Assembly (NCBI GenBank): GCA_958299035.1
Contig: CATQJL010000305.1
Location: 73,872,792-73,936,791, forward strand
Reading direction: 5' to 3'
Source: Cylicocyclus nassatus
Lineage: Eukaryota > Nematoda > Chromadorea > Rhabditida > Strongylidae
DNA length: 64,000 nucleotides
The position numbers and the translations under genes were made by a program. Position 1 is the first letter of the stretch. Each line of letters starts with the position of its first letter. The notes beneath the pieces were generated by a model, which did not search any database, had not been told where the DNA came from, and saw only the letters and a list, made by a program, of their open reading frames with translations. This document shows positions 1 to 64,000 of the stretch, piece after piece.

Positions 1-61
1 GACTCGAACCCCTGACCCTTAGATTAAAAGTCTAATGCTCTACCAACTGAGCTAACGAGGC
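1..61 (-). tRNA. tRNA-Lys(UUU), partial at window edge
   Basis: Unit 1. The window starts inside the T stem, so tRNA positions 62-73 (T-stem 3' strand end, 3' acceptor strand and discriminator) are outside. The visible part (positions 1-61) is identical to the array consensus, with anticodon TTT. Confidence 0.93.
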
Positions 62-190
62 CTCGATGGCAGAAGCGGTTTATGTAATAAACATGTCGAA
101 ACCATATTGCAGGAATGTCCTCCGGCGCCCTTTAGGTACGATGGCACGATATTCATGAAAAAGCGTATAGTTTGGGCTGCCAAAACTATT

Positions 191-263
191 AGCCCCGTAG
201 GGGACTCGAACCCCTGACCCTTAGATCAAAAGTCTAATGCTCTACCAACTGAGCTAACGAGGG
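191..263 (-). tRNA. tRNA-Lys(UUU) with G37 and C1
   Basis: Two changes against consensus: A37 to G next to the anticodon, and G1 to C, which gives a C1-C72 mismatch at the end of the acceptor stem. Lysine tRNAs reading A-starting codons normally carry t6A at A37, impossible with G37. An identical copy lies at 4631-4703 because the block is duplicated. Function doubtful. Confidence 0.85.
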
Positions 264-762
264 CTCGATGGCAGAAGCGGTTTATGTAATAAACATGTCG
301 AAACCATATTGCAGGAATGTCCTCCGGCGCCCTTTAGGTACGATGGCACGATATTCATGAAAAAGCGTATAGTTTGGGCTGCCAAAACTATTAGCCCCGT
401 AGGGGACTCGAACCCCTGACCCTTAGATTAAAAGTCTAATGCTCTACCAACTGAGCTAACGAGGCCTCGATGGCAGAAGCGGTTCATGTAATAAACATGT
501 CGAAACCATATTGCAGGAATGTCCTCCGGCGCCCTTTAGGTACGATGGCACGATATTCATGAAAAAACGTATAGTTTGGGCTGCCAAAACTATTAGCCCC
601 GTAGGGGACTCGAACCCCTGACCCTTAGATTAAAAGTCTAATGCTCTACCAACTGAGCTAACGAGGCCTCGATGGCAGCAGCGTTTTATGTAATAAACAT
701 GTCGAAACCATATTGCAGGAATGTCCTCCGGCGCCCTTTAGGTACGATGCACGATATTCATG

Positions 763-767
763 AAAAA
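763..767 (-). terminator. Distal T5 Pol III terminator
   Basis: CTTTTTC on the transcribed strand, 29-33 nt after the tRNA, a likely backup terminator. Essentially invariant through the array, and T6 in seven F spacers of the left domain (spacers after the tRNAs starting at 393, 4833, 7254, 12901, 14514, 16329 and 17942). It is the only obvious stop for tRNAs behind an R spacer. Confidence 0.65.
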
Positions 768-771
768 GCGT

Positions 772-794
772 ATAGTTTGGGCTGCCAAAACTAT
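772..794 (-). other. Trailer hairpin after the tRNA
   Basis: Just 3' of the tRNA the transcribed strand reads ATAGTTTTGG-CAGC-CCAAACTAT: a 9-bp stem with one bulged T and a 4-nt loop. The T4 terminator lies in its 5' arm, so the full hairpin forms only if polymerase reads through to the distal T5. Rare loop or stem changes occur (GGGCTTCC at 10264-10271 and 12280-12287, GGGCCGCC near 17724, GGGTTGCC near 29620). Possible roles in 3' processing or termination are inference. Confidence 0.5.
787..790 (-). terminator. Proximal T4 Pol III terminator
   Basis: TTTT on the transcribed strand, 6-9 nt after tRNA position 73, the normal place for Pol III termination. Present in 267 trailers by my count; changed to TTCT in the R haplotype upstream of 51 tRNAs, all after 21.7 kb. 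Confidence 0.75.
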
Positions 795-806
795 TAGCCC
801 CGTAGG

Positions 807-817
807 GGACTCGAACC
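807..817 (-). promoter_or_regulatory. Internal B box (Pol III), reference unit
   Basis: GGTTCGAGTCC at tRNA positions 52-62 matches the B-box consensus GGTTCGANTCC perfectly. It recurs at tRNA start +11 to +21. It is damaged in recurrent classes: AATTCGAGTCC (10 copies), GATTCGAGTCC (48 copies), and single hits at G57 (29047) and T55 (63726). Confidence 0.85.
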
Positions 818-849
818 CCTGACCCTTAGATTAAAAGTCTAATGCTCTA

Positions 850-861
850 CCAACTGAGCTA
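850..861 (-). promoter_or_regulatory. Internal A box (Pol III), reference unit
   Basis: TAGCTCAGTTGG at tRNA positions 8-19 matches the eukaryotic A-box consensus TRGCNNARYNGG at every position. It is a TFIIIC site and also codes the D arm. It recurs in every unit at tRNA start +54 to +65; five copies have lost a conserved base (T8 to A at 23449, 40997, 45231 and 46642; G19 to C with A21 to T in the copy at 50407). Confidence 0.85.
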
Positions 862-868
862 ACGAGGC

Positions 869-997
869 CTCGATGGCAGAAGCGGTTTATGTAATAAACA
901 TGTCGAAACCATATTGCAGGAATGTCCTCCGGCGCCCTTTAGGTACGATGGCACGATATTCATGAAAAAGCGTATAGTTTGGGCTGCCAAAACTATT
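869..997. other. Inter-tRNA spacer, reference unit
   Basis: Typical 129-bp A-type spacer. From the tRNA 5' side it holds the upstream AT-rich inverted repeat, a conserved mid section with small symmetries (AGGA-ATG-TCCT; GGCGCC), two ACGAT direct repeats separated by GGC (the 201-bp classes lose one G here), the distal T5 run and the trailer hairpin of the next tRNA. No open reading frame of note and no second RNA gene is visible. Confidence 0.8.
885..899 (-). promoter_or_regulatory. Upstream AT-rich inverted repeat
   Basis: GTTTAT-TAC-ATAAAC on the minus strand, a perfect 6-bp inverted repeat with a 3-bp centre, lies at -31 to -17 from the mature tRNA 5' end. Position and base composition fit the TATA-like element that helps place TFIIIB on tRNA genes in several eukaryotes; the symmetry is not needed for that and may be a separate protein site. 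In B spacers the outer pair is lost (5-bp arms). In F spacers the T-to-C change creates a different palindrome, CATGT-TTATT-ACATG. Role is inference. Confidence 0.5.
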
Positions 998-1805
998 AGC
1001 CCCGTAGGGGACTCGAACCCCTGACCCTTAGATTAAAAGTCTAATGCTCTACCAACTGAGCTAACGAGGCCTCGATGGCAGAAGCGGTTTATGTAATAAA
1101 CATGTCGAAACCATATTGCAGGAATGTCCTCCGGCGCCCTTTAGGTACGATGGCACGATATTCATGAAAAAGCGTATAGTTTGGGCTGCCAAAACTATTA
1201 GCCCCGTAGGGGACTCGAACCCCTGACCCTTAGATTAAAAGTCTAATGCTCTACCAACTGAGCTAACGAGGCCTCGATGGCAGAAGCGGTTTATGTAATA
1301 AACATGTCGAAACCATATTGCAGGAATGTCCTCCGGCACCCTTTAGGTACGATGGCACGATATTCATGAAAAAGCGTATAGTTTGGGCTGCCAAAACTAT
1401 TAGCCCCGTAGGGGACTCGAACCCCTGACCCTTAGATTAAAAGTCTAATGCTCTACCAACTGAGCTAACGAGGCCTCGATGGCAGAAGCGGTTTATGTAA
1501 TAAACATGTCGAAACCATATTGCAGGAATGTCCTCCGGCGCCCTTTAGGTACGATGGCACGATATTCATGAAAAAGCGTATAGTTTGGGCTGCCAAAACT
1601 ATTAGCCCCGTAGGGGACTCGAACCCCTGACCCTTAGATTAAAAGTCTAATGCTCTACCAACTGAGCTAACGAGGCCTCGATGGCAGAAGCGGTTTATGT
1701 AATAAACATGTCGAAACCATATTGCAGGAATGTCCTCCGGCGCCCTTTAGGTACGATGGCACGATATTCATGAAAAAGCGTATAGTTTGGGCTGCCAAAA
1801 CTATT

Positions 1806-1878
1806 AGCCCCGTAGGGGACTCGAATTCCTGACCCTTAGATTAAAAGTCTAATGCTCTACCAACTGAGCTAACGAGGC
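1806..1878 (-). pseudogene. tRNA-Lys copy, T stem and B box broken
   Basis: CC to TT on the plus strand creates GAATTC and changes G52 and G53 to A in the tRNA. Two adjacent T-stem pairs (52-62, 53-61) become A-C mismatches and the B box reads AATTCGAGTCC. G53-C61 is nearly universal in tRNAs, so weak transcription and misfolding are expected. Same class at 2615, 6246, 6851, 8465, 9272, 10683, 11490, 17136 and 18749 (ten in all), only in the left domain. Anticodon TTT is unchanged. Calling it a pseudogene is inference. Confidence 0.7.
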
Positions 1879-2006
1879 CTCGATGGCAGAAGCGGTTTAT
1901 GTAATAAACATGTCGAAACCATATTGCAGGAATGTCCTCCGGCGCCCTTTAGGTACGATGCACGATATTCATGAAAAAGCGTATAGTTTGGGCTGCCAAA
2001 ACTATT

Positions 2007-2079
2007 AGCCCCGTAGGGGACTCGAACCCCTGACCCTTAGATTAGAAGTCTAATGCTCTACCAACTGAGCTAACGAGGC
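2007..2079 (-). tRNA. Lys-bodied tRNA with UCU (Arg) anticodon
   Basis: Identical to the consensus tRNA-Lys except T35 to C (plus-strand 2045), making loop CTTCTAA and anticodon TCT, which reads AGA, an arginine codon in the standard code. All stems and both promoter boxes are intact. U35 is a main LysRS determinant and C35 a main ArgRS determinant in the systems studied, so the one change could shift charging to arginine, or yield a mis-decoding tRNA if lysine is still loaded. It directly follows a broken-T-stem copy. Six sister copies exist. Confidence 0.85.
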
Positions 2080-2410
2080 CTCGATGGCAGAAGCGGTTTA
2101 TGTAATAAACATGTCGAAACCATATTGCAGGAATGTCCTCCGGCGCCCTTTAGGTACGATGGCACGATATTCATGAAAAAGCGTATAGTTTGGGCTGCCA
2201 AAACTATTAGCCCCGTAGGGGACTCGAACCCCTGACCCTTAGATTAAAAGTCTAATGCTCTACCAACTGAGCTAACGAGGCCTCGATGGCAGAAGCGGTT
2301 TATGTAATAAACATGTCGAAACCATATTGCAGGAATGTCCTCCGGCGCCCTTTAGGTACGATGGCACGATATTCATGAAAAAGCGTATAGTTTGGGCTGC
2401 CAAAACTATT

Positions 2411-2485
2411 AGCCCCGTAGGGGACTCGAACCCCTGACACCCTTAGATTAAAAGTCTAATGCTCTACCAACTGAGCTAACGAGGC
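2411..2485 (-). tRNA. tRNA-Lys(UUU) with 7-nt variable region
   Basis: Two extra bases in the variable region (plus strand GACACCC for GACCC) lengthen it from 5 to 7 nt and the unit to 204 bp. The stems are intact. This change marks the right end of the block shared with 4441-6870. Confidence 0.8.
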
Positions 2486-2815
2486 CTCGATGGCAGAAGC
2501 GGTTTATGTAATAAACATGTCGAAACCATATTGCAGGAATGTCCTCCGGCGCCCTTTAGGTACGATGGCACGATATTCATGAAAAAGCGTATAGTTTGGG
2601 CTGCCAAAACTATTAGCCCCGTAGGGGACTCGAATTCCTGACCCTTAGATTAAAAGTCTAATGCTCTACCAACTGAGCTAACGAGGCCTCGATGGCAGAA
2701 GCGGTTTATGTAATAAACATGTCGAAACCATATTGCAGGAATGTCCTCCGGCGCCCTTTAGGTACGATGCACGATATTCATGAAAAAGCGTATAGTTTGG
2801 GCTGCCAAAACTATT

Positions 2816-2888
2816 AGCCCCGTAGGGGACTCGAACCCCTGACCCTTAGATTAGAAGTCTAATGCTCTACCAACTGAGCTAACGAGGC
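2816..2888 (-). tRNA. Lys-bodied tRNA with UCU (Arg) anticodon
   Basis: Second copy with C35 (plus-strand 2854). It again follows a broken-T-stem unit (2615) across a 201-bp C spacer, so the pair is a dimer module repeated 0.8 kb after the first. Confidence 0.85.
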
Positions 2889-3622
2889 CTCGATGGCAGA
2901 AGCGGTTTATGTAATAAACATGTCGAAACCATATTGCAGGAATGTCCTCCGGCGCCCTTTAGGTACGATGGCACGATATTCATGAAAAAGCGTATAGTTT
3001 GGGCTGCCAAAACTATTAGCCCCGTAGGGGACTCGAACCCCTGACCCTTAGATTAAAAGTCTAATGCTCTACCAACTGAGCTAACGAGGCCTCGATGGCA
3101 GAAGCGGTTTATGTAATAAACATGTCGAAACCATATTGCAGAAATGTCCTCCGGCGCCCTTTAGGTACGATGGCACGATATTCATGAAAAAGCGTATAGT
3201 TTGGGCTGCCAAAACTATTAGCCCCGTAGGGGACTCGAACCCCTGACCCTTAGATTAAAAGTCTAATGCTCTACCAACTGAGCTAACGAGGCCTCGATGG
3301 CAGAAGCGGTTTATGTAATAAACATGTCGAAACCATATTGCAGGAATGTCCTCCGGCACCCTTTAGGTACGATGGCACGATATTCATGAAAAAGCGTATA
3401 GTTTGGGCTGCCAAAACTATTAGCCCCGTAGGGGACTCGAACCCCTGACCCTTAGATTAAAAGTCTAATGCTCTACCAACTGAGCTAACGAGGCCTCGAT
3501 GGCAGCAGCGTTTTATGTAATAAACATGTCGAAACCATATTGCAGGAATGTCCTCCGGCGCCCTTTAGGTACGATGCACGATATTCATGAAAAAGCGTAT
3601 AGTTTGGGCTGCCAAAACTATT

Positions 3623-3695
3623 AGCCCCTTAGGGGACTCGAATCCCTGACCCTTAGATTAAAAGTCTAATGCTCTACCAACTGAGCTAACGAGGC
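3623..3695 (-). pseudogene. tRNA-Lys copy with A67 and A53
   Basis: Exemplar of the commonest variant (44 copies). C67 to A breaks pair 6-67 in the acceptor stem and G53 to A breaks the conserved 53-61 pair and alters the B box to GATTCGAGTCC. Anticodon TTT intact. Left coordinates of the class: 3623, 4026, 10079, 12095, 13909, 15522, 19353, 19756, 20159, 20562, 20965, 21368, 22174, 22577, 23787, 24190, 24996, 25399, 29434, 30849, 31251, 31856, 33670, 34679, 35082, 36495, 36898, 40730, 42948, 44964, 45367, 46778, 48794, 49601, 49802, 50810, 51011, 52221, 52422, 54439, 54640, 56253, 62096, 63103. Almost always preceded by a B spacer. Reduced function is likely but unproven. Confidence 0.65.
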
Positions 3696-4630
3696 CTCGA
3701 TGGCAGAAGCGGTTTATGTAATAAACATGTCGAAACCATATTGCAGGAATGTCCTCCGGCGCCCTTTAGGTACGATGGCACGATATTCATGAAAAAGCGT
3801 ATAGTTTGGGCTGCCAAAACTATTAGCCCCGTAGGGGACTCGAACCCCTGACCCTTAGATTAAAAGTCTAATGCTCTACCAACTGAGCTAACGAGGCCTC
3901 GATGGCAGCAGCGTTTTATGTAATAAACATGTCGAAACCATATTGCAGGAATGTCCTCCGGCGCCCTTTAGGTACGATGCACGATATTCATGAAAAAGCG
4001 TATAGTTTGGGCTGCCAAAACTATTAGCCCCTTAGGGGACTCGAATCCCTGACCCTTAGATTAAAAGTCTAATGCTCTACCAACTGAGCTAACGAGGCCT
4101 CGATGGCAGAAGCGGTTTATGTAATAAACATGTCGAAACCATATTGCAGGAATGTCCTCCGGCGCCCTTTAGGTACGATGGCACGATATTCATGAAAAAG
4201 CGTATAGTTTGGGCTGCCAAAACTATTAGCCCCGTAGGGGACTCGAACCCCTGACCCTTAGATTAAAAGTCTAATGCTCTACCAACTGAGCTAACGAGGC
4301 CTCGATGGCAGCAGCGTTTTATGTAATAAACATGTCGAAACCATATTGCAGGAATGTCCTCCGGCGCCCTTTAGGTACGATGCACGATATTCATGAAAAA
4401 GCGTATAGTTTGGGCTGCCAAAACTATTAGCCCCGTAGGGGACTCGAACCCCTGACCCTTAGATTAAAAGTCTAATGCTCTACCAACTGAGCTAACGAGG
4501 CCTCGATGGCAGAAGCGGTTTATGTAATAAACATGTCGAAACCATATTGCAGGAATGTCCTCCGGCGCCCTTTAGGTACGATGGCACGATATTCATGAAA
4601 AAGCGTATAGTTTGGGCTGCCAAAACTATT

Positions 4631-4703
4631 AGCCCCGTAGGGGACTCGAACCCCTGACCCTTAGATCAAAAGTCTAATGCTCTACCAACTGAGCTAACGA
4701 GGG
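4631..4703 (-). tRNA. tRNA-Lys(UUU) with G37 and C1
   Basis: Duplicate of the copy at 191-263, at an offset of 4440 bp, with the same G37 and C1 changes and the same flanking spacers. Confidence 0.85.
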
Positions 4704-6446
4704 CTCGATGGCAGAAGCGGTTTATGTAATAAACATGTCGAAACCATATTGCAGGAATGTCCTCCGGCGCCCTTTAGGTACGATGGCACGATATTCATGA
4801 AAAAGCGTATAGTTTGGGCTGCCAAAACTATTAGCCCCGTAGGGGACTCGAACCCCTGACCCTTAGATTAAAAGTCTAATGCTCTACCAACTGAGCTAAC
4901 GAGGCCTCGATGGCAGAAGCGGTTCATGTAATAAACATGTCGAAACCATATTGCAGGAATGTCCTCCGGCGCCCTTTAGGTACGATGGCACGATATTCAT
5001 GAAAAAACGTATAGTTTGGGCTGCCAAAACTATTAGCCCCGTAGGGGACTCGAACCCCTGACCCTTAGATTAAAAGTCTAATGCTCTACCAACTGAGCTA
5101 ACGAGGCCTCGATGGCAGCAGCGTTTTATGTAATAAACATGTCGAAACCATATTGCAGGAATGTCCTCCGGCGCCCTTTAGGTACGATGCACGATATTCA
5201 TGAAAAAGCGTATAGTTTGGGCTGCCAAAACTATTAGCCCCGTAGGGGACTCGAACCCCTGACCCTTAGATTAAAAGTCTAATGCTCTACCAACTGAGCT
5301 AACGAGGCCTCGATGGCAGAAGCGGTTTATGTAATAAACATGTCGAAACCATATTGCAGGAATGTCCTCCGGCGCCCTTTAGGTACGATGGCACGATATT
5401 CATGAAAAAGCGTATAGTTTGGGCTGCCAAAACTATTAGCCCCGTAGGGGACTCGAACCCCTGACCCTTAGATTAAAAGTCTAATGCTCTACCAACTGAG
5501 CTAACGAGGCCTCGATGGCAGAAGCGGTTTATGTAATAAACATGTCGAAACCATATTGCAGGAATGTCCTCCGGCGCCCTTTAGGTACGATGGCACGATA
5601 TTCATGAAAAAGCGTATAGTTTGGGCTGCCAAAACTATTAGCCCCGTAGGGGACTCGAACCCCTGACCCTTAGATTAAAAGTCTAATGCTCTACCAACTG
5701 AGCTAACGAGGCCTCGATGGCAGAAGCGGTTTATGTAATAAACATGTCGAAACCATATTGCAGGAATGTCCTCCGGCACCCTTTAGGTACGATGGCACGA
5801 TATTCATGAAAAAGCGTATAGTTTGGGCTGCCAAAACTATTAGCCCCGTAGGGGACTCGAACCCCTGACCCTTAGATTAAAAGTCTAATGCTCTACCAAC
5901 TGAGCTAACGAGGCCTCGATGGCAGAAGCGGTTTATGTAATAAACATGTCGAAACCATATTGCAGGAATGTCCTCCGGCGCCCTTTAGGTACGATGGCAC
6001 GATATTCATGAAAAAGCGTATAGTTTGGGCTGCCAAAACTATTAGCCCCGTAGGGGACTCGAACCCCTGACCCTTAGATTAAAAGTCTAATGCTCTACCA
6101 ACTGAGCTAACGAGGCCTCGATGGCAGAAGCGGTTTATGTAATAAACATGTCGAAACCATATTGCAGGAATGTCCTCCGGCGCCCTTTAGGTACGATGGC
6201 ACGATATTCATGAAAAAGCGTATAGTTTGGGCTGCCAAAACTATTAGCCCCGTAGGGGACTCGAATTCCTGACCCTTAGATTAAAAGTCTAATGCTCTAC
6301 CAACTGAGCTAACGAGGCCTCGATGGCAGAAGCGGTTTATGTAATAAACATGTCGAAACCATATTGCAGGAATGTCCTCCGGCGCCCTTTAGGTACGATG
6401 CACGATATTCATGAAAAAGCGTATAGTTTGGGCTGCCAAAACTATT

Positions 6447-6519
6447 AGCCCCGTAGGGGACTCGAACCCCTGACCCTTAGATTAGAAGTCTAATGCTCTA
6501 CCAACTGAGCTAACGAGGC
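6447..6519 (-). tRNA. Lys-bodied tRNA with UCU (Arg) anticodon
   Basis: Third copy, C35 at plus-strand 6485; it is the 4440-bp-offset duplicate of the copy at 2007. It follows the broken-T-stem unit at 6246. Confidence 0.85.
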
Positions 6520-7051
6520 CTCGATGGCAGAAGCGGTTTATGTAATAAACATGTCGAAACCATATTGCAGGAATGTCCTCCGGCGCCCTTTAGGTACGAT
6601 GGCACGATATTCATGAAAAAGCGTATAGTTTGGGCTGCCAAAACTATTAGCCCCGTAGGGGACTCGAACCCCTGACCCTTAGATTAAAAGTCTAATGCTC
6701 TACCAACTGAGCTAACGAGGCCTCGATGGCAGAAGCGGTTTATGTAATAAACATGTCGAAACCATATTGCAGGAATGTCCTCCGGCGCCCTTTAGGTACG
6801 ATGGCACGATATTCATGAAAAAGCGTATAGTTTGGGCTGCCAAAACTATTAGCCCCGTAGGGGACTCGAATTCCTGACCCTTAGATTAAAAGTCTAATGC
6901 TCTACCAACTGAGCTAACGAGGCCTCGATGGCAGAAGCGGTTTATGTAATAAACATGTCGAAACCATATTGCAGGAATGTCCTCCGGCGCCCTTTAGGTA
7001 CGATGCACGATATTCATGAAAAAGCGTATAGTTTGGGCTGCCAAAACTATT

Positions 7052-7124
7052 AGCCCCGTAGGGGACTCGAACCCCTGACCCTTAGATTAGAAGTCTAATG
7101 CTCTACCAACTGAGCTAACGAGGC
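7052..7124 (-). tRNA. Lys-bodied tRNA with UCU (Arg) anticodon
   Basis: Fourth copy, C35 at plus-strand 7090, after the broken-T-stem unit at 6851. Here the next unit is one with an F spacer, unlike the copy at 2816, so the block boundary lies just after this module. Confidence 0.85.
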
Positions 7125-8665
7125 CTCGATGGCAGAAGCGGTTTATGTAATAAACATGTCGAAACCATATTGCAGGAATGTCCTCCGGCGCCCTTTAGGT
7201 ACGATGGCACGATATTCATGAAAAAGCGTATAGTTTGGGCTGCCAAAACTATTAGCCCCGTAGGGGACTCGAACCCCTGACCCTTAGATTAAAAGTCTAA
7301 TGCTCTACCAACTGAGCTAACGAGGCCTCGATGGCAGAAGCGGTTCATGTAATAAACATGTCGAAACCATATTGCAGGAATGTCCTCCGGCGCCCTTTAG
7401 GTACGATGGCACGATATTCATGAAAAAACGTATAGTTTGGGCTGCCAAAACTATTAGCCCCGTAGGGGACTCGAACCCCTGACCCTTAGATTAAAAGTCT
7501 AATGCTCTACCAACTGAGCTAACGAGGCCTCGATGGCAGCAGCGTTTTATGTAATAAACATGTCGAAACCATATTGCAGGAATGTCCTCCGGCGCCCTTT
7601 AGGTACGATGCACGATATTCACGAAAAAGCGTATAGTTTGGGCTGCCAAAACTATTAGCCCCGTAGGGGACTCGAACCCCTGACCCTTAGATTAAAAGTC
7701 TAATGCTCTACCAACTGAGCTAACGAGGCCTCGATGGCAGAAGCGGTTTATGTAATAAACATGTCGAAACCATATTGCAGGAATGTCCTCCGGCGCCCTT
7801 TAGGTACGATGGCACGATATTCATGAAAAAGCGTATAGTTTGGGCTGCCAAAACTATTAGCCCCGTAGGGGACTCGAACCCCTGACCCTTAGATTAAAAG
7901 TCTAATGCTCTACCAACTGAGCTAACGAGGCCTCGATGGCAGAAGCGGTTTATGTAATAAACATGTCGAAACCATATTGCAGGAATGTCCTCCGGCGCCC
8001 TTTAGGTACGATGGCACGATATTCATGAAAAAGCGTATAGTTTGGGCTGCCAAAACTATTAGCCCCGTAGGGGACTCGAACCCCTGACCCTTAGATTAAA
8101 AGTCTAATGCTCTACCAACTGAGCTAACGAGGCCTCGATGGCAGAAGCGGTTTATGTAATAAACATGTCGAAACCATATTGCAGGAATGTCCTCCGGCAC
8201 CCTTTAGGTACGATGGCACGATATTCATGAAAAAGCGTATAGTTTGGGCTGCCAAAACTATTAGCCCCGTAGGGGACTCGAACCCCTGACCCTTAGATTA
8301 AAAGTCTAATGCTCTACCAACTGAGCTAACGAGGCCTCGATGGCAGAAGCGGTTTATGTAATAAACATGTCGAAACCATATTGCAGGAATGTCCTCCGGC
8401 GCCCTTTAGGTACGATGGCACGATATTCATGAAAAAGCGTATAGTTTGGGCTGCCAAAACTATTAGCCCCGTAGGGGACTCGAATTCCTGACCCTTAGAT
8501 TAAAAGTCTAATGCTCTACCAACTGAGCTAACGAGGCCTCGATGGCAGAAGCGGTTTATGTAATAAACATGTCGAAACCATATTGCAGGAATGTCCTCCG
8601 GCGCCCTTTAGGTACGATGCACGATATTCATGAAAAAGCGTATAGTTTGGGCTGCCAAAACTATT

Positions 8666-8738
8666 AGCCCCGTAGGGGACTCGAACCCCTGACCCTTAGA
8701 TTAGAAGTCTAATGCTCTACCAACTGAGCTAACGAGGC
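8666..8738 (-). tRNA. Lys-bodied tRNA with UCU (Arg) anticodon
   Basis: Fifth copy, C35 at plus-strand 8704, after the broken-T-stem unit at 8465 and its C spacer. Confidence 0.85.
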
Positions 8739-10883
8739 CTCGATGGCAGAAGCGGTTTATGTAATAAACATGTCGAAACCATATTGCAGGAATGTCCTCC
8801 GGCGCCCTTTAGGTACGATGGCACGATATTCATGAAAAAGCGTATAGTTTGGGCTGCCAAAACTATTAGCCCCGTAGGGGACTCGAACCCCTGACCCTTA
8901 GATTAAAAGTCTAATGCTCTACCAACTGAGCTAACGAGGCCTCGATGGCAGAAGCGGTTTATGTAATAAACATGTCGAAACCATATTGCAGGAATGTCCT
9001 CCGGCGCCCTTTAGGTACGATGGCACGATATTCATGAAAAAGCGTATAGTTTGGGCTGCCAAAACTATTAGCCCCGTAGGGGACTCGAACCCCTGACCCT
9101 TAGATTAAAAGTCTAATGCTCTACCAACTGAGCTAACGAGGCCTCGATGGCAGAAGCGGTTTATGTAATAAACATGTCGAAACCATATTGCAGGAATGTC
9201 CTCCGGCGCCCTTTAGGTACGATGGCACGATATTCATGAAAAAGCGTATAGTTTGGGCTGCCAAAACTATTAGCCCCGTAGGGGACTCGAATTCCTGACC
9301 CTTAGATTAAAAGTCTAATGCTCTACCAACTGAGCTAACGAGGCCTCGATGGCAGAAGCGGTTTATGTAATAAACATGTCGAAACCATATTGCAGGAATG
9401 TCCTCCGGCGCCCTTTAGGTACGATGGCACGATATTCATGAAAAAGCGTATAGTTTGGGCTGCCAAAACTATTAGCCCCGTAGGGGACTCGAACCCCTGA
9501 CCCTTAGATTAAAAGTCTAATGCTCTACCAACTGAGCTAACGAGGCCTCGATGGCAGAAGCGGTTTATGTAATAAACATGTCGAAACCATATTGCAGAAA
9601 TGTCCTCCGGCGCCCTTTAGGTACGATGGCACGATATTCATGAAAAAGCGTATAGTTTGGGCTGCCAAAACTATTAGCCCCGTAGGGGACTCGAACCCCT
9701 GACCCTTAGATTAAAAGTCTAATGCTCTACCAACTGAGCTAACGAGGCCTCGATGGCAGAAGCGGTTTATGTAATAAACATGTCGAAACCATATTGCAGG
9801 AATGTCCTCCGGCACCCTTTAGGTACGATGGCACGATATTCATGAAAAAGCGTATAGTTTGGGCTGCCAAAACTATTAGCCCCGTAGGGGACTCGAACCC
9901 CTGACCCTTAGATTAAAAGTCTAATGCTCTACCAACTGAGCTAACGAGGCCTCGATGGCAGCAGCGTTTTATGTAATAAACATGTCGAAACCATATTGCA
10001 GGAATGTCCTCCGGCGCCCTTTAGGTACGATGCACGATATTCATGAAAAAGCGTATAGTTTGGGCTGCCAAAACTATTAGCCCCTTAGGGGACTCGAATC
10101 CCTGACCCTTAGATTAAAAGTCTAATGCTCTACCAACTGAGCTAACGAGGCCTCGATGGCAGAAGCGGTTTATGTAATAAACATGTCGAAACCATATTGC
10201 AGGAATGTCCTCCGGCGCCCTTTAGGTACGATGCACGATATTCATGAAAAAGCGTATAGTTTGGGCTTCCAAAACTATTAGCCCCGTAGGGGACTCGAAC
10301 CCCTGACCCTTAGATTAAAAGTCTAATGCTCTACCAACTGAGCTAACGAGGCCTCGATGGCAGCAGCGTTTTATGTAATAAACATGTCGAAACCATATTG
10401 CAGGAATGTCCTCCGGCGCCCTTTAGGTACGATGCACGATATTCATGAAAAAGCGTATAGTTTGGGCTGCCAAAACTATTAGCCCCGTAGGGGACTCGAA
10501 CCCCTGACCCTTAGATTAAAAGTCTAATGCTCTACCAACTGAGCTAACGAGGCCTCGATGGCAGAAGCGGTTTATGTAATAAACATGTCGAAACCATATT
10601 GCAGGAATGTCCTCCGGCGCCCTTTAGGTACGATGGCACGATATTCATGAAAAAGCGTATAGTTTGGGCTGCCAAAACTATTAGCCCCGTAGGGGACTCG
10701 AATTCCTGACCCTTAGATTAAAAGTCTAATGCTCTACCAACTGAGCTAACGAGGCCTCGATGGCAGAAGCGGTTTATGTAATAAACATGTCGAAACCATA
10801 TTGCAGGAATGTCCTCCGGCGCCCTTTAGGTACGATGCACGATATTCATGAAAAAGCGTATAGTTTGGGCTGCCAAAACTATT

Positions 10884-10956
10884 AGCCCCGTAGGGGACTC
10901 GAACCCCTGACCCTTAGATTAGAAGTCTAATGCTCTACCAACTGAGCTAACGAGGC
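10884..10956 (-). tRNA. Lys-bodied tRNA with UCU (Arg) anticodon
   Basis: Sixth copy, C35 at plus-strand 10922, after the broken-T-stem unit at 10683. Its own spacer has a private change, CGGTCTATG for CGGTTTATG, in the upstream AT element. Confidence 0.85.
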
Positions 10957-11287
10957 CTCGATGGCAGAAGCGGTCTATGTAATAAACATGTCGAAACCAT
11001 ATTGCAGGAATGTCCTCCGGCGCCCTTTAGGTACGATGGCACGATATTCATGAAAAAGCGTATAGTTTGGGCTGCCAAAACTATTAGCCCCGTAGGGGAC
11101 TCGAACCCCTGACCCTTAGATTAAAAGTCTAATGCTCTACCAACTGAGCTAACGAGGCCTCGATGGCAGAAGCGGTTTATGTAATAAACATGTCGAAACC
11201 ATATTGCAGGAATGTCCTCCGGCGCCCTTTAGGTACGATGGCACGATATTCATGAAAAAGCGTATAGTTTGGGCTGCCAAAACTATT

Positions 11288-11360
11288 AGCCCCGTAGGGG
11301 ACTCGAACCACTGACCCTTAGATTAAAAGTCTAATGCTCTACCAACTGAGCTAACGAGGC
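11288..11360 (-). tRNA. tRNA-Lys(UUU) with T51 mismatch
   Basis: Plus strand AACCACTG for AACCCCTG: G51 to T, giving a T51-C63 mismatch in the T stem. Single occurrence. Confidence 0.8.
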
Positions 11361-12698
11361 CTCGATGGCAGAAGCGGTTTATGTAATAAACATGTCGAAA
11401 CCATATTGCAGGAATGTCCTCCGGCGCCCTTTAGGTACGATGGCACGATATTCATGAAAAAGCGTATAGTTTGGGCTGCCAAAACTATTAGCCCCGTAGG
11501 GGACTCGAATTCCTGACCCTTAGATTAAAAGTCTAATGCTCTACCAACTGAGCTAACGAGGCCTCGATGGCAGAAGCGGTTTATGTAATAAACATGTCGA
11601 AACCATATTGCAGGAATGTCCTCCGGCGCCCTTTAGGTACGATGGCACGATATTCATGAAAAAGCGTATAGTTTGGGCTGCCAAAACTATTAGCCCCGTA
11701 GGGGACTCGAACCCCTGACCCTTAGATTAAAAGTCTAATGCTCTACCAACTGAGCTAACGAGGCCTCGATGGCAGAAGCGGTTTATGTAATAAACATGTC
11801 GAAACCATATTGCAGAAATGTCCTCCGGCGCCCTTTAGGTACGATGGCACGATATTCATGAAAAAGCGTATAGTTTGGGCTGCCAAAACTATTAGCCCCG
11901 TAGGGGACTCGAACCCCTGACCCTTAGATTAAAAGTCTAATGCTCTACCAACTGAGCTAACGAGGCCTCGATGGCAGAAGCGGTTTATGTAATAAACATG
12001 TCGAAACCATATTGCAGGAATGTCCTCCGGCGCCCTTTAGGTACGATGCACGATATTCATGAAAAAGCGTATAGTTTGGGCTGCCAAAACTATTAGCCCC
12101 TTAGGGGACTCGAATCCCTGACCCTTAGATTAAAAGTCTAATGCTCTACCAACTGAGCTAACGAGGCCTCGATGGCAGAAGCGGTTTATGTAATAAACAT
12201 GTCGAAACCATATTGCAGGAATGTCCTCCGGCGCCCTTTAGGTACGATGCACGATATTCATGAAAAAGCGTATAGTTTGGGCTTCCAAAACTATTAGCCC
12301 CGTAGGGGACTCGAACCCCTGACCCTTAGATTAAAAGTCTAATGCTCTACCAACTGAGCTAACGAGGCCTCGATGGCAGCAGCGTTTTATGTAATAAACA
12401 TGTCGAAACCATATTGCAGGAATGTCCTCCGGCGCCCTTTAGGTACGATGCACGATATTCATGAAAAAGCGTATAGTTTGGGCTGCCAAAACTATTAGCC
12501 CCGTAGGGGACTCGAACCCCTGACCCTTAGATTAAAAGTCTAATGCTCTACCAACTGAGCTAACGAGGCCTCGATGGCAGAAGCGGTTTATGTAATAAAC
12601 ATGTCGAAACCATATTGCAGGAATGTCCTCCGGCGCCCTTTAGGTACGATGGCACGATATTCATGAAAAAGCGTATAGTTTGGGCTGCCAAAACTATT

Positions 12699-12771
12699 AG
12701 CCCCGTAGGGGACTCGAACCCCTGACCCTTAGATTAAAAGTCTAATGCTCTACCAACTGAGCTAACGAGGG
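12699..12771 (-). tRNA. tRNA-Lys(UUU) with C1 mismatch
   Basis: G1 to C leaves C1-C72 unpaired; otherwise consensus, A37 intact. The same single change occurs at 13506-13578, 16127-16199 and 17740-17812, in three cases directly followed by an F spacer-bearing unit, so it is a shared haplotype rather than four mutations. Confidence 0.85.
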
Positions 12772-15700
12772 CTCGATGGCAGAAGCGGTTTATGTAATAA
12801 ACATGTCGAAACCATATTGCAGGAATGTCCTCCGGCGCCCTTTAGGTACGATGGCACGATATTCATGAAAAAGCGTATAGTTTGGGCTGCCAAAACTATT
12901 AGCCCCGTAGGGGACTCGAACCCCTGACCCTTAGATTAAAAGTCTAATGCTCTACCAACTGAGCTAACGAGGCCTCGATGGCAGAAGCGGTTCATGTAAT
13001 AAACATGTCGAAACCATATTGCAGGAATGTCCTCCGGCGCCCTTTAGGTACGATGGCACGATATTCATGAAAAAACGTATAGTTTGGGCTGCCAAAACTA
13101 TTAGCCCCGTAGGGGACTCGAACCCCTGACCCTTAGATTAAAAGTCTAATGCTCTACCAACTGAGCTAACGAGGCCTCGATGGCAGCAGCGTTTTATGTA
13201 ATAAACATGTCGAAACCATATTGCAGGAATGTCCTCCGGCGCCCTTTAGGTACGATGCACGATATTCATGAAAAAGCGTATAGTTTGGGCTGCCAAAACT
13301 ATTAGCCCCGTAGGGGACTCGAACCCCTGACCCTTAGATTAAAAGTCTAATGCTCTACCAACTGAGCTAACGAGGCCTCGATGGCAGAAGCGGTTTATGT
13401 AATAAACATGTCGAAACCATATTGCAGGAATGTCCTCCGGCGCCCTTTAGGTACGATGGCACGATATTCATGAAAAAGCGTATAGTTTGGGCTGCCAAAA
13501 CTATTAGCCCCGTAGGGGACTCGAACCCCTGACCCTTAGATTAAAAGTCTAATGCTCTACCAACTGAGCTAACGAGGGCTCGATGGCAGAAGCGGTTTAT
13601 GTAATAAACATGTCGAAACCATATTGCAGGAATGTCCTCCGGCGCCCTTTAGGTACGATGGCACGATATTCATGAAAAAGCGTATAGTTTGGGCTGCCAA
13701 AACTATTAGCCCCGTAGGGGACTCGAACCCCTGACCCTTAGATTAAAAGTCTAATGCTCTACCAACTGAGCTAACGAGGCCTCGATGGCAGCAGCGTTTT
13801 ATGTAATAAACATGTCGAAACCATATTGCAGGAATGTCCTCCGGCGCCCTTTAGGTACGATGCACGATATTCATGAAAAAGCGTATAGTTTGGGCTGCCA
13901 AAACTATTAGCCCCTTAGGGGACTCGAATCCCTGACCCTTAGATTAAAAGTCTAATGCTCTACCAACTGAGCTAACGAGGCCTCGATGGCAGAAGCGGTT
14001 TATGTAATAAACATGTCGAAACCATATTGCAGGAATGTCCTCCGGCGCCCTTTAGGTACGATGGCACGATATTCATGAAAAAGCGTATAGTTTGGGCTGC
14101 CAAAACTATTAGCCCCGTAGGGGACTCGAACCCCTGACCCTTAGATTAAAAGTCTAATGCTCTACCAACTGAGCTAACGAGGCCTCGATGGCAGCAGCGT
14201 TTTATGTAATAAACATGTCGAAACCATATTGCAGGAATGTCCTCCGGCGCCCTTTAGGTACGATGCACGATATTCATGAAAAAGCGTATAGTTTGGGCTG
14301 CCAAAACTATTAGCCCCGTAGGGGACTCGAACCCCTGACCCTTAGATTAAAAGTCTAATGCTCTACCAACTGAGCTAACGAGGCCTCGATGGCAGAAGCG
14401 GTTTATGTAATAAACATGTCGAAACCATATTGCAGGAATGTCCTCCGGCGCCCTTTAGGTACGATGGCACGATATTCATGAAAAAGCGTATAGTTTGGGC
14501 TGCCAAAACTATTAGCCCCGTAGGGGACTCGAACCCCTGACCCTTAGATTAAAAGTCTAATGCTCTACCAACTGAGCTAACGAGGCCTCGATGGCAGAAG
14601 CGGTTCATGTAATAAACATGTCGAAACCATATTGCAGGAATGTCCTCCGGCGCCCTTTAGGTACGATGGCACGATATTCATGAAAAAACGTATAGTTTGG
14701 GCTGCCAAAACTATTAGCCCCGTAGGGGACTCGAACCCCTGACCCTTAGATTAAAAGTCTAATGCTCTACCAACTGAGCTAACGAGGCCTCGATGGCAGC
14801 AGCGTTTTATGTAATAAACATGTCGAAACCATATTGCAGGAATGTCCTCCGGCGCCCTTTAGGTACGATGCACGATATTCATGAAAAAGCGTATAGTTTG
14901 GGCTGCCAAAACTATTAGCCCCGTAGGGGACTCGAACCCCTGACCCTTAGATTAAAAGTCTAATGCTCTACCAACTGAGCTAACGAGGCCTCGATGGCAG
15001 AAGCGGTTTATGTAATAAACATGTCGAAACCATATTGCAGGAATGTCCTCCGGCGCCCTTTAGGTACGATGGCACGATATTCATGAAAAAGCGTATAGTT
15101 TGGGCTGCCAAAACTATTAGCCCCGTAGGGGACTCGAACCCCTGACCCTTAGATTAAAAGTCTAATGCTCTACCAACTGAGCTAACGAGGCCTCGATGGC
15201 AGAAGCGGTTTATGTAATAAACATGTCGAAACCATATTGCAGGAATGTCCTCCGGCGCCCTTTAGGTACGATGGCACGATATTCATGAAAAAGCGTATAG
15301 TTTGGGCTGCCAAAACTATTAGCCCCGTAGGGGACTCGAACCCCTGACCCTTAGATTAAAAGTCTAATGCTCTACCAACTGAGCTAACGAGGCCTCGATG
15401 GCAGCAGCGTTTTATGTAATAAACATGTCGAAACCATATTGCAGGAATGTCCTCCGGCGCCCTTTAGGTACGATGCACGATATTCATGAAAAAGCGTATA
15501 GTTTGGGCTGCCAAAACTATTAGCCCCTTAGGGGACTCGAATCCCTGACCCTTAGATTAAAAGTCTAATGCTCTACCAACTGAGCTAACGAGGCCTCGAT
15601 GGCAGAAGCGGTTTATGTAATAAACATGTCGAAACCATATTGCAGGAATGTCCTCCGGCGCCCTTTAGGTACGATGGCACGATATTCATGAAAAAGCGTA

Positions 15701-18700
15701 TAGTTTGGGCTGCCAAAACTATTAGCCCCGTAGGGGACTCGAACCCCTGACCCTTAGATTAAAAGTCTAATGCTCTACCAACTGAGCTAACGAGGCCTCG
15801 ATGGCAGCAGCGTTTTATGTAATAAACATGTCGAAACCATATTGCAGGAATGTCCTCCGGCGCCCTTTAGGTACGATGCACGATATTCATGAAAAAGCGT
15901 ATAGTTTGGGCTGCCAAAACTATTAGCCCCGTAGGGGACTCGAACCCCTGACCCTTAGATTAAAAGTCTAATGCTCTACCAACTGAGCTAACGAGGCCTC
16001 GATGGCAGAAGCGGTTTATGTAATAAACATGTCGAAACCATATTGCAGGAATGTCCTCCGGCGCCCTTTAGGTACGATGGCACGATATTCATGAAAAAGC
16101 GTATAGTTTGGGCTGCCAAAACTATTAGCCCCGTAGGGGACTCGAACCCCTGACCCTTAGATTAAAAGTCTAATGCTCTACCAACTGAGCTAACGAGGGC
16201 TCGATGGCAGAAGCGGTTTATGTAATAAACATGTCGAAACCATATTGCAGGAATGTCCTCCGGCGCCCTTTAGGTACGATGGCACGATATTCATGAAAAA
16301 GCGTATAGTTTGGGCTGCCAAAACTATTAGCCCCGTAGGGGACTCGAACCCCTGACCCTTAGATTAAAAGTCTAATGCTCTACCAACTGAGCTAACGAGG
16401 CCTCGATGGCAGAAGCGGTTCATGTAATAAACATGTCGAAACCATATTGCAGGAATGTCCTCCGGCGCCCTTTAGGTACGATGGCACGATATTCATGAAA
16501 AAACGTATAGTTTGGGCTGCCAAAACTATTAGCCCCGTAGGGGACTCGAACCCCTGACCCTTAGATTAAAAGTCTAATGCTCTACCAACTGAGCTAACGA
16601 GGCCTCGATGGCAGCAGCGTTTTATGTAATAAACATGTCGAAACCATATTGCAGAAATGTCCTCCGGCGCCCTTTAGGTACGATGCACGATATTCATGAA
16701 AAAGCGTATAGTTTGGGCTGCCAAAACTATTAGCCCCGTAGGGGACTCGAACCCCTGACCCTTAGATTAAAAGTCTAATGCTCTACCAACTGAGCTAACG
16801 AGGCCTCGATGGCAGAAGCGGTTTATGTAATAAACATGTCGAAACCATATTGCAGGAATGTCCTCCGGCGCCCTTTAGGTACGATGGCACGATATTCATG
16901 AAAAAGCGTATAGTTTGGGCTGCCAAAACTATTAGCCCCGTAGGGGACTCGAACCCCTGACCCTTAGATTAAAAGTCTAATGCTCTACCAACTGAGCTAA
17001 CGAGGCCTCGATGGCAGAAGCGGTTTATGTAATAAACATGTCGAAACCATATTGCAGGAATGTCCTCCGGCGCCCTTTAGGTACGATGGCACGATATTCA
17101 TGAAAAAGCGTATAGTTTGGGCTGCCAAAACTATTAGCCCCGTAGGGGACTCGAATTCCTGACCCTTAGATTAAAAGTCTAATGCTCTACCAACTGAGCT
17201 AACGAGGCCTCGATGGCAGAAGCGGTTTATGTAATAAACATGTCGAAACCATATTGCAGGAATGTCCTCCGGCGCCCTTTAGGTACGATGCACGATATTC
17301 ATGAAAAAGCGTATAGTTTGGGCTGCCAAAACTATTAGCCCCGTAGGGGACTCGAACCCCTGACCCTTAGATTAAAAGTCTAATGCTCTACCAACTGAGC
17401 TAACGAGGCCTCGATGGCAGCAGCGTTTTATGTAATAAACATGTCGAAACCATATTGCAGGAATGTCCTCCGGCGCCCTTTAGGTACGATGCACGATATT
17501 CATGAAAAAGCGTATAGTTTGGGCTGCCAAAACTATTAGCCCCGTAGGGGACTCGAACCCCTGACCCTTAGATTAAAAGTCTAATGCTCTACCAACTGAG
17601 CTAACGAGGCCTCGATGGCAGAAGCGGTTTATGTAATAAACATGTCGAAACCATATTGCAGGAATGTCCTCCGGCGCCCTTTAGGTACGATGGCACGATA
17701 TTCATGAAAAAGCGTATAGTTTGGGCCGCCAAAACTATTAGCCCCGTAGGGGACTCGAACCCCTGACCCTTAGATTAAAAGTCTAATGCTCTACCAACTG
17801 AGCTAACGAGGGCTCGATGGCAGAAGCGGTTTATGTAATAAACATGTCGAAACCATATTGCAGGAATGTCCTCCGGCGCCCTTTAGGTACGATGGCACGA
17901 TATTCATGAAAAAGCGTATAGTTTGGGCTGCCAAAACTATTAGCCCCGTAGGGGACTCGAACCCCTGACCCTTAGATTAAAAGTCTAATGCTCTACCAAC
18001 TGAGCTAACGAGGCCTCGATGGCAGAAGCGGTTCATGTAATAAACATGTCGAAACCATATTGCAGGAATGTCCTCCGGCGCCCTTTAGGTACGATGGCAC
18101 GATATTCATGAAAAAACGTATAGTTTGGGCTGCCAAAACTATTAGCCCCGTAGGGGACTCGAACCCCTGACCCTTAGATTAAAAGTCTAATGCTCTACCA
18201 ACTGAGCTAACGAGGCCTCGATGGCAGCAGCGTTTTATGTAATAAACATGTCGAAACCATATTGCAGGAATGTCCTCCGGCGCCCTTTAGGTACGATGCA
18301 CGATATTCATGAAAAAGCGTATAGTTTGGGCTGCCAAAACTATTAGCCCCGTAGGGGACTCGAACCCCTGACCCTTAGATTAAAAGTCTAATGCTCTACC
18401 AACTGAGCTAACGAGGCCTCGATGGCAGAAGCGGTTTATGTAATAAACATGTCGAAACCATATTGCAGGAATGTCCTACGGCGCCCTTTAGGTACGATGG
18501 CACGATATTCATGAAAAAGCGTATAGTTTGGGCTGCCAAAACTATTAGCCCCGTAGGGGACTCGAACCCCTGACCCTTAGATTAAAAGTCTAATGCTCTA
18601 CCAACTGAGCTAACGAGGCCTCGATGGCAGAAGCGGTTTATGTAATAAACATGTCGAAACCATATTGCAGGAATGTCCTCCGGCGCCCTTTAGGTACGAT

Positions 18701-18949
18701 GGCACGATATTCATGAAAAAGCGTATAGTTTGGGCTGCCAAAACTATTAGCCCCGTAGGGGACTCGAATTCCTGACCCTTAGATTAAAAGTCTAATGCTC
18801 TACCAACTGAGCTAACGAGGCCTCGATGGCAGAAGCGGTTTATGTAATAAACATGTCGAAACCATATTGCAGGAATGTCCTCCGGCGCCCTTTAGGTACG
18901 ATGCACGATATTCATGAAAAAGCGTATAGTTTGGGCTGCCAAAACTATT

Positions 18950-19022
18950 AGCCCCGTAGGGGACTCGAACCCCTGACCCTTAGATTAGAAGTCTAATGCT
19001 CTACCAACTGAGCTAACGAGGC
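18950..19022 (-). tRNA. Lys-bodied tRNA with UCU (Arg) anticodon
   Basis: Seventh and last copy, C35 at plus-strand 18988, 8 kb from the others, after the broken-T-stem unit at 18749. The comparable unit at 17337, which also follows a broken copy with a C spacer (17136), has the normal TTT anticodon. Confidence 0.85.
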
Positions 19023-19957
19023 CTCGATGGCAGAAGCGGTTTATGTAATAAACATGTCGAAACCATATTGCAGGAATGTCCTCCGGCGCCCTTTAGGTAC
19101 GATGGCACGATATTCATGAAAAAGCGTATAGTTTGGGCTGCCAAAACTATTAGCCCCGTAGGGGACTCGAACCCCTGACCCTTAGATTAAAAGTCTAATG
19201 CTCTACCAACTGAGCTAACGAGGCCTCGATGGCAGCAGCGTTTTATGTAATAAACATGTCGAAACCATATTGCAGGAATGTCCTCCGGCGCCCTTTAGGT
19301 ACGATGCACGATATTCATGAAAAAGCGTATAGTTTGGGCTGCCAAAACTATTAGCCCCTTAGGGGACTCGAATCCCTGACCCTTAGATTAAAAGTCTAAT
19401 GCTCTACCAACTGAGCTAACGAGGCCTCGATGGCAGAAGCGGTTTATGTAATAAACACGTCGAAACCATATTGCAGGAATGTCCTCCGGCGCCCTTTAGG
19501 TACGATGGCACGATATTCATGAAAAAGCGTATAGTTTGGGCTGCCAAAACTATTAGCCCCGTAGGGGACTCGAACCCCTGACCCTTAGATTAAAAGTCTA
19601 ATGCTCTACCAACTGAGCTAACGAGGCCTCGATGGCAGCAGCGTTTTATGTAATAAACATGTCGAAACCATATTGCAGGAATGTCCTCCGGCGCCCTTTA
19701 GGTACGATGCACGATATTCATGAAAAAGCGTATAGTTTGGGCTGCCAAAACTATTAGCCCCTTAGGGGACTCGAATCCCTGACCCTTAGATTAAAAGTCT
19801 AATGCTCTACCAACTGAGCTAACGAGGCCTCGATGGCAGAAGCGGTTTATGTAATAAACATGTCGAAACCATATTGCAGGAATGTCCTCCGGCGCCCTTT
19901 AGGTACGATGGCACGATATTCATGAAAAAGCGTATAGTTTGGGCTGCCAAAACTATT

Positions 19958-20030
19958 AGCCCCTTAGGGGACTCGAACCCCTGACCCTTAGATTAAAAGT
20001 CTAATGCTCTACCAACTGAGCTAACGAGGC
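19958..20030 (-). tRNA. tRNA-Lys(UUU) with A67 only
   Basis: Carries the acceptor change A67 but has the normal G53 and B box, so it is a recombinant between the A67/A53 class and consensus within about 14 bp. Same state at 20361, 28426 and 28829. The reciprocal type (A53 without A67) is at 33873, 35486, 48996 and 51616. Confidence 0.8.
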
Positions 20031-21367
20031 CTCGATGGCAGCAGCGTTTTATGTAATAAACATGTCGAAACCATATTGCAGGAATGTCCTCCGGCGCCCT
20101 TTAGGTACGATGCACGATATTCATGAAAAAGCGTATAGTTTGGGCTGCCAAAACTATTAGCCCCTTAGGGGACTCGAATCCCTGACCCTTAGATTAAAAG
20201 TCTAATGCTCTACCAACTGAGCTAACGAGGCCTCGATGGCAGCAGCGGTTTATGTAATAAACATGTCGAAACCATATTGCAGGAATGTCCTCCGGCGCCC
20301 TTTAGGTACGATGGCACGATATTCATGAAAAAGCGTATAGTTTGGGCTGCCAAAACTATTAGCCCCTTAGGGGACTCGAACCCCTGACCCTTAGATTAAA
20401 AGTCTAATGCTCTACCAACTGAGCTAACGAGGCCTCGATGGCAGCAGCGTTTTATGTAATAAACATGTCGAAACCATATTGCAGGAATGTCCTCCGGCGC
20501 CCTTTAGGTACGATGCACGATATTCATGAAAAAGCGTATAGTTTGGGCTGCCAAAACTATTAGCCCCTTAGGGGACTCGAATCCCTGACCCTTAGATTAA
20601 AAGTCTAATGCTCTACCAACTGAGCTAACGAGGCCTCGATGGCAGAAGCGGTTTATGTAATAAACATGTCGAAACCATATTGCAGGAATGTCCTCCGGCG
20701 CCCTTTAGGTACGATGGCACGATATTCATGAAAAAGCGTATAGTTTGGGCTGCCAAAACTATTAGCCCCGTAGGGGACTCGAACCCCTGACCCTTAGATT
20801 AAAAGTCTAATGCTCTACCAACTGAGCTAACGAGGCCTCGATGGCAGCAGCGTTTTATGTAATAAACATGTCGAAACCATATTGCAGGAATGTCCTCCGG
20901 CGCCCTTTAGGTACGATGCACGATATTCATGAAAAAGCGTATAGTTTGGGCTGCCAAAACTATTAGCCCCTTAGGGGACTCGAATCCCTGACCCTTAGAT
21001 TAAAAGTCTAATGCTCTACCAACTGAGCTAACGAGGCCTCGATGGCAGAAGCGGTTTATGTAATAAACATGTCGAAACCATATTGCAGGAATGTCCTCCG
21101 GCGCCCTTTAGGTACGATGGCGCGATATTCATGAAAAAGCGTATAGTTTGGGCTGCCAAAACTATTAGCCCCGTAGGGGACTCGAACCCCTGACCCTTAG
21201 ATTAAAAGTCTAATGCTCTACCAACTGAGCTAACGAGGCCTCGATGGCAGCAGCGTTGTATGTAATGAACATGTCGAAACCATATTGCAGGAATGTCCTC
21301 CGGCGCCCTTTAGGTACGATGCACGATATTCATGAAAAAGCGTATAGTTTGGGCTGCCAAAACTATT

Positions 21368-21440
21368 AGCGCCTTAGGGGACTCGAATCCCTGACCCTTA
21401 GATTAAAAGTCTAATGCTCTACCAACTGAGCTAACGAGGC
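21368..21440 (-). pseudogene. tRNA-Lys copy with C70, A67 and A53
   Basis: The A67/A53 class with a further change, G70 to C, which adds a C3-C70 mismatch. Two of seven acceptor pairs and one T-stem pair are lost. Sister copies at 22577-22649, 24190-24262 and 25399-25471, all inside the duplicated block of this region. Confidence 0.75.
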
Positions 21441-21569
21441 CTCGATGGCGGAAGCGGTTTATGTAATAAACATGTCGAAACCATATTGCAGGAATGTCCT
21501 CCGGCGCCCTTTAGGTACGATGGCACGATATTCATGAAAAAGCGTATAGTTTGGGCTGCCAAAACTATT

Positions 21570-21642
21570 AGCCCCGTAGGGGACTCGAACCCCTGACCCT
21601 TAGATTAAAAGTCCAATGCTCTACCAACTGAGCTAACGAGGC
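21570..21642 (-). tRNA. tRNA-Lys(UUU) with G29
   Basis: A29 to G in the anticodon stem makes a G29-T41 wobble, probably tolerated. The same change at 24392-24464 is a duplicate 2822 bp away. Confidence 0.85.
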
Positions 21643-23383
21643 CTCGATGGCAGAAGCGGTTTATGTAATAAACATGTCGAAACCATATTGCAGGAATGTC
21701 CTCCGGCGCCCTTTAGGTACGATGGCACGATATTCATGAAAAAGCGTATAGTTTGGGCTGCCAGAACTATTAGCCCCGTAGGGGACTCGAACCCCTGACC
21801 CTTAGATTAAAAGTCTAATGCTCTACCAACTGAGCTAACGAGGCCTCGATGGCAGCAGCGTTTTATGTAATAAACATGTCGAAACCATATTGCAGGAATG
21901 TCCTCCGGCGCCCTTTAGGTACGATGCACGATATTCATGAAAAAGCGTATAGTTTGGGCTGCCAAAACTATTAGCCCCGTAGGGGACTCGAACCCCTGAC
22001 CCTTAGATTAAAAGTCTAATGCTCTACCAACTGAGCTAACGAGGCCTCGATGGCAGCAGCGTTTTATGTAATAAACATGTCGAAACCATATTGCAGGAAT
22101 GTCCTCCGGCGCCCTTTAGGTACGATGCACGATATTCATGAAAAAGCGTATAGTTTGGGCTGCCAAAACTATTAGCCCCTTAGGGGACTCGAATCCCTGA
22201 CCCTTAGATTAAAAGTCTAATGCTCTACCAACTGAGCTAACGAGGCCTCGATGGCAGAAGCGGTTTATGTAATAAACATGTCGAAACCATATTGCAGGAA
22301 TGTCCTCCGGCGCCCTTTAGGTACGATGGCGCGATATTCATGAAAAAGCGTATAGTTTGGGCTGCCAAAACTATTAGCCCCGTAGGGGACTCGAACCCCT
22401 GACCCTTAGATTAAAAGTCTAATGCTCTACCAACTGAGCTAACGAGGCCTCGATGGCAGCAGCGTTTTATGTAATAAACATGTCGAAACCATATTGCAGG
22501 AATGTCCTCCGGCGCCCTTTAGGTACGATGCACGATATTCATGAAAAAGCGTATAGTTTGGGCTGCCAAAACTATTAGCGCCTTAGGGGACTCGAATCCC
22601 TGACCCTTAGATTAAAAGTCTAATGCTCTACCAACTGAGCTAACGAGGCCTCGATGGCGGAAGCGGTTTATGTAATAAACATGTCGAAACCATATTGCAG
22701 GAATGTCCTCCGGCGCCCTTTAGGTACGATGGCACGATATTCATGAAAAAGCGTATAGTTTGGGCTGCCAAAACTATTAGCCCCGTAGGGGACTCGAACC
22801 CCTGACCCTTAGATTAAAAGTCTAATGCTCTACCAACTGAGCTAACGAGGCCTCGATGGCAGAAGCGGTTTATGTAATAAACATGTCGAAACCATATTGC
22901 AGGAATGTCCTCCGGCGCCCTTTAGGTACGATGGCACGATATTCATGAAAAAGCGTATAGTTTGGGCTGCCAGAACTATTAGCCCCGTAGGGGACTCGAA
23001 CCCCTGACCCTTAGATTAAAAGTCTAATGCTCTACCAACTGAGCTAACGAGGCCTCGATGGCAGCAGCGTTTTATGTAATAAACATGTCGAAACCATATT
23101 GCAGGAATGTCCTCCGGCGCCCTTTAGGTACGATGCACGATATTCATGAAAAAGCGTATAGTTTGGGCTGCCAAAACTATTAGCCCCGTAGGGGACTCGA
23201 ACCCCTGACCCTTAGATTAAAAGTCTAATGCTCTACCAACTGAGCTAACGAGGCCTCGATGGCAGAAGCGGTTTATGTAATAAACATGTCGAAACCATAT
23301 TGCAGGAATGTCCTCCGGCGCCCTTTAAGTACGATGGCACGATATTCATGAAAAAGCGTATAGTTTGGGCTGCCAAAACTATT

Positions 23384-23456
23384 AGCCCCGTAGGGGACTC
23401 GAACCCCTGACCCTTAGATTAAAAGTCTAATGCTCTACCAACTGAGCTTACGAGGC
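23384..23456 (-). pseudogene. tRNA-Lys copy with A8
   Basis: T8 to A (plus-strand 23449) removes the U8 that normally makes the U8-A14 tertiary pair, and changes the first base of the A box. Otherwise consensus. The same change recurs at 40932, 45166 and 46577. Confidence 0.6.
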
Positions 23457-23798
23457 CTCGATGGCAGAAGCGGTTCATGTAATAAACATGTCGAAACCAT
23501 ATTGCAGGAATGACCTCCGGCGCCCTTTAGGTACGATGGCACGATATTCATGAAAAAGCGTATAGTTTGGGCTGCCAAAACTATTAGCCCCGTAGGGGAC
23601 TCGAACCCCTGACCCTTAGATTAAAAGTCTAATGCTCTACCAACTGAGCTAACGAGGCCTCGATGGCGGAAGCGGTTTATGTAATAAACATGTCGAAACC
23701 ATATTGCAGGAATGTCCTCCGGCGCCCTTTAGGTACGATGCACGATATTCATGAAAAAGCGTATAGTTTGGGCTGCCAAAACTATTAGCCCCTTAGGG

Positions 23799-26218
23799 GA
23801 CTCGAATCCCTGACCCTTAGATTAAAAGTCTAATGCTCTACCAACTGAGCTAACGAGGCCTCGATGGCAGAAGCGGTTTATGTAATAAACATGTCGAAAC
23901 CATATTGCAGGAATGTCCTCCGGCGCCCTTTAGGTACGATGGCGCGATATTCATGAAAAAGCGTATAGTTTGGGCTGCCAAAACTATTAGCCCCGTAGGG
24001 GACTCGAACCCCTGACCCTTAGATTAAAAGTCTAATGCTCTACCAACTGAGCTAACGAGGCCTCGATGGCAGCAGCGTTGTATGTAATGAACATGTCGAA
24101 ACCATATTGCAGGAATGTCCTCCGGCGCCCTTTAGGTACGATGCACGATATTCATGAAAAAGCGTATAGTTTGGGCTGCCAAAACTATTAGCGCCTTAGG
24201 GGACTCGAATCCCTGACCCTTAGATTAAAAGTCTAATGCTCTACCAACTGAGCTAACGAGGCCTCGATGGCGGAAGCGGTTTATGTAATAAACATGTCGA
24301 AACCATATTGCAGGAATGTCCTCCGGCGCCCTTTAGGTACGATGGCACGATATTCATGAAAAAGCGTATAGTTTGGGCTGCCAAAACTATTAGCCCCGTA
24401 GGGGACTCGAACCCCTGACCCTTAGATTAAAAGTCCAATGCTCTACCAACTGAGCTAACGAGGCCTCGATGGCAGAAGCGGTTTATGTAATAAACATGTC
24501 GAAACCATATTGCAGGAATGTCCTCCGGCGCCCTTTAGGTACGATGGCACGATATTCATGAAAAAGCGTATAGTTTGGGCTGCCAGAACTATTAGCCCCG
24601 TAGGGGACTCGAACCCCTGACCCTTAGATTAAAAGTCTAATGCTCTACCAACTGAGCTAACGAGGCCTCGATGGCAGCAGCGTTTTATGTAATAAACATG
24701 TCGAAACCATATTGCAGGAATGTCCTCCGGCGCCCTTTAGGTACGATGCACGATATTCATGAAAAAGCGTATAGTTTGGGCTGCCAAAACTATTAGCCCC
24801 GTAGGGGACTCGAACCCCTGACCCTTAGATTAAAAGTCTAATGCTCTACCAACTGAGCTAACGAGGCCTCGATGGCAGCAGCGTTTTATGTAATAAACAT
24901 GTCGAAACCATATTGCAGGAATGTCCTCCGGCGCCCTTTAGGTACGATGCACGATATTCATGAAAAAGCGTATAGTTTGGGCTGCCAAAACTATTAGCCC
25001 CTTAGGGGACTCGAATCCCTGACCCTTAGATTAAAAGTCTAATGCTCTACCAACTGAGCTAACGAGGCCTCGATGGCAGAAGCGGTTTATGTAATAAACA
25101 TGTCGAAACCATATTGCAGGAATGTCCTCCGGCGCCCTTTAGGTACGATGGCGCGATATTCATGAAAAAGCGTATAGTTTGGGCTGCCAAAACTATTAGC
25201 CCCGTAGGGGACTCGAACCCCTGACCCTTAGATTAAAAGTCTAATGCTCTACCAACTGAGCTAACGAGGCCTCGATGGCAGCAGCGTTTTATGTAATAAA
25301 CATGTCGAAACCATATTGCAGGAATGTCCTCCGGCGCCCTTTAGGTACGATGCACGATATTCATGAAAAAGCGTATAGTTTGGGCTGCCAAAACTATTAG
25401 CGCCTTAGGGGACTCGAATCCCTGACCCTTAGATTAAAAGTCTAATGCTCTACCAACTGAGCTAACGAGGCCTCGATGGCGGAAGCGGTTTATGTAATAA
25501 ACATGTCGAAACCATATTGCAGGAATGTCCTCCGGCGCCCTTTAGGTACGATGGCACGATATTCATGAAAAAGCGTATAGTTTGGGCTGCCAAAACTATT
25601 AGCCCCGTAGGGGACTCGAACCCCTGACCCTTAGATTAAAAGTCTAATGCTCTACCAACTGAGCTAACGAGGCCTCGATGGCAGAAGCGGTTTATGTAAT
25701 AAACATGTCGAAACCATATTGCAGGAATGTCCTCCGGCGCCCTTTAGGTACGATGGCACGATATTCATGAAAAAGCGTATAGTTTGGGCTGCCAGAACTA
25801 TTAGCCCCGTAGGGGACTCGAACCCCTGACCCTTAGATTAAAAGTCTAATGCTCTACCAACTGAGCTAACGAGGCCTCGATGGCAGCAGCGTTTTATGTA
25901 ATAAACATGTCGAAACCATATTGCAGGAATGTCCTCCGGCGCCCTTTAGGTACGATGCACGATATTCATGAAAAAGCGTATAGTTTGGGCTGCCAAAACT
26001 ATTAGCCCCGTAGGGGACTCGAACCCCTGACCCTTAGATTAAAAGTCTAATGCTCTACCAACTGAGCTAACGAGGCCTCGATGGCAGAAGCGGTTTATGT
26101 AATAAACATGTCGAAACCATATTGCAGGAATGTCCTCCGGCGCCCTTTAAGTACGATGGCACGATATTCATGAAAAAGCGTATAGTTTGGGCTGCCAAAA
26201 CTATTAGCCCCGTAGGGG
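23799..26218. repeat. 12-unit block, second copy
   Basis: Counterpart of 20977-23396. Inside each copy a smaller repeat of four units (B, C70 tRNA with G spacer, A-R, B) occurs twice, 1209 bp apart. Confidence 0.85.
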
Positions 26219-29030
26219 ACTCGAACCCCTGACCCTTAGATTAAAAGTCTAATGCTCTACCAACTGAGCTAACGAGGCCTCGATGGCAGAAGCGGTTCAT
26301 GTAATAAACATGTCGAAACCATATTGCAGGAATGTCCTCCGGCGCCCTTTAGGTACGATGGCACGATATTCATGAAAAAGCGTATAGTTTGGGCTGCCAA
26401 AACTATTAGCCCCGTAGGGGACTCGAACCCCTGACCCTTAGATTAAAAGTCTAATGCTCTACCAACTGAGCTAACGAGGCCTCGATGGCGGAAGCGGTTT
26501 ATGTAATAAACATGTCGAAACCATATTGCAGGAATGTCCTCCGGCGCCCTTTAGGTACGATGGCACGATATTCATGAAAAAGCGTATAGTTTGGGCTGCC
26601 AAAACTATTAGCCCCGTAGGGGACTCGAACCCCTGACCCTTAGATTAAAAGTCTAATGCTCTACCAACTGAGCTAACGAGGCCTCGATGGCAGAAGCGGT
26701 TTATGTAATAAACATGTCGAAACCATATTGCAGGAATGTCCTCCGGCGCCCTTTAGGTACGATGGCACGATATTCATGAAAAAGCGTATAGTTTGGGCTG
26801 CCAGAACTATTAGCCCCGTAGGGGACTCGAACCCCTGACCCTTAGATTAAAAGTCTAATGCTCTACCAACTGAGCTAACGAGGCCTCGATGGCAGCAGCG
26901 TTTTATGTAATAAACATGTCGAAACCATATTGCAGGAATGTCCTCCGGCGCCCTTTAGGTACGATGCACGATATTCATGAAAAAGCGTATAGTTTGGGCT
27001 GCCAAAACTATTAGCCCCGTAGGGGACTCGAACCCCTGACCCTTAGATTAAAAGTCTAATGCTCTACCAACTGAGCTAACGAGGCCTCGATGGCAGAAGC
27101 GGTTTATGTAATAAACATGTCGAAACCATATTGCAGGAATGTCCTCCGGCGCAATTTAAGTACGATGGCACGATATTCACGAAAAAGCGTATAGTTTGGG
27201 CTGCCAAAACTATTAGCCCCGTAGGGGACTCGAACCCCTGACCCTTAGATTAAAAGTCTAATGCTCTACCAACTGAGCTAACGAGGCCTCGATGGCAGAA
27301 GCGGTTCATGTAATAAACATGTCGAAACCATATTGCAGGAATGTCCTCCGGCGCCCTTTAGGTACGATGGCACGATATTCATGAAAAAGCGTATAGTTTG
27401 GGCTGCCAAAACTATTAGCCCCGTAGGGGACTCGAACCCCTGACCCTTAGATTAAAAGTCTAATGCTCTACCAACTGAGCTAACGAGGCCTCGATGGCGG
27501 AAGCGGTTTATGTAATAAACATGTCGAAACCATATTGCAGGAATGTCCTCCGGCGCCCTTTAGGTACGATGGCACGATATTCATGAAAAAGCGTATAGTT
27601 TGGGCTGCCAGAACTATTAGCCCCGTAGGGGACTCGAACCCCTGACCCTTAGATTAAAAGTCTAATGCTCTACCAACTGAGCTAACGAGGCCTCGATGGC
27701 AGAAGCGGTTTATGTAATAAACATGTCGAAACCATATTGCAGGAATGTCCTCCGGCGCCCTTTAGGTACGATGGCACGATATTCATGAAAAAGCGTATAG
27801 TTTGGGCTGCCAGAACTATTAGCCCCGTAGGGGACTCGAACCCCTGACCCTTAGATTAAAAGTCTAATGCTCTACCAACTGAGCTAACGAGGCCTCGATG
27901 GCAGAAGCGGTTTATGTAATAAACATGTCGAAACCATATTGCAGGAATGTCCTCCGGCGCCCTTTAGGTACGATGGCACGATATTCATGAAAAAGCGTAT
28001 AGTTTGGGCTGCCAGAACTATTAGCCCCGTAGGGGACTCGAACCCCTGACCCTTAGATTAAAAGTCTAATGCTCTACCAACTGAGCTAACGAGGCCTCGA
28101 TGGCAGCAGCGTTTTATGTAATAAACATGTCGAAACCATATTGCAGGAATGTCCTCCGGCGCCCTTTAGGTACGATGGCACGATATTCATGAAAAAGCGT
28201 ATAGTTTGGGCTGCCAGAACTATTAGCCCCGTAGGGGACTCGAACCCCTGACCCTTAGATTAAAAGTCTAATGCTCTACCAACTGAGCTAACGAGGCCTC
28301 GATGGCAGCAGCGTTTTATGTAATAAACATGTCGAAACCATATTGCAGGAATGTCCTCCGGCGCCCTTTAGGTACGATGCACGATATTCATGAAAAAGCG
28401 TATAGTTTGGGCTGCCAAAACTATTAGCCCCTTAGGGGACTCGAACCCCTGACCCTTAGATTAAAAGTCTAATGCTCTACCAACTGAGCTAACGAGGCCT
28501 CGATGGCAGCAGCGTTTTATGTAATAAACATGTCGAAACCATATTGCAGGAATGTCCTCCGGCGCCCTTTAGGTACGATGGCACGATATTCATGAAAAAG
28601 CGTATAGTTTGGGCTGCCAGAACTATTAGCCCCGTAGGGGACTCGAACCCCTGACCCTTAGATTAAAAGTCTAATGCTCTACCAACTGAGCTAACGAGGC
28701 CTCGATGGCAGCAGCGTTTTATGTAATAAACATGTCGAAACCATATTGCAGGAATGTCCTCCGGCGCCCTTTAGGTACGATGCACGATATTCATGAAAAA
28801 GCGTATAGTTTGGGCTGCCAAAACTATTAGCCCCTTAGGGGACTCGAACCCCTGACCCTTAGATTAAAAGTCTAATGCTCTACCAACTGAGCTAACGAGG
28901 CCTCGATGGCAGAAGCGGTTTATGTAATAAACATGTCGAAACCATATTGCAGGAATGTCCTCCGGCGCCCTTTAGGTACGATGGCACTATATTCATGAAA
29001 AAGCGTATAGTTTGGGCTGCCAAAACTATT

Positions 29031-29103
29031 AGCCCCGTAGGGGACTGGAACCCCTGACCCTTAGATTAAAAGTCTAATGCTCTACCAACTGAGCTAACGA
29101 GGC
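29031..29103 (-). pseudogene. tRNA-Lys copy with C57
   Basis: Plus strand GACTGGAA for GACTCGAA: G57 to C in the T loop, hitting the B box and the usual G18-purine57 stacking. Single occurrence. Confidence 0.6.
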
Positions 29104-30228
29104 CTCGATGGCAGAAGCGGTTTATGTAATAAACATGTCGAAACCATATTGCAGGAATGTCCTCCGGCGCCCTTTAGGTACGATGGCACGATATTCATGA
29201 AAAAGCGTATAGTTTGGGCTGCCAGAACTATTAGCCCCGTAGGGGACTCGAACCCCTGACCCTTAGATTAAAAGTCTAATGCTCTACCAACTGAGCTAAC
29301 GAGGCCTCGATGGCAGCAGCGTTTTATGTAATAAACATGTCGAAACCATATTGCAGGAATGTCCTCCGGCGCCCTTTAGGTACGATGCACGATATTCATG
29401 AAAAAGCGTATAGTTTGGGCTGCCAAAACTATTAGCCCCTTAGGGGACTCGAATCCCTGACCCTTAGATTAAAAGTCTAATGCTCTACCAACTGAGCTAA
29501 CGAGGCCTCGATGGCAGAAGCGGTTTATGTAATAAACATGTCGAATCCATATTGCAGGAATGTCCTCCGGCGCCCTTTAGGTACGATGGCACGATATTCA
29601 TGAAAAAGCGTATAGTTTGGGTTGCCAAAACTATTAGCCCCGTAGGGGACTCGAACCCCTGACCCTTAGATTAAAAGTCTAATGCTCTACCAACTGAGCT
29701 AACGAGGCCTCGATGGCAGCAGCGTTTTATGTAATAAACATGTCGAAACCATATTGCAGGAATGTCCTCCGGCGCCCTTTAGGTACGATGCACGATATTC
29801 ATGAAAAAGCGTATAGTTTGGGCTGCCAAAACTATTAGCCCCGTAGGGGACTCGAACCCCTGACCCTTAGATTAAAAGTCTAATGCTCTACCAACTGAGC
29901 TAACGAGGCCTCGATGGCAGCAGCGTTTTATGTAATAAACATGTCGAAACCATATTGCAGGAATGTCCTCCGGCGCCCTTTAGGTACGATGCACGATATT
30001 CATGAAAAAGCGTATAGTTTGGGCTGCCAAAACTATTAGCCCCGTAGGGGACTCGAACCCCTGACCCTTAGATTAAAAGTCTAATGCTCTACCAACTGAG
30101 CTAACGAGGCCTCGATGGCAGAAGCGGTTTATGTAATAAACATGTCGAAACCATATTGCAGGAATGTCCTCCGGCGCCCTTTAAGTACGATGGCACGATA
30201 TTCATGAAAAAGCGTATAGTTTGGGCTG

Positions 30229-30238
30229 CCAGACCAGA
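30229..30238. repeat. 5-bp duplication in trailer
   Basis: CCAGA is repeated twice in the R-type trailer next to the tRNA at 30245, making the preceding unit 207 bp, the longest in the window. It enlarges the stem of the trailer hairpin and moves the distal T5 five bases further away. Confidence 0.9.
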
Positions 30239-31050
30239 ACTATTAGCCCCGTAGGGGACTCGAACCCCTGACCCTTAGATTAAAAGTCTAATGCTCTACC
30301 AACTGAGCTAACGAGGCCTCGATGGCAGCAGCGTTTTATGTAATAAACATGTCAAAACCATATTGCAGGAATGTCCTCCGGCGCCCTTTAGGTACGATGC
30401 ACGATATTCATGAAAAAGCGTATAGTTTGGGCTGCCAAAACTATTAGCCCCGTAGGGGACTCGAACCCCTGACCCTTAGATTAAAAGTCTAATGCTCTAC
30501 CAACTGAGCTAACGAGGCCTCGATGGCAGAAGCGGTTTATGTAATAAACATGTCGAAACCATATTGCAGGAATGTCCTCCGGCGCCCTTTAGGTACGATG
30601 GCACGATATTCATGAAAAAGCGTATAGTTTGGGCTGCCAGAACTATTAGCCCCGTAGGGGACTCGAACCCCTGACCCTTAGATTAAAAGTCTAATGCTCT
30701 ACCAACTGAGCTAACGAGGCCTCGATGGCAGCAGCGTTTTATGTAATAAACATGTCGAAACCATATTGCAGGAATGTCCTCCGGCGCCCTTTAGGTACGA
30801 TGCACGATATTCATGAAAAAGCGTATAGTTTGGGCTGCCAAAACTATTAGCCCCTTAGGGGACTCGAATCCCTGACCCTTAGATTAAAAGTCTAATGCTC
30901 TACCAACTGAGCTAACGAGGCCTCGATGGCAGAAGCGGTTTATGTAATAAACATGTCGAAACCATATTGCAGGAATGTCCTCCGGCGCCCTTTAGGTACG
31001 ATGGCACGATATTCATGAAAAAGCGTATAGTTTGGGCTGCCAAAACTATT

Positions 31051-31122
31051 AGCCCCGTAGGGGACTCGAACCCCTGACCTTAGATTAAAAGTCTAATGCT
31101 CAACCAACTGAGCTAACGAGGC
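31051..31122 (-). tRNA. tRNA-Lys(UUU) with T21, 72 nt
   Basis: One C is missing from the variable region (4 nt instead of 5) and A21 is T, changing the end of the D loop. Stems intact. The unit is 200 bp. Confidence 0.75.
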
Positions 31123-31452
31123 CTCGATGGCAGCAGCGTTTTATGTAATAAACATGTCGAAACCATATTGCAGGAATGTCCTCCGGCGCCCTTTAGGTAC
31201 GATGCACGATATTCATGAAAAAGCGTATAGTTTGGGCTGCCAAAACTATTAGCCCCTTAGGGGACTCGAATCCCTGACCCTTAGATTAAAAGTCTAATGC
31301 TCTACCAACTGAGCTAACGAGGCCTCGATGGCGGAAGCGGTTTATGTAATAAACATGTCGAAACCATATTGCAGGAATGTCCTCCGGCGCCCTTTAGGTA
31401 CGATGGCACGATATTCATGAAAAAGCGTATAGTTTGGGCTGCCAAAACTATT

Positions 31453-31525
31453 AGCCCCGTAGGGGACTCGAACCCCTGACCCTTAGATTAAAATTCTAAT
31501 GCTCTACCAACTGAGCTAACGAGGC
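31453..31525 (-). tRNA. tRNA-Lys(UUU) with A32
   Basis: C32 to A at the start of the anticodon loop (loop ATTTTAA). Its exact neighbour copy at 32058-32130 arose by the 605-bp tandem duplication of three units. Confidence 0.85.
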
Positions 31526-31654
31526 CTCGATGGCAGAAGCGGTTTATGTAATAAACATGTCGAAACCATATTGCAGGAATGTCCTCCGGCGCCCTTTAGG
31601 TACGATGGCACGATATTCATGAAAAAGCGTATAGTTTGGGCTGCCAGAACTATT

Positions 31655-31727
31655 AGCCCCGTAGAGGACTCGAACCCCTGACCCTTAGATTAAAAGTCTA
31701 ATGCTCTACCAACTGAGCTAACGAGGC
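31655..31727 (-). tRNA. tRNA-Lys(UUU) with T63 wobble
   Basis: Plus strand GTAGAGGACT: C63 to T, giving a G51-T63 wobble in the T stem, probably harmless. Nine copies, left coordinates 31655, 32260, 37302, 39117, 41335, 43351, 45771, 46980 and 47383. Every one sits beside an R trailer (no T4 terminator) and is followed by a B spacer. Confidence 0.88.
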
Positions 31728-34275
31728 CTCGATGGCAGCAGCGTTTTATGTAATAAACATGTCGAAACCATATTGCAGGAATGTCCTCCGGCGCCCTTTA
31801 GGTACGATGCACGATATTCATGAAAAAGCGTATAGTTTGGGCTGCCAAAACTATTAGCCCCTTAGGGGACTCGAATCCCTGACCCTTAGATTAAAAGTCT
31901 AATGCTCTACCAACTGAGCTAACGAGGCCTCGATGGCGGAAGCGGTTTATGTAATAAACATGTCGAAACCATATTGCAGGAATGTCCTCCGGCGCCCTTT
32001 AGGTACGATGGCACGATATTCATGAAAAAGCGTATAGTTTGGGCTGCCAAAACTATTAGCCCCGTAGGGGACTCGAACCCCTGACCCTTAGATTAAAATT
32101 CTAATGCTCTACCAACTGAGCTAACGAGGCCTCGATGGCAGAAGCGGTTTATGTAATAAACATGTCGAAACCATATTGCAGGAATGTCCTCCGGCGCCCT
32201 TTAGGTACGATGGCACGATATTCATGAAAAAGCGTATAGTTTGGGCTGCCAGAACTATTAGCCCCGTAGAGGACTCGAACCCCTGACCCTTAGATTAAAA
32301 GTCTAATGCTCTACCAACTGAGCTAACGAGGCCTCGATGGCAGCAGCGTTTTATGTAATAAACATGTCGAAACCATATTGCAGGAATGTCCTCCGGCGCC
32401 CTTTAGGTACGATGCACGATATTCATGAAAAAGCGTATAGTTTGGGCTGCCAAAACTATTAGCCCCGTAGGGGACTCGAACCCCTGACCCTTAGATTAAA
32501 AGTCTAATGCTCTACCAACTGAGCTAACGAGGCCTCGATGGCAGAATCGGTTTATGTAATAAACATGTCGAAACCATATTGCAGGAATGTCCTCCGGCGC
32601 CCTTTAAGTACGATGGCACGATATTCATGAAAAAGCGTATAGTTTGGGCTGCCAAAACTATTAGCCCCGTAGGGGACTCGAACCCCTGACCCTTAGATTA
32701 AAAGTCTAATGCTCTACCAACTGAGCTAACGAGGCCTCGATGGCAGAAGCGGTTCATGTAATAAACATGTCGAAACCATATTGCAGGAATGTCCTCCGGC
32801 GCCCTTTAGGTACGATGGCACGATATTCATGAAAAAGCGTATAGTTTGGCTGCCAGAACTATTAGCCCCGTAGGGGACTCGAACCCCTGACCCTTAGATT
32901 AAAAGTCTAATGCTCTACCAACTGAGCTAACGAGGCCTCGATGGCAGCAGCGTTTTATGTAATAAACATGTCGAAACCATATTGCAGGAATGTCCTCCGG
33001 CGCCCTTTAGGTACGATGCACGATATTCATGAAAAAGCGTATAGTTTGGGCTGCCAAAACTATTAGCCCCGTAGGGGACTCGAACCCCTGACCCTTAGAT
33101 TAAAAGTCTAATGCTCTACCAACTGAGCTAACGAGGCCTCGATGGCAGAAGCGGTTTATGTAATAAACATGTCGAAACCATATTGCAGGAATGTCCTCCG
33201 GCGCCCTTTAAGTACGATGGCACGATATTCATGAAAAAGCGTATAGTTTGGGCTGCCAAAACTATTAGCCCCGTAGGGGACTCGAACCCCTGACCCTTAG
33301 ATTAAAAGTCTAATGCTCTACCAACTGAGCTAACGAGGCCTCGATGGCAGAAGCGGTTCATGTAATAAACATGTCGAAACCATATTGCAGGAATGTCCTC
33401 CGGCGCCCTTTAGGTACGATGGCACGATATTCATGAAAAAGCGTATAGTTTGGGCTGCCAAAACTATTAGCCCCGTAGGGGACTCGAACCCCTGACCCTT
33501 AGATTAAAAGTCTAATGCTCTACCAACTGAGCTAACGAGGCCTCGATGGCAGCAGCGTTTTATGTAATAAACATGTCGAAACCATATTGCAGGAATGTCC
33601 TCCGGCGCCCTTTAGGTACGATGCACGATATTCATGAAAAAGCGTATAGTTTGGGCTGCCAAAACTATTAGCCCCTTAGGGGACTCGAATCCCTGACCCT
33701 TAGATTAAAAGTCTAATGCTCTACCAACTGAGCTAACGAGGCCTCGATGGCGGAAGCGGTTTATGTAATAAACATGTCGAAACCATATTGCAGGAATGTC
33801 CTCCGGCGCCCTTTTAGGTACGATGGCACGATATTCATGAAAAAGCGTATAGTTTGGGCTGCCAAAACTATTAGCCCCGTAGGGGACTCGAATCCCTGAC
33901 CCTTAGATTAAAAGTCTAATGCTCTACCAACTGAGCTAACGAGGCCTCGATGGCGGAAGCGGTTTATGTAATAAACATGTCGAAACCATATTGCAGGAAT
34001 GTCCTCCGGCGCCCTTTAGGTACGATGCACGATATTCATGAAAAAGCGTATAGTTTGGGCTGCCAAAACTATTAGCCCCGTAGGGGACTCGAACCCCTGA
34101 CCCTTAGATTAAAAGTCTAATGCTCTACCAACTGAGCTAACGAGGCCTCGATGGCAGAAGCGGTTTATGTAATAAACATGTCGAAACCATATTGCAGGAA
34201 TGTCCTCCGGCGCCCTTTAAGTACGATGGCACGATATTCATGAAAAAGCGTATAGTTTGGGCTGCCAAAACTATT

Positions 34276-34348
34276 AGCCCTGTAGGGGACTCGAACCCCT
34301 GACCCTTAGATTAAAAGTCTAATGCTCTACCAACTGAGCTAACGAGGC
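34276..34348 (-). tRNA. tRNA-Lys(UUU) with A68 mismatch
   Basis: G68 to A makes a C5-A68 mismatch in the acceptor stem. Single occurrence. Confidence 0.8.
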
Positions 34349-34678
34349 CTCGATGGCAGAAGCGGTTCATGTAATAAACATGTCGAAACCATATTGCAGG
34401 AATGTCCTCCGGCGCCCTTTAGGTACGATGGCACGATATTCATGAAAAAGCGTATAGTTTGGGCTGCCAAAACTATTAGCCCCGTAGGGGACTCGAACCC
34501 CTGACCCTTAGATTAAAAGTCTAATGCTCTACCAACTGAGCTAACGAGGCCTCGATGGCAGCAGCGTTTTATGTAATAAACATGTCGAAACCATATTGCA
34601 GGAATGTCCTCCGGCGCCCTTTAGGTACGATGCACGATATTCATGAAAAAGCGTATAGTTTGGGCTGCCAAAACTATT

Positions 34679-34751
34679 AGCCCCTTAGGGGACTCGAATC
34701 CCTGACCCTTAGAATAAAAGTCTAATGCTCTACCAACTGAGCTAACGAGGC
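34679..34751 (-). pseudogene. tRNA-Lys copy, A67/A53 plus T38
   Basis: Member of the A67/A53 class with A38 to T in the anticodon loop (plus strand AGAATAAAAG). Single occurrence of T38. Confidence 0.65.
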
Positions 34752-37099
34752 CTCGATGGCAGAAGCGGTTCATGTAATAAACATGTCGAAACCATATTGC
34801 AGGAATGTCCTCCGGCGCCCTTTAGGTACGATGGCACGATATTCATGAAAAAGCGTATAGTTTGGGCTGCCAAAACTATTAGCCCCGTAGGGGACTCGAA
34901 CCCCTGACCCTTAGATTAAAAGTCTAATGCTCTACCAACTGAGCTAACGAGGCCTCGATGGCAGCAGCGTTTTATGTAATAAACATGTCGAAACCATATT
35001 GCAGGAATGTCCTCCGGCGCCCTTTAGGTACGATGCACGATATTCATGAAAAAGCGTATAGTTTGGGCTGCCAAAACTATTAGCCCCTTAGGGGACTCGA
35101 ATCCCTGACCCTTAGATTAAAAGTCTAATGCTCTACCAACTGAGCTAACGAGGCCTCGATGGCAGAAGCGGTTCATGTAATAAACATGTCGAAACCATAT
35201 TGCAGGAATGTCCTCCGGCGCCCTTTAGGTACGATGGCACGATATTCATGAAAAAGCGTATAGTTTGGGCTGCCAAAACTATTAGCCCCGTAGGGGACTC
35301 GAACCCCTGACCCTTAGATTAAAAGTCTAATGCTCTACCAACTGAGCTAACGAGGCCTCGATGGCGGAAGCGGTTTATGTAATAAACATGTCGAAACCAT
35401 ATTGCAGGAATGTCCTCCGGCGCCCTTTAGGTACGATGGCACGATATTCATGAAAAAGCGTATAGTTTGGGCTGCCAAAACTATTAGCCCCGTAGGGGAC
35501 TCGAATCCCTGACCCTTAGATTAAAAGTCTAATGCTCTACCAACTGAGCTAACGAGGCCTCGATGGCGGAAGCGGTTTATGTAATAAACATGTCGAAACC
35601 ATATTGCAGGAATGTCCTCCGGCGCCCTTTAGGTACGATGGCACGATATTCATGAAAAAGCGTATAGTTTGGGCTGCCAAAACTATTAGCCCCGTAGGGG
35701 ACTCGAACCCCTGACCCTTAGATTAAAAGTCTAATGCTCTACCAACTGAGCTAACGAGGCCTCGATGGCAGAAGCGGTTTATGTAATAAACATGTCGAAA
35801 CCATATTGCAGGAATGTCCTCCGGCGCCCTTTAGGTACGATGGCACGATATTCATGAAAAAGCGTATAGTTTGGGCTGCCAAAACTATTAGCCCCGTAGG
35901 GGACTCGAACCCCTGACCCTTAGATTAAAAGTCTAATGCTCTACCAACTGAGCTAACGAGGCCTCGATGGCAGCAGCGTTTTATGTAATAAACATGTCGA
36001 AACCATATTGCAGGAATGTCCTCCGGCGCCCTTTAGGTACGATGGCACGATATTCATGAAAAAGCGTATAGTTTGGGCTGCCAAAACTATTAGCCCCGTA
36101 GGGGACTCGAACCCCTGACCCTTAGATTAAAAGTCTAATGCTCTACCAACTGAGCTAACGAGGCCTCGATGGCAGCAGCGTTTTATGTAATAAACATGTC
36201 GAAACCATATTGCAGGAATGTCCTCCGGCGCCCTTTAGGTACGATGGCACGATATTCATGAAAAAGCGTATAGTTTGGGCTGCCAAAACTATTAGCCCCG
36301 TAGGGGACTCGAACCCCTGACCCTTAGATTAAAAGTCTAATGCTCTACCAACTGAGCTAACGAGGCCTCGATGGCAGCAGCGTTTTATGTAATAAACATG
36401 TCGAAACCATATTGCAGGAATGTCCTCCGGCGCCCTTTAGGTACGATGCACGATATTCATGAAAAAGCGTATAGTTTGGGCTGCCAAAACTATTAGCCCC
36501 TTAGGGGACTCGAATCCCTGACCCTTAGATTAAAAGTCTAATGCTCTACCAACTGAGCTAACGAGGCCTCGATGGCGGAAGCGGTTTATGTAATAAACAT
36601 GTCGAAACCATATTGCAGGAATGTCCTCCGGCGCCCTTTAGGTACGATGGCACGATATTCATGAAAAAGCGTATAGTTTGGGCTGCCAGAACTATTAGCC
36701 CCGTAGGGGACTCGAACCCCTGACCCTTAGATTAAAAGTCTAATGCTCTACCAACTGAGCTAACGAGGCCTCGATGGCAGCAGCGTTTTATGTAATAAAC
36801 ATGTCGAAACCATATTGCAGGAATGTCCTCCGGCGCCCTTTAGGTACGATGCACGATATTCATGAAAAAGCGTATAGTTTGGGCTGCCAAAACTATTAGC
36901 CCCTTAGGGGACTCGAATCCCTGACCCTTAGATTAAAAGTCTAATGCTCTACCAACTGAACTAACGAGGCCTCGATGGCGGAAGCGGTTTATGTAATAAA
37001 CATGTCGAAACCATATTGCAGGAATGTCCTCCGGCGCCCTTTAGGTACGATGGCACGATATTCATGAAAAAGCGTATAGTTTGGGCTGCCAAAACTATT

Positions 37100-37172
37100 A
37101 GCCCCGCAGGGGACTCGAACCCCTGACCCTTAGATTAAAAGTCTAATGCTCTACCAACTGAGCTAACGAGGC
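37100..37172 (-). tRNA. tRNA-Lys(UUU) with G66 wobble
   Basis: A66 to G gives a T7-G66 wobble at the inner end of the acceptor stem; probably functional. Single occurrence. Confidence 0.85.
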
Positions 37173-37906
37173 CTCGATGGCAGAAGCGGTTTATGTAATA
37201 AACATGTCGAAACCATATTGCAGGAATGTCCTCCGGCGCCCTTTAGGTACGATGGCACGATATTCATGAAAAAGCGTATAGTTTGGGCTGCCAGAACTAT
37301 TAGCCCCGTAGAGGACTCGAACCCCTGACCCTTAGATTAAAAGTCTAATGCTCTACCAACTGAGCTAACGAGGCCTCGATGGCAGCAGCGTTTTATGTAA
37401 TAAACATGTCGAAACCATATTGCAGGAATGTCCTCCGGCGCCCTTTAGGTACGATGCACGATATTCATGAAAAAGCGTATAGTTTGGGCTGCCAAAACTA
37501 TTAGCCCCGTAGGGGACTCGAACCCCTGACCCTTAGATTAAAAGTCTAATGCTCTACCAACTGAGCTAACGAGGCCTCGATGGCAGAAGCGGTTTATGTA
37601 ATAAACATGTCGAAACCATATTGCAGGAATGTCCTCCGGCGCCCTTTAAGTACGATGGCACGATATTCATGAAAAAGCGTATAGTTTGGGCTGCCAAAAC
37701 TATTAGCCCCGTAGGGGACTCGAACCCCTGACCCTTAGATTAAAAGTCTAATGCTCTACCAACTGAGCTAACGAGGCCTCGATGGCAGAAGCGGTTCATG
37801 TAATAAACATGTCGAAACCATATTGCAGGAATGTCCTCCGGCGCCCTTTAGGTACGATGGCACGATATTCATGAAAAAGCGTATAGTTTGGGCTGCCAGA
37901 ACTATT

Positions 37907-37979
37907 AGCCCCGTAGGGGACTCGAACCCCTGACCCTTAGATTAAAAGTCTAATGCTCTACCAACTGAGCTAACGACTC
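37907..37979 (-). pseudogene. tRNA-Lys copy, acceptor stem broken
   Basis: Plus strand ACGACTCCTCG for ACGAGGCCTCG changes C2 to A and C3 to G. Pairs 2-71 and 3-70 become A-G and G-G mismatches, leaving pair 1-72 isolated. RNase P processing and charging should suffer. It sits beside an R trailer and is followed by a B spacer. First of six copies, all within the 37-48 kb higher-order repeat. Confidence 0.7.
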
Positions 37980-39721
37980 CTCGATGGCAGCAGCGTTTTA
38001 TGTAATAAACATGTCGAAACCATATTGCAGGAATGTCCTCCGGCGCCCTTTAGGTACGATGCACGATATTCATGAAAAAGCGTATAGTTTGGGCTGCCAA
38101 AACTATTAGCCCCGTAGGGGACTCGAACCCCTGACCCTTAGATTAAAAGTCTAATGCTCTACCAACTGAGCTAACGAGGCCTCGATGGCAGAAGCGGTTT
38201 ATGTAATAAACATGTCGAAACCATATTGCAGGAATGTCCTCCGGCGCCCTTTAAGTACGATGGCACGATATTCATGAAAAAGCGTATAGTTTGGGCTGCC
38301 AAAACTATTAGCCCCGTAGGGGACTCGAACCCCTGACCCTTAGATTAAAAGTCTAATGCTCTACCAACTGAGCTAACGAGGCCTCGATGGCAGAAGCGGT
38401 TCATGTAATAAACATGTCGAAACCATATTGCAGGAATGTCCTCCGGCGCCCTTTAGGTACGATGGCACGATATTCATGAAAAAGCGTATAGTTTGGGCTG
38501 CCAAAACTATTAGCCCCGTAGGGGACTCGAACCCCTGACCCTTAGATTAAAAGTCTAATGCTCTACCAACTGAGCTAACGAGGCCTCGATGGCAGAAGCG
38601 GTTTATGTAATAAACATGTCGAAACCATATTGCAGGAATGTCCTCCGGCGCCCTTTAGGTACGATGGCACGATATTCATGAAAAAGCGTATAGTTTGGGC
38701 TGCCAGAACTATTAGCCCCGTAGGGGACTCGAACCCCTGACCCTTAGATTAAAAGTCTAATGCTCTACCAACTGAGCTAACGAGGCCTCGATGGCAGCAG
38801 CGTTTTATGTAATAAACATGTCGAAACCATATTGCAGGAATGTCCTCCGGCGCCCTTTAGGTACGATGCACGATATTCATGAAAAAGCGTATAGTTTGGG
38901 CTGCCAAAACTATTAGCCCCGTAGGGGACTCGAACCCCTGACCCTTAGATTAAAAGTCTAATGCTCTACCAACTGAGCTAACGAGGCCTCGATGGCAGAA
39001 GCGGTTTATGTAATAAACATGTCGAAACCATATTGCAGGAATGTCCTCCGGCGCCCTTTAGGTACGATGGCACGATATTCATGAAAAAGCGTATAGTTTG
39101 GGCTGCCAGAACTATTAGCCCCGTAGAGGACTCGAACCCCTGACCCTTAGATTAAAAGTCTAATGCTCTACCAACTGAGCTAACGAGGCCTCGATGGCAG
39201 CAGCGTTTTATGTAATAAACATGTCGAAACCATATTGCAGGAATGTCCTCCGGCGCCCTTTAGGTACGATGCACGATATTCATGAAAAAGCGTATAGTTT
39301 GGGCTGCCAAAACTATTAGCCCCGTAGGGGACTCGAACCCCTGACCCTTAGATTAAAAGTCTAATGCTCTACCAACTGAGCTAACGAGGCCTCGATGGCA
39401 GAAGCGGTTTATGTAATAAACATGTCGAAACCATATTGCAGGAATGTCCTCCGGCGCCCTTTAAGTACGATGGCACGATATTCATGAAAAAGCGTATAGT
39501 TTGGGCTGCCAAAACTATTAGCCCCGTAGGGGACTCGAACCCCTGACCCTTAGATTAAAAGTCTAATGCTCTACCAACTGAGCTAACGAGGCCTCGATGG
39601 CAGAAGCGGTTCATGTAATAAACATGTCGAAACCATATTGCAGGAATGTCCTCCGGCGCCCTTTAGGTACGATGGCACGATATTCATGAAAAAGCGTATA
39701 GTTTGGGCTGCCAGAACTATT

Positions 39722-39794
39722 AGCCCCGTAGGGGACTCGAACCCCTGACCCTTAGATTAAAAGTCTAATGCTCTACCAACTGAGCTAACGACTC
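39722..39794 (-). pseudogene. tRNA-Lys copy, acceptor stem broken
   Basis: Second copy with A2 and G3, nine units after the first; neighbours F-R spacer on the left and B then K on the right are the same. Confidence 0.7.
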
Positions 39795-40931
39795 CTCGAT
39801 GGCAGCAGCGTTTTATGTAATAAACATGTCGAAACCATATTGCAGGAATGTCCTCCGGCGCCCTTTAGGTACGATGCACGATATTCATGAAAAAGCGTAT
39901 AGTTTGGGCTGCCAAAACTATTAGCCCCGTAGGGGACTCGAACCCCTGACCCTTAGATTAAAAGTCTAATGCTCTACCAACTGAGCTAACGAGGCCTCGA
40001 TGGCAGAAGCGGTTTATGTAATAAACATGTCGAAACCATATTGCAGGAATGTCCTCCGGCGCCCTTTAAGTACGATGGCACGATATTCATGAAAAAGCGT
40101 ATAGTTTGGGCTGCCAAAACTATTAGCCCCGTAGGGGACTCGAACCCCTGACCCTTAGATTAAAAGTCTAATGCTCTACCAACTGAGCTAACGAGGCCTC
40201 GATGGCAGAAGCGGTTCATGTAATAAACATGTCGAAACCATATTGCAGGAATGTCCTCCGGCGCCCTTTAGGTACGATGGCACGATATTCATGAAAAAGC
40301 GTATAGTTTGGGCTGCCAAAACTATTAGCCCCGTAGGGGACTCGAACCCCTGACCCTTAGATTAAAAGTCTAATGCTCTACCAACTGAGCTAACGAGGCC
40401 TCGATGGCAGAAGCGGTTTATGTAATAAACATGTCGAAACCATATTGCAGGAATGTCCTCCGGCGCCCTTTAGGTACGATGGCACGATATTCATGAAAAA
40501 GCGTATAGTTTGGGCTGCCAGAACTATTAGCCCCGTAGGGGACTCGAACCCCTGACCCTTAGATTAAAAGTCTAATGCTCTACCAACTGAGCTAACGAGG
40601 CCTCGATGGCAGCAGCGTTTTATGTAATAAACATGTCGAAACCATATTGCAGGAATGTCCTCCGGCGCCCTTTAGGTACGATGCACGATATTCATGAAAA
40701 AGCGTATAGTTTGGGCTGCCAAAACTATTAGCCCCTTAGGGGACTCGAATCCCTGACCCTTAGATTAAAAGTCTAATGCTCTACCAACTGAGCTAACGAG
40801 GCCTCGATGGCAGAAGCGGTTTATGTAATAAACATGTCGAAACCATATTGCAGGAATGTCCTCCGGCGCCCTTTAGGTACGATGGCACGATATTCATGAA
40901 AAAGCGTATAGTTTGGGCTGCCAAAACTATT

Positions 40932-41004
40932 AGCCCCGTAGGGGACTCGAACCCCTGACCCTTAGATTAAAAGTCTAATGCTCTACCAACTGAGCTTACG
41001 AGGC
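40932..41004 (-). pseudogene. tRNA-Lys copy with A8
   Basis: Same U8 loss (plus-strand 40997) as at 23384; it lies between an A67/A53 copy and a B spacer, as does the copy at 45166. Confidence 0.6.
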
Positions 41005-41939
41005 CTCGATGGCAGCAGCGTTTTATGTAATAAACATGTCGAAACCATATTGCAGGAATGTCCTCCGGCGCCCTTTAGGTACGATGCACGATATTCATGA
41101 AAAAGCGTATAGTTTGGGCTGCCAAAACTATTAGCCCCGTAGGGGACTCGAACCCCTGACCCTTAGATTAAAAGTCTAATGCTCTACCAACTGAGCTAAC
41201 GAGGCCTCGATGGCAGAAGCGGTTTATGTAATAAACATGTCGAAACCATATTGCAGGAATGTCCTCCGGCGCCCTTTAGGTACGATGGCACGATATTCAT
41301 GAAAAAGCGTATAGTTTGGGCTGCCAGAACTATTAGCCCCGTAGAGGACTCGAACCCCTGACCCTTAGATTAAAAGTCTAATGCTCTACCAACTGAGCTA
41401 ACGAGGCCTCGATGGCAGCAGCGTTTTATGTAATAAACATGTCGAAACCATATTGCAGGAATGTCCTCCGGCGCCCTTTAGGTACGATGCACGATATTCA
41501 TGAAAAAGCGTATAGTTTGGGCTGCCAAAACTATTAGCCCCGTAGGGGACTCGAACCCCTGACCCTTAGATTAAAAGTCTAATGCTCTACCAACTGAGCT
41601 AACGAGGCCTCGATGGCAGAAGCGGTTTATGTAATAAACATGTCGAAACCATATTGCAGGAATGTCCTCCGGCTCCCTTTAAGTACGATGGCACGATATT
41701 CATGAAAAAGCGTATAGTTTGGGCTGCCAAAACTATTAGCCCCGTAGGGGACTCGAACCCCTGACCCTTAGATTAAAAGTCTAATGCTCTACCAACTGAG
41801 CTAACGAGGCCTCGATGGCAGAAGCGGTTCATGTAATAAACATGTCGAAACCATATTGCAGGAATGTCCTCCGGCGCCCTTTAGGTACGATGGCACGATA
41901 TTCATGAAAAAGCGTATAGTTTGGGCTGCCAGAACTATT

Positions 41940-42012
41940 AGCCCCGTAGGGGACTCGAACCCCTGACCCTTAGATTAAAAGTCTAATGCTCTACCAACTG
42001 AGCTAACGACTC
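41940..42012 (-). pseudogene. tRNA-Lys copy, acceptor stem broken
   Basis: Third copy with A2 and G3, eleven units after the second, in the block that is duplicated 2016 bp further on. Confidence 0.7.
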
Positions 42013-43955
42013 CTCGATGGCAGCAGCGTTTTATGTAATAAACATGTCGAAACCATATTGCAGGAATGTCCTCCGGCGCCCTTTAGGTACGATGCACGAT
42101 ATTCATGAAAAAGCGTATAGTTTGGGCTGCCAAAACTATTAGCCCCGTAGGGGACTCGAACCCCTGACCCTTAGATTAAAAGTCTAATGCTCTACCAACT
42201 GAGCTAACGAGGCCTCGATGGCAGAAGCGGTTTATGTAATAAACATGTCGAAACCATATTGCAGGAATGTCCTCCGGCGCCCTTTAAGTACGATGGCACG
42301 ATATTCATGAAAAAGCGTATAGTTTGGGCTGCCAAAACTATTAGCCCCGTAGGGGACTCGAACCCCTGACCCTTAGATTAAAAGTCTAATGCTCTACCAA
42401 CTGAGCTAACGAGGCCTCGATGGCAGAAGCGGTTCATGTAATAAACATGTCGAAACCATATTGCAGGAATGTCCTCCGGCGCCCTTTAGGTACGATGGCA
42501 CGATATTCATGAAAAAGCGTATAGTTTGGGCTGCCAAAACTATTAGCCCCGTAGGGGACTCGAACCCCTGACCCTTAGATTAAAAGTCTAATGCTCTACC
42601 AACTGAGCTAACGAGGCCTCGATGGCAGAAGCGGTTTATGTAATAAACATGTCGAAACCATATTGCAGGAATGTCCTCCGGCGCGCTTTAGGTACGATGG
42701 CACGATATTCATGAAAAAGCGTATAGTTTGGGCTGCCAGAACTATTAGCCCCGTAGGGGACTCGAACCCCTGACCCTTAGATTAAAAGTCTAATGCTCTA
42801 CCAACTGAGCTAACGAGGCCTCGATGGCAGCAGCGTTTTATGTAATAAACATGTCGAAACCATATTGCAGGAATGTCCTCCGGCGCCCTTTAGGTAAGAT
42901 GCACGATATTCATGAAAAAGCGTATAGTTTGGGCTGCCAAAACTATTAGCCCCTTAGGGGACTCGAATCCCTGACCCTTAGATTAAAAGTCTAATGCTCT
43001 ACCAACTGAGCTAACGAGGCCTCGATGGCAGAAGCGGTTTATGTAATAAACATGTCGAAACCATATTGCAGGAATGTCCTCCGGCGCCCTTTAGGTACGA
43101 TGCACGATATTCATGAAAAAGCGTATAGTTTGGGCTGCCAAAACTATTAGCCCCGTAGGGGACTCGAACCCCTGACCCTTAGATTAAAAGTCTAATGCTC
43201 TACCAACTGAGCTAACGAGGCCTCGATGGCAGAAGCGGTTTATGTAATAAACATGTCGAAACCATATTGCAGGAATGTCCTCCGGCGCCCTTTAGGTACG
43301 ATGGCACGATATTCATGAAAAAGCGTATAGTTTGGGCTGCCAGAACTATTAGCCCCGTAGAGGACTCGAACCCCTGACCCTTAGATTAAAAGTCTAATGC
43401 TCTACCAACTGAGCTAACGAGGCCTCGATGGCAGCAGCGTTTTATGTAATAAACATGTCGAAACCATATTGCAGGAATGTCCTCCGGCGCCCTTTAGGTA
43501 CGATGCACGATATTCATGAAAAAGCGTATAGTTTGGGCTGCCAAAACTATTAGCCCCGTAGGGGACTCGAACCCCTGACCCTTAGATTAAAAGTCTAATG
43601 CTCTACCAACTGAGCTAACGAGGCCTCGATGGCAGAAGCGGTTTATGTAATAAACATGTCGAAACCATATTGCAGGAATGTCCTCCGGCTCCCTTTAAGT
43701 ACGATGGCACGATATTCATGAAAAAGCGTATAGTTTGGGCTGCCAAAACTATTAGCCCCGTAGGGGACTCGAACCCCTGACCCTTAGATTAAAAGTCTAA
43801 TGCTCTACCAACTGAGCTAACGAGGCCTCGATGGCAGAAGCGGTTCATGTAATAAACATGTCGAAACCATATTGCAGGAATGTCCTCCGGCGCCCTTTAG
43901 GTACGATGGCACGATATTCATGAAAAAGCGTATAGTTTGGGCTGCCAGAACTATT

Positions 43956-44028
43956 AGCCCCGTAGGGGACTCGAACCCCTGACCCTTAGATTAAAAGTCT
44001 AATGCTCTACCAACTGAGCTAACGACTC
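43956..44028 (-). pseudogene. tRNA-Lys copy, acceptor stem broken
   Basis: Fourth copy with A2 and G3; exact 2016-bp-offset counterpart of the copy at 41940. Confidence 0.7.
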
Positions 44029-45165
44029 CTCGATGGCAGCAGCGTTTTATGTAATAAACATGTCGAAACCATATTGCAGGAATGTCCTCCGGCGCCCTTT
44101 AGGTACGATGCACGATATTCATGAAAAAGCGTATAGTTTGGGCTGCCAAAACTATTAGCCCCGTAGGGGACTCGAACCCCTGACCCTTAGATTAAAAGTC
44201 TAATGCTCTACCAACTGAGCTAACGAGGCCTCGATGGCAGAAGCGGTTTATGTAATAAACATGTCGAAACCATATTGCAGGAATGTCCTCCGGCGCCCTT
44301 TAAGTACGATGGCACGATATTCATGAAAAAGCGTATAGTTTGGGCTGCCAAAACTATTAGCCCCGTAGGGGACTCGAACCCCTGACCCTTAGATTAAAAG
44401 TCTAATGCTCTACCAACTGAGCTAACGAGGCCTCGATGGCAGAAGCGGTTCATGTAATAAACATGTCGAAACCATATTGCAGGAATGTCCTCCGGCGCCC
44501 TTTAGGTACGATGGCACGATATTCATGAAAAAGCGTATAGTTTGGGCTGCCAAAACTATTAGCCCCGTAGGGGACTCGAACCCCTGACCCTTAGATTAAA
44601 AGTCTAATGCTCTACCAACTGAGCTAACGAGGCCTCGATGGCAGAAGCGGTTTATGTAATAAACATGTCGAAACCATATTGCAGGAATGTCCTCCGGCGC
44701 CCTTTAGGTACGATGGCACGATATTCATGAAAAAGCGTATAGTTTGGGCTGCCAGAACTATTAGCCCCGTAGGGGACTCGAACCCCTGACCCTTAGATTA
44801 AAAGTCTAATGCTCTACCAACTGAGCTAACGAGGCCTCGATGGCAGCAGCGTTTTATGTAATAAACATGTCGAAACCATATTGCAGGAATGTCCTCCGGC
44901 GCCCTTTAGGTAAGATGCACGATATTCATGAAAAAGCGTATAGTTTGGGCTGCCAAAACTATTAGCCCCTTAGGGGACTCGAATCCCTGACCCTTAGATT
45001 AAAAGTCTAATGCTCTACCAACTGAGCTAACGAGGCCTCGATGGCAGAAGCGGTTTATGTAATAAACATGTCGAAACCATATTGCAGGAATGTCCTCCGG
45101 CGCCCTTTAGGTACGATGGCACGATATTCATGAAAAAGCGTATAGTTTGGGCTGCCAAAACTATT

Positions 45166-45238
45166 AGCCCCGTAGGGGACTCGAACCCCTGACCCTTAGA
45201 TTAAAAGTCTAATGCTCTACCAACTGAGCTTACGAGGC
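45166..45238 (-). pseudogene. tRNA-Lys copy with A8
   Basis: U8 lost (plus-strand 45231); it follows the A67/A53 copy at 44964 and is followed by a B spacer, the same context as 40932. Confidence 0.6.
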
Positions 45239-46375
45239 CTCGATGGCAGCAGCGTTTTATGTAATAAACATGTCGAAACCATATTGCAGGAATGTCCTCC
45301 GGCGCCCTTTAGGTACGATGCACGATATTCATGAAAAAGCGTATAGTTTGGGCTGCCAAAACTATTAGCCCCTTAGGGGACTCGAATCCCTGACCCTTAG
45401 ATTAAAAGTCTAATGCTCTACCAACTGAGCTAACGAGGCCTCGATGGCGGAAGCGGTTTATGTAATAAACATGTCGAAACCATATTGCAGGAATGTCCTC
45501 CGGCGCCCTTTAGGTACGATGGCACGATATTCATGAAAAAGCGTATAGTTTGGGCTGCCAAAACTATTAGCCCCGTAGGGGACTCGAACCCCTGACCCTT
45601 AGATTAAAAGTCTAATGCTCTACCAACTGAGCTAACGAGGCCTCGATGGCAGAAGCGGTTTATGTAATAAACATGTCGAAACCATATTGCAGGAATGTCC
45701 TCCGGCGCCCTTTAGGTACGATGGCACGATATTCATGAAAAAGCGTATAGTTTGGGCTGCCAGAACTATTAGCCCCGTAGAGGACTCGAACCCCTGACCC
45801 TTAGATTAAAAGTCTAATGCTCTACCAACTGAGCTAACGAGGCCTCGATGGCAGCAGCATTTTATGTAATAAACATGTCGAAACCATATTGCAGGAATGT
45901 CCTCCGGCGCCCTTTAGGTACGATGCACGATATTCATGAAAAAGCGTATAGTTTGGGCTGCCAAAACTATTAGCCCCGTAGGGGACTCGAACCCCTGACC
46001 CTTAGATTAAAAGTCTAATGCTCTACCAACTGAGCTAACGAGGCCTCGATGGCAGAAGCGGTTTATGTAATAAACATGTCGAAACCATATTGCAGGAATG
46101 TCCTCCGGCGCCCTTTAAGTACGATGGCACGATATTCATGAAAAAGCGTATAGTTTGGGCTGCCAAAACTATTAGCCCCGTAGGGGACTCGAACCCCTGA
46201 CCCTTAGATTAAAAGTCTAATGCTCTACCAACTGAGCTAACGAGGCCTCGATGGCAGAAGCGGTTCATGTAATAAACATGTCGAAACCATATTGCAGGAA
46301 TGTCCTCCGGCGCCCTTTAGGTACGATGGCACGATATTCATGAAAAAGCGTATAGTTTGGGCTGCCAGAACTATT

Positions 46376-46448
46376 AGCCCCGTAGGGGACTCGAACCCCT
46401 GACCCTTAGATTAAAAGTCTAATGCTCTACCAACTGAGCTAACGACTC
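46376..46448 (-). pseudogene. tRNA-Lys copy, acceptor stem broken
   Basis: Fifth copy with A2 and G3, followed after its B spacer by an A8 copy instead of the usual K unit. Confidence 0.7.
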
Positions 46449-46576
46449 CTCGATGGCAGCAGCGTTTTATGTAATAAACATGTCGAAACCATATTGCAGG
46501 AATGTCCTCCGGCGCCCTTTAGGTACGATGCACGATATTCATGAAAAAGCGTATAGTTTGGGCTGCCAAAACTATT

Positions 46577-46649
46577 AGCCCCGTAGGGGACTCGAACCCC
46601 TGACCCTTAGATTAAAAGTCTAATGCTCTACCAACTGAGCTTACGAGGC
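46577..46649 (-). pseudogene. tRNA-Lys copy with A8
   Basis: U8 lost (plus-strand 46642). Here it comes directly after the broken-acceptor copy at 46376, replacing the K unit expected there, which points to a crossover between different higher-order repeats. Confidence 0.6.
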
Positions 46650-47987
46650 CTCGATGGCAGCAGCGTTTTATGTAATAAACATGTCGAAACCATATTGCAG
46701 GAATGTCCTCCGGCGCCCTTTAGGTACGATGCACGATATTCATGAAAAAGCGTATAGTTTGGGCTGCCAAAACTATTAGCCCCTTAGGGGACTCGAATCC
46801 CTGACCCTTAGATTAAAAGTCTAATGCTCTACCAACTGAGCTAACGAGGCCTCGATGGCGGAAGCGGTTTATGTAATAAACATGTCGAAACCATATTGCA
46901 GGAATGTCCTCCGGCGCCCTTTAGGTACGATGGCACGATATTCATGAAAAAGCGTATAGTTTGGGCTGCCAGAACTATTAGCCCCGTAGAGGACTCGAAC
47001 CCCTGACCCTTAGATTAAAAGTCTAATGCTCTACCAACTGAGCTAACGAGGCCTCGATGGCAGCAGCGTTTTATGTAATAAACATGTCGAAACCATATTG
47101 CAGGAATGTCCTCCGGCGCCCTTTAGGTACGATGCACGATATTCATGAAAAAGCGTATAGTTTGGGCTGCCAAAACTATTAGCCCCGTAGGGGACTCGAA
47201 CCCCTGACCCTTAGATTAAAAGTCTAATGCTCTACCAACTGAGCTAACGAGGCCTCGATGGCAGAAGCGGTTTATGTAATAAACATGTCGAAACCATATT
47301 GCAGGAATGTCCTCCGGCGCCCTTTAGGTACGATGGCACGATATTCATGAAAAAGCGTATAGTTTGGGCTGCCAGAACTATTAGCCCCGTAGAGGACTCG
47401 AACCCCTGACCCTTAGATTAAAAGTCTAATGCTCTACCAACTGAGCTAACGAGGCCTCGATGGCAGCAGCGTTTTATGTAATAAACATGTCGAAACCATA
47501 TTGCAGGAATGTCCTCCGGCGCCCTTTAGGTACGATGCACGATATTCATGAAAAAGCGTATAGTTTGGGCTGCCAAAACTATTAGCCCCGTAGGGGACTC
47601 GAACCCCTGACCCTTAGATTAAAAGTCTAATGCTCTACCAACTGAGCTAACGAGGCCTCGATGGCAGAAGCGGTTTATGTAATAAACATGTCGAAACCAT
47701 ATTGCAGGAATGTCCTCCGGCGCCCTTTAAGTACGATGGCACGATATTCATGAAAAAGCGTATAGTTTGGGCTGCCAAAACTATTAGCCCCGTAGGGGAC
47801 TCGAACCCCTGACCCTTAGATTAAAAGTCTAATGCTCTACCAACTGAGCTAACGAGGCCTCGATGGCAGAAGCGGTTCATGTAATAAACATGTCGAAACC
47901 ATATTGCAGGAATGTCCTCCGGCGCCCTTTAGGTACGATGGCACGATATTCATGAAAAAGCGTATAGTTTGGGCTGCCAGAACTATT

Positions 47988-48060
47988 AGCCCCGTAGGGG
48001 ACTCGAACCCCTGACCCTTAGATTAAAAGTCTAATGCTCTACCAACTGAGCTAACGACTC
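47988..48060 (-). pseudogene. tRNA-Lys copy, acceptor stem broken
   Basis: Sixth and last copy with A2 and G3, eight units after the fifth; after it come K, F and then the A67/A53-rich 48.8-52.4 kb stretch. Confidence 0.7.
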
Positions 48061-50406
48061 CTCGATGGCAGCAGCGTTTTATGTAATAAACATGTCGAAA
48101 CCATATTGCAGGAATGTCCTCCGGCGCCCTTTAGGTACGATGCACGATATTCATGAAAAAGCGTATAGTTTGGGCTGCCAAAACTATTAGCCCCGTAGGG
48201 GACTCGAACCCCTGACCCTTAGATTAAAAGTCTAATGCTCTACCAACTGAGCTAACGAGGCCTCGATGGCAGAAGCGGTTTATGTAATAAACATGTCGAA
48301 ACCATATTGCAGGAATGTCCTCCGGCGCCCTTTAAGTACGATGGCACGATATTCATGAAAAAGCGTATAGTTTGGGCTGCCAAAACTATTAGCCCCGTAG
48401 GGGACTCGAACCCCTGACCCTTAGATTAAAAGTCTAATGCTCTACCAACTGAGCTAACGAGGCCTCGATGGCAGAAGCGGTTCATGTAATAAACATGTCG
48501 AAACCATATTGCAGGAATGTCCTCCGGCGCCCTTTAGGTACGATGGCACGATATTCATGAAAAAGCGTATAGTTTGGGCTGCCAAAACTATTAGCCCCGT
48601 AGGGGACTCGAACCCCTGACCCTTAGATTAAAAGTCTAATGCTCTACCAACTGAGCTAACGAGGCCTCGATGGCAGCAGCGTTTTATGTAATAAACATGT
48701 CGAAACCATATTGCAGGAATGTCCTCCGGCGCCCTTTAGGTACGATGCACGATATTCATGAAAAAGAGTATAGTTTGGGCTGCCAAAACTATTAGCCCCT
48801 TAGGGGACTCGAATCCCTGACCCTTAGATTAAAAGTCTAATGCTCTACCAACTGAGCTAACGAGGCCTCGATGGCGGAAGCGGTTTATGTAATAAACATG
48901 TCGAAACCATATTGCAGGAATGTCCTCCGGCGCCCTTTAGGTACGATGGCACGATATTCATGAAAAAGCGTATAGTTTGGGCTGCCAAAACTATTAGCCC
49001 CGTAGGGGACTCGAATCCCTGACCCTTAGATTAAAAGTCTAATGCTCTACCAACTGAGCTAACGAGGCCTCGATGGCGGAAGCGGTTTATGTAATAAACA
49101 TGTCGAAACCATATTGCAGGAATGTCCTCCGGCGCCCTTTAGGTACGATGGCACGATATTCATGAAAAAGCGTATAGTTTGGGCTGCCAAAACTATTAGC
49201 CCCGTAGGGGACTCGAACCCCTGACCCTTAGATTAAAAGTCTAATGCTCTACCAACTGAGCTAACGAGGCCTCGATGGCAGAAGCGGTTTATGTAATAAA
49301 CATGTCGAAACCATATTGCAGGAATGTCCTCCGGCGCCCTTTAGGTACGATGGCACGATATTCATGAAAAAGCGTATAGTTTGGGCTGCCAAAACTATTA
49401 GCCCCGTAGGGGACTCGAACCCCTGACCCTTAGATTAAAAGTCTAATGCTCTACCAACTGAGCTAACGAGGCCTCGATGGCAGCAGCGTTTTATGTAATA
49501 AACATGTCGAAACCATATTGCAGGAATGTCCTCCGGCGCCCTTTAGGTACGATGCACGATATTCATGAAAAAGCGTATAGTTTGGGCTGCCAAAACTATT
49601 AGCCCCTTAGGGGACTCGAATCCCTGACCCTTAGATTAAAAGTCTAATGCTCTACCAACTGAGCTAACGAGGCCTCGATGGCAGCAGCGTTTTATGTAAT
49701 AAACATGTCGAAACCATATTGCAGGAATGTCCTCCGGCGCCCTTTAGGTACGATGCACGATATTCATGAAAAAGCGTATAGTTTGGGCTGCCAAAACTAT
49801 TAGCCCCTTAGGGGACTCGAATCCCTGACCCTTAGATTAAAAGTCTAATGCTCTACCAACTGAGCTAACGAGGCCTCGATGGCGGAAGCGGTTTATGTAA
49901 TAAACATGTCGAAACCATATTGCAGGAATGTCCTCCGGCGCCCTTTAGGTACGATGGCACGATATTCATGAAAAAGCGTATAGTTTGGGCTGCCAAAACT
50001 ATTAGCCCCGTAGGGGACTCGAACCCCTGACCCTTAGATTAAAAGTCTAATGCTCTACCAACTGAGCTAACGAGGCCTCGATGGCAGAAGCGGTTTATGT
50101 AATAAACATGTCGAAACCATATTGCAGGAATGTCCTCCGGCGCCCTTTAGGTACGATGCACGATATTCATGAAAAAGCGTATAGTTTGGGCTGCCAAAAC
50201 TATTAGCCCCGTAGGGGACTCGAACCCCTGACCCTTAGATTAAAAGTCTAATGCTCTACCAACTGAGCTAACGAGGCCTCGATGGCGGAAGCGGTTTATG
50301 TAATAAACATGTCGAAACCATATTGCAGGAATGTCCTCCGGCGCCCTTTAGGTACGATGGCACGATATTCATGAAAAAGCGTATAGTTTGGGCTGCCAAA
50401 ACTATT

Positions 50407-50479
50407 AGCCCCGTAGGGGACTCGAACCCCTGACCCTTAGATTAAAAGTCTAATGCTCAAGCAACTGAGCTAACGAGGC
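50407..50479 (-). pseudogene. tRNA-Lys copy with C19 and T21
   Basis: Plus strand GCTCAAGCAACTG for GCTCTACCAACTG: G19 to C and A21 to T. G19 makes the G19-C56 elbow pair of tRNAs and is part of the A box, so folding and transcription are both likely impaired. Single occurrence. Confidence 0.65.
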
Positions 50480-52372
50480 CTCGATGGCAGAAGCGGTTTA
50501 TGTAATAAACATGTCGAAACCATATTGCAGGAATGTCCTCCGGCGCCCTTTAGGTACGATGGCACGATATTCATGAAAAAGCGTATAGTTTGGGCTGCCA
50601 AAACTATTAGCCCCGTAGGGGACTCGAACCCCTGACCCTTAGATTAAAAGTCTAATGCTCTACCAACTGAGCTAACGAGGCCTCGATGGCAGCAGCGTTT
50701 TATGTAATAAACATGTCGAAACCATATTGCAGGAATGTCCTCCGGCGCCCTTTAGGTACGATGCACGATATTCATGAAAAAGCGTATAGTTTGGGCTGCC
50801 AAAACTATTAGCCCCTTAGGGGACTCGAATCCCTGACCCTTAGATTAAAAGTCTAATGCTCTACCAACTGAGCTAACGAGGCCTCGATGGCAGCAGCGTT
50901 TTATGTAATAAACATGTCGAAACCATATTGCAGGAATGTCCTCCGGCGCCCTTTAGGTACGATGCACGATATTCATGAAAAAGCGTATAGTTTGGGCTGC
51001 CAAAACTATTAGCCCCTTAGGGGACTCGAATCCCTGACCCTTAGATTAAAAGTCTAATGCTCTACCAACTGAGCTAACGAGGCCTCGATGGCGGAAGCGG
51101 TTTATGTAATAAACATGTCGAAACCATATTGCAGGAATGTCCTCCGGCGCCCTTTAGGTACGATGGCACGATATTCATGAAAAAGCGTATAGTTTGGGCT
51201 GCCAAAACTATTAGCCCCGTAGGGGACTCGAACCCCTGACCCTTAGATTAAAAGTCTAATGCTCTACCAACTGAGCTAACGAGGCCTCGATGGCAGAAGC
51301 GGTTTATGTAATAAACATGTCGAAACCATATTGCAGGAATGTCCTCCGGCGCCCTTTAGGTACGATGGCACGATATTCATGAAAAAGCGTATAGTTTGGG
51401 CTGCCAGAACTATTAGCCCCGTAGGGGACTCGAACCCCTGACCCTTAGATTAAAAGTCTAATGCTCTACCAACTGAGCTAACGAGGCCTCGATGGCAGCA
51501 GCGTTTTATGTAATAAACATGTCGAAACCATATTGCAGGAATGTCCTCCGGCGCCCTTTAGGTACGATGCACGATATTCATGAAAAAGCGTATAGTTTGG
51601 GCTGCCAAAACTATTAGCCCCGTAGGGGACTCGAATCCCTGACCCTTAGATTAAAAGTCTAATGCTCTACCAACTGAGCTAACGAGGCCTCGATGGCGGA
51701 AGCGGTTTATGTAATAAACATGTCGAAACCATATTGCAGGAATGTCCTCCGGCGCCCTTTAGGTACGATGGCACGATATTCATGAAAAAGCGTATAGTTT
51801 GGGCTGCCAAAACTATTAGCCCCGTAGGGGACTCGAACCCCTGACCCTTAGATTAAAAGTCTAATGCTCTACCAACTGAGCTAACGAGGCCTCGATGGCA
51901 GAAGCGGTTTATGTAATAAACATGTCGAAACCATATTGCAGGAATGTCCTCCGGCGCCCTTTAGGTACGATGGCACGATATTCATGAAAAAGCGTATAGT
52001 TTGGGCTGCCAAAACTATTAGCCCCGTAGGGGACTCGAACCCCTGACCCTTAGATTAAAAGTCTAATGCTCTACCAACTGAGCTAACGAGGCCTCGATGG
52101 CAGCAGCGTTTTATGTAATAAACATGTCGAAACCATATTGCAGGAATGTCCTCCGGCGCCCTTTAGGTACGATGCACGATATTCATGAAAAAGCGTATAG
52201 TTTGGGCTGCCAAAACTATTAGCCCCTTAGGGGACTCGAATCCCTGACCCTTAGATTAAAAGTCTAATGCTCTACCAACTGAGCTAACGAGGCCTCGATG
52301 GCAGCAGCGTTTTATGTAATAAACATGTCGAAATCATATTGCAGGAATGTCCTCCGGCGCCCTTTAGGTACG

Positions 52373-52387
52373 AAGCAGTGGTATCAA
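52373..52387 (+). other. Primer-like 15-bp patch in one spacer
   Basis: In the B spacer after the tRNA at 52221, AAGCAGTGGTATCAA replaces the array sequence without changing its length; nine of about 18 bases differ from every other unit, and the spacer also has AAATCAT for AAACCAT near 52334. The 15 bases equal the start of the SMART/template-switch PCR primer that is also used in some long-read low-input amplification kits. Most likely a library artefact carried into the assembly. Confidence 0.7.
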
Positions 52388-53632
52388 GAAGAAGCGTATA
52401 GTTTGGGCTGCCAAAACTATTAGCCCCTTAGGGGACTCGAATCCCTGACCCTTAGATTAAAAGTCTAATGCTCTACCAACTGAGCTAACGAGGCCTCGAT
52501 GGCGGAAGCGGTTTATGTAATAAACATGTCGAAACCATATTGCAGGAATGTCCTCCGGCGCCCTTTAGGTACGATGGCACGATATTCATGAAAAAGCGTA
52601 TAGTTTGGGCTGCCAAAACTATTAGCCCCGTAGGGGACTCGAACCCCTGACCCTTAGATTAAAAGTCTAATGCTCTACCAACTGAGCTAACGAGGCCTCG
52701 ATGGCAGAAGCGGTTTATGTAATAAACATGTCGAAACCATATTGCAGGAATGTCCTCCGGCGCCCTCTAGGTACGATGGCACGATATTCATGAAAAAGCG
52801 TATAGTTTGGGCTGCCAGAACTATTAGCCCCGTAGGGGACTCGAACCCCTGACCCTTAGATTAAAAGTCTAATGCTCTACCAACTGAGCTAACGAGGCCT
52901 CGATGGCAGCAGCGTTTTATGTAATAAACATGTCGAAACCATATTGCAGGAATGTCCTCCGGCGCCCTTTAGGTACGATGCACGATATTCATGAAAAAGC
53001 GTATAGTTTGGGCTGCCAAAACTATTAGCCCCGTAGGGGACTCGAACCCCTGACCCTTAGATTAAAAGTCTAATGCTCTACCAACTGAGCTAACGAGGCC
53101 TCGATGGCAGAAGCGGTTTATGTAATAAACATGTCGAAACCATATTGCAGGAATGTCCTCCGGCGCCCTTTAAGTACGATGGCACGATATTCATGAAAAA
53201 GCGTATAGTTTGGGCTGCCAAAACTATTAGCCCCGTAGGGGACTCGAACCCCTGACCCTTAGATTAAAAGTCTAATGCTCTACCAACTGAGCTAACGAGG
53301 CCTCGATGGCGGAAGCGGTTTATGTAATAAACATGTCGAAACCATATTGCAGGAATGTCCTCCGGCGCCCTTTAGGTACGATGGCACGATATTCATGAAA
53401 AAGCGTATAGTTTGGGCTGCCAAAACTATTAGCCCCGTAGGGGACTCGAACCCCTGACCCTTAGATTAAAAGTCTAATGCTCTACCAACTGAGCTAACGA
53501 GGCCTCGATGGCAGAAGCGGTTTATGTAATAAACATGTCGAAACCATATTGCAGGAATGTCCTCCGGCGCCCTTTAGGTACGATGGCACGATATTCATGA
53601 AAAAGCGTATAGTTTGGGCTGCCAGAACTATT

Positions 53633-53705
53633 GGCCCCGTAGGGGACTCGAACCCCTGACCCTTAGATTAAAAGTCTAATGCTCTACCAACTGAGCTAAC
53701 GAGGC
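53633..53705 (-). tRNA. tRNA-Lys(UUU) with C73 discriminator
   Basis: T73 to C, otherwise consensus; a second full-length copy is at 55851-55923. Both lie beside R trailers. The same C73 is shared by the three 72-nt copies further right, which therefore descend from this haplotype. Confidence 0.82.
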
Positions 53706-56700
53706 CTCGATGGCAGCAGCGTTTTATGTAATAAACATGTCGAAACCATATTGCAGGAATGTCCTCCGGCGCCCTTTAGGTACGATGCACGATATTCATG
53801 AAAAAGCGTATAGTTTGGGCTGCCAAAACTATTAGCCCCGTAGGGGACTCGAACCCCTGACCCTTAGATTAAAAGTCTAATGCTCTACCAACTGAGCTAA
53901 CGAGGCCTCGATGGCGGAAGCGGTTTATGTAATAAACATGTCGAAACCATATTGCAGGAATGTCCTCCGGCGCCCTTTAGGTACGATGGCACGATATTCA
54001 TGAAAAAGCGTATAGTTTGGGCTGCCAAAACTATTAGCCCCGTAGGGGACTCGAACCCCTGACCCTTAGATTAAAAGTCTAATGCTCTACCAACTGAGCT
54101 AACGAGGCCTCGATGGCAGAAGCGGTTTATGTAATAAACATGTCGAAACCATATTGCAGGAATGTCCTCCGGCGCCCTTTAGGTACGATGGCACGATATT
54201 CATGAAAAAGCGTATAGTTTGGGCTGCCAAAACTATTAGCCCCGTAGGGGACTCGAACCCCTGACCCTTAGATTAAAAGTCTAATGCTCTACCAACTGAG
54301 CTAACGAGGCCTCGATGGCAGCAGCGTTTTATGTAATAAACATGTCGAAACCATATTGCAGGAATGTCCTCCGGCGCCCTTTAGGTACGATGCACGATAT
54401 TCATGAAAAAGCGTATAGTTTGGGCTGCCAAAACTATTAGCCCCTTAGGGGACTCGAATCCCTGACCCTTAGATTAAAAGTCTAATGCTCTACCAACTGA
54501 GCTAACGAGGCCTCGATGGCAGCAGCGTTTTATGTAATAAACATGTCGAAACCATATTGCAGGAATGTCCTCCGGCGCCCTTTAGGTACGATGCACGATA
54601 TTCATGAAAAAGCGTATAGTTTGGGCTGCCAAAACTATTAGCCCCTTAGGGGACTCGAATCCCTGACCCTTAGATTAAAAGTCTAATGCTCTACCAACTG
54701 AGCTAACGAGGCCTCGATGGCGGAAGCGGTTTATGTAATAAACATGTCGAAACCATATTGCAGGAATGTCCTCCGGCGCCCTTTAGGTACGATGGCACGA
54801 TATTCATGAAAAAGCGTATAGTTTGGGCTGCCAAAACTATTAGCCCCGTAGGGGACTCGAACCCCTGACCCTTAGATTAAAAGTCTAATGCTCTACCAAC
54901 TGAGCTAACGAGGCCTCGATGGCAGAAGCGGTTTATGTAATAAACATGTCGAAACCATATTGCAGGAATGTCCTCCGGCGCCCTTTAGGTACGATGGCAC
55001 GATATTCATGAAAAAGCGTATAGTTTGGGCTGCCAGAACTATTAGCCCCGTAGGGGACTCGAACCCCTGACCCTTAGATTAAAAGTCTAATGCTCTACCA
55101 ACTGAGCTAACGAGGCCTCGATGGCAGCAGCGTTTTATGTAATAAACATGTCGAAACCATATTGCAGGAATGTCCTCCGGCGCCCTTTAGGTACGATGCA
55201 CGATATTCATGAAAAAGCGTATAGTTTGGGCTGCCAAAACTATTAGCCCCGTAGGGGACTCGAACCCCTGACCCTTAGATTAAAAGTCTAATGCTCTACC
55301 AACTGAGCTAACGAGGCCTCGATGGCAGAAGCGGTTTATGTAATAAACATGTCGAAACCATATTGCAGGAATGTCCTCCGGCGCCCTTTAAGTACGATGG
55401 CACGATATTCATGAAAAAGCGTATAGTTTGGGCTGCCAAAACTATTAGCCCCGTAGGGGACTCGAACCCCTGACCCTTAGATTAAAAGTCTAATGCTCTA
55501 CCAACTGAGCTAACGAGGCCTCGATGGCGGAAGCGGTTTATGTAATAAACATGTCGAAACCATATTGCAGGAATGTCCTCCGGCGCCCTTTAGGTACGAT
55601 GGCACGATATTCATGAAAAAGCGTATAGTTTGGGCTGCCAAAACTATTAGCCCCGTAGGGGACTCGAACCCCTGACCCTTAGATTAAAAGTCTAATGCTC
55701 TACCAACTGAGCTAACGAGGCCTCGATGGCAGAAGCGGTTTTTGTAATAAACATGTCGAAACCATATTGCAGGAATGTCCTCCGGCGCCCTTTAGGTACG
55801 ATGGCACGATATTCATGAAAAAGCGTATAGTTTGGGCTGCCAGAACTATTGGCCCCGTAGGGGACTCGAACCCCTGACCCTTAGATTAAAAGTCTAATGC
55901 TCTACCAACTGAGCTAACGAGGCCTCGATGGCAGCAGCGTTTTATGTAATAAACATGTCGAAACCATATTGCAGGAATGTCCTCCGGCGCCCTTTAGGTA
56001 CGATGCACGATATTCATGAAAAAGCGTATAGTTTGGGCTGCCAAAACTATTAGCCCCGTAGGGGACTCGAACCCCTGACCCTTAGATTAAAAGTCTAATG
56101 CTCTACCAACTGAGCTAACGAGGCCTCGATGGCAGCAGCGTTTTATGTAATAAACATGTCGAAACCATATTGCAGGAATGTCCTCCGGCGCCCTTTAGGT
56201 ACGATGCACGATATTCATGAAAAAGCGTATAGTTTGGGCTGCCAAAACTATTAGCCCCTTAGGGGACTCGAATCCCTGACCCTTAGATTAAAAGTCTAAT
56301 GCTCTACCAACTGAGCTAACGAGGCCTCGATGGCGGAAGCGGTTTATGTAATAAACATGTCGAAACCATATTGCAGGAATGTCCTCCGGCGCCCTTTAGG
56401 TACGATGGCACGATATTCATGAAAAAGCGTATAGTTTGGGCTGCCAAAACTATTAGCCCCGTAGGGGACTCGAACCCCTGACCCTTAGATTAAAAGTCTA
56501 ATGCTCTACCAACTGAGCTAACGAGGCCTCGATGGCAGAAGCGGTTTATGTAATAAACATGTCGAAACCATATTGCAGGAATGTCCTCCGGCGCCCTTTA
56601 GGTACGATGGCACGATATTCATGAAAAAGCGTATAGTTTGGGCTGCCAGAACTATTAGCCCCGTAGGGGACTCGAACCCCTGACCCTTAGATTAAAAGTC

Positions 56701-58068
56701 TAATGCTCTACCAACTGAGCTAACGAGGCCTCGATGGCAGCAGCGTTTTATGTAATAAACATGTCGAAACCATATTGCGGGAATGTCCTCCGGCGCCCTT
56801 TAGGTACGATGCACGATATTCATGAAAAAGCGTATAGTTTGGGCTGCCAAAACTATTAGCCCCGTAGGGGACTCGAACCCCTGACCCTTAGATTAAAAGT
56901 CTAATGCTCTACCAACTGAGCTAACGAGGCCTCGATGGCAGAAGCGGTTTATGTAATAAACATGTCGAAACCATATTGCAGGAATGTCCTCCGGCGCCCT
57001 TTAAGTACGATGGCACGATATTCATGAAAAAGCGTATAGTTTGGGCTGCCAAAACTATTAGCCCCGTAGGGGACTCGAACCCCTGACCCTTAGATTAAAA
57101 GTCTAATGCTCTACCAACTGAGCTAACGAGGCCTCGATGGCAGAAGCGGTTTATGTAATAAACATGTCGAAACCATATTGCAGGAATGTCCTCCGGCGCC
57201 CTTTAGGTACGATGGCACGATATTCATGAAAAAGCGTATAGTTTGGGCTGCCAGAACTATTAGCCCCGTAGGGGACTCGAACCCCTGACCCTTAGATTAA
57301 AAGTCTAATGCTCTACCAACTGAGCTAACGAGGCCTCGATGGCAGCAGCGTTTTATGTAATAAACATGTCGAAACCATATTGCGGGAATGTCCTCCGGCG
57401 CCCTTTAGGTACGATGCACGATATTCATGAAAAAGCGTATAGTTTGGGCTGCCAAAACTATTAGCCCCGTAGGGGACTCGAACCCCTGACCCTTAGATTA
57501 AAAGTCTAATGCTCTACCAACTGAGCTAACGAGGCCTCGATGGCAGAAGCGGTTTATGTAATAAACATGTCGAAACCATATTGCAGGAATGTCCTCCGGC
57601 GCCCTTTAAGTACGATGGCACGATATTCATGAAAAAGCGTATAGTTTGGGCTGCCAAAACTATTAGCCCCGTAGGGGACTCGAACCCCTGACCCTTAGAT
57701 TAAAAGTCTAATGCTCTACCAACTGAGCTAACGAGGCCTCGATGGCGGAAGCGGTTTATGTAATAAACATGTCGAAACCATATTGCAGGAATGTCCTCCG
57801 GCGCCCTTTAGGTACGATGGCACGATATTCATGAAAAAGCGTATAGTTTGGGCTGCCAAAACTATTAGCCCCGTAGGGGACTCGAACCCCTGACCCTTAG
57901 ATTAAAAGTCTAATGCTCTACCAACTGAGCTAACGAGGCCTCGATGGCAGAAGCGGTTTATGTAATAAACATGTCGAAACCATATTGCAGGAATGTCCTC
58001 CGGCGCCCTTTAGGTACGATGGCACGATATTCATGAAAAAGCGTATAGTTTGGGCTGCCAGAACTATT

Positions 58069-58140
58069 GGCCCCGTAGGGGACTCGAACCCCTGACCCTT
58101 AGATTAAAAGTCTATGCTCTACCAACTGAGCTAACGAGGC
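58069..58140 (-). pseudogene. tRNA-Lys copy, C73 and 1-nt deletion
   Basis: One base is missing where the D and anticodon stems join (plus strand GTCTATGCTC for GTCTAATGCTC): either position 26 or one anticodon-stem pair is lost, leaving A27 opposite A43. Discriminator is C. Identical copies at 59278-59349 and 60888-60959. Confidence 0.7.
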
Positions 58141-59075
58141 CTCGATGGCAGCAGCGTTTTATGTAATAAACATGTCGAAACCATATTGCAGGAATGTCCT
58201 CCGGCGCCCTTTAGGTACGATGCACGATATTCATGAAAAAGCGTATAGTTTGGGCTGCCAAAACTATTAGCCCCGTAGGGGACTCGAACCCCTGACCCTT
58301 AGATTAAAAGTCTAATGCTCTACCAACTGAGCTAACGAGGCCTCGATGGCAGAAGCGGTTTATGTAATAAACATGTCGAAACCATATTGCAGGAATGTCC
58401 TCCGGCGCCCTTTAAGTACGATGGCACGATATTCATGAAAAAGCGTATAGTTTGGGCTGCCAGAACTATTAGCCCCGTAGGGGACTCGAACCCCTGACCC
58501 TTAGATTAAAAGTCTAATGCTCTACCAACTGAGCTAACGAGGCCTCGATGGCAGCAGCGTTTTATGTAATAAACATGTCGAAACCATATTGCGGGAATGT
58601 CCTCCGGCGCCCTTTAGGTACGATGCACGATATTCATGAAAAAGCGTATAGTTTGGGCTGCCAAAACTATTAGCCCCGTAGGGGACTCGAACCCCTGACC
58701 CTTAGATTAAAAGTCTAATGCTCTACCAACTGAGCTAACGAGGCCTCGATGGCAGAAGCGGTTTATGTAATAAACATGTCGAAACCATATTGCAGGAATG
58801 TCCTCCGGCGCCCTTTAAGTACGATGGCACGATATTCATGAAAAAGCGTATAGTTTGGGCTGCCAAAACTATTAGCCCCGTAGGGGACTCGAACCCCTGA
58901 CCCTTAGATTAAAAGTCTAATGCTCTACCAACTGAGCTAACGAGGCCTCGATGGCGGAAGCGGTTTATGTAATAAACATGTCGAAACCATATTGCAGGAA
59001 TGTCCTCCGGCGCCCTTTAGGTACGATGGCACGATATTCATGAAAAAGCGTATAGTTTGGGCTGCCAAAACTATT

Positions 59076-59148
59076 AGCCCCGTAGGGGACTCGAACCCCT
59101 GACCCTTAGATTAAAAGTCTAATGCTCTACCAACTGAGCTAACGAGGT
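59076..59148 (-). tRNA. tRNA-Lys(UUU) with A1 mismatch
   Basis: G1 to A leaves A1-C72 unpaired at the end of the acceptor stem; otherwise consensus. Single occurrence. Confidence 0.8.
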
Positions 59149-59277
59149 CTCGATGGCAGAAGCGGTTTATGTAATAAACATGTCGAAACCATATTGCAGG
59201 AATGTCCTCCGGCGCCCTTTAGGTACGATGGCACGATATTCATGAAAAAGCGTATAGTTTGGGCTGCCAGAACTATT

Positions 59278-59349
59278 GGCCCCGTAGGGGACTCGAACCC
59301 CTGACCCTTAGATTAAAAGTCTATGCTCTACCAACTGAGCTAACGAGGC
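59278..59349 (-). pseudogene. tRNA-Lys copy, C73 and 1-nt deletion
   Basis: Same lesion as 58069. Its upstream spacer also lost three bases (CAGCAGCGTATG for CAGCAGCGTTTTATG), giving the shortest unit in the window, 197 bp, and moving the AT element closer to the gene. Confidence 0.7.
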
Positions 59350-60887
59350 CTCGATGGCAGCAGCGTATGTAATAAACATGTCGAAACCATATTGCAGGAA
59401 TGTCCTCCGGCGCCCTTTAGGTACGATGCACGATATTCATGAAAAAGCGTATAGTTTGGGCTGCCAAAACTATTAGCCCCGTAGGGGACTCGAACCCCTG
59501 ACCCTTAGATTAAAAGTCTAATGCTCTACCAACTGAGCTAACGAGGCCTCGATGGCAGAAGCGGTTTATGTAATAAACATGTCGAAACCATATTGCAGGA
59601 ATGTCCTCCGGCGCCCTTTAAGTACGATGGCACGATATTCATGAAAAAGCGTATAGTTTGGGCTGCCAAAACTATTAGCCCCGTAGGGGACTCGAACCCC
59701 TGACCCTTAGATTAAAAGTCTAATGCTCTACCAACTGAGCTAACGAGGCCTCGATGGCAGAAGCGGTTCATGTAATAAACATGTCGAAACCATATTGCAG
59801 GAATGTCCTCCGGCGCCCTTTAGGTACGATGGCACGATATTCATGAAAAAGCGTATAGTTTGGGCTGCCAGAACTATTAGCCCCGTAGGGGACTCGAACC
59901 CCTGACCCTTAGATTAAAAGTCTAATGCTCTACCAACTGAGCTAACGAGGCCTCGATGGCAGCAGCGTTTTATGTAATAAACATGTCGAAACCATATTGC
60001 AGGAATGTCCTCCGGCGCCCTTTAAGTACGATGGCACGATATTCATGAAAAAGCGTATAGTTTGGGCTGCCAGAACTATTAGCCCCGTAGGGGACTCGAA
60101 CCCCTGACCCTTAGATTAAAAGTCTAATGCTCTACCAACTGAGCTAACGAGGCCTCGATGGCAGCAGCGTTTTATGTAATAAACATGTCGAAACCATATT
60201 GCGGGAATGTCCTCCGGCGCCCTTTAGGTACGATGCACGATATTCATGAAAAAGCGTATAGTTTGGGCTGCCAAAACTATTAGCCCCGTAGGGGACTCGA
60301 ACCCCTGACCCTTAGATTAAAAGTCTAATGCTCTACCAACTGAGCTAACGAGGCCTCGATGGCAGAAGCGGTTTATGTAATAAACATGTCGAAACCATAT
60401 TGCAGGAATGTCCTCCGGCGCCCTTTAAGTACGATGGCACGATATTCATGAAAAAGCGTATAGTTTGGGCTGCCAAAACTATTAGCCCCGTAGGGGACTC
60501 GAACCCCTGACCCTTAGATTAAAAGTCTAATGCTCTACCAACTGAGCTAACGAGGCCTCGATGGCGGAAGCGGTTTATGTAATAAACATGTCGAAACCAT
60601 ATTGCAGGAATGTCCTCCGGCGCCCTTTAGGTACGATGGCACGATATTCATGAAAAAGCGTATAGTTTGGGCTGCCAAAACTATTAGCCCCGTAGGGGAC
60701 TCGAACCCCTGACCCTTAGATTAAAAGTCTAATGCTCTACCAACTGAGCTAACGAGGCCTCGATGGCAGAAGCGGTTTATGTAATAAACATGTCGAAACC
60801 ATATTGCAGGAATGTCCTCCGGCGCCCTTTAGGTACGATGGCACGATATTCATGAAAAAGCGTATAGTTTGGGCTGCCAGAACTATT

Positions 60888-60959
60888 GGCCCCGTAGGGG
60901 ACTCGAACCCCTGACCCTTAGATTAAAAGTCTATGCTCTACCAACTGAGCTAACGAGGC
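60888..60959 (-). pseudogene. tRNA-Lys copy, C73 and 1-nt deletion
   Basis: Same lesion as 58069, with an intact B spacer, so the 3-bp deletion at 59278 happened after the tRNA change had spread. Confidence 0.7.
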
Positions 60960-63707
60960 CTCGATGGCAGCAGCGTTTTATGTAATAAACATGTCGAAAC
61001 CATATTGCAGGAATGTCCTCCGGCGCCCTTTAGGTACGATGCACGATATTCATGAAAAAGCGTATAGTTTGGGCTGCCAAAACTATTAGCCCCGTAGGGG
61101 ACTCGAACCCCTGACCCTTAGATTAAAAGTCTAATGCTCTACCAACTGAGCTAACGAGGCCTCGATGGCAGAAGCGGTTTATGTAATAAACATGTCGAAA
61201 CCATATTGCAGGAATGTCCTCCGGCGCCCTTTAAGTACGATGGCACGATATTCATGAAAAAGCGTATAGTTTGGGCTGCCAAAACTATTAGCCCCGTAGG
61301 GGACTCGAACCCCTGACCCTTAGATTAAAAGTCTAATGCTCTACCAACTGAGCTAACGAGGCCTCGATGGCAGAAGCGGTTCATGTAATAAACATGTCGA
61401 AACCATATTGCAGGAATGTCCTCCGGCGCCCTTTAGGTACGATGGCACGATATTCATGAAAAAGCGTATAGTTTGGGCTGCCAGAACTATTAGCCCCGTA
61501 GGGGACTCGAACCCCTGACCCTTAGATTAAAAGTCTAATGCTCTACCAACTGAGCTAACGAGGCCTCGATGGCAGCAGCGTTTTATGTAATAAACATGTC
61601 GAAACCATATTGCAGGAATGTCCTCCGGCGCCCTTTAGGTACGATGCACGATATTCATGAAAAAGCGTATAGTTTGGGCTGCCAAAACTATTAGCCCCGT
61701 AGGGGACTCGAACCCCTGACCCTTAGATTAAAAGTCTAATGCTCTACCAACTGAGCTAACGAGGCCTCGATGGCAGAAGCGGTTTATGTAATAAACATGT
61801 CGAAACCATATTGCAGGAATGTCCTCCGGCGCCCTTTAAGTACGATGGCACGATATTCATGAAAAAGCGTATAGTTTGGGCTGCCAAAACTATTAGCCCC
61901 GTAGGGGACTCGAACCCCTGACCCTTAGATTAAAAGTCTAATGCTCTACCAACTGAGCTAACGAGGCCTCGATGGCAGCAGCGTTTTATGTAATAAACAT
62001 GTCGAAACCATATTGCAGGAATGTCCTCCGGCGCCATTTAGGTACTATGCACGATATTCATGAAAAAGCGTATAGTTTGGGCTGCCAAAACTATTAGCCC
62101 CTTAGGGGACTCGAATCCCTGACCCTTAGATTAAAAGTCTAATGCTCTACCAACTGAGCTAACGAGGCCTCGATGGCGGAAGCGGTTTATGTAATAAACA
62201 TGTCGAAACCATATTGCAGGAATGTCCTCCGGCGCCCTTTAGGTACGATGGCACGATATTCATGAAAAAGCGTATAGTTTGGGCTGCCAAAACTATTAGC
62301 CCCGTAGGGGACTCGAACCCCTGACCCTTAGATTAAAAGTCTAATGCTCTACCAACTGAGCTAACGAGGCCTCGATGGCAGAAGCGGTTTATGTAATAAA
62401 CATGTCGAAACCATATTGCAGGAATGTCCTCCGGCGCCCTTTAGGTACGATGCACGATATTCATGAAAAAGCGTATAGTTTGGGCTGCCAGAACTATTAG
62501 CCCCGTAGGGGACTCGAACCCCTGACCCTTAGATTAAAAGTCTAATGCTCTACCAACTGAGCTAACGAGGCCTCGATGGCAGCAGCGTTTTATGTAATAA
62601 ACATGTCGAAACCATATTGCAGGAATGTCCTCCGGCGCCCTTTAGGTACGATGCACGATATTCATGAAAAAGCGTATAGTTTGGGCTGCCAAAACTATTA
62701 GCCCCGTAGGGGACTCGAACCCCTGACCCTTAGATTAAAAGTCTAATGCTCTACCAACTGAGCTAACGAGGCCTCGATGGCAGAAGCGGTTTATGTAATA
62801 AACATGTCGAAACCATATTGCAGGAATGTCCTCCGGCGCCCTTTAAGTACGATGGCACGATATTCATGAAAAAGCGTATAGTTTGGGCTGCCAAAACTAT
62901 TAGCCCCGTAGGGGACTCGAACCCCTGACCCTTAGATTAAAAGTCTAATGCTCTACCAACTGAGCTAACGAGGCCTCGATGGCAGCAGCGTTTTATGTAA
63001 TAAACATGTCGAAACCATATTGCAGGAATGTCCTCCGGCGCCCTTTAGGTACTATGCACGATATTCATGAAAAAGCGTATAGTTTGGGCTGCCAAAACTA
63101 TTAGCCCATTAGGGGACTCGAATCCCTGACCCTTAGATTAAAAGTCTAATGCTCTACCAACTGAGCTAACGAGGCCTCGATGGCGGAAGCGGTTTATGTA
63201 ATAAACATGTCGAAACCATATTGCAGGAATGTCCTCCGGCGCCCTTTAGGTACGATGGCACGATATTCATGAAAAAGCGTATAGTTTGGGCTGCCAAAAC
63301 TATTAGCCCCGTAGGGGACTCGAACCCCTGACCCTTAGATTAAAAGTCTAATGCTCTACCAACTGAGCTAACGAGGCCTCGATGGCAGAAGCGGTTTATG
63401 TAATAAACATGTCGAAACCATATTGCAGGAATGTCCTCCGGCGCCCTTTAGGTACGATGGCACGATATTCATGAAAAAGCGTATAGTTTGGGCTGCCAGA
63501 ACTATTAGCCCCGTAGGGGACTCGAACCCCTGACCCTTAGATTAAAAGTCTAATGCTCTACCAACTGAGCTAACGAGGCCTCGATGGCAGCAGCGTTTTA
63601 TGTAATAAACATGTCGAAACCATATTGCAGGAATGTCCTCCGGCGCCCTTTAGGTACGATGCACGATATTCATGAAAAAGCGTATAGTTTGGGCTGCCAA
63701 AACTATT

Positions 63708-63780
63708 AGCCCCGTAGGGGACTCGGACCCCTGACCCTTAGATTAAAAGTCTAATGCTCTACCAACTGAGCTAACGAGGC
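63708..63780 (-). pseudogene. tRNA-Lys copy with C55
   Basis: Plus strand ACTCGGACC for ACTCGAACC: T55 to C. This removes the site of the near-universal pseudouridine 55 and its pairing with G18, and changes an invariant B-box base. Single occurrence. Confidence 0.6.
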
Positions 63781-64000
63781 CTCGATGGCAGAAGCGGTTT
63801 ATGTAATAAACATGTCGAAACCATATTGCAGGAATGTCCTCCGGCGCCCTTTAAGTACGATGGCACGATATTCATGAAAAAGCGTATAGTTTGGGCTGCC
63901 AGAACTATTAGCCCCGTAGGGGACTCGAACCCCTGACCCTTAGATTAAAAGTCTAATGCTCTACCAACTGAGCTAACGAGGCCTCGATGGCAGAAGCGGT

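What the first reader, a model, noticed from the sequence alone, without database searches (positions are those of the whole stretch)
1..64000. At least 318 tandem tRNA-Lys(UUU) genes in 64 kb
Sequence shows one tRNA per 201-202 bp, all on one strand, with no interruption. Tandem tRNA arrays are known in Entamoeba and on a smaller scale in Arabidopsis, Xenopus and zebrafish, but a single-isoacceptor array of more than 300 copies that runs off both window ends is extreme. Possible roles (inference): bulk lysine tRNA supply, a Pol III/TFIIIC-bound boundary or chromosome-organising domain, or a satellite that grew from a tRNA gene.
Basis: partly seen in the sequence, partly recalled or inferred. 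Interest (0 to 1): 0.9.

Follow-up and report, generated by a model that had tools for sequence, protein, structure and literature searches.

The report
Thousand-copy tRNA-Lys satellite in a nematode
One chromosome of a parasitic roundworm carries about a thousand nearly identical head-to-tail copies of a lysine transfer-RNA gene, many of them damaged, while a handful of ordinary copies lie elsewhere in the genome, so the array looks like a gene that turned into satellite DNA.

Summary
The window lies inside an array of about 1,000 units of 201/202 bp (C305:73,766,510-73,968,584, 202 kb), all on one strand. The window itself holds 310 Lys(UUU) and 7 Arg(UCU) calls. A reverse transcriptase and a nuclear COX1 piece point to a strongylid nematode, the latter to horse small strongyles.

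The consensus unit is a complete-looking Pol III gene. Of 518 units read, 339 carry the consensus tRNA and 153 a damaged one. Distinct mutations are as dense in the tRNA as in the spacer, although intact tRNAs are commoner than intact spacer stretches of equal length. Five dispersed ordinary Lys(UUU) genes share an exact core; the four read in full are identical and differ from the array consensus at two bases. A solitary array-type gene lies 111 kb away.

Best reading: a tRNA-gene-derived satellite grown by unequal crossing-over, its copies mostly redundant. Comparable arrays are published in Nippostrongylus (~150 tRNA-Trp) and Phytophthora (271 tRNA-Cys). A new, very large member of a known kind.

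The parts
1..64000 (-). Tandem array of 201/202-bp units, each with one tRNA-Lys(UUU)-type gene; 317 full units plus partial ends. Part of a ~202-kb array, C305:73,766,510-73,968,584 of the assembly; the window is 73,872,792-73,936,791
393..465 (-). Example gene body with the consensus tRNA, 73 nt, canonical positions 1-73, U73 discriminator, no CCA
   Evidence: Rfam RF00005 73.7 bits; ARAGORN; in the predicted fold acceptor, D and T arms are standard, the anticodon arm is shifted in register
447..458 (-). Pol III A box TAGCTCAGTTGG (tRNA positions 8-19) in the example unit; intact in 505 of 518 units read
   Evidence: sequence; box consensus recalled
404..414 (-). Pol III B box GGTTCGAGTCC (tRNA positions 52-62) in the example unit; intact in 417 of 518 units read
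   Evidence: sequence; box consensus recalled
384..387 (-). TTTT terminator 5 nt after the discriminator base in the example unit; a T4 run lies within about 20 nt in 434 of 518 units and within about 42 nt in 518 of 518
   Evidence: sequence
264..392 (-). 129-bp spacer of the example unit, holding the terminator and a short imperfect inverted repeat over it
2006..2080 (-). Example of an anticodon variant: T35C makes UCU (called tRNA-Arg); 7 such copies in the window

Best explanation
It is a tRNA-gene-derived satellite in a strongylid nematode. Shown: about 1,000 head-to-tail units at one locus, the consensus unit being a complete-looking Pol III gene, with unit types interspersed and partly block-duplicated; five ordinary Lys(UUU) genes elsewhere; a solitary array-type gene 111 kb from the array. 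Inferred: a variant Lys(UUU) gene (A26/G44), of which the solitary gene is a surviving relative, was duplicated in tandem. Unequal crossing-over and/or gene conversion then enlarged and homogenised it, carrying along broken copies because most are redundant. Whether the intact majority is transcribed is unknown; most copies have the signals for it, so a fraction probably adds to the lysine tRNA pool while most of the array is passive or silenced.
For: Extent and single locus. Mean identity of units 98.2% over 474 consecutive units; exact block duplications of up to 11 units at spacings of 14 and 22 units, against 3-4 units in 20 shuffles of unit order. Damage: 153 of 518 copies read break a stem pair, an invariant base, the anticodon or the length; the commonest haplotype of this kind, G53A+C67A, stands in 61 copies. 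Distinct variants: 43 in the 73-bp tRNA against 66 in the 129-bp spacer (binomial P=0.49); 21 of 38 distinct tRNA substitutions are damaging, against 23.5 expected at random (P=0.21). Five dispersed genes with 0 mismatches over a 35-base core; in the 4 of 5 read in full, the 73-nt tRNA is identical and differs from the array consensus only at 26 and 44. Solitary gene C305:73,655,448-73,655,520, + strand: 0 of 73 differences from the array consensus, while its upstream flank matches the unit at 67 of 81 aligned bases, gaps aside.
Against: The tRNA is intact in 339 of 518 units (65%), whereas 73-bp stretches of the spacer are intact in only 36-54%. High-frequency variants thus avoid the gene somewhat, which could mean weak selection, or chance with few independent haplotypes. 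All 518 units keep a T4 run within about 42 nt and 505 keep the A box. No transcription or chromatin data. About half of the array (some 480 of ~1,000 units) was not read base by base. No related species was available, so age and conservation are unknown.
Confidence: 0.74

Rival explanations
1. Dosage: the array is kept large because the worm needs much lysine tRNA, or needs this A26/G44 variant at some stage.
For: The majority copy has intact promoter boxes and terminator and a mostly standard predicted fold; tRNA intact in 65% of units, above every 73-bp spacer window; the solitary array-type gene has 73 of 73 bases of the array consensus while its flank diverged.
Against: Five ordinary Lys(UUU) genes exist; 153 of 518 copies are damaged and damaging mutations are not rarer than expected. 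In Phytophthora infestans the most expanded Pro and Ser families serve infrequently used codons (PMC9584435, section 9 read).
Confidence: 0.12
2. Chromatin role: a dense row of TFIIIC/Pol III sites acting as a boundary or as a nuclear-organising domain.
For: About 1,000 gene units in 202 kb, same orientation, regular 201/202-bp spacing. A human tRNA tandem repeat is proposed as a boundary element (PMC4041453, abstract seen).
Against: G53A, inside the B box, stands in 95 of 518 copies. I saw no positive mark of a boundary in the flanks, but the look was slight: no Rfam match in 14 of the 15 array-free flank pieces, and 2 reverse transcriptase pieces among 10 of 105 long open frames scanned against Pfam.
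Confidence: 0.08
3. Assembly artefact: a short array inflated, or haplotypes stacked, by the assembler.
For: Repeats of this size are hard to assemble; no reads could be checked. A flank piece 66-76 kb left of the array holds 500 N, and the assembly contains foreign DNA.
Against: 119 distinct unit sequences among 518 in an order that is not simply periodic; no N in the window or in array pieces L017-L021; non-array sequence follows at both ends, with a decayed edge on the right.
Confidence: 0.06

Closest known systems
Nippostrongylus brasiliensis very long complex tandem repeats (VeCTRs) with tRNA genes (PMC5765664, passages seen)
   Same: Also a strongylid nematode; single-isoacceptor tandem arrays; the longest of five has close to 150 copies of a ~200-bp repeat with tRNA-Trp, another 90 copies of tRNA-Ser; the spacers were known only from that species.
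   Different: Here tRNA-Lys(UUU), about 1,000 copies at one place with both ends assembled, many damaged copies, and a two-base variant of the dispersed genes.
Phytophthora infestans tRNA arrays (PMC9584435, passages and section 9 read)
   Same: Arrays of one tRNA gene on one chromosome, for example 271 tRNA-Cys copies with a 513-nt unit; growth by unequal crossing-over proposed.
   Different: There single-chromosome monomeric arrays are described as nearly identical, with the few variants tending to be grouped, often near an edge; here damaged haplotypes are spread along the part read, and ordinary genes lie elsewhere.
Entamoeba tRNA gene arrays (PMC2652664, passages and section 29 read)
   Same: Tandem tRNA units of unknown function; redundancy suggested.
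   Different: Almost all tRNA genes are arrayed there, units hold up to 5 genes, with short tandem repeats in two species, and no clear pseudogene copies were seen.
Human 1q23.3 tRNA tandem repeat (PMC4041453, abstract seen)
   Same: Tandem repeat with tRNA genes and unstable copy number.
   Different: 7.3-kb units that bind CTCF, 9-43 copies; tRNA genes are under 6% of the unit.

Membership tests
Tandem tRNA gene array | Head-to-tail units, each with a recognisable tRNA gene | tested here: met
Tandem tRNA gene array | Intact internal Pol III promoter and terminator in most units | tested here: met
   A box 505, B box 417, T4 within about 20 nt 434 of 518 units read; consensus motifs recalled
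Tandem tRNA gene array | Transcribed and charged tRNA | not testable with these tools
   no RNA data
Satellite DNA (tRNA-derived) | Long, homogenised tandem array with signs of unequal exchange | tested here: met
   202 kb, 98.2% mean identity and block duplications of up to 11 units in 474 units
Satellite DNA (tRNA-derived) | No purifying selection on the gene inside the unit | tested here: inconclusive
   Distinct mutations not depleted, but the tRNA is intact more often than spacer stretches
Satellite DNA (tRNA-derived) | Heterochromatic or silenced | not testable with these tools
   no chromatin data
tRNA-derived SINE | Copies dispersed over the genome by retrotransposition | tested here: not met
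   999 spacer-pattern matches, 0 forward and 999 reverse; those listed (the first ones only) all lie in this array, whose span is about 1,002 unit lengths. Strongly diverged copies would be missed.
Entamoeba-type arrays | Arrays hold nearly all genes of the isoacceptor as their only form | tested here: not met
   five dispersed ordinary Lys(UUU) genes

The most novel reading that the evidence does not exclude
The array is an active, dedicated source of a structurally distinct lysine tRNA (A26/G44 in place of G26/C44 at the 26:44 tertiary contact), or of its fragments, used in bulk at one life stage. The dispersed genes would serve ordinary translation.
Probability: 0.1. Interest if true: 0.75.

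Novelty: new member of a known kind. Interest (0 to 1): 0.45.

Why it matters
At about 1,000 copies in one place this is larger than the single-isoacceptor arrays in the papers whose passages I saw (271 and ~150 copies; paper searches). The anatomy, with ordinary genes elsewhere, a solitary relative nearby and damaged haplotypes spread through the part read, makes it a clean case for asking when a multicopy gene turns into a satellite. It also warns that tRNA gene counts cannot be read as tRNA supply.

Tried and rejected
Considered and rejected. Bacterial or phage origin: no CCA, TTTT after the gene, an 83.5-Mb contig, nematode-like neighbours; exact spacer pieces were absent from prokaryote and viral contigs and an exact tRNA piece from viral contigs. 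SINE family: the spacer pattern points to one array. Rodent worm: the only near-complete COX1 found in the assembly, on contig C178, is murine (99% to a Murinae entry), which speaks against a horse parasite; but the COX1 piece on C305, the contig that holds the array, is 98% identical to horse strongyles, so I take C178 for a contaminant. The two Heligmosomoides species of mice have assemblies of 649.2 and 656.6 Mb (PMC10682056, passages), not 514.7. I recall, and no call confirms, a published Cylicocyclus nassatus assembly of 514.7 Mb; the species name is only a likely label. A preprint on that species appears in a reference list.

Led nowhere. 18S rRNA, a genome-wide tRNA family search and a Lys(CUU) pattern did not complete, so whether other tRNA families are arrayed here is unknown. 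Rfam on 14 flank pieces gave no match.
Full report
What is there. ARAGORN reports 317 tRNA genes in the window, all on the minus strand: 310 with anticodon UUU and 7 with UCU. Rfam agrees for the first 3 kb, including a gene cut off at base 1. Splitting at the A box gives 318 anchors and 317 full units: 196 of 202 bp, 117 of 201 bp and one each of 198, 203, 204 and 207 bp. The unit is a 73-nt tRNA body followed by a 129-bp spacer. The 201-bp form mainly reflects one deleted base at unit position 120 (169 of 518 units).

Extent. The window is C305:73,872,792-73,936,791 of a 514.7-Mb assembly in 369 contigs; C305 is 83.5 Mb long. Reading outwards, the array begins at 73,766,510 within a perfect unit and ends at about 73,968,584 in a decayed fragment, a span of 202,075 bp, about 1,002 unit lengths. 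A 29-bp spacer pattern with up to 2 mismatches has 999 matches in the whole assembly, 0 forward and 999 reverse; the places listed, the first ones only, all lie in the array. I read the window, the array to its right end, the left 3.5 kb and two 3-kb samples of the rest: 518 full units of about 1,000. Both 3-kb samples were covered completely by units.

Whose genome. An open frame for reverse transcriptase in the left flank has 958 matches, 120 of them listed. The named ones among the first 12 are Necator, Haemonchus, Angiostrongylus and Ancylostoma at 69-79% identity; an unnamed one has 94% over 72% of the query. A nuclear copy of COX1 on C305 is 98% identical over 94% of the query to Cylicodontophorus and Cylicostephanus, small strongyles of horses (recalled). 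Against this, the only near-complete COX1 found in the assembly is murine, on a separate contig; I take it for a contaminant. That Cylicocyclus nassatus has a published 514.7-Mb assembly is my recollection; no call confirms it.

Gene anatomy. The consensus tRNA pairs in all 21 stem positions tested and has A box, B box and TTTT (motif consensus recalled). In the predicted minimum-energy fold the acceptor, D and T arms are standard and the anticodon arm slips. Of 518 units, 505 keep the A box, 417 the B box, 434 a T4 run within about 20 nt and 518 one within about 42 nt. The discriminator base is U, in the array consensus as in the four dispersed genes read in full; 6 of 518 units have T73C.

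Selection. Of 518 copies, 339 have the consensus tRNA, 153 are damaged (stem pair, invariant base, indel or anticodon) and 26 vary harmlessly by these criteria (list of invariant bases recalled). The main damaged types are G53A+C67A (61 copies exactly so) and G52A+G53A (18). Distinct variants number 43 in the tRNA and 66 in the spacer, close to their share of length (P=0.49), and 21 of 38 distinct tRNA substitutions are damaging, against 23.5 expected for random ones (P=0.21). So new mutations do not seem to be filtered. Against this, weighted by copy number the tRNA is cleaner: intact in 65% of units, while 73-bp spacer windows are intact in 36-54%. As few haplotypes carry most of the weight, I call this inconclusive rather than neutral.

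How it grows. Among 474 consecutive units the mean identity is 98.2%. Next neighbours are no more alike than other units (4.03 differences at lag 1 against 3.54 over all pairs), but blocks of up to 11 units recur exactly, at spacings of 14 and 22 units; shuffling unit order gives at most 4 (20 shuffles). This fits exchange of multi-unit blocks; the mechanism is inferred.

The rest of the Lys(UUU) genes. A 35-place tRNA pattern with anticodon UUU was split by position 49. With a base other than A it has 4 matches: one array unit, one in a prokaryotic-type run of 13 tRNA genes and two in identical prokaryote- or phage-like pieces. With A it has 5 forward and 748 reverse matches; 395 of 518 sampled array units match, which predicts about 763 for the array. 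The 5 forward matches are accounted for: 3 dispersed genes and the solitary gene on C305 and one on C316. The core of the dispersed type occurs 5 times exactly (C1:36.73 Mb; C305:16.17, 25.10 and 71.37 Mb; C316:16.03 Mb) and twice with one mismatch at position 33. The four read in full (not the C316 one) have identical tRNAs in flanks that look unrelated by eye, and differ from the array consensus only at positions 26 and 44. One more gene, C305:73,655,448-73,655,520 on the plus strand, is identical to the array consensus in 73 of 73 bases; its upstream flank matches the unit at 67 of 81 aligned bases, gaps aside, and 17 of 18 bases match downstream. It lies 111 kb left of the array and is probably a relative of the founder. 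These counts rest on patterns, so genes with unusual cores would be missed.

Interpretation. The simplest account is a variant lysine tRNA gene that became a satellite, with ordinary genes elsewhere to carry the load. Supply and chromatin roles remain possible and need RNA and chromatin data.

What is known. Passages of PMC5765664 describe, in another strongylid, close to 150 copies of a ~200-bp tRNA-Trp unit and 90 of a tRNA-Ser unit. PMC9584435 (passages and section 9) describes 271 tRNA-Cys copies in a 513-nt unit and growth by unequal crossing-over. PMC2652664 (passages and section 29) covers Entamoeba, PMC2888827 (passages) surveys clusters, and PMC4041453 (abstract) a human tRNA repeat. 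I found no paper on a lysine array of this size in my ten searches; most of their results I saw as listings only, and the library holds open-licence papers only. Hence 'new member of a known kind', of unusual size and with an unusually legible history.

Noticed in passing
G000:C178:2762-4102 and 19061-20400 (L031-L033): The assembly contains a contig with murine mitochondrial COX1, present twice (one copy 99% to a Murinae entry), although the worm appears to be a horse strongyle; probably contamination.
   Followed up: partly
L035 (C62), L037 and L038 (C338): Other contigs carry prokaryotic or phage-like tRNA genes: a run of 13 on C62, and two identical 3-kb pieces 91.5 kb apart on C338; probably foreign DNA in the assembly.
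   Followed up: partly
L034 (C305:56,755,408-56,755,758): A nuclear copy of part of the worm's mitochondrial COX1, 98% identical to cyathostomin COX1, next to a run of N.
   Followed up: yes
tRNA position 73, array consensus and L039-L043: The array consensus, the four dispersed Lys(UUU) genes read and the solitary gene have U as discriminator base; eukaryotic tRNA-Lys usually has G there (recalled).
   Followed up: no
C1:8,945,107 and C305:54,175,527: Two dispersed Lys-like cores differ at position 33, the universally conserved U (T33G and T33C); possibly pseudogenes. Only the 35-base core was seen.
   Followed up: no
window 2006-19023, e.g. 2006-2080: Seven copies, all in the first 19 kb of the window, read UCU (Arg) on a lysine tRNA body; if transcribed and charged with lysine they would misread arginine codons.
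   Followed up: partly
window 361-392 (unit positions 74-105): The TTTT terminator sits in an imperfect inverted repeat; 84 of 518 units read have T81C, which breaks the first T run, with a second T run about 20 nt further on.
   Followed up: partly
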